Shown: piece after piece, positions 1 through 59,507 of the stretch | How the letters are laid out: the number at the start of each line of letters is the position of its first letter | Position numbering within the stretch: position 1 is the stretch's first letter | Assembly: GCF_016908115.1 (NCBI RefSeq) | Contig: NZ_JAFBDH010000008.1 | Span: 1-59,507, forward strand | Length of the DNA stretch: 59,507 nt | Direction of reading: 5' to 3' | Origin: Peptoniphilus gorbachii | Lineage (GTDB): Bacteria; Bacillota; Clostridia; Tissierellales; Peptoniphilaceae | Position numbers and translations under genes: made by a program | Notes under the pieces: generated by a model | Told to the model about the DNA's origin: nothing | Databases searched by the model: none | The model's input: the letters and a program-made list of their open reading frames with translations, nothing else

Positions 1-34
1 TTGTATGTGATAATGAATTTGCCTTTTGTGCCAT
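1..34 (-). CDS. tnpA: tnpA, N-terminal fragment (continues outside window)
   Basis: Only eleven codons (MAQKANSLSHT) are inside the window. They are identical to the start of the two complete TnpA proteins at 2534-2992 and 51351-51809, so this is the beginning of a third tnpA gene reading leftwards out of the window. Whether the rest is intact cannot be seen. Confidence 0.8.
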   Translation of the reverse strand, partial: MAQKANSLSHT

Positions 35-179
35 ATTAATCACCTCTTATTATTTTAGGTCTGAACAACTCTATTATAATACTGAGGTGATTTTTTGGTA
101 TAACCTATTGTTGCCTACCCGCATAGCGGGTAGTTTTTTGTTTCGCACGCGTTGCGTGCTCAACTGACTAAAGTCACAA
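1..179 (-). mobile_element. IS200/IS605-family element, left end only (copy 1, cut by window edge)
   Basis: Positions 1-179 match, almost base for base, the 5' part of the complete copies at 2391-3136 and 51207-51952. They hold the first codons of tnpA (ATG at 34, reading left), its ribosome binding site, the pairing segment AATCACCTC, and the two end hairpins CTACCCGC/GCGGGTAG and GCACGC/GCGTGC. The conserved sequence stops at 179 (TTGTGAC on the minus strand). The rest of tnpA lies left of the window. One extra T in the run near 95-100 separates it from copy 2. No target duplication is expected for this family. Confidence 0.9.
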
Positions 180-220
180 AAGAAAAGTCTGCAAGATAAC
201 TTGCAGACTTTTCTTTTGTG
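175..220 (-). terminator. Perfect 21-bp inverted repeat, terminator-like, at IS end
   Basis: Arms 175-195 and 200-220 are perfect reverse complements around a 4-nt loop. The core is AAGTCTGCAAG/CTTGCAGACTT, followed on the minus strand by a T-rich tract. The outer five bases of the left arm (175-179) belong to the IS end, so either the target already carried TTGTG or the match is chance. No gene that this would terminate remains in the window: the next gene to the right (371) reads the other way. It may also work as a bidirectional terminator. Confidence 0.6.
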
Positions 221-370
221 GTTTTAATTGATAAATCGACAAAATTTAGTACAAAATTAAAACATTGACTTATTATACTCTCAGGTGTTAATTTATATTT
301 ATAAAAACGCTCCTATCATCTTTATTTAGATAAAGAAAACATTTTTATAAAAGGGAGCAAGGAGGTATTT

Positions 371-2374
371 ATGAAAAATAGCAAGAAGAGATTATTGATA
401 GCAGGTCTTGCATCTAGCATGGTCTTATCCATGGCAGTTCCAACTTTTGCCTGCACAGGTATTATCGTTGGTAAAGACCTAACTACTGATGGTTCTTTTA
501 TCTTTGGAAGAACTGAAGACTACCAAAGAAATAGGACTATGAGACTTGTAACTCACCCACGTGGAGAAATCAAGAAAGGCGATAAGTTGGTTGATGTCAA
601 CAACGGATTTACATACATACACAAGGAAGACTCTTTGAAGTTTTTCTCAACTCCAGACTCTTCTAAGAAGCCAAAAGACATGGAACAAGGTGTCTACGAT
701 GCAGCTGGCTACAATGAAGCAGGTGTAGGTATCTTCTGTACAGTTTCTGCTGACCCATCAGACGAAGTCTTAAAGGCTGATCCTTTTGTAAAAGATGGTG
801 TCAATGAAGCAAGTATGACAACTTTCTTACTTGCACACGCAAAATCAGCTAGGGGCGCAATTGAACTTTTGGCAAAAACTATTGATGAGCAAGGTGCGTC
901 AATGGGTGACATTGTTGCCTTTGGCGACCAAGATGAAGTTTGGTACATGGAAATTTACACTGGCCACCAATATGTTGCCATTAAGTATCCTGCCGACAAA
1001 TTTAGTATCTTCCCTAACGATTTTTGGCTAGGTGGCGTTGACCTTAAGGACAAGGAAAATGTAATTGCATCAAAAGACATAGTCGAAGTTGCAAAGAAAG
1101 CAAAGACTTATAAGGAAACTGCTGATGGTCTTATGGACATGGCTGGATCCTATGGTCCTAAGGAAATTGCAGATACATCTCGTTCAAGAGTTTGGTCTGG
1201 TATTCACGACCTTGACCCTAACTCAAAGCTTCCTTACGATGCAAAGAGATTTGATTTGTTAAACGACCTATCTGAAGGCAGTGAAAAAATAGACATCACT
1301 CATGCATTAAATGTCTTTAGAAATAGACTTGATGGAACTGAATTTACTCCATCAGACAACAAAGCTGAAAGAAAGGCAAACCCTAAGACTCACAAGAGAC
1401 CAATTGGATCCATTAACACAATGCAAGCCCACATCTTCCAAATTAAGAAGGGTTATCCAAAGGAAGCTCCGGGTCTTATGTGGATGACTCTAGGAAGTCC
1501 ACTTAACATTCCTTGGATTCCAATTTTCCCTGACATCAATGACTCTACTCCTGAAGCAAAAAATGATTCACCAGTTTACGATGCAAATTCTTACTACTGG
1601 GTTGGCTCATCAGTTAATGATTTAGTTTCTGGCAACAGAGAAGCTCTTGGCGAATCAACAAGAAAAACTGTAACAGACTTTGAAGCTAAAATCATGAAGG
1701 ACCTTCCTCAAGTTGAAAAGGAATGGATTGAACTTTATTCTAAGGACAAGGCAAAGGCTGCAGAATTCTCTACTGCTAAGACAATGGAATGGGAAAAAGA
1801 AGTTTTTGACCTAGAAAAGGGACTACAAAAGGAACTTTCACAAGTTTCTAAGGCTGACTTAATTGATCACTGGGCAAGAAAGCCTATTATCGATGCCATC
1901 AACAAGAAGTTAATGGTGGGTACAAGTGAGCTTAAGTTCTCTCCAAATGAAAAAATTACTCGCGGAGAATTTATCACTATACTTGGAAGACTTGGCAAGG
2001 TTGATACAAAGAAATATGCTGAAGTTAAGGACAAGAACATCGAAGCTGGCAAGTTCTACACTGAATACATGAACTGGGCTGTTGAAAATAAACTTCTTCC
2101 AAAGACTTCTAAAGCTATGGCTAATGAAGACATCACTCGTGAAGAAATGGCTTACACTTTGGCAGCTTATCTAAAACTAATGGGTGACGACACTTCAACT
2201 CTTAAGATGGTAGTCTTTGATGACCAAAAGGAAATCTCTGACTGGGCTCTTGGCGAAATTGAATTCCTAGTTAATAAGGGAATCCTAAGTGGAACTACTA
2301 ACAACAAGTTCTCACCTAAGGCAAACTTAACAAGGGCAGAAGTAGCACAAATAATTTCAAAGCTTAATAAGTAA
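371..2374 (+). CDS. Secreted C69-family peptidase (dipeptidase A-like) with three SLH repeats
   Basis: 667 aa. Residues 1-27 are a signal peptide (KKR, hydrophobic core, PTFA). Cleavage exposes Cys28 in ACTGIIVGKDLTTDG, the N-terminal nucleophile typical of C69/PepD dipeptidases of the Ntn fold; FGRTEDY follows as in the family. The catalytic part spans about 28-500. The C-terminus holds three S-layer homology repeats (about 505-555, 560-610 and 615-667) with the usual TRGE, TREE and TRAE motifs. This predicts an enzyme anchored to the cell-wall polymer that cleaves dipeptides or small peptides outside the cell. The start is supported by AAGGAGG at 359-365. It is monocistronic and converges on IS copy 2 16 bp downstream. 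Substrate is unknown. Confidence 0.88.
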   Translation: MKNSKKRLLIAGLASSMVLSMAVPTFACTGIIVGKDLTTDGSFIFGRTEDYQRNRTMRLVTHPRGEIKKGDKLVDVNNGFTYIHKEDSLKFFSTPDSSKKPKDMEQGVYDAAGYNEAGVGIFCTVSADPSDEVLKADPFVKDGVNEASMTTFLLAHAKSARGAIELLAKTIDEQGASMGDIVAFGDQDEVWYMEIYTGHQYVAIKYPADKFSIFPNDFWLGGVDLKDKENVIASKDIVEVAKKAKTYKETADGLMDMAGSYGPKEIADTSRSRVWSGIHDLDPNSKLPYDAKRFDLLNDLSEGSEKIDITHALNVFRNRLDGTEFTPSDNKAERKANPKTHKRPIGSINTMQAHIFQIKKGYPKEAPGLMWMTLGSPLNIPWIPIFPDINDSTPEAKNDSPVYDANSYYWVGSSVNDLVSGNREALGESTRKTVTDFEAKIMKDLPQVEKEWIELYSKDKAKAAEFSTAKTMEWEKEVFDLEKGLQKELSQVSKADLIDHWARKPIIDAINKKLMVGTSELKFSPNEKITRGEFITILGRLGKVDTKKYAEVKDKNIEAGKFYTEYMNWAVENKLLPKTSKAMANEDITREEMAYTLAAYLKLMGDDTSTLKMVVFDDQKEISDWALGEIEFLVNKGILSGTTNNKFSPKANLTRAEVAQIISKLNK

Positions 2375-2533
2375 GTTAATAAAACTTGGTAAATCATAAC
2401 CACCCGTAAAACGGGTGGTTTGATCACGGGCTATAAGCCCGAGTGATACCAACCAGCGTCTCAAGGCGCTGGTTTTCACTTTGTTCAAACCTTATTGTTT
2501 TTGCCTCTTTAGCCAGCCCCGAAAGGGCTTTAT

Positions 2534-2992
2534 TCATCTTCTTTTGAATGGATCTTCGTATTCTTTTACACTCAATTTATCCATTGCTATGTCGTGTTGC
2601 TCTTGCTCTCTTATATACCTTGCTATTGTTTGTTCATTCAATCCTACCGTACTTACATAATATCCCTCTGCCCAAAAATGTCTATTTCCAAATTTGTATT
2701 TTAGGTTTGCATGCTTGTCAAACATCATTAGTGCACTTTTTCCTTTCAAGTATCCCATGAAACTTGACACTGATATTTTTGGGGGAATACTAACTAACAT
2801 ATGCACATGATCTGGCATTAAATGTCCTTCTATTATTTCTACTCCTTTGTATTTGCATAATGTCCTAAATATTTCTCCCAAACTATCTCGGTATTGATTA
2901 AATACTATTTTTCGTCTATACTTTGGTGTAAAGACAATATGATATTTACACATCCATTTTGTATGTGATAATGAATTTGCCTTTTGTGCCAT
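2534..2992 (-). CDS. tnpA: IS200-type HUH (Y1) transposase TnpA
   Basis: 152 aa from the ATG at 2992. A GTG nine bases upstream lies inside the ribosome binding site GAGGTGATT and is rejected as the start. The HUH motif HVH appears in PDHVHMLVSIPP, and the catalytic Tyr is in the later GYYVSTVG segment. This family catalyses single-strand DNA excision and insertion through a 5'-phosphotyrosine intermediate. The length is normal for the family. It differs from the copy at 51351 at three residues (K/N, T/M, R/K), so the copies spread recently. Translation is probably damped by pairing of the ribosome binding site with AATCACCTC about 40 nt upstream. Confidence 0.95.
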   Translation of the reverse strand: MAQKANSLSHTKWMCKYHIVFTPKYRRKIVFNQYRDSLGEIFRTLCKYKGVEIIEGHLMPDHVHMLVSIPPKISVSSFMGYLKGKSALMMFDKHANLKYKFGNRHFWAEGYYVSTVGLNEQTIARYIREQEQHDIAMDKLSVKEYEDPFKRR

Positions 2993-3060
2993 ATTAATCA
3001 CCTCTTATTATTTTAGGTCTGAACAACTCTATTATAATACTGAGGTGATTTTTGGTATAA
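2993..3060 (-). promoter_or_regulatory. tnpA leader: stem that sequesters the ribosome binding site
   Basis: On the minus strand AATCACCTC is followed about 40 nt later by GAGGTGATT, its exact complement. The second segment contains the Shine-Dalgarno of tnpA just before the ATG. Pairing would hide the ribosome binding site, as is established for Salmonella IS200. The same leader occurs at copies 1, 3 and 4. Confidence 0.7.
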
Positions 3061-3136
3061 CCTATTGTTGCCTACCCGCATAGCGGGTAGTTTTTTGTTT
3101 CGCACGCGTTGCGTGCTCAACTGACTAAAGTCACAA

Positions 3137-3163
3137 TCAAAAAAGGCGGCTCATGCCGCCTTC
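3137..3163 (-). terminator. Terminator of ftsH
   Basis: Stem GGCGGC (3145-3150), loop TCAT, stem GCCGCC (3155-3160), with a run of A on the plus strand at 3138-3144 that gives a T-tract on the minus strand. It lies 11 bp after the ftsH stop codon. IS copy 2 begins immediately after the T-tract. Confidence 0.85.
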
Positions 3164-3173
3164 TTCATAATTC

Positions 3174-5018
3174 TTATTCTTCTTCATCTAAGTTCTTGTA
3201 CTTTGATAAAATTTCCATAAATTGTTTGCCAGTTATTGTTTCTTCTTCAAGCAAGTATTCTGCAAGTTCCTTCATGGCATCTCTATTGTCTGCAATTAAT
3301 TTTCTGGCATTTTCTTGTGCATTTTTTATGATTTTAACCATTAAGTCGTCAATTTCTTTTCTAGTTTCTTCTGAGCAGTTCATATTTCCATTGTCGCCCA
3401 TATATCTTGAACCAGCATCTTGGAACTTAACCATGCCAAATTCGTCAGCCATGCCATATTGAGTTATCATAGCCCTAGCAGTTTCTGTTGCCTTTTCAAT
3501 ATCATTGGCAGCGCCAGTTGATACTTCATTAAAAATAACTTCTTCTGCTGCACGACCACCACATAGAGTTGTTATATGATTTATTAAATCTTCTCTTGTG
3601 TAGAGATTTTTTTCATCTTTTGGAACCTGCATAGTATAACCTAGAGCTCCTGAAGTTCTTGGTATAATTGTAATTTTTTCCACAGGTTCAGAGCCAGTTT
3701 GAAGGGCAGCAACAAGGGCATGACCAATTTCGTGGTAGGATACCCTCTTCTTTTCTTCTGGAGATAGGATATCTTGCTTTCTTTGTGCTCCTGCAATTAC
3801 AACTTCAATGGATTCTTGTATGTCTTCTTGACGAACTTTGTCGTGACCCATTCTCACTGCACGAAGAGCAGCTTCATTTAAAATATTTGCAAGTTGAGCA
3901 CCAGATGCACCGGCAGTTGATCTTGCAACAAGAGAAAAATCTATGCCATCTTCCATGAGATATTTCTTTGCGTGAACTTTTAATATTTCAATTCTGTCTT
4001 TAAGTGTTGGAAGCTCAACTCTAATTTGTCTATCGAATCTTCCTGGTCTTAAAAGGGCTGGGTCTAAAATTTCTGGTCTATTAGTTGCAGCCAGCATAAC
4101 AATTCCTATGTTTCCGTCAAAACCATCCATTTCAGATAAAAGTTGATTTAAAGTTTGTTCTCTTTCATCGTTACCTGAAATTCCTGCTGAATCTCTCTTC
4201 TTTCCAATTGTGTCAATTTCGTCTATAAAAATAATGCAAGGAGCATTTTTCTTTGCTTCTTCAAAAAGTTCTCTAACTCTTGCAGCTCCACGACCAACAA
4301 ACATTTCCACAAATTCAGAACCTGCAATAGAGAAGAAAGGCACATGGCTTTCGCCAGCAACTGCCCTTGCAAGTAAAGTTTTACCAGTTCCTGGAGGTCC
4401 TACAAGTAGGGCTCCCTTTGGGCATTTCGCACCAATTCTTGTGTACTTCTTTGGATTTTTTAAATAATCTACAATTTCAACAAGAGATTCTTCTGCTTCC
4501 TCTTGACCTGCGACATCTCCAAAATTTACAGTCTCGCCGTTGGGTTCGTATTTTTCAATTTTCTTTCCGCCGCCAAAAATTCCTCCAGGACCACCAGTCA
4601 TGCCTGCTATTTTCTTGGCAAAGGCTCTTTGTAAAAAGAAAAATAACAAAATTGGAATTCCCCAAGTCATTATAAAGGACATAAATAAACTTGGTTTTTC
4701 AGGAATTTCTGAGGAATATTTTACATTTTTTTCCTCTAAATCTTTAACAAGATCTGGGTCTTCCATCTTTCCAGTTTTGTAAATTTTTTTATCATCTTTT
4801 AAAGTGTAAAGAATTTGGTCCTGCCTAAAGTTTACTTCCTCAATTTTTCCCTGGCTAAGATTTCTTCTAAAATCGGAATACGCTGAGTTTTCCATGCTAT
4901 TTTGTGAAAGCATAGGAAGAATCAACCAGTTTAGGGCAAAAACTGCCAAGATGGCAATTAAGTAATATCTAAGTAAATTATATTGAGGTCTCTTATTATT
5001 ATTGCCTTTATTTTCCAT
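3174..5018 (-). CDS. ftsH: ATP-dependent zinc metalloprotease FtsH
   Basis: 614 aa membrane protease that degrades misfolded and regulatory membrane and cytosolic proteins as a hexamer. Two membrane segments (about 15-36 and 108-131) flank a small external domain. The AAA domain has Walker A GPPGTGKT (207-214), Walker B IIFIDEID (262-269) and the second region of homology [20 protein letters not shown]. The zinc site is HEIGH (429-433), where most homologues have HEAGH; both His and the Glu are kept. The third ligand is probably the Asp in [11 protein letters not shown]. The start is supported by AGGAGG just upstream of 5018. It has its own terminator and follows the nrdB terminator, so it is probably transcribed alone. 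Confidence 0.97.
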
Positions 5019-5062
5019 AATTTTCCTCCTATTAAATTGGGATGAATTAAAATTTTTTAATT

Positions 5063-5087
5063 AAAAAACCGGATGCAAGATCCGGCT
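5063..5087 (-). terminator. Terminator of nrdAB
   Basis: Stem CCGGAT (5069-5074) and ATCCGG (5080-5085) with loop GCAAG, followed by TTTTTT on the minus strand. It lies just past the nrdB stop at 5102. Confidence 0.85.
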
Positions 5088-5101
5088 AAAATTTTATTTT
5101 A

Positions 5102-6142
5102 TTAAAGGTCGTCTTCTATTACAGAAGATTTTGAATAAGCAGATGGCTTTGCTTCAAAAAAGTCTGTCTTAATTTGATTTGGATCGGAGTATTCGCTAAC
5201 CCATTTCATGGATTCAGGTTCTTCAGTGTTTTCTTCAAAGAGATTCCCGAAACCTAAATTTCTTGAACGCAAGTTGCCAAGATACATAATGTAGTCTTCG
5301 ATCATTTTTTCATTTAGACCTCTAATTTCATCGCCTATGACATACTTACCCCAAGAGATTTCTTCTTCAACACCTTTTTTAAGCATCTCTTTATATTTTT
5401 TTATATTTTCATCAGTAAATATTTCTGGATTTTCCTTTTTCATCTCAAGAATAATACTTCTAAAGAGCCAAAGGTGAGTGTTCTCATCTCTGTTGATGTA
5501 TCTTATTTCAGATACTGTGCCAGGCATCTTGCCCATTCTTCCAAGATTGTAGAAGAAGGAGAAGCCTGAGTAAAAATAAATTCCTTCCAAAATATAATTT
5601 GCAATAAGAGCCTTCATGAAGTTGTCTATATTTTCGTCTTCATAAAAATCTTGGTATTGGTCGCCAATAAATTTATTTCTCTTTAAGAGAACTTCATCGT
5701 CCTTGTATTGGTAGAGAATTTCTTCTCTCTCTTCTGGGGAACAAATTGTGTCAAGAATATAAGAGTAAGATTGAGAGTGAATTGACTCTTGATAACCTTG
5801 AATTGATAGACACAAATTTATTTCATTTGCCGTTACATAGGATTGAAGTTTTGGAATTTGTGCAGTTTGTAGTGAATCAAGATATATTAGAAAAGACAAA
5901 ATTTTGTCGTAGGCAGTCTTTTCATGGACATCTAAAAGTCTATAGTCCTTTACATCTTGTGAAAGATTAATTTCTTCTGGTATCCAAAAATTATTCATGG
6001 CTTGGCGATACCAGTCACTAGTCCAGCTGTATTTTAGATTGTTAAAATCATTTAAATTTGTTGTGTTTCCATTAATAACTCTTCTCTTTGATGTTTCAAT
6101 GTCGCCCTTTTCATTAAAAAGACCTCTTTTTGAAAGTTTCAT
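5102..6142 (-). CDS. nrdB: Class I ribonucleotide reductase, beta (radical-generating) subunit
   Basis: 346 aa from the ATG at 6142, which has GGAGG five to nine bases upstream. An upstream GTG at 6166 overlaps the end of nrdA and is rejected. The dimetal ligands seen by comparison with E. coli NrdB are the Asp in YLDSLQ, the Glu and His in YQESIHS, the Glu in ILEGIYFY, and the Glu and His in RDENTH. The radical Tyr follows in SQSY. All are present, so this is a metal/Tyr class I enzyme and not the ligand-depleted Ie type. It works with NrdA to make deoxyribonucleotides. No nrdI or nrdH gene is adjacent. The requirement for oxygen or another oxidant is notable in a presumed anaerobe. Confidence 0.93.
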   Translation of the reverse strand: MKLSKRGLFNEKGDIETSKRRVINGNTTNLNDFNNLKYSWTSDWYRQAMNNFWIPEEINLSQDVKDYRLLDVHEKTAYDKILSFLIYLDSLQTAQIPKLQSYVTANEINLCLSIQGYQESIHSQSYSYILDTICSPEEREEILYQYKDDEVLLKRNKFIGDQYQDFYEDENIDNFMKALIANYILEGIYFYSGFSFFYNLGRMGKMPGTVSEIRYINRDENTHLWLFRSIILEMKKENPEIFTDENIKKYKEMLKKGVEEEISWGKYVIGDEIRGLNEKMIEDYIMYLGNLRSRNLGFGNLFEENTEEPESMKWVSEYSDPNQIKTDFFEAKPSAYSKSSVIEDDL

Positions 6143-6155
6143 AATTCCTCCTATT

Positions 6156-8684
6156 TTATGACGCACAATAATCGCAGTCTTCCACTTCTAGTGACTTACT
6201 TCTAACATAATAAACTGACTTTATTTTTTCCTTAGCTGCTTTTATATAGAGATTTAAAATTTTTCTCATTGTAAAGTCCGTTGTGATATAAAAATTAATT
6301 GATTGAGCTTGGTCAATATGTCTTTGACGAATGGCAGCAGCTTCAATTACAAAATTTTGGTCTAGCTCATGAGCATTCTCGTAAAGCCAAAAAGTTTGCG
6401 GAGTTAAATCTGGTGCAACTCTAGGTAGGATTGAGCCCTTCTTTTCTTCCAAGAAGTACCTATTCATAATTGGATCAACGCCAGCACTTGTTGCAGATAT
6501 AATAGAAGTTGATCCCGTTGGTGCAATTGCCATTATATAACCATTTCTAAGTCCATTATTTTTTACATCTTCTCTAAGTTTATTCCACTTGTCATCTTTA
6601 TAATATCTTAAATCAAAATATTCGCCACTTTGCCAGTCAGATCCTTCAAAGAAATCATAGGCTCCCTTTTCCTTGGCAATTTCCATAGAAGCAGTTATTG
6701 CATGATAATTTATTCTCTCATAAACATCGTCTGCCCACTTTAGGTGGTCTTCTATATCAGAAAATGCCATGCCAGCTTTTACAAGGGCGTGATGATAACC
6801 AGATGTGCCAAGTCCAATGGACCTATACTTCCTATTTGTAACTTTTGCATAAGGTATTGGATAGTAGTTTAGGTCGATTACATTATCAAGGGCCCTAACT
6901 GTTGTGGCAACAATATCCTTTAAGCCCTCATCATCTTGTAAATCAATATTTCCAAGTACAAGGGAGGCAAGATTACATACAACAAAATCGCCAGGTCTTG
7001 TCTTTGTAACAATTATTTCTTCTCCATCGATATTTTCTATAGTGGTGTCAAGAGTTTCTATGGCAGACATATTTTGCATAATTTCTGTGCAAAGATTTGA
7101 AGAATAAATCATGCCCTTATGCTTATTTGGATTCATTTCATTGACATTATCTCTATAAAAGGCGAAAGGAGTTCCCGTTTCTGTAAGAGATTTTATAATA
7201 AGTCTCACTAAATCCTTGACGCTCATTTCACGTCTTGAAATGTTTTTATCTGCAATACATTCTCTATATTTTTCTTCCCATTCCTTGCCGTAAAAATCTT
7301 CAAGGGAATAACCCTTTTTCTCTAAAATTTCGTGAGGATCGAACATATACCAAGTTGCATTTATATCTTTTTCTGCAAGTTCAAAAAATAAATTTGGATA
7401 GCAAATAGCAGGGAAGATGTCATGTGCCTTCATTCTATCATCGCCATTATTTGTCCTAAGTTGTAAAAATTCTGGAATGTCCTTGTGCCAAGCATCTAAA
7501 TAGCAGGCAACTGAACCCTGACGAACTCCTAATTGATCAACAGCAACAGCAGTGTCATTAGCAAGTTTAATCCATCTTATTACTCCACCAGCAACACCCT
7601 TAAAACCTCTAATATCAGAACCTGTTGCACGAACTTTTCCAAAATAAAGTCCCATTCCGCCTCCATGCTTAGAAATTTGTGCAAAATTATCGATGGAGCG
7701 ATAAATTCCCTTTAAAGTATCTGGAACTGTGTCTATAAAGCAAGATGAAAGCTGGTTGTAAGGCTTTCTCGCATTGGACATAGTTGGAGTTGCCACTGTA
7801 ACCTTTAGTGTTGAATAAATATCATAAAATTTCTTTGCCCAATAAATCTTATTTTTTTCAGGTATGGCAAGGTGCATGGCAATGCCCATAAACATCTCCT
7901 GGATGCTTTCCACAAATCTGCCATCGTGACTTCTTATTACATATCTCTTTATTAAAAGATCAAGACCAGAATAATTTAAAAGCTGATTTCTTGAATTATC
8001 AATATAATTTTCAAGTTCTAAAATTTCTTCCTTAGAATAATTTTCCAAAATATATTTTCCGTAGAGATTTTTTTCAGTTAAAAATTTTATTTTTTCGTAG
8101 AAATTATTTATATTTATGTCATGCAAATTTTCTGCAATTTTCTTTTCCAAATCATAGTTTAAAAATAGGGCAGCAATAAATTCCCATTTAGGTGAGTCCT
8201 TATCAGTAAGTTCACTGGCAGCCTTTATAATTTCAGAAAGATAGGCATCTTGACTTTGGTCCTTTTTCACAAAAGATTCAAACTTGTTGTATAAATTTTC
8301 CAACTCGTATTTTTTTGGATCATAATTTTTTCTAACAAATTTTAAAATCTTTATTACATTTTTATCTTTAATAAAATAAGAAAATTTATCTAAAATTTGT
8401 CTTTCTTCAGAATGCCTATTTCTATAAAGAATATAGGCCTTTACAACTTCAATTTCTTTTTCATCAATTAGCTTTAATTCAACTAGATCCTGGATTTCCT
8501 CAACTGTGGGAGGATTCTTGGGATCATAATTTTTCATAAGCTTTTCTTTAATGTCAAGAGCATAATTATTTATTACATTGTCATCGTATTCTTTTCCAAC
8601 AGAATCAAAGGCCTTTTCAATTGCATTTTTTATCTTCAGATGGTCAAAAGTAGCCTCTCTCTTGTCTCTTTTTAATATTTTCAT
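6156..8684 (-). CDS. nrdA: Class I ribonucleotide reductase, alpha (catalytic) subunit
   Basis: 842 aa. An N-terminal ATP-cone (about 1-90, starting KILKRDKREATFDHLKIKNA) predicts allosteric control by ATP/dATP. The barrel carries SSCFIDTVPDT with a substrate Cys, and NLCTEIMQ with a second reactive Cys region. The C-terminal tail ends in CDYC, the redox pair reduced by thioredoxin. It is followed by nrdB after 13 bp with the nrdB ribosome binding site over its stop codon, so the two are co-transcribed and probably coupled. The promoter and a likely NrdR site lie at 8718-8746. Confidence 0.96.
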   Translation of the reverse strand: MKILKRDKREATFDHLKIKNAIEKAFDSVGKEYDDNVINNYALDIKEKLMKNYDPKNPPTVEEIQDLVELKLIDEKEIEVVKAYILYRNRHSEERQILDKFSYFIKDKNVIKILKFVRKNYDPKKYELENLYNKFESFVKKDQSQDAYLSEIIKAASELTDKDSPKWEFIAALFLNYDLEKKIAENLHDININNFYEKIKFLTEKNLYGKYILENYSKEEILELENYIDNSRNQLLNYSGLDLLIKRYVIRSHDGRFVESIQEMFMGIAMHLAIPEKNKIYWAKKFYDIYSTLKVTVATPTMSNARKPYNQLSSCFIDTVPDTLKGIYRSIDNFAQISKHGGGMGLYFGKVRATGSDIRGFKGVAGGVIRWIKLANDTAVAVDQLGVRQGSVACYLDAWHKDIPEFLQLRTNNGDDRMKAHDIFPAICYPNLFFELAEKDINATWYMFDPHEILEKKGYSLEDFYGKEWEEKYRECIADKNISRREMSVKDLVRLIIKSLTETGTPFAFYRDNVNEMNPNKHKGMIYSSNLCTEIMQNMSAIETLDTTIENIDGEEIIVTKTRPGDFVVCNLASLVLGNIDLQDDEGLKDIVATTVRALDNVIDLNYYPIPYAKVTNRKYRSIGLGTSGYHHALVKAGMAFSDIEDHLKWADDVYERINYHAITASMEIAKEKGAYDFFEGSDWQSGEYFDLRYYKDDKWNKLREDVKNNGLRNGYIMAIAPTGSTSIISATSAGVDPIMNRYFLEEKKGSILPRVAPDLTPQTFWLYENAHELDQNFVIEAAAIRQRHIDQAQSINFYITTDFTMRKILNLYIKAAKEKIKSVYYVRSKSLEVEDCDYCAS

Positions 8685-8717
8685 GAATCCCCCATATAGT
8701 ATAATTTTTATAATTTT

Positions 8718-8746
8718 ATTCTAAATACTACTATATATTATCACAA
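8718..8746 (-). promoter_or_regulatory. Probable nrdA promoter with an NrdR-like box in its spacer
   Basis: On the minus strand TTGTGA (8741-8746) and TAGAAT (8718-8723) are 17 bp apart. The segment 8728-8743 matches the NrdR consensus acaCwATATATwGtgt at about 11 of 16 positions, including the ATATATAGT core. A weaker partial match lies near 8687-8702, about four helical turns away. NrdR represses nrd operons in many bacteria; nrdR itself is not in this window. Confidence 0.4.
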
Positions 8747-8840
8747 AGAATAATTTATAAGTAGACTAATCATAAAATAAAATAATTAATTATTTTAATT
8801 TTATTCTTATTTTTCATAAAAAATTTTTTTAGAAATTTAT

Positions 8841-8873
8841 AAAAAAATCCCAAGAGCCTTTGCCCTTGGGATT
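8841..8873 (-). terminator. Terminator of the stalk-domain lipoprotein gene
   Basis: Stem AATCCCAAGAGC (8846-8857) pairs with GCCCTTGGGATT (8862-8873), and a run of seven T follows on the minus strand. The stop codon of the upstream gene is at 8897. Confidence 0.88.
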
Positions 8874-8896
8874 CTAATTTTTAATTTTAAATTAAA

Positions 8897-10651
8897 TTAT
8901 TGGATTACTGAAAATAAAACTTTTGCTGCTTTTTCTGCAGTTTTTTCTGTTTTTTCAGCAACTTTTTCTTCTTTAACTTCTTTAGTTTCAGACTTTTCTT
9001 CTTTAACTTCTTCCTTATCGTCTCCTAAAAATTCTTCCATTTCCTTTTTAACTTGGTCTTGGTATTTTTTTAGAAGTTCAGGGTTTTTGTCAAGGTCAGC
9101 TTTTGCTGCAAGAATTTTTTCTAATTCTTCGCCTTCATAAAGGTCTTTTAAAGTTTTTACAATTTCTTCGTCCTTTTGTCCAGTTGATTTCATTGAAGCA
9201 ATCATCTTGTAATTTTCTTCTTTTTCAAGTTCTTGAAGTTTGTCTGCAAGTTCTTTTTCAGTGATGTTAAAGATATCAACTATTGGCATTCCTTCGTTAG
9301 GATCATATTTAACCTTGTAGCCAAAAGCTTCAGATACAAATCTTACTGGGATGTAAGTTTTGTCATTTACAATAGTTGCAGCTGAATCAATAGCAACTTC
9401 TTTGCCATTTACAAGAGCTTTATTTGAACCAATTGTAAGAACAATTTTGTCCTTATCTTTAGAAACTGTAACAGTTCTAGCTTTTCCATTCCAATCAACT
9501 TTTGCACCAATTTTTTCATAGAAAGCACGAGCTGCAAGCATTGTTCTATTATTCATGATTTTTGGAAGAGCTTCAGGATCTTCAAAAGTAATATCTTCTC
9601 CATTTACTCTTACTGTAACTACATTCATTTTTGGCATAATTAAATTCATGTATTCATCCATAGTTAATTTCTTAACTGATGTTGGGAAGTTAATTTTTAC
9701 ATTTTCGTCCTTAACTGTATCAACATTTCCCTTAACAGAAACTTTTACGAAATCAGCAAAGTTAAATGTAAAGGCAAGTTCTTGTTTGAATTTATTTTCT
9801 TCAAAAGTAGTTTTTTCAGAAAGGCTTGAGCCCTTAATCATTTCTTTAATTCCCTTAGCAGCTTCTTTTAAATCTTCTGCCTTGTATTCTTTGTTAAGTT
9901 CTTTGAAATCTTTCTTTTCTTCGTCAGTTAATGGAAGACCAGCCTTATCAACAATTTTAAGAGCGCTTGTTGAAACAGCGTCCCAATTTTTCATAATGTT
10001 ATCTGCATATTTGATAAATTCGTCAATAACGGCATCACTTGTAGTGTTTAAAGTATAAGTGTTGCCTTCAACCTTGTAGTCAATTCCTTGCTTAATATCT
10101 TTAGATGCAGTGTTCATTAAATCTAATAAATCAGTCTTAAATTCTTCAGAGCTAAAGTATTTTGTTGCCTTTGGAGAAAGACCATTTTCTTCATTGGAAA
10201 TTGAGATGTAGTCTTCCTTGATGTCCTTAAGTCCATCTCCAGCTAGGGCGAAAATGTCCTTTGACATAATAACTTCATTATCTTTTACAAAGATATCCAT
10301 TTTAATTTTGTCAGGCACATCTTTGTTAAGACTTGCAACCTCTTCATCTGAACCAGCTTTTTTAGCAATAAGTTCTTTGAACTTTGAGAAGTCCATGTTC
10401 ATTACAACGTGAGCCTTGTCTCTTCCCATTTGTTCGCCAGTAAGAGTTACAGGGAAATTAATATTCAATATTTCATTTGTTTCAGGATCTTTAACTTCAA
10501 CATTGTATTCTAGTTTTCCTGAAACTTTTGAGCCCTTCCAGTCTGCGACCTTTTGAGCTGAGTCAAGGTAAGATGTCGTGTTAGCGCTACAAGCACCAAG
10601 AGTAAGTGCGAATGATAGCACAAGTAAAATAGCTAAAATTTTCTTTTTCAT
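8897..10651 (-). CDS. Lipoprotein with copper-amine-oxidase-N (stalk) domain
   Basis: 584 aa. A lipoprotein signal ends in LTLGAC, with Cys21 as the lipidated residue. Residues about 30-340 form a Lys/Glu/Asp-rich region with no family I recognise; its repeated bulk resembles large anaerobic surface lipoproteins. Residues about 345-465 match the 'stalk' domain: VRVNGEDITFEDPEALPKI, then NRTMLAARAFYEKIGAKVDW, then TYIPVRFVSEAFGYKV. The C-terminal 50 residues are low-complexity KEEVKEEKSETKEVKEEK-like repeats. It should sit on the outer face of the membrane. It has a strong AGGAGG, its own promoter (10859-10887) and a terminator, so it is monocistronic. Function unknown. Confidence 0.8.
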   Translation of the reverse strand: MKKKILAILLVLSFALTLGACSANTTSYLDSAQKVADWKGSKVSGKLEYNVEVKDPETNEILNINFPVTLTGEQMGRDKAHVVMNMDFSKFKELIAKKAGSDEEVASLNKDVPDKIKMDIFVKDNEVIMSKDIFALAGDGLKDIKEDYISISNEENGLSPKATKYFSSEEFKTDLLDLMNTASKDIKQGIDYKVEGNTYTLNTTSDAVIDEFIKYADNIMKNWDAVSTSALKIVDKAGLPLTDEEKKDFKELNKEYKAEDLKEAAKGIKEMIKGSSLSEKTTFEENKFKQELAFTFNFADFVKVSVKGNVDTVKDENVKINFPTSVKKLTMDEYMNLIMPKMNVVTVRVNGEDITFEDPEALPKIMNNRTMLAARAFYEKIGAKVDWNGKARTVTVSKDKDKIVLTIGSNKALVNGKEVAIDSAATIVNDKTYIPVRFVSEAFGYKVKYDPNEGMPIVDIFNITEKELADKLQELEKEENYKMIASMKSTGQKDEEIVKTLKDLYEGEELEKILAAKADLDKNPELLKKYQDQVKKEMEEFLGDDKEEVKEEKSETKEVKEEKVAEKTEKTAEKAAKVLFSVIQ

Positions 10652-10858
10652 AAATACCTCCTATTTTTCTTTATTGTATTACAAGAGAAAAAGCTTTTCA
10701 AATTAAATAAATATTACAAAATTTCTTATTTTGTTGGAAAATTTTTTAACAATAAAAATAATTATTGGCTTAAAATTAAAGATTAATTTTATAAAAATTT
10801 TTTAATTAAGGCTTTTTAAAAATAATACAAAAACAAAGTGTATATACTTTATATTTAC

Positions 10859-10887
10859 ACTATAGTCCCGATATACAAATTTGTCAA
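10859..10887 (-). promoter_or_regulatory. Promoter of the lipoprotein gene, with a leader of about 200 nt
   Basis: On the minus strand TTGACA (10882-10887) and TATAGT (10859-10864) are separated by exactly 17 bp. The first start codon downstream is at 10651, so the untranslated leader is about 200 nt and very AT-rich. The stretch 10888-11108 further upstream holds nothing I can assign; a 60-codon frame there has no ribosome binding site. Confidence 0.65.
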
Positions 10888-11108
10888 GTTATTAAAAAAT
10901 TTTTTCAAAGTTTTAATTTTATGCTTAAGTAAAATTTTTTGAATTTGAAATTTTAATAATATTTTGGATATCCAAATCAAATATAGCAAAAAAACATTTG
11001 TCGAACAAGCAAATAGAGGGGAAACTTTTAGTTGCAAATGAGCATTTTTATATATTTTTTTAATTATTAGACTAAAATTAAATTTTCACACTTTAAATTT
11101 CCAAAATA

Positions 11109-11138
11109 CAAAAAAAGAGACTCATTAGAGAGTCTCTT
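11109..11138 (-). terminator. Terminator of the small transcript
   Basis: Stem AAGAGACTC (11115-11123) and GAGTCTCTT (11130-11138) with a 6-nt loop, followed by seven T on the minus strand. Confidence 0.85.
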
Positions 11139-11218
11139 AAATTTAATTTTCAGTTGTTATGTAACTATAGCTCTATATCTCTTAAATTAAGCATTTAAAC
11201 CTTTAGCACTTAGCTACT

Positions 11219-11272
11219 TCAAATGAGATACTTTGCTACTTTTCCCTTTCGGGATAAATTAAAACTCTTCAT
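11219..11272 (-). CDS. Candidate 17-residue basic peptide
   Basis: The frame reads MKSFNLSRKGKVAKYLI then TGA. ATG is at 11272, and AAGGTGA sits five bases upstream, an ideal Shine-Dalgarno. The peptide has five basic and no acidic residues. It is neither hydrophobic enough for a classical type I toxin nor has a signal peptide. It could be a leader peptide (attenuator sensor), a small toxin or a signalling peptide. The function is unknown; coding status rests on the ribosome binding site and the dedicated promoter. Confidence 0.5.
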   Translation of the reverse strand: MKSFNLSRKGKVAKYLI

Positions 11273-11325
11273 TGGAATCACCTTTTCTTAGTTACCAATT
11301 TGTTTTCATCAGCTAGCTTAACTAT

Positions 11326-11354
11326 AGTATAGAGCATGATTCTATTTTTGTCAA
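11326..11354 (-). promoter_or_regulatory. Near-consensus promoter of the small transcript
   Basis: On the minus strand TTGACA (11349-11354) and TATACT (11326-11331) are exactly 17 bp apart. It begins 8 bp before the stop codon of the upstream gene (11362), so it is a dedicated promoter and not part of that gene's leader. Confidence 0.75.
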
Positions 11355-11361
11355 TGTTTTC

Positions 11362-12081
11362 CTATAAATTTTTTAACTTTTTTAAATTTACTTTATTTTC
11401 TTCAATTTTTCCTTTTTCAAGGGCATCTTTTATTTCTGAAATCAATTGATTTTCAGAGTTTTTTGATCCAACCTTTACGATATAATTTTTTGAATCATCT
11501 TTTCCCTTAATAATAACTTCATTTTCTTTTGACTTGGAAATAGATTTCATACCTTCATAGGGAAAATAATAATTTCCTAAAACTAATCCATTTTCATAGG
11601 ATCCAACTACATTTCCAAGAACATCATTTCCATTTCTAAAGGAATGTTTTTTGGGAATTTCATAAATATCTGTCTCTTTTTCATCTTTAATAAGGAATTT
11701 TCCATTTTGTAAATTAAATAAAAACAATAAAAATAATCCCACTATAAATATTGGACTTGCCAATGTGTTAATTATATCTACATTTCTAAAATACATTTGT
11801 TGTAAAAAGTATATATTTACAAAGAATAAAAATCCTATGTAGACAAATATATTTATATAATAAGTTCTCTTTCTTATTTTTAAACCTGGTAGCTTTGAAA
11901 TATTTTTGTATTTTGAAATAAAATCAACAGCTGTCATAATAAATAAATAATTTATCAATCCCCACATTACTGAATATAATAGGGCACTTTTTCCCATTTC
12001 ATTTTTCATTCCAGATAAACTTAAACCAAAGGGTATTAAGACTGAAATGCCTATAATTGCATTTTGTAATTTTTTATTCAC
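11362..12081 (-). CDS. Four-helix membrane protein with a cytosolic C-terminal domain, unknown
   Basis: 239 aa. Membrane helices lie at about 8-25, 32-52, 74-93 and 105-125. The soluble C-terminal half has alternating beta-strand segments (GNVVGSYENGLVLGNYYFPYEGMKSI, then EVIIKG, then NYIVKVG) and resembles the PH-like domains seen in small Firmicute membrane proteins, but I cannot name a family. Start is GTG at 12081, chosen because AAGGAG lies six bases upstream. The gene upstream is GH73 across a terminator, so this is probably a separate transcript or read-through. Confidence 0.6.
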   Translation of the reverse strand: MNKKLQNAIIGISVLIPFGLSLSGMKNEMGKSALLYSVMWGLINYLFIMTAVDFISKYKNISKLPGLKIRKRTYYINIFVYIGFLFFVNIYFLQQMYFRNVDIINTLASPIFIVGLFLLFLFNLQNGKFLIKDEKETDIYEIPKKHSFRNGNDVLGNVVGSYENGLVLGNYYFPYEGMKSISKSKENEVIIKGKDDSKNYIVKVGSKNSENQLISEIKDALEKGKIEENKVNLKKLKNL

Positions 12082-12101
12082 CTTGTACTCCTTTTAATTA
12101 A

Positions 12102-12123
12102 AATAATCCCTCCTGGGATTATT
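12102..12123 (-). terminator. Terminator overlapping the stop of the glucosaminidase gene
   Basis: Stem AATAATCCC (12102-12110) and GGGATTATT (12115-12123) with loop TCCT, then TTTTAATT on the minus strand. The distal arm overlaps the TAA stop codon at 12122-12124. Confidence 0.7.
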
Positions 12124-12691
12124 ACTCATCATATCTATTTAAATTATATTTTTCTATTACAGAAATTATTTTGTCGGCATAATTTGGATCAGTTGCATAG
12201 CCGCCTTCTTGAATATATTTTGCTGCTTCTTTGTAGTCCTTGGCAGTTTTTACCTTAGAGTATCTCTTAGCTGTAGAAAGAAGTTTTGCATAATGATTAA
12301 AGGATTCACTTTTAGAAGAATATTTTTTAAAATTTTCCATATACCTTCCGCTTTTGCCTTCAACATATTCTTCTGTCTCAAAGACTATGCCATCTTTTTT
12401 TTTCACTGCCTTAATGCCAAAATAATTATTATATTCAAGTGAAAGCTGAGATCTTCCCCAGTTACTTTCTAGAATTGACTGTGCAATCATAACAGAAGGA
12501 AAAAGATCATTTCTCTTTGCCATTCTAACTGCCAATTTTGCACTGTCTTCAATATAATTTTCCCTGTAGTTTTTTTCTTCTAAGTCTCTTTTTTCTTGAG
12601 CCCTATTTATGAAAAAACTCATGAGAAAAATAATTGCAAGAAAAGTTAGGATAATAACAAGACAGCCGCAGCCAATTTTTTTAATTTTCAT
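12122..12691 (-). CDS. Membrane-anchored GH73 endo-beta-N-acetylglucosaminidase
   Basis: 189 aa. An N-terminal anchor (about 8-28) is followed by a FlgJ/LytG-like GH73 domain (about 50-185). The catalytic Glu75 lies in AQSILESNWGRS; NNYFGIK and GGYATDPNYADKI are further family motifs. The family cleaves GlcNAc-MurNAc glycan strands of peptidoglycan during growth and separation. The start overlaps the last 11 bp of the folB-folK gene, so it is translationally coupled to the folate operon although the functions are unrelated. Confidence 0.85.
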   Translation of the reverse strand: MKIKKIGCGCLVIILTFLAIIFLMSFFINRAQEKRDLEEKNYRENYIEDSAKLAVRMAKRNDLFPSVMIAQSILESNWGRSQLSLEYNNYFGIKAVKKKDGIVFETEEYVEGKSGRYMENFKKYSSKSESFNHYAKLLSTAKRYSKVKTAKDYKEAAKYIQEGGYATDPNYADKIISVIEKYNLNRYDE

Positions 12692-13499
12692 TTCTCACTT
12701 CTTCATAAAGTTTACTTATTTTTTTATTTAAAATTGGATGGAAGTAATTTGGAATTAATTCATTTAAAGATTCCAAAACAAATTCACGCTCTGCTATATA
12801 AGGATGAGGAACAATTAATTCATCTGTAAATATTACTTCTCTATCAATAAATAAAATATCAAGATCAATTGTCCTCTCGCCCCATTTTTCATGTCTAACT
12901 CTTCCTAAATCAAGCTCAATCTTTTGCAAAATGTGAAGCAAATCATGGGGATTTTCATAAGAAGAAACTTTTACAACTGTGTTTAAAAAGTCGCCTTGGT
13001 CAGTTTTTCCCCAAGCCTTTGTCTCTATAATACTTGCCTTATCAAGAACTTTAAGACCTTCTCTTTCCATCATTTCAAGGGCACTTTTTATATATCCTTC
13101 TCTATCGCCAAGATTTGTGCCAATGCCGATGTAATAATTTCTTCTTTTTTTATTACATCTAACAGAAGCTGTATCAAGGGGCAAATTTATTGGCGCCCAT
13201 GGTTTTTTTATTGTTAAATCAACTGTCTGTGCAATTTCATAATTGTCAAAAATAAATTTTGTAAGCTTATAGGAAAGAGTCTCAATTAAATCTTCAGTTT
13301 CTCCTTTAAATAAGTCATAAAGCTCATGGGATAATTTTCCATAATCTATGGATTCATCCAAATTTTTTTCTATTGCACATTTTCTAAAACTAAGTCCAAT
13401 TTCTGCACTTATTAAAAATTTTTGTCCAAGTTTTTTTTCTTCTCCAAAAAGTCCATGATTTGCATAAACTTCAAGGTCTTTTATCTTGATAAAATCCAT
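12681..13499 (-). CDS. folK: FolB-FolK fusion: dihydroneopterin aldolase / HPPK
   Basis: 272 aa bifunctional folate enzyme. Residues 1-115 are dihydroneopterin aldolase (YANHGLFGEEKKLGQKF, and KPWAPINLPLDTASVR with the conserved Lys). Residues about 120-272 are 6-hydroxymethyl-7,8-dihydropterin pyrophosphokinase (YIGIGTNLGDR, and RTIDLDILFID with the two metal-binding Asp). It converts dihydroneopterin to the pyrophosphorylated pterin used by dihydropteroate synthase. It follows the HD gene by 10 bp in the operon folE-HD-folBK. No folP is in the window. Confidence 0.94.
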   Translation of the reverse strand: MDFIKIKDLEVYANHGLFGEEKKLGQKFLISAEIGLSFRKCAIEKNLDESIDYGKLSHELYDLFKGETEDLIETLSYKLTKFIFDNYEIAQTVDLTIKKPWAPINLPLDTASVRCNKKRRNYYIGIGTNLGDREGYIKSALEMMEREGLKVLDKASIIETKAWGKTDQGDFLNTVVKVSSYENPHDLLHILQKIELDLGRVRHEKWGERTIDLDILFIDREVIFTDELIVPHPYIAEREFVLESLNELIPNYFHPILNKKISKLYEEVRNEN

Positions 13500-13509
13500 A
13501 ATTCTCCCA

Positions 13510-13989
13510 TCAATATTTTATTTCGTGATTTTTCTTCTCATAGGACCAATTGCAAGCCTCATAGGCAGGACATCTAAAGCAAGGTCTCGATAACTTATCT
13601 GACCTATAAAAAATATTGAAAAATTCATCTTCTGCCAAATCCTTAGTCCTGTGATAGGCTATGCAGTTTAAAATTCTATCTTTTTCTTCACTAGAAAAAT
13701 CTGTAATTTCTAAAATTTCTCTTGCTATATCAACTGATGCCTTAGCATGATTTATCCCTTCTTTAATCTCAATTACACGACCTAAATCATGTAAAAGTGC
13801 CGTTGAATAAATCATATCCTTATCAACATCAACATCTTCTTCTAATTTTAAAATGTAGCAAATTCTAGCAACAGATATAAAATGTTCATAATTGTGCCTA
13901 CAAAAGAATCTATCCCTTTCAAGGTACTCTAATTCATTTAAATAATCATTGTAGATTTTGCTCTTAATGATTTTATTTGTGTTTTTCAC
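13510..13989 (-). CDS. HD-domain phosphohydrolase in the folate operon
   Basis: 159 aa. HD-superfamily metal ligands are visible as HNYEHF, LLHDLGR and CIAYHR. The C-terminal [12 protein letters not shown] may bind metal. GTG start at 13989 overlaps the stop of folE by four bases (GTGA), and folBK follows 10 bp later, so all three are coupled. The known pathway needs a step between FolE and FolB that removes pyrophosphate and phosphate from dihydroneopterin triphosphate; no NudB/FolQ gene is seen here. Assigning this protein to that step is an inference from context. Confidence 0.8.
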
Positions 13990-14543
13990 TTGAATTCAAT
14001 TAATCTAAAAGCTTCTTGCTTTTGTTTTTCATCAGTTTCTAAAACGCCTCTAGCAACTGCTGTAACAGTTTTTGAGCCAGGTTTTTTAACTCCTCTCATA
14101 TTCATGCACATGTGCTCAGCTTCAATAACAACTAAAACTCCCTTTGGTTCAAGGTATTTCATCATTGCATCTGCAACTTCAATGCTAAGTCTTTCTTGAA
14201 GTTGTGGTTTTTTTGCATAAGTTTCAACAGTTCTTGCAAGTTTAGAAAGTCCAGCAACTTTTTGGTCTGGAATATATGCAATGTGAGCCTTGCCATAAAA
14301 TGGAAGGAAGTGATGCTCACACATTGAGTAGAAGTTTATATCCTTTACTACAACAATATTATCTTCAGTAATCTCAAAAGTTTTTGAAAGATGTTCTTCA
14401 GCAGTTTTGCCAATACCTGCAAAGACTTCTTCATACATCCTTGCAACCCTAGCTGGAGTTTCAACTAAACCTTCTCTAGTTTTGTCTTCTCCAATTGCTT
14501 CGATTATCATTTCTACAGCTTTTTCAATTTTTTCTTTATCCAT
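13986..14543 (-). CDS. folE: GTP cyclohydrolase I
   Basis: 185 aa. It converts GTP to 7,8-dihydroneopterin triphosphate, the first step of folate synthesis. Zinc ligands are in MCEHHFLPF and [24 protein letters not shown] is the usual neighbouring motif. The length is normal. Start ATG 14543 has AAGGAG eight bases upstream. It heads the operon folE-HD-folBK-GH73. A TATAAT-like -10 lies upstream at about 14580 on the minus strand, but no clear -35. Confidence 0.96.
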
Positions 14544-14618
14544 TATAATCTCCTTATAGATTTTTTAATTACAAAAATTATTATAACATATTGATGCTTA
14601 CATTAATAACTAATACCC

Positions 14619-14655
14619 ACAAATTAGCTCCTATAATAATAAAGAGCTAATTTGT
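14619..14655. promoter_or_regulatory. 12-bp perfect inverted repeat between divergent genes
   Basis: Arms 14619-14630 and 14644-14655 (ACAAATTAGCTC and its complement) lie between folE (minus) and the carboxypeptidase gene (plus). It is upstream of both start codons, so a terminator role is odd. It may be an operator, a bidirectional insulator or a remnant. Confidence 0.45.
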
Positions 14656-14661
14656 CTTTAA

Positions 14662-14690
14662 TTTACAATTTATTTATAATTTGGTACAAT
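14662..14690 (+). promoter_or_regulatory. Promoter of the D,D-carboxypeptidase gene
   Basis: TTTACA (14662-14667) and TACAAT (14685-14690) are 17 bp apart, 18 bp upstream of the ATG at 14708. The Shine-Dalgarno GAGGTGA is at 14699-14705. Confidence 0.65.
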
Positions 14691-14707
14691 ATTTGCCGAG
14701 GTGAAAG

Positions 14708-16060
14708 ATGAAGAAATTACTTCTATACTTATCTATTGTTTCTATATTATTTTTATCCCCAATAAATGTAATGGCTGAAAATGTAAAAACAGTAGAAAAC
14801 ACAAATCAAAATACAAATCAAAATACAAATCAAAATACCAAGGAAATTGATCCAAATACAATTAGAAATAAAGACTTCTTAGTTCCAACTAAAGAAGGCG
14901 TACAAAAAGCCAATCAATATGAAGCCGATAAAATAAAAAAATTGGAAGAAGTTCCCTTAGAAGGACTTACAAAATCTTATCTTTTAGGAGATTACAAATC
15001 TGGCGAAATTTTAGAAGGTTATAATTTAGATGAAGTTCGTGCAATGGCATCGACTTCAAAGCTTGTTTCAATTTTTGTTGTCTTAGATAAAGTTTCTGAT
15101 GGGTCAATCTCACTAAAGGATGAAGTAGAAATTGATTACGAAGTTGCATCTCTTACTGGTTCAACTTTTAAATTAAAGGAAGGCGACAAGGTTAGTGTAG
15201 AAAAACTAATTGAAGCCTCAATGGTTGTATCAGGTAATGATGCCATAACTGCCCTTGCAAAATACATTGCAGGCTCAACAGATGCCTTTGTAAAAATGAT
15301 GAATGACAAATGTGAAGAGCTTGGACTAAAAAATTCACTAATGGTAAATCCAACTGGACTTACAGATTATGAAATCACCGATTATAACAAGATGACAACA
15401 AGGGAAATGTTTAAACTTGCAACAGAACTTTTAAAACAACATCCTGAGATTTTACAATATACAACAATTGAAAAATTAGAAGAGCCCGAGAGAAATTTTA
15501 TAGAATATAGTACAAATCCAGTTCTTGGTATTGTTCCTGAAGTTGATGGTTTAAAAACCGGCTACACAAATGCAGCTGGCAGATGTGTAATTTTGACAGG
15601 CCTTGAAAAGGGTGTAGAAAATAAATCAAAGGACATGCGATTAATTTGTATAACAACTGGTTCAAATTCTGATTTTGAAAGATTTGTGGCTTGCAAAAGA
15701 CTTATCACAAGAGGATTTGAAGATTATGGCTATAATGCAGTGGGAGATACAGAAAAAGAAGTTAGAACTATAGAAGTTCTTAACTCTCAAGATGAAGGAA
15801 TACCAGTTTATCAAAAGGAAGTTGGATATATTCTTTCAAAGTCCGATAAAAAATTAAAAGAAATAGTAAGTATTGATGAAGATTTAAAAGCTCCCCTAGA
15901 AGCAGGTACTTCAGTTGGAAAAATTTCTTTTTACAAAGATGATGACTTAGTTTATAAAAGTTATTTAATTGTTAAGGACAAGGTTTATGAAAAAGGATTT
16001 TTTAATAAATTTAAAAAAGTCTTTGAAGAAATTTTTGTAAATATAGAAAAGGCAGCTTAA
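14708..16060 (+). CDS. D-alanyl-D-alanine carboxypeptidase (S11, PBP5/DacF type)
   Basis: 450 aa secreted penicillin-binding protein that trims the terminal D-Ala of peptidoglycan stem peptides. The signal peptide is at 1-23. Residues 31-44 contain an Asn/Gln/Thr repeat coded by tandem 12-bp units. The active site has S115-TSK118, S174-GN and K282-TG in the family order. A beta-rich domain follows (about 350-430), and the end FFNKFKKVFEEIF is an amphipathic helix that probably holds the enzyme to the membrane as in PBP5. Confidence 0.94.
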   Translation: MKKLLLYLSIVSILFLSPINVMAENVKTVENTNQNTNQNTNQNTKEIDPNTIRNKDFLVPTKEGVQKANQYEADKIKKLEEVPLEGLTKSYLLGDYKSGEILEGYNLDEVRAMASTSKLVSIFVVLDKVSDGSISLKDEVEIDYEVASLTGSTFKLKEGDKVSVEKLIEASMVVSGNDAITALAKYIAGSTDAFVKMMNDKCEELGLKNSLMVNPTGLTDYEITDYNKMTTREMFKLATELLKQHPEILQYTTIEKLEEPERNFIEYSTNPVLGIVPEVDGLKTGYTNAAGRCVILTGLEKGVENKSKDMRLICITTGSNSDFERFVACKRLITRGFEDYGYNAVGDTEKEVRTIEVLNSQDEGIPVYQKEVGYILSKSDKKLKEIVSIDEDLKAPLEAGTSVGKISFYKDDDLVYKSYLIVKDKVYEKGFFNKFKKVFEEIFVNIEKAA

Positions 16061-16118
16061 AATTATAAAAAATTTTAAATAAAAATTTCAAATTTAAAAT
16101 AAAAAATTTTAAAAAACT

Positions 16119-16146
16119 AGAAGTGTCAAAAAAAATTGACACTTCT
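16119..16146. terminator. Inverted repeat sharing bases with the tRNA-Arg promoter
   Basis: Arms AGAAGTGTCA (16119-16128) and TGACACTTCT (16137-16146) form a 10-bp perfect stem. On the minus strand a T-run follows; on the plus strand it does not, so it is a weak terminator for the carboxypeptidase gene. The right arm contains five of the six bases of the tRNA -35 box. Confidence 0.5.
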
Positions 16147-16164
16147 TAAAAATTTATATACAAT
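16136..16164 (+). promoter_or_regulatory. Promoter of tRNA-Arg
   Basis: TTGACA (16136-16141) and TACAAT (16159-16164) are exactly 17 bp apart, ending 10 bp before the mature tRNA. It is a near-consensus sigma-A promoter. Confidence 0.8.
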
Positions 16165-16174
16165 TATTTTATAG

Positions 16175-16251
16175 GTCTACGTAGCTCAGTAGGATAGAGC
16201 ACACGCCTCCTAAGCGTGGGGCCGGAGGTTCGACTCCTCTCGTGGACGCCA
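16175..16251 (+). tRNA. tRNA-Arg (anticodon CCT)
   Basis: The acceptor stem GTCTACG pairs with CGTGGAC (16241-16247), one G-T pair. The anticodon loop CTCCTAA within stems ACGC/GCGT gives anticodon CCT for codon AGG. The T arm GGAGG-TTCGACT-CCTCT and an encoded CCA (16249-16251) are present. It has its own promoter and terminator. Confidence 0.95.
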
Positions 16252-16253
16252 CT

Positions 16254-16282
16254 ATCACTTGCATTAGCAGGTGATTTTTTTT
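16254..16282 (+). terminator. Terminator of tRNA-Arg
   Basis: Stem ATCACTTGC (16254-16262) and GCAGGTGAT (16267-16275), loop ATTA, followed by seven more T. Confidence 0.85.
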
Positions 16283-16297
16283 GATTTAAAATTTAAA

Positions 16298-16615
16298 CTA
16301 GTCATTAAAAAGTTCTATTACATTTATAACTGGAACTTCATAGGGATGATTTTTCTTTATTATTTTCATAACTTCATCTAAATCACTTTTTCTTATTCTA
16401 AATTCAACTTTATTTTCTAGCACATCTTCAATTTTTCCAAGACTACCTATGTAGGGATTTGCCCCTTCAATTGGTCTAAAGTGTCCTGTTACAGGTGTTT
16501 CTGCGTAGCAAAAATCATAGTTTTCTTCTCTTAAAAATCCGCCTTCATTTATTTTTTCCATTAATTTTTTCGTATTTTCTCTTGGTATAAATACTTCTAT
16601 TTTTAAAAATTTCAT
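16298..16615 (-). CDS. Small PII-like / NIF3-middle-domain protein
   Basis: 105 aa single-domain protein. It begins KIEVFIPRENTKKLMEKI and ends KKNHPYEVPVINVIELFND; the HPYE-P motif and the IGSLGKIE segment are those of the PII/CutA-like domain inserted in YqfO/NIF3 family proteins. Here that domain stands alone. Proposed roles for the family (metal or nucleotide binding) are not established. AGGAGG lies just upstream of 16615. It converges on the tRNA-Arg terminator. Confidence 0.7.
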   Translation of the reverse strand: MKFLKIEVFIPRENTKKLMEKINEGGFLREENYDFCYAETPVTGHFRPIEGANPYIGSLGKIEDVLENKVEFRIRKSDLDEVMKIIKKNHPYEVPVINVIELFND

Positions 16616-16703
16616 GATAAACCTCCTATTTTTTTATACCCAAATTAGAAAAAATTGTTTAAATTGTTATTCATTGGTTATAAATAAATCAGGAGGGGAG
16701 ATT

Positions 16704-17036
16704 ATGATAAAATTAATAATCAAAATTCTTATTAGTGGATTAGCAATTCTTATAACTTCTGCACTTTCTATAGGAATTCAAACTGATGGGTATACAACTG
16801 CAATTTTAGCAGCTGTTGTAATTGGTATTTTAGACTGGGCAATTAATAAATTCACAGGTGTTGACGCTTCACCATTTGGTAGAGGAGCTGTCGGATTTGT
16901 AGTTGCTGCTATCATTCTATTTATCACAGGTAAAATCGTAGATGGATTTACTGTATCAATTCTCGGTGCTATTATCGGCGCACTTATTCTTGGTATTGTT
17001 GATTCATTTTTACCAGCTGATAAAAAAACTATGTAA
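16704..17036 (+). CDS. Phage-holin-superfamily-IV-like membrane protein
   Basis: 110 aa from the ATG at 16704, which has AGGAGGGG about five bases upstream; a longer frame from 16614 lacks a ribosome binding site. Four hydrophobic helices with many small residues (LAILITSALSIGI, AILAAVVIGILDWAINK, GAVGFVVAAIILFITG, ILGAIIGALILGIVDSFLP) match the PF04020-type family. It is a chromosomal single gene with its own terminator and no phage genes nearby, so a role in lysis is doubtful. Confidence 0.8.
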   Translation: MIKLIIKILISGLAILITSALSIGIQTDGYTTAILAAVVIGILDWAINKFTGVDASPFGRGAVGFVVAAIILFITGKIVDGFTVSILGAIIGALILGIVDSFLPADKKTM

Positions 17037-17047
17037 TATAAAAATTA

Positions 17048-17077
17048 AGGCTCGAGATAATATCGAGCCTTTTTTTG
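17048..17077 (+). terminator. Terminator of the holin-IV-like gene
   Basis: Stem AGGCTCGA (17048-17055) and TCGAGCCT (17063-17070), followed by seven T. Confidence 0.88.
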
Positions 17078-17239
17078 TGGATAAGTGCCTATTTTTATGA
17101 TTTTTATTAATTTTCTTGGAAAAATTTCAAAAAGTTATTCACATTTTTTTAATTCTATCTACATTTGTTATTAAATATCTTTTATTTTTTATTAACATTT
17201 TATTTGATATAAAAATTTTTTAATAATTTTAAAATAAAG

Positions 17240-17265
17240 AACCTATGAGTTTTATCTCATAGGTT
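17240..17265 (-). terminator. Terminator at the end of the gyr/sigma operon
   Basis: A 10-bp perfect stem AACCTATGAG (17240-17249) and CTCATAGGTT (17256-17265) lies 10 bp after the stop codon at 17275. The following minus-strand tract CTTTATTTT is only moderately T-rich. Confidence 0.65.
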
Positions 17266-17274
17266 AAAATTAAA

Positions 17275-17931
17275 TTATTTATTTTTCTTTTCTTTTTCAT
17301 CAATACTTTCAACTGAAACAGTCTCTATAACTCCACCAGTTGCCATTTTTACTATTTGGAAAATATAATTTCCATCTTCAACTATTACTCCAGCTTCTGC
17401 TTCTTCTGCATTTTTAATAAGAAGGGCTGATACATATCCTCCAAGTGTAGTTGAATCGCCTGGTTCTATGTCAAAGCCATACTTTTTGTTGAGTATTTTT
17501 ATAGGAGTAGATGCAGAGAATTCATTTTGTTCATTTGTTGTGCTATCCATATTTACTCCCGTAAGTAAAAATTTTCTTACTGCAAATAATACTGCAATTG
17601 CTATTGTCGCAATAAGTAAGTCCACCATATTATCTGAATATACTAACATTTTTCTCGAAATTACAAGTAATATCAAGTGAATAATATTTGCATCTGTATG
17701 TGCAATCATCAAAACTACAAATTCTATTGCTATTACCAGTAAAAGTACATGGGAGAGAAAATTTTGAAATATTTTATAGGAAAGTGTTGCATCACTTGTA
17801 AGTATTTTTAAATAATATTTTAAAATATCTGGCACTGAAATTATAACGCCAGCTATTAGCATAATGGACACAACTATTTCAAATAAATTTACTAATTTTA
17901 AAAGGGTAACTAAATACCTATTCCTGTTCAT
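17275..17931 (-). CDS. PsiE-like membrane protein with CorC/HlyC-type C-terminal domain
   Basis: 218 aa. Four membrane helices (about 12-32, 57-78, 82-95 and 101-118) resemble the small PsiE family. The cytosolic C-terminus (about 145-212) reads YGFDIEPGDSTTLGGYVSALL, then VIVEDGNYIFQIVKMATGGVIETVSV, which has the pattern of the CorC/HlyC ion-transporter-associated domain. The combination is uncommon to my knowledge. The start ATG shares one base with the stop of the sigma factor gene (TAATG), so it is coupled to the regulatory operon. Function unknown. Confidence 0.6.
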   Translation of the reverse strand: MNRNRYLVTLLKLVNLFEIVVSIMLIAGVIISVPDILKYYLKILTSDATLSYKIFQNFLSHVLLLVIAIEFVVLMIAHTDANIIHLILLVISRKMLVYSDNMVDLLIATIAIAVLFAVRKFLLTGVNMDSTTNEQNEFSASTPIKILNKKYGFDIEPGDSTTLGGYVSALLIKNAEEAEAGVIVEDGNYIFQIVKMATGGVIETVSVESIDEKEKKNK

Positions 17932-18716
17932 TATACCTCCATAGTTTTAGCAAGTTCTTTTTTCATTTTTTCTAAAACTTTTTTTTCTATTCTCGAAACT
18001 GTCATTTGAGAAATATTTAATTCTTTGGCAATTACAACTTGAGTCTTTTTGTTAAAATATCTGTCGATTAAAATAGTTTTTTCAACTTCGTCTAAATTTT
18101 CCATAGCTCTTTTGAAAAAGTCATTTGATTCTATTTTGTCAAAATATTTTTCCTCTACTCCTATTAAATCTGATAGATTTACTTCACTTTCGTCTCCTGA
18201 ATCATAAGTTATATCAAGAGACTGAGGAGTATAAACTTTTGATGCTTCCATAGCTTCCATTATCTCTTCTGGAGTTGAATTTAGAAATTCTGCTATCTCA
18301 TCAATAGTAGGAGTTTTTTGATATTTTTGAGATAAAGTTACAGTTGCATTTGCAATTTTTTTAGATAACTCTTGAATTCTTCTTGGAACTCTAATTGTCC
18401 ATCCATTATCCCTAAAATATTTTTTAATTTCTCCAATTATAGTTGGTGTTGCAAAAGATGAAAATTCAAAACCCTTGTCTGGATCATATCTCTCTATGGC
18501 ATAGATTAGTCCTATAGATGCAACTTGATAAATATCGTCATAATCTATTCCTCTACCTGTATACTTTTTAGATAGGATTTCTGCAATATAAAGATGCTCT
18601 TCAATTAAAATATCTCTTATTTCTTGATCTTCTGTTTCATGATACTCTTTAAAGAGTTGTTTTCTCTCTTCTTTTGTAAGTCTTCTATCTAAATTGTTGT
18701 ATTCTTTTAAATTCAT
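17931..18716 (-). CDS. Group 3 sigma factor of the SigB/SigF/SigG type
   Basis: 261 aa. Region 2 contains YTGRGIDYDDIYQVASIGLIYAIERYDPDKGFEFSSFATPTIIGEIKKYFRDNGW, typical of sporulation and stress sigma factors (quoted here as YDDIYQVASIGLIYAIERYD and SFATPTIIGEIKKYFRD). Region 3 follows (VPRRIQELSKKI). Region 4 has a helix-turn-helix ending (QVVIAKELNISQMTVSRIEKKV). It lies after RsbV-like and RsbW-like genes, as in the sigB and spoIIA operons. No sporulation genes are nearby. Whether it directs stress or a relic developmental response cannot be told. Confidence 0.9.
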   Translation of the reverse strand: MNLKEYNNLDRRLTKEERKQLFKEYHETEDQEIRDILIEEHLYIAEILSKKYTGRGIDYDDIYQVASIGLIYAIERYDPDKGFEFSSFATPTIIGEIKKYFRDNGWTIRVPRRIQELSKKIANATVTLSQKYQKTPTIDEIAEFLNSTPEEIMEAMEASKVYTPQSLDITYDSGDESEVNLSDLIGVEEKYFDKIESNDFFKRAMENLDEVEKTILIDRYFNKKTQVVIAKELNISQMTVSRIEKKVLEKMKKELAKTMEV

Positions 18717-18725
18717 AACAAACCC

Positions 18726-19076
18726 TTACAATTTTTTTGACAAAATTAATTTATTTCCATCAAAATAACATTCATCAACAAGAGATTCAATAATAGTTTT
18801 GGCAAGAAATAAATTCTCAGATGAATCTAACTTATCTTTTTCTATTTCACTAACAAAAATTTTAATATTTTTTTCTTCTTCTATTTCAAATACTAAATCT
18901 ATATAATCTAAATCTGTACAATTTTGTGCAATATTTAAACTCTCTGTCACTGCCATTTTTAAATCTTCAATTTCTTCAATGTTTCTATTTAAAAGATTCA
19001 AAATCCCAGATAAGGTAAGTCTAACTGTTGAAAAATATTTTGCATCATTAGGTATTTGATATTTAATTTTATCCAT
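18726..19076 (-). CDS. RsbW/SpoIIAB-like anti-sigma factor, ATP-binding motifs degenerate
   Basis: 116 aa from the ATG at 19076 (AGGGGG upstream, overlapping the rsbV stop at 19078); an upstream frame extension is rejected. The order RsbV-RsbW-sigma identifies it. SpoIIAB and RsbW are 146-160 aa kinases with ExxxN (N-box) and DxGxG motifs. Here the N-box region reads MAVTESLNIAQNC, with no Asn four after the Glu. The G1 region is SEIEKDK, with no DxGxG. The ATP lid is shortened. It may bind the sigma factor without phosphorylating the RsbV-like partner. Confidence 0.75.
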   Translation of the reverse strand: MDKIKYQIPNDAKYFSTVRLTLSGILNLLNRNIEEIEDLKMAVTESLNIAQNCTDLDYIDLVFEIEEEKNIKIFVSEIEKDKLDSSENLFLAKTIIESLVDECYFDGNKLILSKKL

Positions 19077-19077
19077 A

Positions 19078-19389
19078 CTACCCCCTAATTTCAAACATAT
19101 CTTCAAGTTTAGTTATCTTAAAGAGCTTCATTATTGAATTGTTTATATTTTCAATTACAATTTTATTACCATCTTTTTCAATTTCTTTTAGTATATAGAT
19201 TAGTGAACCAAGACCTGTTGAGTCAAGATATTCCAATTCACCAAAGTCGAATAAAATATCTTTTTTATCTTTTTCATAAATCTTTAAAGATTTTTCTTTA
19301 AATTTTTTTGTATTGTAAACGTCAAGTTCTCCCTTTGGATATAAAACTAAAAATTCATCAGTATTTTTTGACTCTAATTTAAATTCCAT
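19078..19389 (-). CDS. RsbV/SpoIIAA-like anti-anti-sigma factor (STAS domain)
   Basis: 103 aa STAS protein. The conserved phosphorylation site Ser57 is in LEYLDSTGLGSLIYIL. In the partner-switching model the unphosphorylated form captures the anti-sigma factor and frees the sigma factor. It begins 8 bp after gyrA and continues into the rsbW-like gene without a gap, so this regulatory trio is transcribed with the gyrase genes. Confidence 0.92.
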   Translation of the reverse strand: MEFKLESKNTDEFLVLYPKGELDVYNTKKFKEKSLKIYEKDKKDILFDFGELEYLDSTGLGSLIYILKEIEKDGNKIVIENINNSIMKLFKITKLEDMFEIRG

Positions 19390-19397
19390 AAAGCCTC

Positions 19398-21827
19398 CTA
19401 GTCTCCAATATAATTGGCAACAGCTACAACTTTTGCATCTGTCAAATTCATAAGTTTAACACCAGAAGTGTTTCTACCTTGGATAGAAATATCTTCTGTT
19501 AAAATTCTAATAATAATTCCAGAATCTGCAATTATCATAACATCGTCTTCTTTTTCAACAACTGTTGCAGCAGCTAAATCTCCTGTCTTTTTAGTAATTT
19601 TATAAGTTAAAAGACCCTTGCCGCCTCTATTTTGAGGTCTATATTTAGAAATTTCAGTTAATTTTCCAAATCCATTTTCTGAAATTACAAGTAAATATTT
19701 ATCTTCACAAACAAGATCAGATGAAACTACAATGTCATCTTCACTAAGATCAATTGACTTAACGCCCATTGAATTTCTACCAGATTTTCTTACTTGTTCT
19801 TCATTAAATCTTATGGCAAGACCTTTTTTAGTTACAAGCATTACGTCTTCATCATCTTTAGTCAAATGTACATCAATTAATTTGTCATCTTCATTTAATT
19901 TTATTGCAATTATTCCTGATTTCCTAATATTTTTATATTCTTTAAAAGGTGTTCTCTTTATAAGTCCCTTTTCTGTAACCATTAAGAAATTCATATCAGG
20001 GTCATATTCTTCCACAGGTATTATTGAAGTTACTCTTTCGCCTTCATCTAAATCTAGAAGATTAATAATAGCAGTTCCCCTTGAAGTTCTAGAATCTTCA
20101 GGAATTTCAAAAGCTTTTAATTTAAATACATTTCCTAGAGATGTAAAGAATAAAATCATATCGTGAGTTGAAGTAACAAAAAGTTCTTTTACAAAGTCTT
20201 CATCTCTCATATTTCCCGATGAAACTCCTCTTCCACCTCTTTTTTGTGGCTTATAAGTTCCTTCACTCATTCTCTTGATGTAGCCAAATTGAGTAAGAGT
20301 TATTACAACATCTTCTCTCTTTATAATATCTTCCATCTCAATATCAGTTCTGTCATGAGAAATTACAGTTCTTCTAAGATCACCATATTTTGATTTAATT
20401 TCAAGAAGTTCTTCTTTTATAACATTCATAAGTACATCATTATTTTCTAAAACTTCTTTAAACCATTTTATATCAGCCTTTAGTTTTTCATATTCAGCTT
20501 CAAGTCTTTCTCTTTCAAGTCCTGTAAGTCTCCTAATTCTCATGTCTAAAATAGCTTGAGATTGTGCTTCAGTTAGTTTAAATTCTTGGTAGAATTTTTC
20601 TTTTGCTTCATTGTCATCTTTTGATGCCCTTACTATTTTTATAATTCTGTCAATATTATCAAGTGCAATAAAAAGTCCTTCAACTATGTGAGCTCTCTTT
20701 TCAGCTTTATCTAAATCAAATTTTGTCCTTCTTGTTACAACTTCAACTTGATGATCAACATAATATCTTATTATTTCCTTTAAATTTAAAATTTCTGGTT
20801 TTCCATTTACAAGGGCAAGATTTATAATTCCAAAAGTTGTTTGCATTTGAGTGTTTTTGTAAAGTTTATTTAAAACAACTTCTGCATTGGCATCACGTTT
20901 TAATTCAACTATTATGTTGATGCCTTTTCTATTGGAAGCATCTGTTATATTTGAAATTCCATCAATTACTTTATTTTTAGCAAGTTCAGCTATTTTCATA
21001 ATTAAGGATGATTTATTTACTTGATAAGGAAGTTCTGTAATTACAATTTTTTCACGATTGTTTTTAAAAGTTTTAATTTCTGCAACTGCTCTTACAGTTA
21101 TTTTTCCTCTACCTGTTTCATAAGCAGATTTAATCCCTTCAGTTCCCATAATTTGGGCACCTGTAGGAAAATCTGGTCCCTTGATTATTTCATTTAATTC
21201 AGAAATAGAAATATTGTCATCATCAATATATGCTATGATTCCATCAATAGACTCATTCATATTGTGTGGAGCCATATTTGTGGCCATACCTACAGCAATA
21301 CCAGAAGAACCATTTACTAATAAATTTGGAAATCTTGATGGAAGTATAGTTGGCTCTTTTTCATTTTCATCAAAGTTTGGTACAAAATTAACAGTATCTT
21401 TGTTAATATCTCTTAGCATTTCTTCTGCAAGCTTAGTCATTCTAACTTCTGTATAACGCATAGCTGCAGCGCCATCGCCGTCAATATTACCAAAGTTTCC
21501 TTGTCCATCTACTAAGGGATATCTTGTGTTAAAATCTTGAGCAAGTCTTACTGTTGCTTCATAAATAGATGAGTCACCATGAGGGTGATACTTACCCATT
21601 ACATCCCCAACAAGTCTTGCTGACTTTCTGTAAGGTCCATTTGATGCAAGATTAAGTCCCTGCATTCCGTATAAAATTCTTCTATGAACTGGTTTTAATC
21701 CATCACGTACATCAGGAAGTGCTCTTGCCACTATTACAGACATTGAATAGTCGAGATAAGAAGACCTCATCTTTTTATTAATATCAACATCAAGTATTCC
21801 TGATTCTATAAAATTATTTTCAGTCAT
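19398..21827 (-). CDS. gyrA: DNA gyrase subunit A
   Basis: 809 aa. It cuts and rejoins DNA during supercoiling. The active-site Tyr is in [12 protein letters not shown]. The quinolone region reads [15 protein letters not shown], with Ser and Glu at the positions equivalent to E. coli 83 and 87, i.e. the susceptible-type residues. The C-terminal beta-pinwheel holds repeated blades and the GyrA box-like QKRGGRG. It starts 9 bp after gyrB. Confidence 0.97.
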
Positions 21828-21836
21828 CTTTCACTC

Positions 21837-23750
21837 CTATGCATCAATATAATCTGCATAAACTGCATTTTCTGTTATAAATTCTCTTCTTGGCTCAACT
21901 TCTGTTCCCATTAAAACTGTAAAAGTATCATCAGCTTCAGATAAATCATCTATATTTACCTTTAAAAGAAGTCTATTATCTGGATTCATTGTAGTTTCCC
22001 AAAGTTGTTCAGGATCCATTTCACCAAGACCCTTGTATCTTTTAATATTTATTTTCGCATCGTCATACTCTTTAAGTGCAAGTCTAAGTTCCTTTTCATT
22101 ATGACAATATCTGAGTATTTTAGTTCCCTTTTCTATTCCAAATAATGGAGCTTGTGCAACATAGACATGGCCTTCTTCTATTAAAGGTTTCATATATCTA
22201 AAGAAGAATGTCAAAAGAAGTGTCATAATATGGGCACCATCAACATCGGCATCGGTCATTATTATAATTTTATCGTATCTTAATTTTTCTATGTTAAATT
22301 CTTCGCCAATTCCTGTTCCAAAGGCAGTAATCATTGCACGAATTTCAGATGAATTAAGCATTCTATCAAGTCTTGCCTTTTCAACATTCATAATTTTTCC
22401 TCTTAGAGGAAGAATTGCTTGATATGCTGAATCTCTTCCGTCCTTTGCAGAACCACCGGCAGAATTACCTTCGACTAAGAAGATTTCATTTCTACCTGGA
22501 TCATCATTTTGACAATCTGCAAGCTTACCTGGTAGAGTCATAGACTCTAAATTGTTTTTCTTTCTAGTTAAGTCTCTTGCCTTTCTTGCAGCTTCTCTTG
22601 CACGTCTTGCTGAAAGGGCCTTATCTAATATTTGTTTTCCAACCTTTGGATTTTCTTCCAAGAAAACTGCCAAATCTTCTGATAAAACTGAATCTACAAT
22701 TCCCCTAGTTTCTGAATTACCAAGTTTTGCCTTAGTTTGTCCTTCAAATTGCGGATCAGGAAGTTTTACACTTATTACTGCTGATATTCCTTCTCTTACA
22801 TCTTCACCAGAAAGATTTTCTTCTTTTTCTTTAATTATGTTATTTTTTCTACCATAATCGTTCAAAGTTCTTGTAAGAGCAGATCTAAATCCTGAAAGGT
22901 GACTTCCACCTTCTTCAGTATTAATATTATTTGCAAAAGAAAGTACAACTTCTGAATAAGAATCTGTGTATTGAATTGCAATTTCTACAGCAGTTTCTTC
23001 TCTAACTTCATCAATATATATTATTTCATCGTGAACTGGCTTTTTCTTGTGATTTATAAATTCAACAAAGGATTTAATTCCACCTTCATAGTGAAATACT
23101 TCTCTTAAATCTTTTCTTTCATCAATAAATTCAATTTTTATGCCCTTATTAAGAAATGCCATTTCTCTAAATCTTTTAGATAAAACTTCGTCAGAAAATT
23201 CTACAGTTTCAAAGATTGTATCATCTGGTTCAAAATAAATTGTAGTTCCAGTGTCTTCTTTTTTTGTTTCTCCAATTACTTCAAGTTCACTTTTTCTAAT
23301 ACCTTTGGAAAACTCTTGTCTATAAATTTTGCCATCTCTTTTTACAGTTGCAACTAATTTATTTGAAAGAGCATTTACAACAGATACACCTACACCATGA
23401 AGTCCACCAGAAACCTTATAGGCAGAATTGTTAAATTTTCCACCTGCGTGAAGTATTGTAAGTACAGTTTCTACTGTAGATTTTCCAGTTTGCGGATGTA
23501 TAGCAACAGGAATACCTGAACCATTATCAGTAATTTCTACGCTTCCATTTTTATTTATCTTTATAATTATATGATCGCAAATACCAGCAAGAGCTTCATC
23601 TATTGAGTTGTCTACAATTTCATAAACTAGATGATGTAAACCTCTTGGTCCAGTAGAACCAATATACATACCAGGTCTTTTTCTAACTGGATCTAGTCCC
23701 TCTAAGACCTGTATGTCCGATGCGTCATAATGTCTCTTATCCTTCGCCAT
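21837..23750 (-). CDS. gyrB: DNA gyrase subunit B
   Basis: 637 aa ATPase subunit. The GHKL ATP site shows [13 protein letters not shown] and DNGSGIPV; the TOPRIM domain has [25 protein letters not shown] and DADVDGAHI. The length is that of Gram-positive GyrB. It follows recF by 13 bp in the dnaA-dnaN-S4-recF-gyrB-gyrA order typical of Firmicutes. Confidence 0.98.
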
Positions 23751-23763
23751 TTTATCTCCTATT

Positions 23764-24840
23764 CTAATACATTACTTTGCCTTCACTTATTCTATAAAAA
23801 TTTGCATCAACTGATTTTAAAAATTCATCAGTTTCTGTTGTAGTAATAAAGGTCTGTAAATCTTTTAATGAATGTAATAAATACCTACTTCTATTTGAAT
23901 CAATTTCAGAAAAAACATCATCAAGAAGAAGGAGAGGTTTTATTTTATATAAATCTTTTATTAAATCTGCTTCAGCTAATTTTAAACTAAGTACAATACT
24001 TCTCTGTTCACCTTGAGAACCATAACTTTTAGAAGAAAATTTGTTGATTTTAAAATCTAAATCATCTCTGTGAGGACCAATAGTGGTATATTTTTTCTCC
24101 ATGTCCTTGTTTAGAGAATCCTTCATGAGTTTAAAATAATTTTCCATAAGTTCTCTTTCATCTACAAAAACTGGAACTGTTGAGAGATAAGTAATATTTA
24201 AATCATCTCCAGAAATTAATTTATAATGCTCTTTTGCAATTTCATTTAATTTCTTAATTGTCTTTAGCCTCATAATGATTATTTTTGTGCCATTTTTTAC
24301 GATTTCTCTGTCATATACATCTAAGAGATTTTTATCCATATTCATTTTCAAAAGTTTATTTCTCTCGAATAAAAGTCTTCTGTATTTATACATATAAAAA
24401 TCATAGTTTAAATCAATATTAGATAGCAAATCGTCTAAAAATTTTCTTCTTTCTTTTGGTGAATATTTTATCATATTGAGATCATCAGGATTAAATAGGA
24501 CCACAAATCTTGATTTTCTAAAGTCCTTTGTATTTACTTTTTCATCATTAATAAATAATTTTTTATTTTCAAATTTTGAAATTTCAACTCTAAAGTCATC
24601 TTTATAATCATAAGTATTATATCTAGAAATAATACTAGAAGAATTTTCATCTATATTTATAAGATCTTTGTCCTTTGAATTTCTAAAGGAATTTGCCCTT
24701 ATAGACATATAAATTGATTCAATTAAATTTGTCTTTCCTGAAGCATTTAAACCGTAGAGAACATTTATATTTTCACCAGGATTAAAATCTAAACTCTTGT
24801 AATTTCTGAAATTAAAAAGTCTTAGATATTTGAGTTTCAT
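23764..24840 (-). CDS. recF: DNA replication and repair protein RecF
   Basis: 358 aa SMC-like ATPase that loads RecA at gaps. Walker A is GLNASGKTN near the N-terminus; the signature [10 protein letters not shown] and Walker [14 protein letters not shown] follow. The start ATG overlaps the stop of the S4 gene by four bases (ATGA), so they are coupled. Confidence 0.96.
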
Positions 24841-25049
24841 TTTTCACCAATAACAAATTCATTTCCCATAAAGGAAATTTTATCTCCCTTATATAATTTT
24901 TTGCCTCTTCTAGTTTCTACTTCTCCATTAACTTTAACAAGTCCATCTAAAATCATAGCTTTTGCAAATCCTCCTGATTCAGCAAGTCCTGTAAGTTTTA
25001 GAAGAGAATCTAGTTTTATATATTCAGTATCTATATTTATAGTTTCCAT
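24837..25049 (-). CDS. S4-domain RNA-binding protein (YaaA/RlbA type)
   Basis: 70 aa from the ATG at 25049. A longer frame starts at TTG 25061 inside dnaN, which I reject although the ribosome binding site (GGGG) is weak. The S4 motif reads LDSLLKLTGLAESGGFAKAMILDGLVKVNGEVETRRGKKL in the usual pattern (key stretch SGGFAKAMILDGLVKVNGE). The place between dnaN and recF is conserved in Firmicutes. A role in ribosome assembly is suggested for homologues. Confidence 0.9.
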   Translation of the reverse strand: METINIDTEYIKLDSLLKLTGLAESGGFAKAMILDGLVKVNGEVETRRGKKLYKGDKISFMGNEFVIGEK

Positions 25050-25050
25050 A

Positions 25051-26145
25051 TTACCCCGCAAGTCTTACTGGAAGTACAAGATAAATATATGAGTCGTCTT
25101 CCACTTCAGTTATTATTAGTGGATTTACAGAATCTGTGAAATTAAGCACAATTTCTTCTGATTCTAAAATTTTAACTCCATCTAAAATATATCTTGAATT
25201 AAAAGCAATATCCAAAGTTTCATCATGTTCTGATGTTTTTACTTTTTCAAAAACATCACCAATTTCAGAATTACTTTTTATATCAATATAGCTTTCATTT
25301 ACATTTAACTTTATAAGATTTGCTCTATCTTCTCTTGCAAGTAGAGATGCTCTTTCAACTGCAAGTTGAAATTCTCTTTTAGAAACAGTAGTAGAAATTT
25401 TGTGTTCATCTCTCAAAAGTGCACTGTAGCTGAAAAATTCTCCACTTAATAGAGTGCTATAAAATACAGTTTCATCAAATTTAAAAACTATATTATTTCT
25501 TGAAATATTAAGAGTTACATCTATATCATCGTCAATTATTTTTACAAGTTCATTAAGTGATCTTGATGGAATAATAACTTTATTTTCTATGCCAGTTTCC
25601 TTAACAAGCTTTTGAATTGCCATTCTAAATCCATCTAGTGCAACAAAATTTATAAAGTTTTTCTTTATATCCATTAAAACGCCAGTAAATACAATTCTTG
25701 ATTCATCTGTAGAAACTGCAAAAGTTGTTTTCTTTACAATATTTTTTAAATCTTTAGAAGATATAACTATTTTAATATCCTCTTCAAGCTTTGGAAGATC
25801 AGGATATTCATCTGCTTTTTGTGTAGAAATATTAAAAATAGAGTCGCCACATTTTAGATTCATCACATAATTTTCTACATTTATATTTATAATGTCATTT
25901 TCAAGCTTTCTTATAATATCTCCAAAGAGTCTTGAATTTATTACGATTTCTCCTTCTCTTTCAACTATGGCATTTAATTTTGTCTTAATACTTATTTCTG
26001 TATCAGTTGCAGTAAGTATTAAGGTATTGTCTTTAGCTGAAATTTTTATGCCCTCAAGTATTTGCATAGTTGTTCTTTGAGAAATTGCTTTTTGAACTAT
26101 TGAAATGTGTTTTGTAAGTTCTTTTCTGTTAACCTTTATTAGCAT
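25051..26145 (-). CDS. dnaN: DNA polymerase III sliding clamp (beta subunit)
   Basis: 364 aa with the three-domain clamp architecture. The C-terminal tail VYLVLPVRLAG-like segment (YIYLVLPVRL) has the conserved P-[MV]-R-L motif. It starts with AGGAGG upstream of 26145 and is separated from dnaA by 148 bp that contain further DnaA boxes. Confidence 0.97.
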   Translation of the reverse strand: MLIKVNRKELTKHISIVQKAISQRTTMQILEGIKISAKDNTLILTATDTEISIKTKLNAIVEREGEIVINSRLFGDIIRKLENDIININVENYVMNLKCGDSIFNISTQKADEYPDLPKLEEDIKIVISSKDLKNIVKKTTFAVSTDESRIVFTGVLMDIKKNFINFVALDGFRMAIQKLVKETGIENKVIIPSRSLNELVKIIDDDIDVTLNISRNNIVFKFDETVFYSTLLSGEFFSYSALLRDEHKISTTVSKREFQLAVERASLLAREDRANLIKLNVNESYIDIKSNSEIGDVFEKVKTSEHDETLDIAFNSRYILDGVKILESEEIVLNFTDSVNPLIITEVEDDSYIYLVLPVRLAG

Positions 26146-26255
26146 TTTTTCCTCCTAGAAAATAGTATATTAATTAGTAATAGTAGTAGGGCTTGTTAAT
26201 TTGTTAATAAGACCTTCAAACATATGAGATATAATAAAATTTAATATTGATAACA

Positions 26256-26292
26256 TGTTGATAAGTTTTAGGATTATAAAAAGTTATCAACA
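26256..26292. promoter_or_regulatory. DnaA boxes in the dnaA-dnaN gap
   Basis: TGTTGATAA (26256-26264) and TTATCAACA (26284-26292) are the two orientations of the box form that recurs in oriC. They suggest a bipartite origin or DnaA control of dnaN, as known in other Firmicutes. The rest of 26146-26293 is AT-rich with no gene. Confidence 0.65.
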
Positions 26293-26293
26293 G

Positions 26294-27643
26294 TTATGAT
26301 TTTATTTCTTTTATTAAATTTGTTATCTCAATTTTAAATATAGGATCATTATCTAAATCCTCAGTTATTTTATCATAAGCATGAATTACAGTAGAATGAT
26401 CACGACCACCAAATACATCGCCTATTTTTGGAAGACTTAAATCAGTAAGTTCTCTAGTAATATACATGGCTATTTGCCTTGGATATGCAATAGCTTTCGT
26501 TCTCTTTCTTGAATTTAAATCATCAGTAGTTAAACCATATTTTTTTGCCACTTCAGACTTAATAAATTCTGCAGTAATTTGTTTTTTTGTCTTAGTTTCG
26601 TAAATATCACGAAGAACTATGGCAGCAGAATCAACTGAAATTTCAGAATCAGTGAGTTTGGAATATGCCATTACACGAGAGAGAGCTCCTTCAAGTTCTC
26701 TAATGTTACTTCTTACATTTTCAGCAATAAAATTCATAACCTCTTGGCTAACTTCAAAACCTTCGGAATCAGCTTTTTTTCTTAAAATTGCAATTCTAGT
26801 TTCAAGATCAGGTGGACCAATATCCACCACAAGTCCCCAGGCAAATCTTGAAATTAACCTTTCTTCAAGACTTTTAATGTCCTTTGGAGGTTTATCAGAT
26901 GTTAGGACAATTTGCTTATTTTGCTCGTGAAGTTCATTAAAAGTATGGAAAAATTCTTCCTGAGTCCTATCTTTATCAGCTATAAACTGAATATCATCGA
27001 TTAATAGAAGATCAACTTTTCTATATTTATTTCTAAAGTCTTCATTTTTATTAGTTTGAATAGAATTTATAAGTTCATTTGTGAATTGTTCACTAGTAAC
27101 ATATAAAATTTTCTTAGTAGGATCTTGTTCTAGTACAAAATGTCCAATTGCATGCATTAAGTGGGTCTTACCAAGTCCAACACCTCCATATATAAATAAT
27201 GGATTTGAAAATGCATTTTGTGGATTTTCATAATTTTCAGACACTGCAAGTGCAGCTGCATGGGCAAATTCATTGCTCTTTCCAACTACGAATGTATCAA
27301 AAGTATATTTTGGATTTAGCCTAGAAACATTTAAAAAAGGCTTATTTACAATATCTGCAGGATTTGAATCAGTTGATTCATCATCTGAAATAATGCTTAT
27401 ATCAAAATCAATGCCAGTAATTTCCTTTAAAGCATCGCCGACTAAATCGAAATGCCTCTTATTATTTACTAGATAATCCCTTATAAAAGGTGAAGGAACT
27501 TTTATTATAATTTTCTTATTATCGTAGTCAATTGATTTTGGGAGCATTCTGGAAAACCAAGTGGAATATGTAACTTGAGACATAGATCTCTTTTCAAGTT
27601 CTTTTAAAAAAGATTCCCACATAGTGGAAAGTTCTTTGTCCAT
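26294..27643 (-). CDS. dnaA: Chromosomal replication initiator DnaA
   Basis: 449 aa. Domain I occupies 1-80, a short linker follows, and the AAA+ domain holds Walker A GGVGLGKTHL and Walker B LLLIDDIQF. Domain IV ends with the DNA-binding signature GGRDHSTVIHA. It opens DNA at oriC, located directly upstream. AGGAGG precedes the ATG at 27643. Confidence 0.98.
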   Translation of the reverse strand: MDKELSTMWESFLKELEKRSMSQVTYSTWFSRMLPKSIDYDNKKIIIKVPSPFIRDYLVNNKRHFDLVGDALKEITGIDFDISIISDDESTDSNPADIVNKPFLNVSRLNPKYTFDTFVVGKSNEFAHAAALAVSENYENPQNAFSNPLFIYGGVGLGKTHLMHAIGHFVLEQDPTKKILYVTSEQFTNELINSIQTNKNEDFRNKYRKVDLLLIDDIQFIADKDRTQEEFFHTFNELHEQNKQIVLTSDKPPKDIKSLEERLISRFAWGLVVDIGPPDLETRIAILRKKADSEGFEVSQEVMNFIAENVRSNIRELEGALSRVMAYSKLTDSEISVDSAAIVLRDIYETKTKKQITAEFIKSEVAKKYGLTTDDLNSRKRTKAIAYPRQIAMYITRELTDLSLPKIGDVFGGRDHSTVIHAYDKITEDLDNDPIFKIEITNLIKEIKS

Positions 27644-27672
27644 ATTTCCTCCTAAATTAACAAATAATAAAT

Positions 27673-27939
27673 TGTTGATAATTTTACGTTTATAATTAAA
27701 TCTACAATTGTGAATAAATTTGTGGATAAATAAATATTAACAGTACGTGTTTAGTAAAATTGTTGATAAAATTACTTAAAAAACCGATTATTTAGAAATT
27801 TAAAAAAATAAAAATAAAATTATCAACAATTTATCAACAGAATGTTAATAACTTTATTTATAAACAATTTTGTTTTTATTCACATACACTTTATATTTAT
27901 CCACATATATTTTAACAAATATTGCTATACTTATCAACA
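27673..27939. other. oriC: Chromosomal origin oriC with nine DnaA boxes
   Basis: Four boxes read on the minus strand: 27673-27681, 27709-27717, 27721-27729 (exact TTATCCACA) and 27761-27769. Five read on the plus strand: 27820-27828, 27831-27839, 27876-27884, 27897-27905 (exact TTATCCACA) and 27931-27939. Most are TTATCAACA, two are TTATTCACA. The 50 bp between the opposed groups (27770-27819) is almost pure A/T with long A and T runs, the best candidate for the unwinding element. The region 27644-28032 contains no gene; a 64-codon frame at 27922 is not credible. Confidence 0.88.
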
Positions 27940-28032
27940 ATAAGCGATTTAGCAATATTTATAATTAGATATTATTTTTATTATTATAAAATTATTTTCA
28001 TATCATTTTTTTTAATAAATCACCTATATTAC

Positions 28033-28061
28033 TTGACAAGACTCCCATTTGTAAATAAAAT
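28033..28061 (+). promoter_or_regulatory. Promoter of the rpmH operon
   Basis: TTGACA (28033-28038) and TAAAAT (28056-28061) are exactly 17 bp apart, 26 bp upstream of the rpmH start. Confidence 0.75.
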
Positions 28062-28087
28062 GATAAGGATAGAAAGAGGTGAGAACT

Positions 28088-28222
28088 TTGAAGAGAACTT
28101 TTCAACCAAAAAATAAACAAAGAAAAAGAGAACACGGTTTTCGTTCAAGAATGAGAACTAGAGCAGGTAGAGCCGTTATCAAAGCAAGAAGAAGAAAGGG
28201 CAGAAAGAGACTTTCAGCTTAG
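28088..28222 (+). CDS. rpmH: 50S ribosomal protein L34
   Basis: 44 aa, [20 protein letters not shown] then [20 protein letters not shown] and LSA, the universal L34 sequence. It uses a TTG start at 28088 with GAGGTGA upstream; no ATG is available in frame before the conserved KRTFQP. It begins the rpmH-rnpA-yidD-yidC-jag operon next to oriC. Confidence 0.97.
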
Positions 28223-28230
28223 GTTTTATA

Positions 28231-28566
28231 ATGAAGGATTGTTATTTAAAAAAAAATAGTGAATTTCAAAGGGTTTATTCTAATAAGAAGATTTCTGGAT
28301 CAAAATTTATTACTCTTTTTACTGTAAAAAACAATAGAGATTATCCAAGATTTGGTATTACCACCACTAAAAAAATTGGAAATGCAGTAAAGAGAAATTT
28401 TGTTAGAAGAAGATTAAAACACCTTTTAAGAGAGAATTCTCATAAAATAAAAGCAGGTTACGATTATGTTTTTGTTGTAAAAAAGGAAGCATGCGAATCT
28501 GATTTTAATGACTTTATGGATTCTTTTTTTTCTGTTTTAAAAAGACAAAAGAAGATGATTAAATGA
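28231..28566 (+). CDS. rnpA: Ribonuclease P protein component
   Basis: 111 aa. The RNR motif is seen in [19 protein letters not shown]. It helps RNase P RNA mature tRNA 5' ends. It follows rpmH by 8 bp and overlaps yidD by four bases (ATGA). Confidence 0.96.
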
Positions 28567-28778
28567 GTAAAATTTGTATGATTTTAATAAGATTTTATCA
28601 AAAATTTATTTCGACATACCTTTTACCAGGAAGACACTGTAGATTTACACCCACTTGTTCACAATATAGTTATGAAGCCTACGAGAAATATGGTTTTTTT
28701 AAGGGAACTTATCTTACTATTAGAAGAATTCTAAAATGCCATCCCTTTCATAAAGGCGGTTACGATCCTCTCATTTAA
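28563..28778 (+). CDS. yidD: Membrane protein insertion efficiency factor YidD
   Basis: 71 aa. The family signature [20 protein letters not shown] is intact. It is an amphipathic membrane-associated protein that helps YidC-dependent insertion, consistent with its place between rnpA and yidC. Confidence 0.95.
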
Positions 28779-28796
28779 TATTGGAGGAATTTATTA

Positions 28797-29531
28797 ATGC
28801 ATTTAATTAGTTCTATACTTGGTATTTTTGTAAAGTTCATATATGACGGACTTGCTACAATTTTACCTCATGAACCAGCTCAAGTTTCATATTTTGCACT
28901 TTCAATTATAGTCGCAACAATTATTATTAAGCTTTTAATTTTGCCACTTAACATTTCTCAAATGAAAAATCAAAAGAAAATGGCAAAACTTCAACCAGAG
29001 CTTAAAAAAATTCAAAAAAAGTACAAAAATGACCCACAAACTTTAGCTGCAAAGCAACAAAAACTTTATAAAGATGCTAATACAAACATTGCTGCAGGTT
29101 GTTTACCTATGATTATTACAATGGTTGTCTTAATTGCTTTCTATAGAGTTTTTTGGAATCCGCAAACCTACGCTTTTACAGACCCAGGTTTTTACGAAGC
29201 CATGAACAAGAATTTCTTTTATATAAAGAATATTGATCATGTTGATCCAACTTTTATTATGCCAGTTATAGCTGCTGTTTCTACATTTTTAGTAAGTTTT
29301 ATTACTACTAAAAACCCTGCTACACAAGGTGCAGGTGCTGATCAAGCTAAGTCTATGATGACTACTATGATGGTTGTAATGCCTATTTTAATTTTTTCTA
29401 TGGCAAGAAAATATGCAGCTGGTCTTGTTATTTATTGGACTGTTTCTAATATATTTTCAATAGTCCAACAGCTTATTACTAACAGGATTGTAGAAGAAGA
29501 GATTGAAGAAGTTGAGGTTAAGGATAAGTAA
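28797..29531 (+). CDS. yidC: Membrane insertase YidC/OxaA
   Basis: 244 aa with five to six helices. The hydrophilic-groove Arg/Lys region follows LLILPLNISQMKNQKKM; the internal coiled segment QKKMAKLQPELKKIQKKYKN is typical. Unlike Bacillus SpoIIIJ it lacks a lipobox Cys, which is common in clostridial homologues. The stop shares a base with the jag start (TAATG). Confidence 0.95.
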   Translation: MHLISSILGIFVKFIYDGLATILPHEPAQVSYFALSIIVATIIIKLLILPLNISQMKNQKKMAKLQPELKKIQKKYKNDPQTLAAKQQKLYKDANTNIAAGCLPMIITMVVLIAFYRVFWNPQTYAFTDPGFYEAMNKNFFYIKNIDHVDPTFIMPVIAAVSTFLVSFITTKNPATQGAGADQAKSMMTTMMVVMPILIFSMARKYAAGLVIYWTVSNIFSIVQQLITNRIVEEEIEEVEVKDK

Positions 29532-30343
29532 TGAATTATGTAATTAAAACGGGAAAATCCGTAGATGAAGCAGTAAGAGAGGCTCTAAGCGAATTAAATA
29601 TTTCAAGAGAAAATGCTGAAATTGAAGTACTTGATGAAGGTCAAAAAGGATTTTTAGGACTTATTGGTTCTAAAGATGCCACTGTTAAAGTTTGGCAAAA
29701 AGAAGACGAGACTAAAAGTATTTTAAATGAAATATTTAATGAAGAAATTGAATCAGAGAAGAGCCAAGACGCAGTTCAAAATGATGTTGAACTTGAAATA
29801 GAAAATAATGAAGTTTCTAATAATGATGAAAAAGAAGTTATAGATGTTGAAGAAAGTCTAAAAAGCATTGAAGAAGAAAATGAAGAAATTTTAGCTACTG
29901 CAAGAGAGTTTATTTCAAAAATTCTTGATACTTTGGAACTTGAAAACATTGTGGAAATGGAACTTGATGATAATACTCTAAACATAAATGTCAATGGAGA
30001 TGAAAATAGACTTGGAATTTTAATTGGAAAAAGAGGTGTAACTCTTGATTCAATCCAATATATTTTAAATTTACTTGTCAATAAAAAATCTTCAAGATAT
30101 ATTAGAGTCAATTTAGATTCTAGTGGTTATAGAGAAAAGAGAAAAGAAACTCTTATAAACCTTGCAAATAAAATGGCAAATAAAGTTACTAAGACTGGAA
30201 GGTCAGTTAAACTTGAACCTATGAATTCTTATGAAAGAAAAATTATTCATACAGCTTTGCAAGATTATGAAGGAGTACTTACACATTCTGAAGGAAAAGA
30301 TCCTTTTAGAAAAGTTGTAATTCAAAAAGAAAGAAAATATTGA
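29531..30343 (+). CDS. jag: RNA-binding protein Jag/KhpB
   Basis: 270 aa. Jag-N domain (1-55), an acidic Glu/Asn/Ser-rich linker (about 60-120), a KH domain (about 125-200, with IGKRGVTLDSIQYILN) and an R3H domain (about 205-270, MNSYERKIIHTAL). It binds RNA and is linked to cell-division and cell-wall control in other Firmicutes. Confidence 0.94.
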   Translation: MNYVIKTGKSVDEAVREALSELNISRENAEIEVLDEGQKGFLGLIGSKDATVKVWQKEDETKSILNEIFNEEIESEKSQDAVQNDVELEIENNEVSNNDEKEVIDVEESLKSIEEENEEILATAREFISKILDTLELENIVEMELDDNTLNINVNGDENRLGILIGKRGVTLDSIQYILNLLVNKKSSRYIRVNLDSSGYREKRKETLINLANKMANKVTKTGRSVKLEPMNSYERKIIHTALQDYEGVLTHSEGKDPFRKVVIQKERKY

Positions 30344-30360
30344 TGTAAAAATATTTTTTA

Positions 30361-30390
30361 GAGGGCTTTATTTTAAAAGCCTTCTTTTTT
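30361..30390 (+). terminator. Terminator of the rpmH-jag operon
   Basis: Stem GAGGGCTTT (30361-30369) and AAAAGCCTTC (30374-30383) with a small A/T loop, followed by TTTTTT. Confidence 0.82.
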
Positions 30391-30433
30391 ATTTCTTTTA
30401 ATTGTAGTAATATAGTTTAAAAGGACTGATATA

Positions 30434-31813
30434 ATGGGAAATTTAAATGATACTATAGCTGCAATTTCTACTGCTATTGGCGAAGCTGGTATTGCAATTG
30501 TAAGAATGAGCGGCGAAGATTCAATAAATATAATAGATAAAATTTTTGTAGCTGCAAGTAAAATTAAGATGAAAGATGCAGAAAATAGAAAATTCATGTA
30601 TGGTCACATTTATGATGCTGACAAAAAAATTGATGAAGTTTTAGTTGTTAAGATGAAGGGACCTCACTCTTACACTGCAGAAGATATTGTTGAAATTCAC
30701 TGTCATGGCGGAGTTGTATCTGTTAAGAGAATTTTAAATTTAATTTTATCAAAGGGTGCAAGACTTGCTGAAAAAGGTGAGTTTACTAAAAGGGGTTTTT
30801 TAAATGGAAGAATTGATTTAACCCAAGCTGAAGCTGTAATAGATCTTATTAAAGCCAAGACAGATATTTCCTTTGACCTTGGTTTAAATCAATTAAGTGG
30901 TGCTCTTAGCGAAGTTTTAAATAAATTAAAGGATGAACTTGTATCCATGCAGGCTCTGATTGTGGCAAATATTGATTTTCCTGATGAAGATATAGAAGAT
31001 GCTGCCTATAATGATCTTTTAGATAGAAGTAAAAAAATTCTTGATAAAATAGATAATCTACTTGAAAATTCTAAAAATTCAAGACTTCTTAGAGATGGAA
31101 TAAATACAGTCATTCTTGGAAAGCCAAATGTTGGCAAATCTTCTCTTTTAAATGGTCTCTTAAAATACGACAGAGCAATTGTTACAGACATAGCAGGAAC
31201 TACTAGAGATGTAATTGAAGATTACATCAACTTAGATGGAGTTTTATTAAAAATTTCTGATACTGCAGGGATTAGAGAAACTGATGACGAAGTTGAGAAA
31301 ATTGGTGTTAATATTGCAAGAGAAAAATTAAAGGATGCAGACCTTGTAATTGCAATTTTTGATTTATCAAGAGACTTCGATGAAGACGACAAAGAAATTT
31401 TAAAATTAATTGAAAATAAAAAACACATCATAATTTTAAATAAGGACGATTTAGAACAAAAGATTTCTGACGAAGAAATAGAAAAATATTTTGAGGATGA
31501 TTATTTGAGACTCTCAGTAATGGAAAATGAATCTGTTATGAAAGTTGAAAAACTTATTATAGATCTGTTTTTTGATGGAGAGCTTCAAATTTCCTCTGAT
31601 ACGGTGCTTTCTAATTTAAGGCATATAAATGCATTAAAGGAAGCAAAAAAAGAGCTTTTAGAGGTAAATGAGAGCCTAAATAAAAGGGTGTTTTTAGATT
31701 TAATTGAAGTTGACCTTGAAAATGTAATTGCTCACATTTCTGAAATAACAGGAACAATTACGACAGAAGATATTTTGGACAGGGTATTTTCTGATTTTTG
31801 TATAGGAAAGTAG
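30434..31813 (+). CDS. mnmE: tRNA uridine-34 modification GTPase MnmE
   Basis: 459 aa. The N-terminal tetrahydrofolate-binding domain (1-118) has GEAGIAIVRMSG and GPHSYTAEDIVEIHCHGG. The G domain shows GKPNVGKSSLLN, DIAGTTRD, DTAGI and NKDD. The C-terminal FCIGK carries the conserved Cys. It works with MnmG to make cmnm5U34 in tRNAs. Confidence 0.97.
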   Translation: MGNLNDTIAAISTAIGEAGIAIVRMSGEDSINIIDKIFVAASKIKMKDAENRKFMYGHIYDADKKIDEVLVVKMKGPHSYTAEDIVEIHCHGGVVSVKRILNLILSKGARLAEKGEFTKRGFLNGRIDLTQAEAVIDLIKAKTDISFDLGLNQLSGALSEVLNKLKDELVSMQALIVANIDFPDEDIEDAAYNDLLDRSKKILDKIDNLLENSKNSRLLRDGINTVILGKPNVGKSSLLNGLLKYDRAIVTDIAGTTRDVIEDYINLDGVLLKISDTAGIRETDDEVEKIGVNIAREKLKDADLVIAIFDLSRDFDEDDKEILKLIENKKHIIILNKDDLEQKISDEEIEKYFEDDYLRLSVMENESVMKVEKLIIDLFFDGELQISSDTVLSNLRHINALKEAKKELLEVNESLNKRVFLDLIEVDLENVIAHISEITGTITTEDILDRVFSDFCIGK

Positions 31814-31819
31814 GTAAAG

Positions 31820-33724
31820 ATGTCAGATATTAAATATTTTGAAGCTGGAGATTTTGACACAGTTGTAATTGGAGCAGGCCACGCAGGCAGTGAAGCTGCT
31901 CTTGCATCGGCAAGACTTGGTGCAAAAACTCTTTTATTATGTATAAATTTAGATTCAATTGCACAAATGAGTTGTAACCCCAACATTGGTGGTACAGGTA
32001 AGGGCCATTTAGTTCGTGAAATTGATGCACTTGGTGGCGAAATGGCGAAAAATATAGACAAGACTTTTATTCAATCAAGGATGCTAAACACTTCTAAGGG
32101 ACCAGCAGTTCACTCACTTAGAGTTCAAGCCGACAAGAGAAAGTATCACGAAGAAATGAAAAGAGTTTTGGAAAATGAAGGTAATCTATATCTTGTGCAA
32201 GATGAAGCCGTTAAGATTTTAAAAGATGGAAATAAAGTCACAGGAGTATTGACTAAAAATGGGGCAAAATATAAGACAAAAAGCGTTGTAATTTGCTCTG
32301 GAACTTATCTTAGATCAAGAGTATTTATGGGAGAAGTAAATTATTCTTCAGGACCTAGTGGCTTTGGTCCAGCAAATTATCTTTCAGAAAGCTTAGAAAA
32401 AGATTTTGGAATGAAACTTAGAAGACTTAAAACAGGTACTCCTGCAAGAGTTCTTAGAAAATCAATAGATTATTCTGTCATGAAAGAACAAGCTGGAGAC
32501 GAAAAAATTGTTCCTTTTTCTTTTTTAAATATAGACAAGGACTATGACATTCACCAAGAACTTTGCTATTTAACTTATACTACAAAAAAATGTCACGATA
32601 TTATAAGAGAAAACATTGGAAGATCAGCTTTAGCACTTGGTGATATTGAAGGAAAAGGTCCAAGATATTGCCCTTCAATTGAAGACAAGGTAACAAGATT
32701 TGCAGATAGAGATGCCCATCAAGTTTTCATAGAACCTGAAGGATTAACAACTGATGAGATGTATATTCAAGGCGTTTCTTCTTCCCTTCCAGTAGAAATT
32801 CAACATCAATTTTATAAAGAAATAATTGGAATGGAAAATTGCAAAATATTAAGACCTGCCTATGCCATAGAATATGATGCAATTGATGCAACTCTTTTAA
32901 AGAGAAGCTTGGAACATATGGACTATGAGGGACTATTTTTTGCAGGACAAATTAATGGTTCTAGTGGCTATGAAGAAGCAGGATGCCAAGGTATTGTTGC
33001 AGGAATAAATGCAGCACTAAAAGTAAAAGGAAAAGAGCCCTTTGTACTAGATAGATCAGAAGCATATATTGGAGTTTTAATTGATGATTTAGTTACAAAA
33101 GGAAGCTTGGAGCCTTATAGAATGATGACTTCAAGAGCAGAATATAGGCTTACATTAAGGCAAGATAATGCTGATTTAAGACTTACTGAGAGAGGAAGAG
33201 AAATTGGTCTTGTAGATGACGAAAGATATGAAGGGTATCTTTACAGAAAAAATGCTATTGAAGAAGAAATTAATAGAATTAAAAAAATTCAAATTAACCC
33301 AACTGCTGAAAACAATAAAATCCTTGAAAGCCTTGGTTCAACAGAAACTCAAAACTCCTTCTCCTTATATGAACTTATAAAAAGACCTGAGCTTGACTAC
33401 AAAAAACTAGCAGTTTTTGACAAGGACAGACCTTTTGTGCGTGATGATGTAATAAGAAATATTGAAATAGAAATAAAATACGAAGGTTACATTAAAAAAC
33501 AAGAAATTCAAATAAAACAATTTAAAAAGCTAGAAAATAAAAAACTTTCTAAAGATATTGACTACAAAAATATTGATGGTCTAAGAATAGAAGCAAGAGA
33601 AAAACTATCAGATATAAGGCCAGAATCAATTGGTCAGGCATCTAGAATTACAGGTGTTTCACCAGCAGATATAAATGTACTCTTGATATATCTTGAACAA
33701 ATGAGGAGAAAAAATGTTAATTGA
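31820..33724 (+). CDS. mnmG: tRNA uridine-34 modification FAD enzyme MnmG (GidA)
   Basis: 634 aa. The FAD-binding Rossmann motif [13 protein letters not shown] is at the N-terminus; [12 protein letters not shown] and the redox Cys region follow, with the second Cys in [17 protein letters not shown]. Partner of MnmE, whose gene ends 6 bp upstream. The end overlaps rsmG by 11 bp. Confidence 0.97.
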
Positions 33725-34406
33725 TTATATAGAAGACTACGGTCTAGATACAAAAAACATTGATAAATTTGAAAAGTATAAAGAATTAATTCTTGAATAT
33801 AATAAACACACAAACTTAACGAGAATTACTGAAGATGAAGAATTTAATGTAAAACATTTTTTGGATTCTTTAAGCTTATTTAAAACAGATTTATTTGTGA
33901 AAGATAAAAAAATAATAGACATTGGAACAGGTGCAGGCTTTCCAGGTCTTCCCTTAAAGCTTTATAATGAAGACTTAGACATAACTCTACTTGATTCACT
34001 TAGAAAAAGAATTGATTTTTTAAATGGTGTAATAGAAGAACTTGATCTAAAGAAAATAAGGGCAATTCATGCAAGAGCAGAAGAAATTGTAAGAGATCCA
34101 AATTATAGAGAAAGTTATGATATTGCTGTATCTAGAGCGGTTGCCAATTTATCAACTTTAACAGAATATTCAATGGCTTTTGTTAAAGTTGGAGGATATT
34201 TTATTTCTCAAAAGGGACCAGAGTATAAGGAAGAATTAAAAAGTGCGAAAAGAGCAATAGAATTAATGGGTGGAGAAGTAAAAGATGTCATTCACACTCC
34301 CCTACCTAATGATATTGATCACTATATAATAGTAATAAAAAAAGTAAAAGAAACAGATAAAAAATATCCAAGAGGCGGCGGAAAGCCAAGAAAAGCACCT
34401 CTATAA
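33714..34406 (+). CDS. rsmG: 16S rRNA m7G527 methyltransferase RsmG
   Basis: 230 aa. The SAM-binding motif [15 protein letters not shown] is clear, and SRAVANL is a further family motif. Loss of this enzyme gives low-level streptomycin resistance in other bacteria. The C-terminus [11 protein letters not shown] is a typical basic tail. It is the last gene of the operon. Confidence 0.96.
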
Positions 34407-34423
34407 AAATTAACATAAAGAAA

Positions 34424-34439
34424 TGCTCTACGTAGAGCA
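34424..34439. promoter_or_regulatory. parS: parS-like site 1
   Basis: TGCTCTACGTAGAGCA is a 16-bp perfect palindrome. The usual Firmicute parS is TGTTTCACGTGAAACA or close. The central ACGT and outer TG/CA are kept. Confidence 0.75.
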
Positions 34440-34481
34440 AAAATAAAATGTAATATTCTATCAATCCCATAAAAAATAAAA

Positions 34482-34497
34482 TGCTCTACATAGAGCA
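34482..34497. promoter_or_regulatory. parS: parS-like site 2
   Basis: TGCTCTACATAGAGCA is the same 16-bp motif with one centre mismatch (ACAT for ACGT). It lies 58 bp after site 1. Confidence 0.65.
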
Positions 34498-34517
34498 TCG
34501 ATAAAAAAATAAAAAAA

Positions 34518-34533
34518 TGCTCCACGTGGAGCA
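34518..34533. promoter_or_regulatory. parS: parS-like site 3
   Basis: TGCTCCACGTGGAGCA is a 16-bp perfect palindrome with the full parS core CCACGTGG. It lies 36 bp after site 2 and abuts the operon terminator. Confidence 0.8.
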
Positions 34534-34567
34534 AAGCTTCAAAAAATTTTTGGAGCTTATTTTTTTG
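34534..34567 (+). terminator. Terminator of the mnmE-mnmG-rsmG operon
   Basis: Stem AAGCTTCAAAAA (34534-34545) and TTTTTGGAGCTT (34547-34558), one mismatch, followed by ATTTTTTT. The three parS sites therefore lie within the 3' untranslated part of the rsmG transcript. Confidence 0.75.
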
Positions 34568-34628
34568 CTTAATCTTTTAAAAAAATTTCAAACATGTTAT
34601 TATTAATAATATAGAAATGAGGTAAAAA

Positions 34629-35384
34629 ATGTCTGTTGTAATTACAGTATTTAATCAAAAAGGTGGCGTTGGAAAAAGCACCACAGTTATAAATTTAGCT
34701 TCAGCACTAGCTTTGAGGGGCAAAAAAACTCTAATAGTCGATATGGATCCACAAGGAAATGCAACATCAGGCTTAGGAGTCTATGAGTTTGAAAAAATAA
34801 TTTACGATTTTTTAATTGATGAAGATGTAGATTCTATTTATAAAACCACTTTTAATAAACTCTACATAATTCCGTCAAGCAGAGAATTTGCTGGAGTAGA
34901 AATTGAACTTGCAAGATACGATGATTGGCAATTTAAACTGAAGAAAATGATAGATAAAATTAAGGATGATTATGATTTTGTAATCATAGACTCACCTCCT
35001 TCTCTTGGAGTTCTATCTATGATGTCTTTAGTAGCAAGTGACAAAATACTTATACCAGTTCAGTGCGAATATTATGCCCTTGAAGGTGTAACGCAACTTA
35101 TGGATACAATAACTCTTGTAAGAGACAATTTCAATTCAAATTTAAGCATCTTGGGAGTAGTAATGTGCATGTACGATGGAAGAACTAATCTTTCTAATCA
35201 AGTAGTGGAAGAAGTTGAAAAATTCTTTAAGGATAAAGTTTTTAAAACTTTTATACCAAGAAATGTTAGGCTTGCAGAAGCACCAAGTTTTGGCATGAAC
35301 ATATTTGATTATGACTATAAATCTAAAGGAGCAAAGGCATATACAGATCTTGCTAAGGAAGTAATAGGTGAAATAGATGGTTAA
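34629..35384 (+). CDS. parA: Chromosome partitioning ATPase ParA (Soj)
   Basis: 251 aa. The deviant Walker A is FNQKGGVGKSTTVINLA; the Walker B region is FVIIDSPPSLGVLSM. It acts with ParB at parS to segregate origins and, in Bacillus, to regulate DnaA. Its end overlaps parB by eight bases. Confidence 0.96.
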   Translation: MSVVITVFNQKGGVGKSTTVINLASALALRGKKTLIVDMDPQGNATSGLGVYEFEKIIYDFLIDEDVDSIYKTTFNKLYIIPSSREFAGVEIELARYDDWQFKLKKMIDKIKDDYDFVIIDSPPSLGVLSMMSLVASDKILIPVQCEYYALEGVTQLMDTITLVRDNFNSNLSILGVVMCMYDGRTNLSNQVVEEVEKFFKDKVFKTFIPRNVRLAEAPSFGMNIFDYDYKSKGAKAYTDLAKEVIGEIDG

Positions 35385-36222
35385 AAAGAATGGATTAGGA
35401 AGAGGAATAGGAAATTTCTTATCCTCTAGTGAAAAAATAAGAGAAGTTATTGATGAAGATAATTCTAGACTCATGGAAATTGATTTAAATGAGATTGTTC
35501 CCAACGAAGATCAACCTAGAAAAAATTTTAATAAGGATGAGCTATATGATTTATCTCAATCAATTGAAAAATATGGAATAATTCAACCCCTACTTCTCAA
35601 AAGAAAAAATGATAAATATGAAATCATAGCTGGAGAAAGAAGATTTAGAGCAGCAAAAGAAATTGGACTATCAAAAGTCCCAGCAATAATAAAAGATGTA
35701 TCTGATGATATTTCATCTAGAATTGCAATTATTGAAAATATTCAAAGAAAAGATTTAAATCCAGTAGAAGAAGCTATGAGTTACAAGCACTTACTTGATT
35801 CTCAAGATTTGACACAAAAAGAACTTGCAGATGAACTTGGAAAAAGCCGCCAATATATTGGCAATACAATAAGGCTTTTAAAGTTAGATCCAAGGGTTTT
35901 AAAACTTTTGGAAGAAGAAAAATTAAGCCCTTCGCATGGGAAAAATCTTCTTTCAATAAAAGATGGTGATAAACAGTATAAGGAAGCCATGAAAATTATA
36001 AAAAATTCTCTTCCTGTAAATGACAATAAAAAAACTTCAAAGAGAAAGAAACAAGAGGTTGAAGATATTTTTATGGAAGATATAAGAAGTGAAATTGAGA
36101 GAACTCTTGGTACAAGGGTTTGCTTCAAAAAAAAGGGAAAAGTTGGAAAAATTGAAATAGATTATTATGGTGAAGAAGATTTATCTAGGATAGTTGATTT
36201 TCTTTTGCAGAGGGCTTTGTAA
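35377..36222 (+). CDS. parB: Chromosome partitioning CTPase ParB (Spo0J)
   Basis: 281 aa. The CTP-binding boxes appear as EIIAGERRFRAAKEIG and ENIQRKDLNPVEEA; the helix-turn-helix region is LTQKELADELGKSRQYIGNTIRLLKL, quoted here for its core TQKELADELGKSRQYIG. The C-terminal dimer domain ends the protein. The three altered parS sites at 34424-34533 are the expected targets. Confidence 0.95.
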   Translation: MVKKNGLGRGIGNFLSSSEKIREVIDEDNSRLMEIDLNEIVPNEDQPRKNFNKDELYDLSQSIEKYGIIQPLLLKRKNDKYEIIAGERRFRAAKEIGLSKVPAIIKDVSDDISSRIAIIENIQRKDLNPVEEAMSYKHLLDSQDLTQKELADELGKSRQYIGNTIRLLKLDPRVLKLLEEEKLSPSHGKNLLSIKDGDKQYKEAMKIIKNSLPVNDNKKTSKRKKQEVEDIFMEDIRSEIERTLGTRVCFKKKGKVGKIEIDYYGEEDLSRIVDFLLQRAL

Positions 36223-36225
36223 TAT

Positions 36226-37116
36226 ATGAAGAGATTTTACACAACTTATTTAGTATCAGCCTTTTCAGATAGGGCTTTTATGGGCAATTCAACAGGTGTT
36301 GTAATTGATGATGGAAGGCTTACGGATTTGGAAATGGAAAATATTGCAAAGGATATTAACCAATCCGTAATTGTATTTGTAAGAGAATTAGATAGAGATA
36401 GATATTTAACAAGATTTTTCACTCCTCATGGAGAAATAAATTTATGTGGACATGCTACTGTCGCAACTTTTTATGCCCTTGCAGAAAACGAGTATATAAA
36501 AAGTGAAGATCAAGGCATAAAGAAAATTATTCAACACACAAAAATAGGAAAAATCCCAGTTGAATTAGAATATCAAAATGGAAAAATTAAAAATATTTAT
36601 ATGAATCTTGATATTAAATTAGAGGAAAAGTTTCATGATACAGATAAGATTTTAAAAGTTTTAAATTTATCTCAAGATGATATTGGACTTGAAATTTGTA
36701 ATAATGCACAAATGGAAAAAATTTCAACGGGAACTTGTGACATAATAGTGCCAGTTAAAAATCAAGAGGTATTGTCATCAATTGTCTTAAATAAAGAGGA
36801 TGCAATAAAGATATCAAGGGAAGAAAATATAATTTCCATTCACGCTTTTACTACTGAAGACGGAAAAGAAATTAAACAGAGAACTTTTTCACCAATAATT
36901 GGCGAAGATGAAGAATTTGGAAGTGGAACGTCAACTGCTGCTACTATGCATTATCTAAGCTCAAATAAAATCAGTGATAGTAAAAACATAAGGGCAACAC
37001 AAGGTGATTACATAGGCAGAATTTCTAAGGTTTTTACTAGTTTAACTGATGTTGAAAACAGGATTAGAGTTGGAGGAAGAGCTTACGTATTTATGAACGG
37101 AGTTTTAAATATATAA
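36226..37116 (+). CDS. PhzF-family protein lacking the catalytic Glu
   Basis: 296 aa with the PhzF double hot-dog-like fold pattern: SAFSDRAFMGNSTGVV, FFTPHGEINLCGHATVA and GEDEEFGSGTSTAATMHY correspond to family motifs. In PhzF the general acid is a Glu in the motif NLSET. Here the segment is DINQSVIVFV and residue 48 is Val. It starts 4 bp after parB. The family contains isomerases and epimerases of varied substrates; the activity of this variant is unknown and it may not be an isomerase. Confidence 0.8.
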   Translation: MKRFYTTYLVSAFSDRAFMGNSTGVVIDDGRLTDLEMENIAKDINQSVIVFVRELDRDRYLTRFFTPHGEINLCGHATVATFYALAENEYIKSEDQGIKKIIQHTKIGKIPVELEYQNGKIKNIYMNLDIKLEEKFHDTDKILKVLNLSQDDIGLEICNNAQMEKISTGTCDIIVPVKNQEVLSSIVLNKEDAIKISREENIISIHAFTTEDGKEIKQRTFSPIIGEDEEFGSGTSTAATMHYLSSNKISDSKNIRATQGDYIGRISKVFTSLTDVENRIRVGGRAYVFMNGVLNI

Positions 37117-37532
37117 TGGCGAGAAGAGAAAAGAAATCGAATAAATCTAAAATTGTTCTATTTATATTTTTTGTTGTAATTATGTTTTTTGGTGTTAGTT
37201 TAGTATCTTCGAGAAATAAAATTGTGGATATTGACCCTAAAGATGTAGATTATATTGAAATAATCGGATTTAAAACAGATAATATGAAGACTATAAAGGA
37301 AGAAAAAACTGTAAATAAAATTGTAAAAGATTTAAATAGTTTAAGAGGAAAACAAGCAAATAAAGATACCAATGCAGAAATTGCAAACTATATAAATGTT
37401 TATTTTACAAGTGGAAATAAAATTTCCTTTGTAAAAGTAGGACTTACAATAAGAATAAATAATATTTATTACAATATTAGTTCAAGAAATTCTAAAATGA
37501 TTGATAATATTATAGATAAATATGGAAGATAA
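37116..37532 (+). CDS. Small membrane-anchored protein of unknown function
   Basis: 138 aa. A basic N-terminus (MARREKKSNKSK) and one hydrophobic segment (about 13-28) anchor it, with about 105 residues outside. The outer part is a mixed alpha/beta domain with NLRGK-like and YYNISSRNSKMIDNII segments that I do not recognise. The ATG shares a base with the PhzF-like stop (TAATG), so they are coupled. Confidence 0.6.
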   Translation: MARREKKSNKSKIVLFIFFVVIMFFGVSLVSSRNKIVDIDPKDVDYIEIIGFKTDNMKTIKEEKTVNKIVKDLNSLRGKQANKDTNAEIANYINVYFTSGNKISFVKVGLTIRINNIYYNISSRNSKMIDNIIDKYGR

Positions 37533-37546
37533 TTTTATAAGATAAT

Positions 37547-37576
37547 AAAAGCTGGCTTCTTTAAGTCAGCTTTTGT
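37547..37576 (+). terminator. Terminator after the parAB-phzF-like operon
   Basis: Stem AAAAGCTG (37547-37554) and CAGCTTTT (37567-37574) extended by partial pairing of the 12-nt loop. It can serve both this operon and the tRNA-Thr on the other strand. Confidence 0.75.
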
Positions 37577-37590
37577 CATATAGTTTAAAA

Positions 37591-37666
37591 TGGAGCTGAT
37601 AGGCGGATTTGAACCGCCGACCTATTGATTACGAATCAATTGCTCTACCAACTGAGCCATATCAGC
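37591..37666 (-). tRNA. tRNA-Thr (anticodon CGT)
   Basis: On the minus strand the acceptor GCTGATA pairs with TATCAGC, discriminator T, encoded CCA. The anticodon stem ATTGA/TCAAT encloses TTCGTAA, giving anticodon CGT for codon ACG. The T arm is GGCGG-TTCAAAT-CCGCC. Confidence 0.95.
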
Positions 37667-37680
37667 AAAGATTTAAAACA

Positions 37681-37709
37681 ATTATAGCACTTATTAGAAA
37701 AAAGTTAAA
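37681..37709 (-). promoter_or_regulatory. Promoter of tRNA-Thr
   Basis: On the minus strand TTTAAC (37704-37709) and TATAAT (37681-37686) are 17 bp apart, 15 bp before the mature tRNA. Confidence 0.6.
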
Positions 37710-37755
37710 TTGCAAAAAAGTCTCTCTTTAATGATATAATAAGGATGGTGATTAA

Positions 37756-39243
37756 ATGAAATACATAATGGCATTTGATGCAGGTACAACATCTGCTAGA
37801 ACTATAATTTTTGATAAAAAAGGAAATCCAGTTTCAGTTGCACAAAAAGATTTAATTAAGCACTTTCCAAAACCTGGATATGTGGAAGAAGAAGCAGAAG
37901 ACCTATGGTCAAAGCAAATTGGTACTGCAGTTGAAGCTATGTCTCGTAAGGGAATTGATCCAAAGGATATTGCTGCAATAGGAATTACAAACCAAAGAGA
38001 AACAACTATTGTTTGGAATAAAAAGACTATGGAGCCAGTTTATAACGCCATTGTCTGGCAATGTAAGAGGACTTCAAAATATTGTGAAGAATTAAAAGAA
38101 AAGGGCCTTGAAAAGAAAATAAAAGAAAAGACTGGACTTGTAATTGACCCCTATTTTTCTGCCACAAAAATTAGATGGATTCTTGAAAATGTAGAAGGCG
38201 CAAGAGAAATGGCTGAGAGAGGAGAACTACTCTTCGGGACAGTAGAAACCTATCTCATCTATAAACTCACAGATGGCGAAGTTCACATAACTGACTACAC
38301 AAATGCGTCAAGAACCATGTTATTTAACATAAAAGAGAAAAAATGGGACGATGAACTTTTAGAAATTTTTGACATACCAAAGTCTATGCTTCCAGAAATA
38401 AAAAATTCAAGCGAAGTTTATGGTAAGAGCAAATCAAAATATTTAGGCTGTGAAATTCCAATAGCATCAGCAATAGGAGATCAACAGTCATCACTTTTTG
38501 GCACAGCTTCCTTTGAGAAGGGAATGGCAAAATCCACTTTTGGAACAGGAGCTTTTATACTTATGAATACTGGTGATGAACTTATAAGATCACAAAATGG
38601 TCTTGTATCTACTATTGCATGGTCCATAAATGGCGAGGTAAAATATGCCCTTGAAGGATCAATTTTTGAAGCAGGCTCTTGTATTAATTTCTTGAGAGAT
38701 AACCTTAGAATACTTGACCAAGCAGATGACTCTGAGTACATGGCGAGCAAGGTAAAAGATACAAATGATTGTTACTTTATACCAGCCTTTACAGGTCTAG
38801 GCGCACCCTATTGGGACCAATACGCAAGAGGATCTATAGTAGGTCTTACAGGCTCAGTAAATAAATATCACATAATAAGGGCAGCCTTGGAGTCAATTGC
38901 ATATTTAAGCTGTGATGTAGTGGAAGCCATGGAAGAAGATTCAAAGACAAAAATAAAATCACTAAAGGTTGACGGTGGTGTCAGCAAAAATAATTTCTTG
39001 ATGCAATTTTTATCAGACATTCTTGGAGTTGAAGTTACAAGACCAAAGGTAGTGGAACTTACAGCCCTTGGCGCTTGCTATATGGCAGGACTTGCAGTTG
39101 GATTTTGGAAAAATATTGACGAAATTAGAGAATACAATGAAATAGAAAAATATTTTGAACCAAAAATGGAAGAGGAAGAAAGAAATAAAAAAATGAAGAG
39201 ATGGCACGAAGCCATAAAATATTCCATGAACTGGGCAAAATAA
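37756..39243 (+). CDS. glpK: Glycerol kinase
   Basis: 495 aa FGGY-family kinase that makes glycerol 3-phosphate. Motifs: [48 protein letters not shown]-like [31 protein letters not shown]. The length matches the family. It stands alone, with no glpF or glpD beside it. A TATAAT at 37735-37740 is a likely -10. Confidence 0.95.
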
Positions 39244-39255
39244 ATAGAAAAGAAG

Positions 39256-39292
39256 AAGGAGACCAAAGCCAAATAGACTAGGTCTCCTTTAA
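39256..39292. terminator. Bidirectional terminator between glpK and the ABC gene
   Basis: Stem AAGGAGACC (39256-39264) and GGTCTCCTT (39281-39289), located between two convergent genes that end at 39243 and 39300. Confidence 0.75.
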
Positions 39293-39299
39293 ATTTAAT

Positions 39300-42200
39300 T
39301 TATTTTAAATTATCGATTATGTTATCACGAGATAGCTCTCTCATGCCACTTTTTTGTGCTAAGAGTAAACCAATTATTGTTACAATAAAAATAAATAACA
39401 AAGGCAGATAATTTATATTAATTAAAATTTCTCTAATAGCAAAATTTACTTCATAAGGACTTCTTTTTGCTCTTGCAAAAACTGATAAGGCAAATACAAA
39501 TGTATAAATAGCAAGAATTCTTGTAATTAAAAAATTTAGCTCATTATTTATCATTTTTCTAATTTGCGAATCAGTCATACCTGCAGTAGAAAGAAGATTA
39601 AATTCTTTTTTTCTAGCTCGCAAATTTCCATGAAAAGAATTATAGGCGTTGGATAGGGCAATAATTAAGAAGATTATTTGAATTCCAAAACTTAATAGAT
39701 TTTCATTTCGGCTTTGCTCAGAGTCTATAGCTTTTCTTGTGATGTCAGAAAAGATTGAATAATCTGATTTTTGAAAATATGATGTGATTATTTTTATTGC
39801 ATCTTCAGAAACATCTTTTAAATTTTCCTTTGCTTTTATTTTTACAATAAATTTATTTGCAGGATTAGCTGGATCGTTTCCATATTTTTTTATAAACTCA
39901 TCAAAAGAATTTTCATTTGTGATAATATAAATTCCAAGTCCTAGATGTTCTTCTAAATTGTAAGGGAATTTTTTTATATTAGATAAATTATTAATATTAA
40001 TAATTTTTCCACCATCATAATATCTCAGATTTATAGTATTATTTTTTGAGTCAGTTAAAGGAATATATTTTCTAAATTTATAGGGAGTAAAATTATTTTT
40101 TGGTGTTTTGTTTAACAAAAGAAAGTTACTTTCTTCTGTCAAATTATTTTCTTTTTTAATTTTGTTAAAATCCTCCTTTGAAAGAGCAAGTATTGTAACA
40201 AAGTAATCTTCTGACTGACTTTTATTTTCTAAATCATTTTCAAATTTATTTGATAAGAAATTTTTGTTATCGGATTTATAGAACTTAAAATCTTTTTCTT
40301 CAAAAATGTGAATTTCATCTACAAAATTTATATTTTTCAGATCATCAACCATATTTTTATTTAATCTTGAATCAGAAAAAAGATAAGCTTCAAAATTATA
40401 AGGGTCATCAAATTTATTATATTTTGCGTTCATGTTTCTATAAGATACAGATACTAAAAGAACATTCATGGCAATAGAAGATAACAAAATGGCAATTGAA
40501 ATCACTTTATAAGTATTTTTGTAAGTTTTAAAATAATCCTTTGCGAGAGTTTTTTCTATGCTGCCCTTAATTTTTGATTTGCCTTGTTTTTTCTTTTTAG
40601 GATCTAATCCATTTAAACCTTCAACTATATTTATTTTTGAACTTTTTCTAGCAGGCACAATGGCAGAGATATACACCATTAGTAGTGAGAAAAATAAAAT
40701 TATAAAGATTGATTTAATATCTGGAGTATAGAATTTAAAACCACTCATTTCTAAATTATCACTTAAAATTTTAGACATATTTTTATAACTTATGCGGTTG
40801 TTAATATACATGAGATATGTCAAAAAAATAGCATTTAAGTAAGACAAAAGAGTTCCAATTAAAATGGGCAAAAATGAAATTTTAAAAGCCTTTAGCTTCA
40901 CAAGGTTTTTGGTTTGTTTTTCCGTCATGCCTGAAGATTTTAAGAGAGCAAGCTCTTTTATATCTCTATTATTGTAAACATTAAAGGAGCCATAAATCAT
41001 AACTGCAAAGAGAAGAATTAGGATAAAGAATAGTCCAAAAGATTCAATAAATGAATTTACAACTCTTTTTGGTGGGATAATTCCCTTTGGAAATATCATC
41101 TTTGACTCCAAAAGAGATGCGTTGTAAAAAAGTTGACCCTTGTCTAGGGCTTTCTTTTCATTAATATTTAACTCTTTTAGAATTTTTCTGGTATTGGTGT
41201 AAGTATCTCTTGGATTTTTGTACCAGATATAGGCAAAATAGCTTTCACCCATTTTAAAATCGAGACCCTTACTATCATCAAAATAAGAAAAAGCAACAGG
41301 ATCTTCAAAAGAAAAGGAAAAATCTTCGTAAACACCAACAATTTTATAATTTTTCTCATTAATTTTAATGTTTGAAGCAATTTTATAATTTCTGTTTTTA
41401 TTTAGGAATTGTTTTGTAACAACTATTTCTCTTGAATTTTTTGGATTTCTTCCATCAATTAAGTGAGTGTCTATATTTTCAAGAAAATATTTTGATTTCT
41501 CATAGATAATAAGACCTATATCAGTTGAAATTATTTTATCATAATGGACTTTTTCAATATCCTTATTTTTTTCTAATAGATCGTAGGTTTGTTTGTCGAT
41601 TTCTGAAAGAGAAACTTCATAATCTCCAACTGTGTTTTTTAAGTATTTAATTTGTGATTGTCGCAAATCGCTTAAAATAAATACAATTGTTCCAAGTAAA
41701 ATTACTGCAAGCAATATAGAAACTCTTGTGGCAAAAGTATCTTTTTTATTGTTTTTGATGGATGAATTTGCAAGGTCACTTATTATTTTCATTGCAAGCC
41801 TTCTTCCAACAAAGACAAATCTTCCGTCTACCATTTTATAAACCTTATTACAGGAATTTGCAACTTTCTCATCATGAGTTATTATCATGATAGTGGAATT
41901 AAGCCTTTGATTCACTAGCTTAAAAAGGGAAATTATATCCTCAGAATTTTTTCTATCTAAATTTCCTGTAGGCTCGTCAGCTAAAACTATAGCAGGTCTT
42001 GTTATAAGACTTCTTGCTATGGCAACTCTTTGCTGTTCGCCGCCAGATAGTTCTCTTGGAAATCTATTTAACTTATCCTTTATCCCGAGAATCGAAAGAA
42101 TTTCATCAAAATATTCTTGGTCAACTTTTTTGTCGTCTAAAAGTATTGGCAACAAAATATTTTTTTTAACATTAATATTTGGAATTAAGTTAAAAAACTG

Positions 42201-42470
42201 ATATATAACTCCAATATTTCGCCTTCTAAAAATTGTAAGATCTTCCTTATTAAGTTTAGTAATATTTTTATCTTCAATAAAAATATCTCCACTACTTGGC
42301 TTGTCAACACCAGCAAGAAGGTGGAGGAAAGTTGATTTTCCAGAGCCACTGTCTCCGATTATAGCAACTAAATCACCTTTAGAAAGATTAAAATTTACAT
42401 CAACTAGCGCTTCTACTTTGACTTCAGCATCGTAAACTTTTGTCAAATTATTTGTCTGTAAAATAAACAT
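39300..42470 (-). CDS. ABC transporter: ATPase fused to FtsX-type permease (Bce/MacB-like)
   Basis: 1056 aa. The ATPase (1-226) has Walker A GDSGSGKST (39-47), signature LSGGEQQ (141-147) and Walker B IVLADEPTGN. From Met227 the sequence looks like a separate permease beginning MKIISDLANSS, with two FtsX-type blocks: helix at about 247-268, an outer domain, three helices (about 475-620), a further helix, a large outer domain, and three C-terminal helices. ATPase and permease are normally two genes. GGAAGAAGG lies six bases before the in-frame ATG at 41792. The neighbouring two-component system suggests antimicrobial peptide sensing and detoxification. No frameshift is needed to explain it. 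Confidence 0.88.
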   Translation of the reverse strand: MFILQTNNLTKVYDAEVKVEALVDVNFNLSKGDLVAIIGDSGSGKSTFLHLLAGVDKPSSGDIFIEDKNITKLNKEDLTIFRRRNIGVIYQFFNLIPNINVKKNILLPILLDDKKVDQEYFDEILSILGIKDKLNRFPRELSGGEQQRVAIARSLITRPAIVLADEPTGNLDRKNSEDIISLFKLVNQRLNSTIMIITHDEKVANSCNKVYKMVDGRFVFVGRRLAMKIISDLANSSIKNNKKDTFATRVSILLAVILLGTIVFILSDLRQSQIKYLKNTVGDYEVSLSEIDKQTYDLLEKNKDIEKVHYDKIISTDIGLIIYEKSKYFLENIDTHLIDGRNPKNSREIVVTKQFLNKNRNYKIASNIKINEKNYKIVGVYEDFSFSFEDPVAFSYFDDSKGLDFKMGESYFAYIWYKNPRDTYTNTRKILKELNINEKKALDKGQLFYNASLLESKMIFPKGIIPPKRVVNSFIESFGLFFILILLFAVMIYGSFNVYNNRDIKELALLKSSGMTEKQTKNLVKLKAFKISFLPILIGTLLSYLNAIFLTYLMYINNRISYKNMSKILSDNLEMSGFKFYTPDIKSIFIILFFSLLMVYISAIVPARKSSKINIVEGLNGLDPKKKKQGKSKIKGSIEKTLAKDYFKTYKNTYKVISIAILLSSIAMNVLLVSVSYRNMNAKYNKFDDPYNFEAYLFSDSRLNKNMVDDLKNINFVDEIHIFEEKDFKFYKSDNKNFLSNKFENDLENKSQSEDYFVTILALSKEDFNKIKKENNLTEESNFLLLNKTPKNNFTPYKFRKYIPLTDSKNNTINLRYYDGGKIININNLSNIKKFPYNLEEHLGLGIYIITNENSFDEFIKKYGNDPANPANKFIVKIKAKENLKDVSEDAIKIITSYFQKSDYSIFSDITRKAIDSEQSRNENLLSFGIQIIFLIIALSNAYNSFHGNLRARKKEFNLLSTAGMTDSQIRKMINNELNFLITRILAIYTFVFALSVFARAKRSPYEVNFAIREILININYLPLLFIFIVTIIGLLLAQKSGMRELSRDNIIDNLK

Positions 42471-42503
42471 ATTTGCCTCCTTTTCCTCATATTAACAAAA
42501 TAA

Positions 42504-42520
42504 AGTGACTAGTCAGTGAC
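42504..42520 (-). promoter_or_regulatory. Direct repeats upstream of the ABC gene, probable response-regulator site
   Basis: AGTGAC occurs at 42504-42509 and 42515-42520 (GTCACT-N5-GTCACT on the minus strand), an 11-bp period as expected for an OmpR-family dimer. A TTAATA -10-like hexamer follows at about 42491-42496. The site lies between the kinase gene and the transporter gene. Confidence 0.5.
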
Positions 42521-42544
42521 ACATATTAATGAAGAATTATATAG

Positions 42545-43519
42545 TTATTTATAAAATCTCATCTCGAAAGTATTATATTTTTTTTCGCGATTATAAATTA
42601 AGTCGCCATTTTCTTTATTTAATATAGTTTTTGCCATTGGAAGTCCAATACCATAGCCTTGACTGTTTGGGTCAGATTTATAAAATCTCTGCATAGCTTT
42701 TTTTAAAGTATCCTTACTCATACCTGGAGAGAAATCTTTGACAAGAATGCTTTCAAAGACATTACTTTCTCTAAGTATAATTTCGATATTATTCTCTGGA
42801 CTTGCTTCAATTGCATTTTTGCAGATATTTAAAATTGCCTCATGAGTCCATTTTTTATCGCAATATAAAATAAAATCATCACCAAAAATTTTAATTTCAT
42901 AATTCTTTAGACCAAAGTAAGAATCTAAATCCTCTTTTACACTTTTTAGCAATTCCAAGACATTTACATACTCTAAATTAAACTTTGTTATATCAGAATC
43001 AAGGGAAGCCAGCTTTAAAAGAATGTCTGTCAAATTTTCAAGCCGATTTATATTATTTCTTATTAACAAAATATATTCATCTATATTTTCTTTGTCTTCT
43101 TCAATTAAATCCAACATCAACAAAATACCTGTTAAGGGAGTTTTTATTTGATGGGCAAGATCTTCTGAGTAATCTCTTAAAACCTTTTGCTTCTCTTTTG
43201 AATTTTCAATTATATTTTTATTTTCTAAAATAATTTTTGTAATTTCATCTTTAAGTTTTCCAAATTCACCATCATTTTTTTTATAAACTTCCTTGTTTGG
43301 ATTTAAAGAGTGAATTAAATTTATAATTTCGTCAATTTGATCATTTATTTTCATATTTTTATTTCTTTCAAATAAAAATAGAAAGGCAAAAATGAAGATA
43401 TTCAAAAATATAAAATAAAAAAGAGTAATCATGTCAAATCGTGGACTTATGCAAACGATAAGCATTGATAAAATAATATTAAAAGCAATCAAAAATAAAT
43501 ATTTTTTATAATTTTTCAT
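42545..43519 (-). CDS. BceS-like intramembrane-sensing histidine kinase
   Basis: 324 aa. Two closely spaced membrane helices (about 6-24 and 31-50) with almost no external loop are characteristic of kinases that sense through an ABC transporter. The H-box is DLAHQIKTPLTG; the ATP site has ICKNAIEASPENN (N-box), KDFSPGMS (G1) and SQGYGIGLPMAKTIL (G2). It overlaps the regulator gene by four bases (ATGA). Confidence 0.92.
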   Translation of the reverse strand: MKNYKKYLFLIAFNIILSMLIVCISPRFDMITLFYFIFLNIFIFAFLFLFERNKNMKINDQIDEIINLIHSLNPNKEVYKKNDGEFGKLKDEITKIILENKNIIENSKEKQKVLRDYSEDLAHQIKTPLTGILLMLDLIEEDKENIDEYILLIRNNINRLENLTDILLKLASLDSDITKFNLEYVNVLELLKSVKEDLDSYFGLKNYEIKIFGDDFILYCDKKWTHEAILNICKNAIEASPENNIEIILRESNVFESILVKDFSPGMSKDTLKKAMQRFYKSDPNSQGYGIGLPMAKTILNKENGDLIYNREKKYNTFEMRFYK

Positions 43520-44202
43520 TTTTTTACGCTCTCTTCAATATCTAGTTCCGACCACTTATAGCCAAATCCTCTTATAGTTTTAAGGTATTTTTCATAATCA
43601 GGACCCAATTTTTTTCTAAGTCTTTTAATTGTTACAGAAAGAGTATTATCATTTATTTCATAAAAATCATTTTGCCAAATGTTATCTAAAATAAAATCTC
43701 TTGGTAAATTTTCATTTTTGTGTGCGATAAAAAGTTTTAAAAGGGCATATTCTTTTATATTTAAATCCAAATTTTTGCCGCTTAATTCTGCAGACTTAAT
43801 ATCATCATTTAAAGTCAGGTCTTTAAAAATAATTTCTGATTTATGTCCAGTCCTTTTCAAAACATTTTCAATTCGAGCTTTCAAAACAGGAAGAGAAAAA
43901 GGTTTTGATATGTATTCATCTGCACCTTCTGAAAATCCTTTTAGAATATATTTTTCATCATTTTTAACGGTTAGCATAATAATAGGAATTTTTGAAAAAC
44001 TTCTAACATAGTTCAAGTAATCAAATCCATTTCCGTCAGGTAGATTTACATCTAAAATAATTAAATCAAATTCATTTAAAGAAAGGCCTTCAGTGGCAGA
44101 AATAGTTTTAAAAATTTTTACGGAATATTTAATTTTTTCAAGATATTTTTTTATAGCAAAAGATATTGTATTGTCATCTTCTAACAAGAGTATTTTTAAC
44201 AT
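43516..44202 (-). CDS. OmpR-family response regulator (BceR-like)
   Basis: 228 aa. The receiver has the acidic pair in LLLEDDN, the phospho-acceptor Asp in DLIILDVNLPDGNG, and the Lys in EYISKPF. The winged-helix DNA-binding domain (about 125-225) ends in the typical LSVTIKRLRKKLGPDYEKYLKTIRGFGYKW pattern (core TLSVTIKRLRKKLG). Likely target is the repeat pair at 42504-42520. Confidence 0.93.
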   Translation of the reverse strand: MLKILLLEDDNTISFAIKKYLEKIKYSVKIFKTISATEGLSLNEFDLIILDVNLPDGNGFDYLNYVRSFSKIPIIMLTVKNDEKYILKGFSEGADEYISKPFSLPVLKARIENVLKRTGHKSEIIFKDLTLNDDIKSAELSGKNLDLNIKEYALLKLFIAHKNENLPRDFILDNIWQNDFYEINDNTLSVTIKRLRKKLGPDYEKYLKTIRGFGYKWSELDIEESVKK

Positions 44203-44269
44203 ATTATCTCCTTTATTCTTATCTTTAATTTTATTATATATTATTAATTTAAAAATCCAAAAATATTAT

Positions 44270-44303
44270 GGTAACTTATTTTTGTTTGCAACAATAAGTT
44301 ACC
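44270..44303. promoter_or_regulatory. 11-bp perfect inverted repeat in a divergent intergenic region
   Basis: GGTAACTTATT (44270-44280) and AATAAGTTACC (44293-44303) with a 12-nt loop lie upstream of both the response regulator gene and cyuA. A terminator would make no obvious sense here, so an operator or an mRNA leader stem is more likely. Confidence 0.45.
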
Positions 44304-44353
44304 TATTTTAATTGTAAAAAATTTTAAAAAATGAGTTTGAAAAATACTATTAG

Positions 44354-44380
44354 GATAAGCTTATCGTTTTTTGTTATAAT
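44354..44380 (+). promoter_or_regulatory. Promoter region of cyuA with an operator-like palindrome
   Basis: TATAAT is at 44375-44380. The palindrome GATAAGCTTATC (44354-44365) covers the -35 position. This arrangement suits a repressor or a cysteine-responsive regulator; no regulator gene is adjacent. Confidence 0.45.
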
Positions 44381-44413
44381 ATATTTGTTAAAAATAAATT
44401 ACGAGGGGATTTT

Positions 44414-45658
44414 ATGGATTATAATAAATTTTTGAGAGAGAAAATGGTGCCTGCCTTCGGCTGTACCGAGCCCATAGCTTTGGCATTTGCTGCCAGCCGT
44501 GCTAGAGAAATTTTGGGAGAAGATCCTGAAAAAATTACGGCAAAGTTATCGGGCAATATGATTAAAAATGTAAATAGCGTCAAAGTTCCAGGAACTGATG
44601 GAAGAAAGGGAATTGAAATTTCTCTTGCTGCTGGTGCTTTTCTTGGAGATTATAAGAAAAAACTTGAAGTTTTATCTGATGTTGACAAAAGTAAGTTGGA
44701 GTATTTAGATAATTTGATAAAAAATGGTCTAGTTGATATTGAACTTGTACACGAAATTAAGGGCCTATACATAGACATAATTATGGAGAAGGGAGCTAAA
44801 AAATCTCGCGTAATTATAAAAGATTATCACACTAACATTATTTTTGAGAGCTTAAATGATGAAATTATCTTTGAAAAAAAAGATGAAGAAGAAAAAGAAG
44901 AGGATAAAATTGATTTGTCCTTTGATAAAATTTATGATTTTGCAAAAAATGGAAATTATGAGAGCATAATAGACGTTTTAGATAAAGAAATCAACTACAA
45001 TTATGCTATTGCAAAAGAGGGTATTGAAAATCCTTGGGGTGCAAATATTGGAAAAATGATTTTGGAAGATGCAAAAGATAATTACAATGAAAAGTTAGTT
45101 GCTTATGCTGCTGCCGGTTCAGATGCCAGAATGTCAGGTTGTGAAAAACCTGTTGTAATAAATTCAGGATCTGGCAATCAAGGAATTACTGTTTCTGTTC
45201 CAATAATTATTTACGCTAAAGATCACAATATTGATAAGGATAAGTTATATAGATCTCTTATTTTTGCAAATTTAATTGGGCTTTATTTAAAAGAAGGGAT
45301 TGGAGAACTTTCTGCTTATTGCGGAGTTGTCTCTGCTGCTGCAGCATCTATTTGTGGGCTTTCTTTCATGAAAGATGAAGATGAGAAACTTATAAAGGAA
45401 ATTCTCAAAAATGCACTTGCTACAAATTCAGGAATTATTTGTGATGGTGCCAAGGAATCTTGTGCAATAAAAATTGCATCTAGTTTAAAAATGTCTTTTC
45501 TTGCTTACAAGCAAGCTAAGGAAGGAAATTCTTTTAAAGCTGGAGATGGAATTGTAAAAGAAGATGTAGATGACATGATAAAAACTGTTGGCCATATTGC
45601 AAAAGAAGGTATGAAAGAAACTGACGAAGTAATTTTAAGGGAAATGATTGGAAAATAA
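44414..45658 (+). CDS. cyuA: L-cysteine desulfidase (CyuA/UPF0597 family)
   Basis: 414 aa. The family start VPAFGCTEPIALAFAASRAR and KVPGTDGRKGIEISLAAGAF are clear. Cys residues that can hold an iron-sulfur cluster appear in MSGCEKPVV, CGVVSAAAASICG and ICDGAKESCAIKI. It breaks L-cysteine into pyruvate, ammonia and sulfide. GAGGGG lies before the ATG. It ends in its own terminator. Confidence 0.93.
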   Translation: MDYNKFLREKMVPAFGCTEPIALAFAASRAREILGEDPEKITAKLSGNMIKNVNSVKVPGTDGRKGIEISLAAGAFLGDYKKKLEVLSDVDKSKLEYLDNLIKNGLVDIELVHEIKGLYIDIIMEKGAKKSRVIIKDYHTNIIFESLNDEIIFEKKDEEEKEEDKIDLSFDKIYDFAKNGNYESIIDVLDKEINYNYAIAKEGIENPWGANIGKMILEDAKDNYNEKLVAYAAAGSDARMSGCEKPVVINSGSGNQGITVSVPIIIYAKDHNIDKDKLYRSLIFANLIGLYLKEGIGELSAYCGVVSAAAASICGLSFMKDEDEKLIKEILKNALATNSGIICDGAKESCAIKIASSLKMSFLAYKQAKEGNSFKAGDGIVKEDVDDMIKTVGHIAKEGMKETDEVILREMIGK

Positions 45659-45671
45659 AATAGCAAAAATA

Positions 45672-45700
45672 AAGACGAGGTTTTATGCCTCGCCTTTTTC
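45672..45700. terminator. Bidirectional terminator between cyuA and the TraB/GumN gene
   Basis: Stem AAGACGAGG (45672-45680) and CCTCGCCTT (45688-45696), one mismatch, followed by TTTTT. Confidence 0.78.
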
Positions 45701-45726
45701 TATAAATTTTGCAATTATTTTAAATT

Positions 45727-47178
45727 TTATTTTTCTATAACCTTATAACCCATGTCCTTTAATATTCCCGTTACAGAATTTTCAGGAACAAGATGTGCTG
45801 AACCTATTAGGATAAAGTAAGTATTTTTGCCATCTTTTTTTAGCATTGCGTCAATTTTTTTAGCCATACCTTCATCTCTTTCATCTAAAATAGCTTCGTT
45901 AAATTTTTCTGATGCCTTGTCACCCTTTAAAGATAAAATTGATTTCATTTTATCTCTGTCGCCACTTTGCCAAGCATCAAGTAAAGTGTAAAGGCCTGAA
46001 TTTATATTTTTGTAGCCATTTTTTTCAATTTCAGCAGTGAGATTTTCAATCATTTCTACATAAGTTTTCTTGTCAAAATTTGAAAGAATATTTGATTGAA
46101 AATCCATGGACTCAAGTTCATCAATTTCAATTTTATTTAATAAGCTCAGTGCCAAAAAATAAGATTCGACTCCAAAACTTCCCTTAGGAGACTCTCCCTT
46201 TGGATCAGATGCCATGGTGTTATAAATTGCCCAAGGTCTAAGAATTTTTACCTGATCTTCTTCCATACCATAGCCTTGAAATATTTTTAAAACTCTAGAG
46301 TAAAGTTCCTCACCTAAATCATCTTTTAAATTTTTGCCATCACTATAATAAATTTTTTGACGCATCTTTTTTGCTTCTTCTCTATTTGACAAATCTATTT
46401 CCATATAAATTTTTTCAGAAGATTTTAGGGCCTTTATTATATTTTCATCTATGGGATAAAGGGAGCTATTGCCAACATGAATGGATCCCAACATATAAAT
46501 TTTATTGCCCTTATTATTTACTTCGTAGAAAAAACCCTTAGAAACCTTGCCCTTATCTTGCAGAACTTTATTAACAGCTCTTGAATATAAAGAAATCATC
46601 TCTTGAAGAGGAATTTTTGAATTTAAATATTTTTCATCAGCTGGACCTAAAAATATTTTTGCCGCTCTTAAATTTTTTATTTCAAATTTTTCGTCCCCTA
46701 AAAGTTTTGAAATTGAATTTAAAATTTCAGCTCGACTTAAATTTTTAAAAGAAAAATCTCCTCCAGTTTCTAAGCCTTTAGCTTCAATTTTTTCTTTAGC
46801 TAGCTTATAACAAGTCTTAGCATCATCAAGTGTTGCTGCTTTTGTAAAATCTCTTCCATCAAAAAAATTTTTTGCAGGATAAAGACCCATAAACTGAGCT
46901 TGATTAAGTTCCTCAGCCGCCCAAGGGCTAAAAATTGGATTTTTATCTTGTGATTCAATATTTTTTTTGGATTTTATTTCTTGAGCTTCTTCTATTTTTT
47001 TATTTAAGGTATTTTGCTTCTCTGCAATTTTTATGTTATTTACTTTAAGCTTTGTAAGAGAAGGAGCAGCAGAGACAAAACTTGGAATTAAAAGTGTTGG
47101 GATTAGAAGAAAAGTAGCAAATAATTTTTTTATTTTTTTAGTTTTATTTCTTTTCAAATTTTTATTCAATTTATTCAC
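45727..47178 (-). CDS. Secreted TraB/GumN-family protein with SLH-like N-terminal region
   Basis: 483 aa. The signal peptide is at about 1-38 (NKTKKIKK then a hydrophobic core, SFVSAA). Residues about 85-205 contain SLH-like pieces (SPWAAEELNQAQFMGLYP and FKNLSRAEILNSISKLLG). The TraB/GumN domain (about 225-483) shows the two GxxH motifs as IYMLGSIHVGNSSLYP and FILIGSAHLVPENSV. The family is thought to be metal-dependent proteases or hydrolases. The start overlaps the end of the aminotransferase gene by eight bases. Confidence 0.82.
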   Translation of the reverse strand: MNKLNKNLKRNKTKKIKKLFATFLLIPTLLIPSFVSAAPSLTKLKVNNIKIAEKQNTLNKKIEEAQEIKSKKNIESQDKNPIFSPWAAEELNQAQFMGLYPAKNFFDGRDFTKAATLDDAKTCYKLAKEKIEAKGLETGGDFSFKNLSRAEILNSISKLLGDEKFEIKNLRAAKIFLGPADEKYLNSKIPLQEMISLYSRAVNKVLQDKGKVSKGFFYEVNNKGNKIYMLGSIHVGNSSLYPIDENIIKALKSSEKIYMEIDLSNREEAKKMRQKIYYSDGKNLKDDLGEELYSRVLKIFQGYGMEEDQVKILRPWAIYNTMASDPKGESPKGSFGVESYFLALSLLNKIEIDELESMDFQSNILSNFDKKTYVEMIENLTAEIEKNGYKNINSGLYTLLDAWQSGDRDKMKSILSLKGDKASEKFNEAILDERDEGMAKKIDAMLKKDGKNTYFILIGSAHLVPENSVTGILKDMGYKVIEK

Positions 47179-48247
47179 TCCTATAAATTTCCTTTAGATT
47201 TTTTAAAAGTATTTTATTGTCATCATCTTTTAAAAGACAAATCCTAAAATAATTTTCATCTAAATTATTAAAAGATTTGCAATCACGTATTACGAGGTCC
47301 TTCTCTAAAAGTTTTTCGCGAAGTTTTCCTGCCTTGGGACCCCTTAAAATCTTAATTAAAATAAAATTCCCAAAGCTTTCATAGGCTTTTAAATTTTTTA
47401 TTTTAGAAATTTCACTGAATATGTAATTTCTCCTTGAAGTAATAAAATTAAAGACTTCTGTAATATATTTTTCATCAGAAAACATGACCTTGCCACAAAT
47501 TTCTGCAACTGAATTTACTTGCCAAAGGACTTCTTTATTTTTAAAATAATTTAAAAAATTTTCATCAGAGGAAAGTCCATAGCCAAGTCTTATGCCAGGA
47601 AGGGCAAAAAATTTTGATGTCCCCCTAACAACTGCAAGATTTTTGTAAGTATCAATTAATTTTGTGGAAGAATAAATTGACATATCTGTAAATTCAATAT
47701 AAGTTTCATCCACCAAAATTTTTGCGGAAGTTTCTTTTAAAATTTTTTCTATTTCACTTGCACTTAAAATTGTGCCAGTGGGATTATTTGGATTTGCAAA
47801 AACTAAAAAATCAACTTTATCTTCTCTTATAGTTTTTATAAGCTCATCTAAATCAATTTTAAAATCCTTTTTTTCCTCTAAGTTATATTCAATTATTTTT
47901 GAATTTATTTTTCTAAGTTCATTTTCGTATTCAGAGTAACAAGGCGATAATATCATAGAAATTTTTGGAGCAAAAAATTTTATTGCATCCTTTAAAATTT
48001 CTGTAGATCCAAGTCCAAGGACAATATTTTCGCTATTACAATTTACATAATTTGAAATAGAATTTCTAAGATCTATATAATCTACATCGGGGTAGCTAGA
48101 AAGTAAATTTAAATTATCTTTTAGGTCGTCGAGAGCTTTTTTGCTGGGACCTAGAGGATTTATATTTGAAGAAAAATCCCTTATGTCTTTTATTTTTATG
48201 CCATTGTTTTTTGCAATTTCAAAAACATTTGCACCATGACTGTTCAT
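47171..48247 (-). CDS. PLP-dependent aminotransferase, CobD/HisC-like
   Basis: 358 aa fold-type I enzyme. The opening MNSHGANVFEIAKNNGIKIKD followed by DFSSNINPLG is the CobD (threonine-phosphate decarboxylase) pattern, here quoted as SHGANVFEIA and DFSSNINPLG. FANPNNPTG, VDETYIEF and the PLP Lys in RGTSKFFALPGIRLGYG are present. CobD serves cobalamin synthesis, but no other cobalamin gene is near; a histidinol-phosphate type activity or another role is possible. Confidence 0.82.
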   Translation of the reverse strand: MNSHGANVFEIAKNNGIKIKDIRDFSSNINPLGPSKKALDDLKDNLNLLSSYPDVDYIDLRNSISNYVNCNSENIVLGLGSTEILKDAIKFFAPKISMILSPCYSEYENELRKINSKIIEYNLEEKKDFKIDLDELIKTIREDKVDFLVFANPNNPTGTILSASEIEKILKETSAKILVDETYIEFTDMSIYSSTKLIDTYKNLAVVRGTSKFFALPGIRLGYGLSSDENFLNYFKNKEVLWQVNSVAEICGKVMFSDEKYITEVFNFITSRRNYIFSEISKIKNLKAYESFGNFILIKILRGPKAGKLREKLLEKDLVIRDCKSFNNLDENYFRICLLKDDDNKILLKNLKEIYRSE

Positions 48248-48334
48248 TTAAACACCTCTTTCCTATTGTACCCTATTTGCTAAAATTTTTACATTTAATA
48301 TATAATATTGGGTAAGAATAAAATGAGGTGAGTT

Positions 48335-49330
48335 ATGAATAATTTTAGAAATGATTACAATGATTTTGGTTCAAGAGAAATTTATGACGAGATAAATAAA
48401 ATTTTTGACGAAAAAATTTCTGGTTACGGACTAGATGAAATTTCAAATTCTGCAAGAGAATTAATTTTAAAAGAAATAGATAGAGATGCAGACATTGAAT
48501 TTGTTTCTGGTGGCACTGCCACAAATATTTTGGCGACGACTTTTGCTCTAAGGCCCTACGAGGCAGTTTTATCTGCATCCACTGGTCACATAACTCATCA
48601 CGAAACGGGCTCAATTGAAGCAACGGGACATAAAGTTGTGACAATAAAAACTTCTGATGGCAAGCTAAGGGCAAGGGACATAAAAGACCTAGTTGAGAAT
48701 CAAGCTGGAGAAGTTGATGTAAAAATAAAAGTTGTCTACATTTCACAAACTACAGAAGTTGGCACAGTTTACTCTCTTGATGAAATAAGAGAAATTTATG
48801 AAACTTGCACCGAAAAGGGCTTATACTTATATATTGATGGTGCAAGAATTGCTCATGCCATGGCAGCAAATAATACAAAATTATCTGATTATGCCAAGTA
48901 TTCCCACATTTTTTCCATTGGTGGCACAAAAAACGGCGCAATTTTTGGTGAAGCCCTAGTTATTTTAGATGAAAATTTGAAGAAGGACTTTAGATATTAC
49001 TTAAAACAAAGGGGAGCCATGATGGCAAAGTCCTTCTTAATTGGTTTATCTTTTAAGGTTTTATTTCAAGATGGCTTATATTATAAAAATGCAAAGAGAG
49101 CCTATGAAATGTCAAGGCTTCTTGTAGATGGACTAAAAGAAATAAATAGAGATCCACTTTTTGGTGAGTCCAACCAAATTTTTATTAAGTCAAATCGAGA
49201 AGAAATTGAAAAATTAAAAAAAGAAAATATTTTTGAAATAGACAATGAGAAAGAGTCAATAATTAGACTTGTTACAAATTATAGAACAAGTGAAGAAGAT
49301 GTGAGAGGTTTTTTAAAATCTATTAAATAA
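48335..49330 (+). CDS. ltaE: Threonine aldolase (beta-eliminating lyase family)
   Basis: 331 aa PLP enzyme that splits threonine or allo-threonine into glycine and acetaldehyde. Motifs: FVSGGTATNILATTFAL, HITHHETGSIEATGHKV, YIDGARIAHAMA, and the PLP Lys in FSIGGTKNGAIFGEA. GAGGTGA precedes the ATG. TATAAT at 48301-48306 is a good -10. Confidence 0.92.
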   Translation: MNNFRNDYNDFGSREIYDEINKIFDEKISGYGLDEISNSARELILKEIDRDADIEFVSGGTATNILATTFALRPYEAVLSASTGHITHHETGSIEATGHKVVTIKTSDGKLRARDIKDLVENQAGEVDVKIKVVYISQTTEVGTVYSLDEIREIYETCTEKGLYLYIDGARIAHAMAANNTKLSDYAKYSHIFSIGGTKNGAIFGEALVILDENLKKDFRYYLKQRGAMMAKSFLIGLSFKVLFQDGLYYKNAKRAYEMSRLLVDGLKEINRDPLFGESNQIFIKSNREEIEKLKKENIFEIDNEKESIIRLVTNYRTSEEDVRGFLKSIK

Positions 49331-49341
49331 TAGGAGGAATT

Positions 49342-49977
49342 ATGTTAGAAAGAAATATGACAGTTGAAGCTGCAGTAATGGAAAATCCAAAAGTTTTACA
49401 AGAACTTCAAAAACTTGGCGCAGAATATGATTTTATAGCCATGGAAAGTTTAGAGGATGCCTTAAAATCTCTTGGTGAAAATTGTGATGCATTTATAAAA
49501 AGAGTTGAGGGTCAGTCTGATTTTAAGGACATGGATAGAGTTAGAAAGATGAATAAGGAAGAGCTTATTCACTATATTGTTGATGAAATTCACCCTTATG
49601 AACTTGCAACAACTGAAAAAATCGACGAAATTTTTAGGGGAGCAATAAAAAAATATTACAGAGAAAGAGGAGAACAACTCTTTGTAATTTATGAAGTCCT
49701 TTTATTAATTAAGGCAGAACTTGTTTCCCACTTCTCCAGCGAAGAAGAGTTTGAATTTAAAGATGCCTTGGCAGGAAAAAATGTTGACTTTGAAAATCTT
49801 CTTGCAGAACACGAAAAAACTATTGGACTTTTTGACAGGATAAAATATTTAACTCGTGACTATAAAATGAATGCAGAAGAGCCAGAAATCAAGGAACTCA
49901 ACAAGCTTATGGGAGAACTTGACGAGGACATGAGAAGACACATTTACATCGAAAACGAAATTTTATTTAAGATGTAA
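49342..49977 (+). CDS. Hemerythrin-like protein related to RIC/ScdA/YtfE
   Basis: 211 aa. The N-terminal helix pair (TVEAAVMENPKVLQELQKLG) resembles the ScdA N-domain but lacks its usual paired Cys. The hemerythrin-like domain (about 70-211) keeps His and Glu ligands in HYIVDEIHPYELA, VSHFSSEEEFEF, LAEHEKTIGLF and RRHIYIENEILF. RIC proteins repair iron-sulfur clusters after nitric oxide or oxidant damage. It follows ltaE by 11 bp with AGGAGG, so it is co-transcribed. Confidence 0.78.
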   Translation: MLERNMTVEAAVMENPKVLQELQKLGAEYDFIAMESLEDALKSLGENCDAFIKRVEGQSDFKDMDRVRKMNKEELIHYIVDEIHPYELATTEKIDEIFRGAIKKYYRERGEQLFVIYEVLLLIKAELVSHFSSEEEFEFKDALAGKNVDFENLLAEHEKTIGLFDRIKYLTRDYKMNAEEPEIKELNKLMGELDEDMRRHIYIENEILFKM

Positions 49978-50017
49978 GCCTTTGGATTTATAAAAATTTA
50001 AAAGTTAAATAATTTTT

Positions 50018-50050
50018 AAAGACTGTGAATTTTATTTTACAGTCTTTTTA
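50018..50050 (+). terminator. Terminator after the hemerythrin-like gene
   Basis: Stem AAAGACTGT (50018-50026) and ACAGTCTTT (50039-50047) with a 12-nt loop, then TTTATTT. Confidence 0.78.
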
Positions 50051-50086
50051 TTTACTAGAAAAATTTGCCCATAAAAATATTTTTTA

Positions 50087-50112
50087 CGCATAAATATGGT
50101 ATAATTTATGCG
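50087..50112 (+). promoter_or_regulatory. Inverted repeat over the -10 box of the Fic gene
   Basis: CGCATAAAT (50087-50095) and ATTTATGCG (50104-50112) are perfect complements with an 8-bp spacer; the TATAAT at 50100-50105 lies between and within them. ATGCGCAAATTT at the start codon (50127) resembles a third half-site. An operator is likely. Confidence 0.6.
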
Positions 50113-50126
50113 AATAGGAGGTTTTT

Positions 50127-51170
50127 ATGCGCAAATTTGATTACAGTTTATTAAAAGAAAAAAAGTGGGATGCAGAAATCTTAAATTATATTTCACAAAT
50201 TAGCGAGTATAAGGGAAGACAAGAATTATACTTAAGTCAGAAGCCTACAGTTCTTAATAATCTCGTAGAACTTGCCATTATACAGAGTACTCAAAGTTCT
50301 AATGAAATCGAGGGAATAAGAACAACTGACTCTAGAATAAGGGATTTAGTCAAGAAAAAAGTTGCTCCCAAAAATAGAGATGAAGAAGAAATTCTAGGTT
50401 ACAAGGAAGTTCTATCTACAATTCATGAATCTTTTGATTATATGCCAATAAATTCAAAAATAATTTTGCAACTTCATAGAGACCTCTACAAATTTTCAAA
50501 TAAATCAATTGGTGGAAAATATAAAAATTCGCAAAATTATATTTCAGAAACAAAAAAAGATGGTGAGACAATAGTTAGGTTTAGGCCTCTTGACCCCTTT
50601 GAAACTCCACAAGCAATTGAAAAAATTTGCCAAGAGTACAATAGAGAAATTGACAAGGGAGAAATAAACCCTCTAATACTTATTCCAATTTTTATACACG
50701 ATTTCTTGTGCATTCACCCTTTCAACGATGGAAATGGAAGGATGTCGAGGCTTCTAACAACTTTGTTGCTATACAAGTTAGGATATGTTGTAGGAAGATA
50801 TATAAGTCTTGAAGAAAAAATTGAAAAAACTAAGACAAATTACTATATTGCCCTAGAGAAAAGTGGTGTAAATTGGCACGAAAATAGTGAAGATCCAACA
50901 TATTTCATAAAATATATTTTGGCTATTATACTTGCTGCCTATAGAGATTTTGAAGATAGGGTAAATATTTTCGATACAAAGTTATCAGCCCTTGATCAAG
51001 TTTTAAATGCTATTGACAAAAAAATTGGAAAATTTACCAAGAGTGAAATCATGGAACTTGCTCCAGCAATTAGTAAGTCCTCTGTAGAAAAGTCTCTAAA
51101 AGAATTGTTAGAAAAAGATATAATTGAAAGGCATGGAAGTGGAAGGGCAACCTATTATACAAAAAAATAA
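50127..51170 (+). CDS. Fic-domain AMP-transferase with internal inhibitory motif and C-terminal wHTH
   Basis: 347 aa. The N-terminal inhibitory helix has S58-NEI-E62-G63, fitting [S/T]xxxE[G/N]. The Fic core is HPFNDGNGR (197-205), a complete active motif. The C-terminal 60 residues (KFTKSEIMELAPAISKSSVEKSLKELLEKD-like; core SKSSVEKSLKELLEK) form a winged helix. This is the class II layout: the enzyme adenylylates target proteins and restrains itself. AGGAGG lies at 50116-50121. No antitoxin gene is adjacent. The wHTH together with the inverted repeat over the promoter suggests autoregulation. Confidence 0.9.
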   Translation: MRKFDYSLLKEKKWDAEILNYISQISEYKGRQELYLSQKPTVLNNLVELAIIQSTQSSNEIEGIRTTDSRIRDLVKKKVAPKNRDEEEILGYKEVLSTIHESFDYMPINSKIILQLHRDLYKFSNKSIGGKYKNSQNYISETKKDGETIVRFRPLDPFETPQAIEKICQEYNREIDKGEINPLILIPIFIHDFLCIHPFNDGNGRMSRLLTTLLLYKLGYVVGRYISLEEKIEKTKTNYYIALEKSGVNWHENSEDPTYFIKYILAIILAAYRDFEDRVNIFDTKLSALDQVLNAIDKKIGKFTKSEIMELAPAISKSSVEKSLKELLEKDIIERHGSGRATYYTKK

Positions 51171-51178
51171 TTTTTTTA

Positions 51179-51206
51179 GGATAAGATTAAACTCTTATCC
51201 TTTTTA
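51179..51206 (+). terminator. Terminator of the Fic gene
   Basis: Stem GGATAAG (51179-51185) and CTTATCC (51194-51200) followed by TTTTTA. The IS begins directly after the T-tract. Confidence 0.8.
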
Positions 51207-51952
51207 TTGTGACTTTAGTCAGTTGAGCACGCAACGCGTGCGAAACATAAAACTACCCGCTATGCGGGTAGGCAACAATAGGTTATACCAAAAATCACCT
51301 CAGTATTATAATAGAGTTGTTCAGACCTAAAATAATAAGAGGTGATTAATATGGCACAAAAGGCAAATTCATTATCACACACAAAATGGATGTGTAAATA
51401 TCATATTGTCTTTACACCAAATTATAGACGAAAAATAGTATTTAATCAATACCGAGATAGTTTGGGAGAAATATTTAGGATGTTATGTAAATACAAAGGA
51501 GTAGAAATAATAGAAGGACATTTAATGCCAGATCATGTGCATATGTTAGTTAGTATTCCTCCAAAAATATCAGTGTCAAGTTTCATGGGATACTTGAAAG
51601 GGAAAAGTGCACTAATGATGTTTGACAAGCATGCAAACCTAAAATACAAATTTGGAAATAGACATTTTTGGGCAGAGGGATATTATGTAAGTACAGTAGG
51701 ATTGAATGAACAAACAATAGCAAAGTATATAAGAGAGCAAGAGCAACACGACATAGCAATGGATAAATTGAGTGTAAAAGAATACGAAGATCCATTCAAA
51801 AGAAGATGAATGAAGCCCTTTCAGGGCTGGCTAAAGAGGCAAAAACAATAAGGTTTGAACAAAGTGAAAACCAGCGCCTTGAGACGCTGGTTGGTATCAC
51901 TCGGGCTTATAGCCCGTAATCAAACCACCCGTTTTACGGGTGGTTATGATTT
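51207..51952 (+). mobile_element. IS200/IS605-family insertion sequence (copy 3, complete)
   Basis: About 746 bp, nearly identical to copy 2 but in inverse orientation. The left end is TTGTGAC at 51207 and the right end GGTTATGATTT at about 51952. The same hairpins flank tnpA. The right end runs into the last codons of znuB on the opposite strand. Confidence 0.93.
51351..51809 (+). CDS. tnpA: IS200-type HUH (Y1) transposase TnpA
   Basis: 152 aa from ATG 51351 with GAGGTGA upstream. HVH and Tyr motifs are as in the copy at 2534-2992. It differs from that copy at three residues only, and both appear intact. Confidence 0.95.
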   Translation: MAQKANSLSHTKWMCKYHIVFTPNYRRKIVFNQYRDSLGEIFRMLCKYKGVEIIEGHLMPDHVHMLVSIPPKISVSSFMGYLKGKSALMMFDKHANLKYKFGNRHFWAEGYYVSTVGLNEQTIAKYIREQEQHDIAMDKLSVKEYEDPFKRR

Positions 51953-52750
51953 CTTGTTTTTTAGTTTTGAAATTAAGAGGCAAACTAGCATTCCTAGGGA
52001 GGCAATAACTACTATTGCTCCACCTGGTTTTAGGTCAAAGTAGTAGGACAGGATGACACCACTTAGGGTGTAAACAAGTCCAAGAACCAGGGTGTTTATA
52101 AAGGTAGCCTTGTAGGATTTACTTATTAATAATGATGATGCCACTGGTAATACTATAAGCGATGTCACCATGAGGGCACCAATTATTTTGGCTGAAAGGG
52201 CAATGGTAAGGGCAGATAAAAGTGTGAATATTGAATTTATTCTCGCCACATTTACCCCACTCATCTTGGCAAGTTGAGGATCAACTGCAATGGAGAGGAG
52301 ACCAAAATAATAAATTAAAGAAATTGCAACAACAAGTATAAAGGTTATGAGGACGATTATAACGTCAGCCTTTGATACTGATGCAATACTACCAAAGAGA
52401 TAGGCGTCAAAGCTGCTTCCTCCTGGCGAAAAGTCTGACAAGAGGGCAGCAAGTCCCAATCCCATGGAGGTTATTATGGCAGTTGCCATGTCACCAAATT
52501 GGGGGAACTTCTTCCTGATTTTTTCAATGGAGAAGGCTCCAATTACACAGGCGAAGATGGCACCAATTAGGGGGTTGATTGAAAGGATTAGTCCCAAGGC
52601 AACTCCAGCCAGTGAAACGTGAGATAGGGCATCCCCCATCATAGAAGTTCCACGATTTACTATTACAATTCCAATGAGGGGAATTATTATGGAAATCATG
52701 AGGGAAACTAAGAGAGTTCTAATCATAAAGCTATACTGTAACAAGTTCAA
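51944..52750 (-). CDS. znuB: Zinc ABC transporter permease ZnuB
   Basis: 268 aa with seven to nine hydrophobic helices. Family motifs: DALSHVSLAGVALGL, TSMGLGLAALLSDFSPGG and IIGALMVTSLIVLPVA. It forms the membrane channel for ZnuA-bound zinc or a related metal. It starts inside the end of znuC (20-bp overlap). The last two codons and stop (AAA TCA TAA) lie in sequence shared by the ends of both complete IS copies, so the IS defines the C-terminus. Confidence 0.93.
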   Translation of the reverse strand: MNLLQYSFMIRTLLVSLMISIIIPLIGIVIVNRGTSMMGDALSHVSLAGVALGLILSINPLIGAIFACVIGAFSIEKIRKKFPQFGDMATAIITSMGLGLAALLSDFSPGGSSFDAYLFGSIASVSKADVIIVLITFILVVAISLIYYFGLLSIAVDPQLAKMSGVNVARINSIFTLLSALTIALSAKIIGALMVTSLIVLPVASSLLISKSYKATFINTLVLGLVYTLSGVILSYYFDLKPGGAIVVIASLGMLVCLLISKLKNKKS

Positions 52751-53405
52751 GACCTCCCTTCTTTAGTTCGTAAAACTTATCCATTTGCAAATTGTTTTTC
52801 ACCCAGTCTAGCTCGTGGGTTATTAAAATTATGGATACGTCAAAATTTTTGTTTAGGTCTTCAAGGGTTTTGGCAAACTGCCTCTTTGAATTTTCGTCGA
52901 CACCAGATGTTGGCTCGTCAAAAATTAAAATCTCTGGATTGTTCATAAGGGCCCTTGTGATTACAACCCTTTGTCTCAAGCCACCAGACAGGTCCCTTAT
53001 AGGATAGTCTGCGTACTTCTCAAGATTCATCTTCTTTAAAAGTTCTATAGTTTTGTCGTAGTGGGTCTTTCTTGGAATTTTTATCATCCCCATGCTCTCA
53101 TAGAGTTGTAGGGTTACAAGCTCCTTGACGGAAATGGGAAATGTATATAAGTTTTCCTTTTGTGATTGAGGAACGTAGCCGATTTTTTTCAGTGAATCTA
53201 CACTTATATCTTCTTCAAAAATTTTTATTTCTCCAGACCTTAGCTTGAGCTCCCCAATAATTATTTTTATTAAAGTTGTCTTGCCAACTCCGTTGCCACC
53301 GATTATAGTGATTTTCTCCTTGTTCATCAGGGTTAGGTTTAAGTCCCTGAGAACTGGGTCCCTATCGTAGGCAAAGTTGGCATTTTTTATTTCAATAGCC
53401 TTCAT
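52731..53405 (-). CDS. znuC: Zinc ABC transporter ATPase ZnuC
   Basis: 224 aa. Walker A GGNGVGKTT, signature LSGGLRQR and Walker B LIFDEPTSGVD are present. It starts 3 bp after the end of znuA and overlaps znuB by 20 bp. Confidence 0.95.
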   Translation of the reverse strand: MKAIEIKNANFAYDRDPVLRDLNLTLMNKEKITIIGGNGVGKTTLIKIIIGELKLRSGEIKIFEEDISVDSLKKIGYVPQSQKENLYTFPISVKELVTLQLYESMGMIKIPRKTHYDKTIELLKKMNLEKYADYPIRDLSGGLRQRVVITRALMNNPEILIFDEPTSGVDENSKRQFAKTLEDLNKNFDVSIILITHELDWVKNNLQMDKFYELKKGGLELVTV

Positions 53406-53408
53406 ATA

Positions 53409-54704
53409 TCACCTCAATGATTCATATATATTTTTCAAATTGTATTCCATCATGTCTATAAAGTCGTCTCCAACGTCCCTTTCAATATCCCTGTTAATAT
53501 ATTCCATGGATATTAGGCCTTTTAGGTCGGCGCCAATTTCTTCTGCGATTATGTCTGCCCCATTTTTTGGCATACCATATTCGTAAAAGATTGTATTGAT
53601 CTTTCTATCCCTTGCGTCATCTATGGCCCTGGTGATCTTCTTTATACTTGGAGAATCTGTACTTGTTAGGCCTTGGAGAGGATATTGGATGAGGTCAAAG
53701 TCCTTGGCAAGGTAGGCAAAGGCAAAGTGACTCACAATAAATTCCTTTCTCTTAGTTTTCTTAAAGAGGTCCCTGTACTTGTAGTCAAGCTCTGTAAGCT
53801 TTCTCAAAGTCTTGGAAGCATTCTTCCTGTAGAGGCTTTTATTCTCTGGATAGAGCTTGGACATCTTGTATTCAATATCATTTACATATCTCTTGGCATT
53901 TCTAATACTCATCCAAGAGTGAGGATCGTAGGTTATCTTGTCCTCGTTAGTAGTTGAAGTATCACGAAGAACATCAAGTTTCATAGGATCTCCATGGGCA
54001 TCAAGCATCTTGTAAGAAAGTAGGTCTGTGGAAATTCTGTCGCTAAACATAATCCACCTTCCCTTCTTAGGAAGCTTGTAATAAATTTCTCCATGCTCAT
54101 GGCCCATCGCAAGCTTGTAAGTCTTCCTGTCCTCAACCTTTATTAAAGATTTTTGTGGAATATCTTCTCCGGGGTCCTCCATGATCTTTCGTCCCATCTT
54201 AACAAGGTCCTTTTCAGAGTAGTCCTTGTCGCAATAGAGGAAGGCAATCCTCATGTTGTCTTCGTGGGTGTGACCAAAGTCAAAGGAGTAGGTTTCCTTG
54301 TCAAAGTCGCCAGCCACCATGTATTGGAAGTCTCCAATGGCAGCAGCCCCCTTGTAGGAAATTAAATTTACCCCACTGGCAAGATTTAGGATATCCAAAT
54401 TTGGAAGGGTATTTGCAATTGAGTCTGCCCAGTTTTCCATATTTGCTCCATTTATAATCAAAAGGTCAGAATTTGACAGGTCCTTTATCCTTCTTGGAGT
54501 TGGCTCCCAGAGGTGGGGGTCCTGGTTTTTTGGCATGAGGATCCTTAGGTCCACAGTGTCACCAACTACGCTTTTAGTTAAGCTGTAGACTGGATAAAAG
54601 GAAGTGTAGACGACAGATTTTGCCTTGTCATCCTTTTCTGCTTTACAGGCAACTAGAGAAAAAGCCAAGAGAAATACAGTCATAATTTTTATTATTTTTG
54701 GCAT
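53409..54704 (-). CDS. znuA: Zinc-binding lipoprotein ZnuA with a large extra domain
   Basis: 431 aa; typical ZnuA/AdcA are about 300. The lipobox is LVAC with Cys20. The metal ligands of the family are visible: His64 (DPHLWEP), His262 (YDPHSW), His326 (VSHFAFAY) and an acidic residue near 401. Between the first and second ligands are 198 residues instead of roughly 80. The extra part (about 118-250) holds GHTH (144-147), a Cys158, GHEH (201-204) and His237. The usual His-rich loop is absent, so this insertion may take its role in metal capture. I do not recognise the inserted domain. Confidence 0.88.
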   Translation of the reverse strand: MPKIIKIMTVFLLAFSLVACKAEKDDKAKSVVYTSFYPVYSLTKSVVGDTVDLRILMPKNQDPHLWEPTPRRIKDLSNSDLLIINGANMENWADSIANTLPNLDILNLASGVNLISYKGAAAIGDFQYMVAGDFDKETYSFDFGHTHEDNMRIAFLYCDKDYSEKDLVKMGRKIMEDPGEDIPQKSLIKVEDRKTYKLAMGHEHGEIYYKLPKKGRWIMFSDRISTDLLSYKMLDAHGDPMKLDVLRDTSTTNEDKITYDPHSWMSIRNAKRYVNDIEYKMSKLYPENKSLYRKNASKTLRKLTELDYKYRDLFKKTKRKEFIVSHFAFAYLAKDFDLIQYPLQGLTSTDSPSIKKITRAIDDARDRKINTIFYEYGMPKNGADIIAEEIGADLKGLISMEYINRDIERDVGDDFIDMMEYNLKNIYESLR

Positions 54705-54730
54705 AAAGTCTCCTTTCTCTTAAAAAAATT

Positions 54731-54770
54731 TATCCCCGATGAACATCAAGAGATGAAACATCGAGGATAG
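54731..54770 (-). terminator. Hairpin between zinT and znuA
   Basis: Stem TTATCCCCGATG (54731-54742) and CATCGAGGATAG (54760-54771) with one mismatch, followed by a T-run on the minus strand. It terminates or attenuates zinT transcription; partial read-through would give more ZinT than ZnuABC. Confidence 0.75.
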
Positions 54771-54785
54771 AAAAAAATAGAAATA

Positions 54786-55421
54786 TTATTCAGCAACTTC
54801 TTCGTAAACTTGATCGATAGTTACTGTTGGACTAACAAATGTTGGGTACCAGTCATCTTTAGCTAACATTTCTTCAGCACTTCCTCCAACTCTTAAGTGG
54901 AAGTGTGGCATGTGGTCTTCGCCGTGAACTGGCATTAATAAAATTGTTGGATATTTTCCATTAGAAGAAAACTCGTACCAATAAAGAGTTTTTCCACCGT
55001 GTTCCATTGGGTGTTTGTCTACAAGTTTGTAGTCAGCCTTGTCAATTTCCTCTCCTTCAGGTCCAGTTAAGAAAGTTATGCTATCTCCATCAACCTTTAG
55101 GGCTCCAAAATCAACTGCAACGTGGTCAGCAAAATTCTTTTTAGCTTGATCTTCAGTGATGTTGTCTCTCTTAGCAACTTCCTCGTAAGCTCCCTTTAGT
55201 CCAGGATCATCAAGATAGTTGGCAATGTTATTCCATTCTCCGTCCCAGTCAGAAAGAGCAACTTCATCAGTAGCCTTATCTTCAGCCTTAGCCTCTACAT
55301 TTTGTTCAACCTTAGTGTTGTTCTCTTTAGGCTCATTCTTAGTTTCTTCCTTATTGCAAGCAACAAGAAGTGTTGCGGATAGGGCCAATAGGCCTAGTGA
55401 CAGTCTAAATTTTTTATTCAT
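54786..55421 (-). CDS. zinT: ZinT (YodA)-family zinc-binding lipoprotein
   Basis: 211 aa. The lipobox is LLVAC with Cys22, followed by a Lys/Glu/Asn-rich linker (about 23-55). The ZinT domain (about 55-211) has LSDWDGEWNNIANYL and the metal motif HGEDHMPHFHLRVGGS. ZinT passes zinc to ZnuA in Gram-negative bacteria; here it heads the zinT-znuA-znuC-znuB order. AGGAGG precedes the ATG. Confidence 0.92.
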   Translation of the reverse strand: MNKKFRLSLGLLALSATLLVACNKEETKNEPKENNTKVEQNVEAKAEDKATDEVALSDWDGEWNNIANYLDDPGLKGAYEEVAKRDNITEDQAKKNFADHVAVDFGALKVDGDSITFLTGPEGEEIDKADYKLVDKHPMEHGGKTLYWYEFSSNGKYPTILLMPVHGEDHMPHFHLRVGGSAEEMLAKDDWYPTFVSPTVTIDQVYEEVAE

Positions 55422-55439
55422 AATTCCTCCTTAAAATAT

Positions 55440-55527
55440 AAGTTATGTAATATTTTGTGAAGAATTTAAAGAAATTAGAAGAAAAAATTTTCTTATATGA
55501 AAGGATTTACAAAATATTACATAACTT
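55440..55527 (-). promoter_or_regulatory. 19-bp inverted repeat in the zinT leader, probable metal-regulator operators
   Basis: Arms 55440-55458 and 55509-55527 (AAGTTATGTAATATTTTGT and its exact complement) are 50 bp apart. Each arm begins just after a possible -35 on the minus strand (TTCACA and TTTACA), i.e. in a promoter spacer. ATGATATTAATCAT at 55532-55545 resembles a Fur-family site. Either two inverted operators or a long mRNA stem before the ribosome binding site. Between 55546 and 55809 I see no gene. Confidence 0.55.
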
Positions 55528-55720
55528 GTAAATGATATTAATCATCATTTTATAAGCCTAGTATAGCAAGTTCTAAAGTTTTATTTTAAAGTACTTATGC
55601 AAATTTATTTAATAAACACGAAGGATTATTATTTAGAAAAATTATTTTATTAAGATTTATTTGATCCCTCATAAAAAACCTTTAGAAATAATTGATTTTT
55701 AAAATAAAAATGAAAGGAAG

Positions 55721-55790
55721 TTACCCACAAAGCTCTCCCCCTAAGAGGAGTCCAGCAAGGCCTTATATTTATTTCTAGTTTTTTGGGTAA
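55721..55790 (+). promoter_or_regulatory. Unusual GC-rich leader segment before msrAB
   Basis: TTACCCA (55721-55727) and TTGGGTAA (55783-55790) could close a stem around a segment that is far richer in G and C (CTCTCCCCCTAAGAGGAG, 55733-55750) than the sequence around it. It may be a leader RNA structure or a remnant of another element. No known riboswitch was recognised. Confidence 0.35.
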
Positions 55791-55809
55791 AGGTAAGTTA
55801 GGTGATTAT

Positions 55810-56751
55810 ATGAAAAATATTAAAATTATATATTTAGCTGGTGGATGTTTTTGGGGAACAGAAGCCTATTTTAAAAAATTAAAGGGAATTTCTAAGACTC
55901 TTGTAGGTTATGCCAATGGCGATAGCGACGACACAAGTTATGAAATTGTATCAAGTACGGACCATGCAGAGACAGTAAAAATTTATTACGATTTTTCAAA
56001 AATTTCTCTTACAGAAATTCTCCTCCACTATTTTAGAATTATTAATCCAAAATCAATAAATAGACAGGGTAATGACATTGGAAGACAGTACCGCACAGGA
56101 ATTTATTGGGAAGACGGCGACTCTGAGTCAGAAAAAAATGTAAAGGACTTTATAAAATATGAGGAAGAAAAAATTGGCAAAGTTGCAGTAGAAATTTCTC
56201 CTATTAAAAATTTTGTAAAGGCAGAAGATTATCATCAAGACTACCTAGACAAAAATCCAGGAGGATATTGTCATGTAAATTTAAATAGAGCAGATGATCC
56301 AATAATAGATGATGATAGAGAATTTCTTGAAGAAAATAAAAGAGCTTATCTCGATGATATTTCCTATGATGTAATGGAAAATGCTGGCACTGAAAGACCT
56401 TTTACAAGCAAGTTAAACGACGAGTACAGAAGGGGTATTTATGTAGATAAACTTTCAAAAAAACCACTTTTTGCATCAAGTGACAAATTTGACTCTGGCT
56501 GTGGCTGGCCTTCTTTTTCTCGACCAATTGTATCAACTTATTTAGATGAAAATGTGGATAGGTCCTTTGGCATGCTAAGAACTGAAGTAAGATCAAATTC
56601 TTCAGACTCACACCTTGGTCATGTATTTCCTGACGGGCCAAGGGATAAGGGTGGCCTTAGGTATTGTATAAATGGTGCAGCCCTTTTATTTATTCCCTAT
56701 GAAGAAATGGATGAGAAGGGATATTCAGACTATAAAATTTTTGTTAAATAA
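55810..56751 (+). CDS. msrAB: Peptide methionine sulfoxide reductase MsrA-MsrB fusion
   Basis: 313 aa from ATG 55810, with AGGTGA upstream; a TTG at 55783 is rejected. MsrA (about 1-160) has the catalytic Cys13 in GGCFWGTEAYF. MsrB (about 185-313) has SGCGWPSFSRPI and the catalytic Cys286 in RYCING. It reduces both S and R sulfoxides of methionine. The extra zinc CxxC pairs of some MsrB are absent. It has its own terminator. Confidence 0.95.
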   Translation: MKNIKIIYLAGGCFWGTEAYFKKLKGISKTLVGYANGDSDDTSYEIVSSTDHAETVKIYYDFSKISLTEILLHYFRIINPKSINRQGNDIGRQYRTGIYWEDGDSESEKNVKDFIKYEEEKIGKVAVEISPIKNFVKAEDYHQDYLDKNPGGYCHVNLNRADDPIIDDDREFLEENKRAYLDDISYDVMENAGTERPFTSKLNDEYRRGIYVDKLSKKPLFASSDKFDSGCGWPSFSRPIVSTYLDENVDRSFGMLRTEVRSNSSDSHLGHVFPDGPRDKGGLRYCINGAALLFIPYEEMDEKGYSDYKIFVK

Positions 56752-56770
56752 AATTAATTATAAAAATTTT

Positions 56771-56798
56771 AGGACCAATATTTTTGGTCCTTTTTTTT
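56771..56798 (+). terminator. Terminator of msrAB
   Basis: Stem AGGACC (56771-56776) and GGTCCT (56786-56791) followed by eight T. Confidence 0.85.
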
Positions 56799-56893
56799 AA
56801 AATCCTATGATTTTTATTTTAAAAATAAAAATATTTAGTGATTTAAAAAATGATTTCCTAATTTTTATAGCTTTATCAGGCTGAAATTTTTCG

Positions 56894-56922
56894 TTGAAAA
56901 AGATTTTTTGATATGGTAATCT
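56894..56922 (+). promoter_or_regulatory. Probable glsA promoter
   Basis: TTGAAA (56894-56899) and TAATCT (56917-56922) are 17 bp apart. Transcription would begin at about 56929, i.e. at the only in-frame ATG, which argues against that ATG as the start codon. Confidence 0.45.
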
Positions 56923-56970
56923 ATTTACATGAGGAAAACAATCCCAAATAAATTTAAGGAGGTGAATTTT

Positions 56971-57894
56971 ATTATTTATACAGAAGAAATTTTGGAAGAG
57001 GCTCTCAATTTAGGTAGAAAATACTTACATGAAGGAGCTGTTGCAGATTATATTCCTGAACTTGCAAAAGTTGAAGCAAATAAAGTTGCAATTTCCACTA
57101 TTGAAGATGGAAAATTGACAAGTGTTGGAGATTCTAAAATAAAATTTTCTATTCAGTCTATTGTAAAGGTAATTTTATATGCTCTTGCAATGAAAAATTA
57201 CAAAGTTGCTGAACTTAAAAAATATGTAGGAGTTAGGCCTTCTGCAAAACCTTTTAACAGTGTTATTGAACTTGAACTTTCAGAAAAGAGGATACCAGTA
57301 AATCCTTTTATAAATGCTGGAGCAATTATTATAGTAGCTATTTTACACAATGTTTATAGAGAAAAAACTTTTGATGTAATACTTAAAAAAGCAAGTGAAT
57401 TTCTGGGAGAAGAAGTTGATTACAGTAGAGAAATTGCAGAGTCAGAAAAGGAATCATCTTTTACAAATAGGACCCTAATTTATTTAATGTTAGCTAAGGG
57501 AATTTTACCAAGTGACACAAAGGTAGAAGAAGTTTTAGATACATATTTTAAAGCTTGTTCAATTCTTGTTAACACAGAAAACTTAGCTCACATGTCCTAT
57601 GTAATTTCCAATGATGGAATTGACTTAGATGGAAAAGAAATTATAACTGCAAAGGAAGCAAAAGTTTTAAGGTCCCTTATGGCAACGTGTGGGACTTATG
57701 ACTACTCTGGAGATTTTGCAATAAGAGTGGGATTACCTGCTAAATCTGGAGTTGGTGGAGGAATTGTTACTGCATCAAAAAATAAAAATGGACTTGCAGT
57801 ATATGCTCCAAGACTTGATAAACATGGCAACTCATATTCTGGAGTTAGAATGTTAGAATTCTTATCGCAAAAATTAGACTTATCAATTTATTAG
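56971..57894 (+). CDS. glsA: Glutaminase, apparently with an AUU start
   Basis: 308 aa if read from ATT 56971. The serine-dependent glutaminase motifs are FSIQSIVKV (Ser-x-x-Lys), NPFINAGAI, CGTYDYSGDFAIRVGLPAKSG-like and SGVGGGIV. It hydrolyses glutamine to glutamate and ammonia. The open frame extends to ATG 56929, but a perfect AAGGAGG (56956-56962) lies inside that extension, eight bases before ATT 56971. A GTG at 56962 overlaps the Shine-Dalgarno. Starting at 56971 gives an N-terminus aligned with E. coli and Bacillus glutaminases. alsT follows after 11 bp. Confidence 0.9.
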   Translation: MIYTEEILEEALNLGRKYLHEGAVADYIPELAKVEANKVAISTIEDGKLTSVGDSKIKFSIQSIVKVILYALAMKNYKVAELKKYVGVRPSAKPFNSVIELELSEKRIPVNPFINAGAIIIVAILHNVYREKTFDVILKKASEFLGEEVDYSREIAESEKESSFTNRTLIYLMLAKGILPSDTKVEEVLDTYFKACSILVNTENLAHMSYVISNDGIDLDGKEIITAKEAKVLRSLMATCGTYDYSGDFAIRVGLPAKSGVGGGIVTASKNKNGLAVYAPRLDKHGNSYSGVRMLEFLSQKLDLSIY

Positions 57895-57905
57895 AGAGGT
57901 AAATA

Positions 57906-59309
57906 ATGGAAAAATTACTTTCAGCCGTTAATGGCGTTTTATATTATCCAATACTTATTATAGTATTACTAGCTTGTGGATTTTACTTCACAATTAGAAC
58001 AAAATTTATACAATTTGGATTACTTGGTGAAGCTTTTAAAGTTATAAAAGAAAAACCAGAAGGAAAAGATGATGTTTCTTCCTTCCAAGCACTTATGGTA
58101 TCAACAGCATCAAGAGTTGGTACAGGTAATATCGTTGGTGTTTCCAATGCAATTTGCCTTGGTGGACCAGGCGCAGTATTTTGGATGTGGATTATAGCAC
58201 TTATTGGTGGTGCATCAGCCTTTATAGAATCAACACTTGCACAAATTTATAAAAAACGTGGTGCAGATGGTGTATCTTATGGTGGACCTTCTTACTACAT
58301 AGAAAATGCCCTTGGATCAAGAGGACTTGGAGTTTTATTTGCAATAGCACTTATTGCAACTTATGCAGTAGGATTTAATATGCTTGCATCCTTTAACCTA
58401 CAAGACTCCTTTAGAGTTTATGACTTCTACGTTCCAGGAAAAACTTCTTGGATGATAGGTGCAGTTCTTGCTATATTAGCAGGCTATTGTATCCTTGGTG
58501 GTGGAAAGAGAATTATAAAATATACATCTTTACTAGTACCAATTATGGGCGTTATCTTCGTTATTATGGCTCTTGTAATGATAGTTATAAACATTAAAAA
58601 TATTCCAGCAATGTTTGGCATGATCTTTGAAGATGCCTTTAACTTTAGGGCAATTTTTGGTGGAGTTGCAGGTTCTGCTCTAGTACAAGGTATTAAGAGA
58701 GGACTTTACTCTAATGAAGCTGGTATGGGTTCTGCACCAAATGCTGCAGCATCAGCATCAGTTTCTCACCCTGTAAAACAAGGTCTAGTTCAAATGATTT
58801 CTGTATTCCTAGATACAATTGTTATTTGTTCAGCAACAGCTTTTATGTCACTTGCATCAGGCATTGCACCAACAGAAGAATTAGCAGGAGCACCTTTTGT
58901 ACAAGCATCACTTTCAACAGTATTTGGATCTTATGGAAATTTATTTATAACAATTTCTCTTGCTTTATTTGCTTTCACAACTCTACTTGGAAATCTTTAC
59001 TATGTAGATTCTTGTTTAACATACTTAAACAAAAAAACACCTTCAAAGACATTTATGCTTTGCTACAGAATTATTGCAACAATCCTAATTTTTGTAGGTG
59101 CAGGTATGGAAATGAATCTTGCATGGGACGTAGCTGATTTCTTAATGGGAGTTATGTGCTTAATTAACATTCCATCAATTATTATTCTTGGTGGCACTGC
59201 TCTTAAAGCTCTTGAAGACTATAAGGAACAAAGAGAAGAAGGCAAGAACCCAGTATTTAAAGCAGAAACAATTGGAATTGACACATCTAAATTAGAATAC
59301 TGGAAATAA
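57906..59309 (+). CDS. alsT: Sodium:alanine/glycine-type symporter (AGCS), probably glutamine uptake
   Basis: 467 aa membrane protein with about ten helices. AGCS motifs: TASRVGTGNIVGVSNAI, GPGAVFWMWIIALIGGASAF, GLYSNEAGMGSAPNAAA. GAGAGGT precedes the ATG. The operon with glutaminase matches the Bacillus glsA-glnT pair, so glutamine is the likely substrate although the family also carries alanine and glycine. Confidence 0.93.
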   Translation: MEKLLSAVNGVLYYPILIIVLLACGFYFTIRTKFIQFGLLGEAFKVIKEKPEGKDDVSSFQALMVSTASRVGTGNIVGVSNAICLGGPGAVFWMWIIALIGGASAFIESTLAQIYKKRGADGVSYGGPSYYIENALGSRGLGVLFAIALIATYAVGFNMLASFNLQDSFRVYDFYVPGKTSWMIGAVLAILAGYCILGGGKRIIKYTSLLVPIMGVIFVIMALVMIVINIKNIPAMFGMIFEDAFNFRAIFGGVAGSALVQGIKRGLYSNEAGMGSAPNAAASASVSHPVKQGLVQMISVFLDTIVICSATAFMSLASGIAPTEELAGAPFVQASLSTVFGSYGNLFITISLALFAFTTLLGNLYYVDSCLTYLNKKTPSKTFMLCYRIIATILIFVGAGMEMNLAWDVADFLMGVMCLINIPSIIILGGTALKALEDYKEQREEGKNPVFKAETIGIDTSKLEYWK

Positions 59310-59339
59310 GCAAGAATTAAAAATTAAAATATTTAAAGT

Positions 59340-59364
59340 GGACCTAATCTATTAGGTCCCTTTA
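59340..59364 (+). terminator. Terminator of glsA-alsT
   Basis: Stem GGACCTAA (59340-59347) and TTAGGTCC (59352-59359) with a four-base loop, followed by CTTTA. IS copy 4 begins at the end of the tract. Confidence 0.82.
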
Positions 59365-59507
59365 TTGTGACTTTAGTCAGTTGAGCACGCAACGCGTGCG
59401 AAACATAAAACGACCCGCTATGCGGGTAGGCAACAATAGGTTATACCAAAAATCACCTCAGTATTATAATAGAGTTGTTCAGACCTAAAATAATAAGAGG
59501 TGATTAA
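59365..59507 (+). mobile_element. IS200/IS605-family element, left end only (copy 4, cut by window edge)
   Basis: It matches copies 1-3 from TTGTGAC through the end hairpins and the AATCACCTC segment to the ribosome binding site. tnpA would start just beyond 59507. A C-to-G-type change at about 59391 disturbs one pair of the CTACCCGC stem. Confidence 0.9.

Follow-up and report, generated by a model that had tools for sequence, protein, structure and literature searches.

We predict, with a probability of roughly 0.8, that the TnpA transposase of IS200-type elements targets single-stranded DNA in which a hairpin is followed by a T-rich stretch, and that elements of this clade insert immediately 3' of this structure, on the T-rich strand. 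In genomes, the target hairpin is almost always a Rho-independent terminator. The window (the whole 59,507-nucleotide stretch analysed) corresponds to contig 8 of a draft genome (18 contigs, 1.87 Mb) of Peptoniphilus gorbachii. It carries one 743-bp, tnpA-only element as two complete copies and two contig-end pieces (copy 1 is cut by the start of the window and contig, copy 4 by their end). The copies and the hairpins beside them are as follows.

1..177, minus strand: IS200-type element copy 1, left-end part only (178 query bases matched at 99% identity)
180..215, minus strand: hairpin and T-rich tract 5' of copy 1, with a 16-bp stem (sequence reading and stem score)
2392..3134, minus strand: IS200-type element copy 2, complete, 743 bp (ends from copy comparison)
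2534..2992, minus strand: tnpA of copy 2, Y1/HUH transposase (Pfam PF01797, E 2.6e-40, frame 2534-3001; the ATG start was chosen by analogy with copy 3)
3145..3160, minus strand: ftsH terminator hairpin, GGCGGC-loop-GCCGCC, its T-rich tract being plus-strand 3135-3144 (FtsH by Pfam)
51178..51201, plus strand: terminator hairpin of a Fic-domain gene, T-rich tract to 51208 (gene named by Pfam)
51209..51951, plus strand: IS200-type element copy 3, complete, 743 bp (copy comparison)
51351..51809, plus strand: tnpA of copy 3 (Pfam PF01797 on 51342-51809; NCBIfam NF033573 on 51351-51809)
51923..51951, plus strand: right end of copy 3, hairpin AACCACCCG...CGGGTGGTT plus ATGATT (target hairpins resemble it in geometry)
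59340..59359, plus strand: terminator hairpin of a sodium:alanine symporter gene, GGACCTAA-TCTA-TTAGGTCC, T-rich tract to 59366 (Pfam)
59367..59507, plus strand: IS200-type element copy 4, left-end part only (sequence comparison with the other copies)

The initial annotation proposed that a hairpin and T-run directly precede the left end at all four window copies, and direct reading of each site bears this out. The bases it gave just outside the left-end TTGTGAC (CTT, TGA, TTA and TTA) also match the sequence. The TT of TTGTGAC could belong to the target or to the element, and empty-site joins fit both. The copy 1 hairpin becomes a 21-bp stem at 175-220 once element bases are counted in. Because it is symmetrical and no same-strand gene precedes it inside the window, it is not a demonstrated terminator of a same-strand gene. 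It lies upstream of a peptidase gene (371-2374, plus strand) whose product is a Peptidase C69 with S-layer homology domains. At the other end of copy 3, the stop codon of a convergent ABC-3 family gene (51944-52750, minus strand) is supplied by the right end of the element (51944-51951); thus, this copy inserted at the very 3' end of that gene.

The assignment to the IS200 type, also made in the initial annotation, is upheld. TnpA scores 155.8 bits against NCBIfam NF033573 (cut-off 55), which identifies it as a Y1 HUH transposase. The residues H62, H64 and Y126, which we take to be catalytic, are invariant in alignment A1. By sequence, the closest proteins of solved structure are 2ec2, 2f4f, the ISHp608 transposase and other transposases, among which is 2xm3, that of ISDra2. 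The sole open reading frame of at least 80 aa within copies 2 and 3 is tnpA and there is no tnpB, as expected for the IS200 group. Members of that group (IS200C of E. coli, IS200 of Salmonella) likewise have tnpA only, a Y1/HUH transposase and subterminal hairpins, and comparison with the E. coli copies revealed no structural difference from the window element. A motif search located ten right ends in the genome, each with the hairpin and ATGATT, after which the sequences diverge. One complete copy (L003, G000:C7:9548-10295) is probably inactive, as judged from an in-frame stop in its tnpA.

Ten left ends are readable in the source genome (five complete copies and five pieces), and each lies 3' of a hairpin and T-rich stretch on its own strand. 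All ten reach a stem score of at least 20, versus 125 of 4000 (3.1%) control TT sites matched for T content and taken from 400 kb of the same genome. Among T-matched intergenic controls (with open frames of 90 codons or more standing in for genes) the proportion rises to 380/3000 (12.7%), and for those within 200 nt after a same-strand stop codon it is 814/2856 (28.5%). A diverged related element in the same genome (L016, 70% identity) has the same layout, with a score of 28.5. Five further pieces are right-end-only, without a readable left end, and may represent the missing halves of the five copies present only as left-end pieces.

The survey of TnpA relatives covered the genus (14 genomes), the family (61 genomes) and named GTDB genomes (the best 80 of 566 loci), with plasmid and E. 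coli records as additional sources. Taxa represented include Streptococcus, Lachnospiraceae, Paenibacillus, Urinicoccus, Adlercreutzia, Senegalimassilia, Collinsella, Treponema, Pelolinea, Desulfovibrio, Xenorhabdus and E. coli; some are MAG contigs, and labels are as binned. Motif placement matched 185 left ends and left 31 loci unmatched. Nine of the matched rows were withheld, but six (L036, L056, L060, L085, L103, L124) returned to the set with either a manually chosen boundary or an earlier one. Manual placement of ten unmatched loci brought the total to 192 left ends, of which 182 remained as distinct after de-duplication (the near-identical contig pieces L051, L052 and L065 of one genome are possibly not all merged). 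Excluded were 21 unmatched loci (truncated, decayed, interrupted, contig-end, masked or outside the clade) along with L045, L165 and L212. Right-end-only pieces and loci without a usable tnpA start match (e.g., L044, L064, L090, L091, L093-L095, L136) are also outside the count. Low-identity Y1 matches (L067, L070, L087, L118, L119) were excluded as outside the clade, and are unusable as a control because their left ends are undefined.

The hairpin score, like the motifs, was set after the sequences had been inspected. At a threshold of 18, 169 of the 182 left ends (92.9%) have a hairpin, compared with 94 of 2213 (4.2%) T-matched control sites flanking 176 of these loci. At a threshold of 20 the counts are 166/182 and 59/2213. 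When folding energy is computed using DNA parameters, sites and controls are distinguished with an AUC of 0.97 (182 versus 1844). Thus, the proposal that insertion targets a hairpin with a T-rich tract is supported across the clade, and the opposite outcome, in which most copies would lack a hairpin at a rate equal to chance, is not what we find. Chance T-tracts as an explanation are ruled out by the T-matched controls, both in the source genome and in the clade.

Thirteen of the 182 sites score below 18. We read four of these (L076, L107, L139, L203) as hairpins with loops or interruptions past the scoring limit and four (L132, L162, L183, L211) as weaker hairpins. No convincing hairpin was recognized on reading at the other five (L060, L080, L113, L152, L199), so the hairpin requirement is not absolute. 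Outside the count, the decayed left-end remnants L089 and L209 score 12.5 and 11.5, with no clear hairpin, and L191, in which the left end is interrupted by other DNA, has a hairpin score of 31. In this Streptococcus locus the interrupting DNA (near 1276-1300) has inverted TAGTAGATT-like edges and the upstream host hairpin is intact. Two Peptoniphilaceae IS200 relatives, L109 (1065-1180, plus strand) and L113 (1655-1770, minus strand), contain matches above the gathering score to Rfam STnc490, an sRNA family (Hfq-bound) known in Salmonella IS200.

The T-rich stretch could in principle be read alone, through pairing of an A-rich guide with T, the hairpins then being incidental to terminator T runs. 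The 4-mer 5' of the left hairpin is indeed mostly AAAA, TAAA or AATA (146 of 167 found), that 5' of the right hairpin is CAAA or AAAA in 132 of 146, and 143 of the 182 sites have 6 or 7 T among the last 8 bases. However, controls matched for T number carry a hairpin in only 3-4% of cases, and five sites with strong hairpins (scores 21-33; L047, L171, L179, L181, L201) have T at only 4 or 5 of the final 8 positions. We consider this reading very improbable. The A-rich 4-mers themselves are consistent with guide pairing like that of IS608, by analogy with that element.

The hairpin is on one side of the element and at a narrow distance from it. Of 145 elements, 135 have a hairpin scoring at least 18 on the 5' side of the left end and 8 have one beyond the right end. 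Measured from the outermost G-C pair, the insertion point is at a median distance of 8 nt (5-12 nt in 153 of 169 sites, 7-9 nt in 80). The bases before the shared TT are variable, unlike a fixed 4-5 nt target of the IS605 type without a hairpin; invariance of the TT is partly by construction, since the boundary was set at the last TT near the left end. Within the element, subterminal hairpins were found by pattern at 167/182 left ends and 146/182 right ends, in keeping with the IS200 group. The linker from hairpin to right end is 8 nt (103) or 9 nt (38) in 141 of the 146 right ends that met the pattern on which these figures depend. The 8-nt target spacing may reflect no more than how long terminator T tracts are, and it does not prove a ruler because natural tracts are similar in length.

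Most sites are gene ends: a same-strand open frame (at least 60 codons) ends within 200 nt before 148 of 180 sites, versus 148 of 483 random upstream-flank positions. Rfam was run on 20 chosen loci, with distances worked out by hand, and identified features on the strand of the element at several of them. In L040 and L073 a T-box leader ends about 20-25 nt short of the element, a 5S rRNA is upstream in L018 and L105, and a tRNA is upstream in L107, L142 and L199. Thus, several kinds of transcript end are used. In L040 (T-box 2103-2327, minus strand) and L073 (T-box 1081-1323, plus strand) the element sits between the T-box leader and the next gene, which in L073 encodes an ABC transporter ATPase with a NIL domain; the next frame of L040 (395 aa) had no Pfam match. 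In L047, the insertion point is within a transposase gene with rve and helix-turn-helix domains and interrupts the second of these. The element is antisense to that gene and lies 7 nt past a palindrome hairpin whose stem is 9 bp long, and just 4 of the last 8 bases are T.

The initial annotation saw in these sites a safe-site strategy. The location 3' of same-strand open frames agrees with this, but the T-box leaders and the L047 palindrome do not, and they favor recognition of shape over safety. This suggests that a structure is recognized, rather than that elements survive at harmless places. Insulation of tnpA from outside transcription, the other putative benefit, is plausible. A related alternative is broad insertion at T-rich tracts, with selection purging gene-damaging insertions and leaving the post-terminator copies. 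The excess of gene ends and the 28.5% of post-stop T-rich intergenic sites that have a hairpin both point in that direction. However, such purging does not readily explain the tight spacing and strand, nor ten of ten sites in the source genome against that 28.5%. The hits at T-box leaders and inside a transposase gene also count against it, as do the hairpin-free plasmid sites of ISEfa4 (below), and we regard it as improbable.

A transcriptional mark is a further alternative: RNA polymerase paused at terminators, or its open bubble, would expose single-stranded DNA, and TnpA would never touch the hairpin. Most sites resemble working terminators on reading, and the strand with the T tract is the non-template one in their transcription. 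However, the L047 palindrome is inside a gene, opposite to it in strand and poor in T, and transposition of IS608 and ISDra2 is reported as replication-linked in the retrieved text of PMC5371812 and PMC6006769. We judge a purely transcriptional mark unlikely, its odds overlapping those of hairpin targeting by TnpA because the two are partly compatible.

The association with terminator hairpins extends to E. coli IS200C, the TnpA of which is 62% identical to one member of the survey set and which has a match in 3071 of 5426 complete E. coli genomes. All ten retrieved chromosomal IS200C sites and the plasmid site L137 score at least 20; the E. coli sites are a non-random sample (10 of 60 matches listed; for seven of the ten, the row gave the name of a neighbouring gene). 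Eight IS200C insertions were compared with K-12 stretches. Four of these, at the ends of dgcZ, exbD, ompX and arcA (L221, L222, L224, L227), have an exact empty site, nothing being duplicated or lost; this precise joint without target duplication conforms to the IS200 group. L226 differs by small changes, L225 has different downstream sequence, and no match to L220 or L223 was identified within the K-12 stretches compared.

The sole control from outside the clade is ISEfa4 of E. faecium (tnpA plus tnpB) at eight plasmid loci, of which two are the same site. Its edge is approximate, being the limit of the sequence common to the eight loci. None of the seven distinct sites has a hairpin scoring at least 18 (best 15), and all share TTTAAC at the left edge. 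Hairpin targeting as a trait of all Y1 transposons is thereby ruled out. IS608, ISDra2 and ISEfa4 (IS605 group) likewise use a Y1 transposase. In the retrieved part of PMC5934647, the IS605-group target is a tetra- or pentanucleotide, unlike the hairpin and T-rich target of the window clade, and guide bases 5' of the IS608 end hairpins pair with the cleavage site. TnpA-REP proteins are related Y1 enzymes that act on palindromic single-stranded DNA (PMC8266576). They are domesticated transposases, and the NCBIfam REP model gives only 32-38 bits on the window TnpA (cut-off 80). The known parallel in site choice is the group IIC introns, which like the IS200 clade insert after terminator hairpins; the available portions of PMC3898094 and PMC7923331 describe insertion after intrinsic terminators or attC hairpins, with the hairpin as a key determinant. 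However, these are retroelements (intron RNA plus reverse transcriptase), unrelated to TnpA in protein and chemistry, and the only open reading frame of at least 80 aa in the window element is tnpA.

Beyond the demonstrated association, its strand and spacing, its absence in one IS605-group relative and the exact IS200C empty sites, we infer direct hairpin binding, guide pairing and a role for replication. The coding strand of a terminator would fold when single-stranded (e.g., on the lagging-strand template), and TnpA holding the transposon circle junction would capture the folded host hairpin. The A-rich guide bases 5' of the transposon hairpins would pair with T-rich target bases, and the cut would fall about 8 nt from the hairpin, after TT, with no target duplication. 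The resemblance of target geometry to the right end of the element suggests that the host hairpin may be seated like that of the transposon itself. One possible, though somewhat doubtful, version is that the terminator acts as a counterfeit right end, with the host hairpin in the right-end pocket, which would bring the TT, some 8 nt from it, into the active site. If so, the host terminator would remain as the outer hairpin of the left end, maybe needed for the next excision, and IS200 would therefore share one end structure with the host genome.

No statement of terminator targeting by IS200 was found in the literature searched, which largely excluded subscription journals, and none is present in the retrieved text of PMC9208149, PMC2965389, PMC2515195, PMC2828477, PMC5371812, PMC3898094, PMC5934647, PMC7923331, PMC6006769, PMC3627910 or PMC7290912. 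Within that text, convergent gene-IS-gene arrangements are over-represented for IS200 among ten families (PMC9208149), which agrees with a terminator preference. Terminators upstream of transposase genes have been taken as part of insertion sequences (PMC2965389). In Salmonella, sRNAs expressed just upstream of IS200 were attributed to the element's own terminator, and IS200 was reported to have its own internal terminator (PMC2515195). By analogy with the sites described here, the upstream terminators in both might be explained more simply as host terminators present where the element inserted. Annotation calls for caution, as a terminator just upstream of an IS200 tnpA may be that of the host and not of the element.

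IS200 elements are small and widespread, and form a very common group of bacterial transposons. In 1989, Casadesus and Roth reportedly found IS200 insertions to be absent among spontaneous Salmonella mutants; a strong terminator preference would explain this, and may explain the rarity of IS200 mutations in general. Terminator targeting by IS200 would be a protein-based parallel to the group IIC introns, and single-strand transposition would gain a target rule based on DNA shape. Landing at terminators would permit IS200 to spread with little damage to genes.
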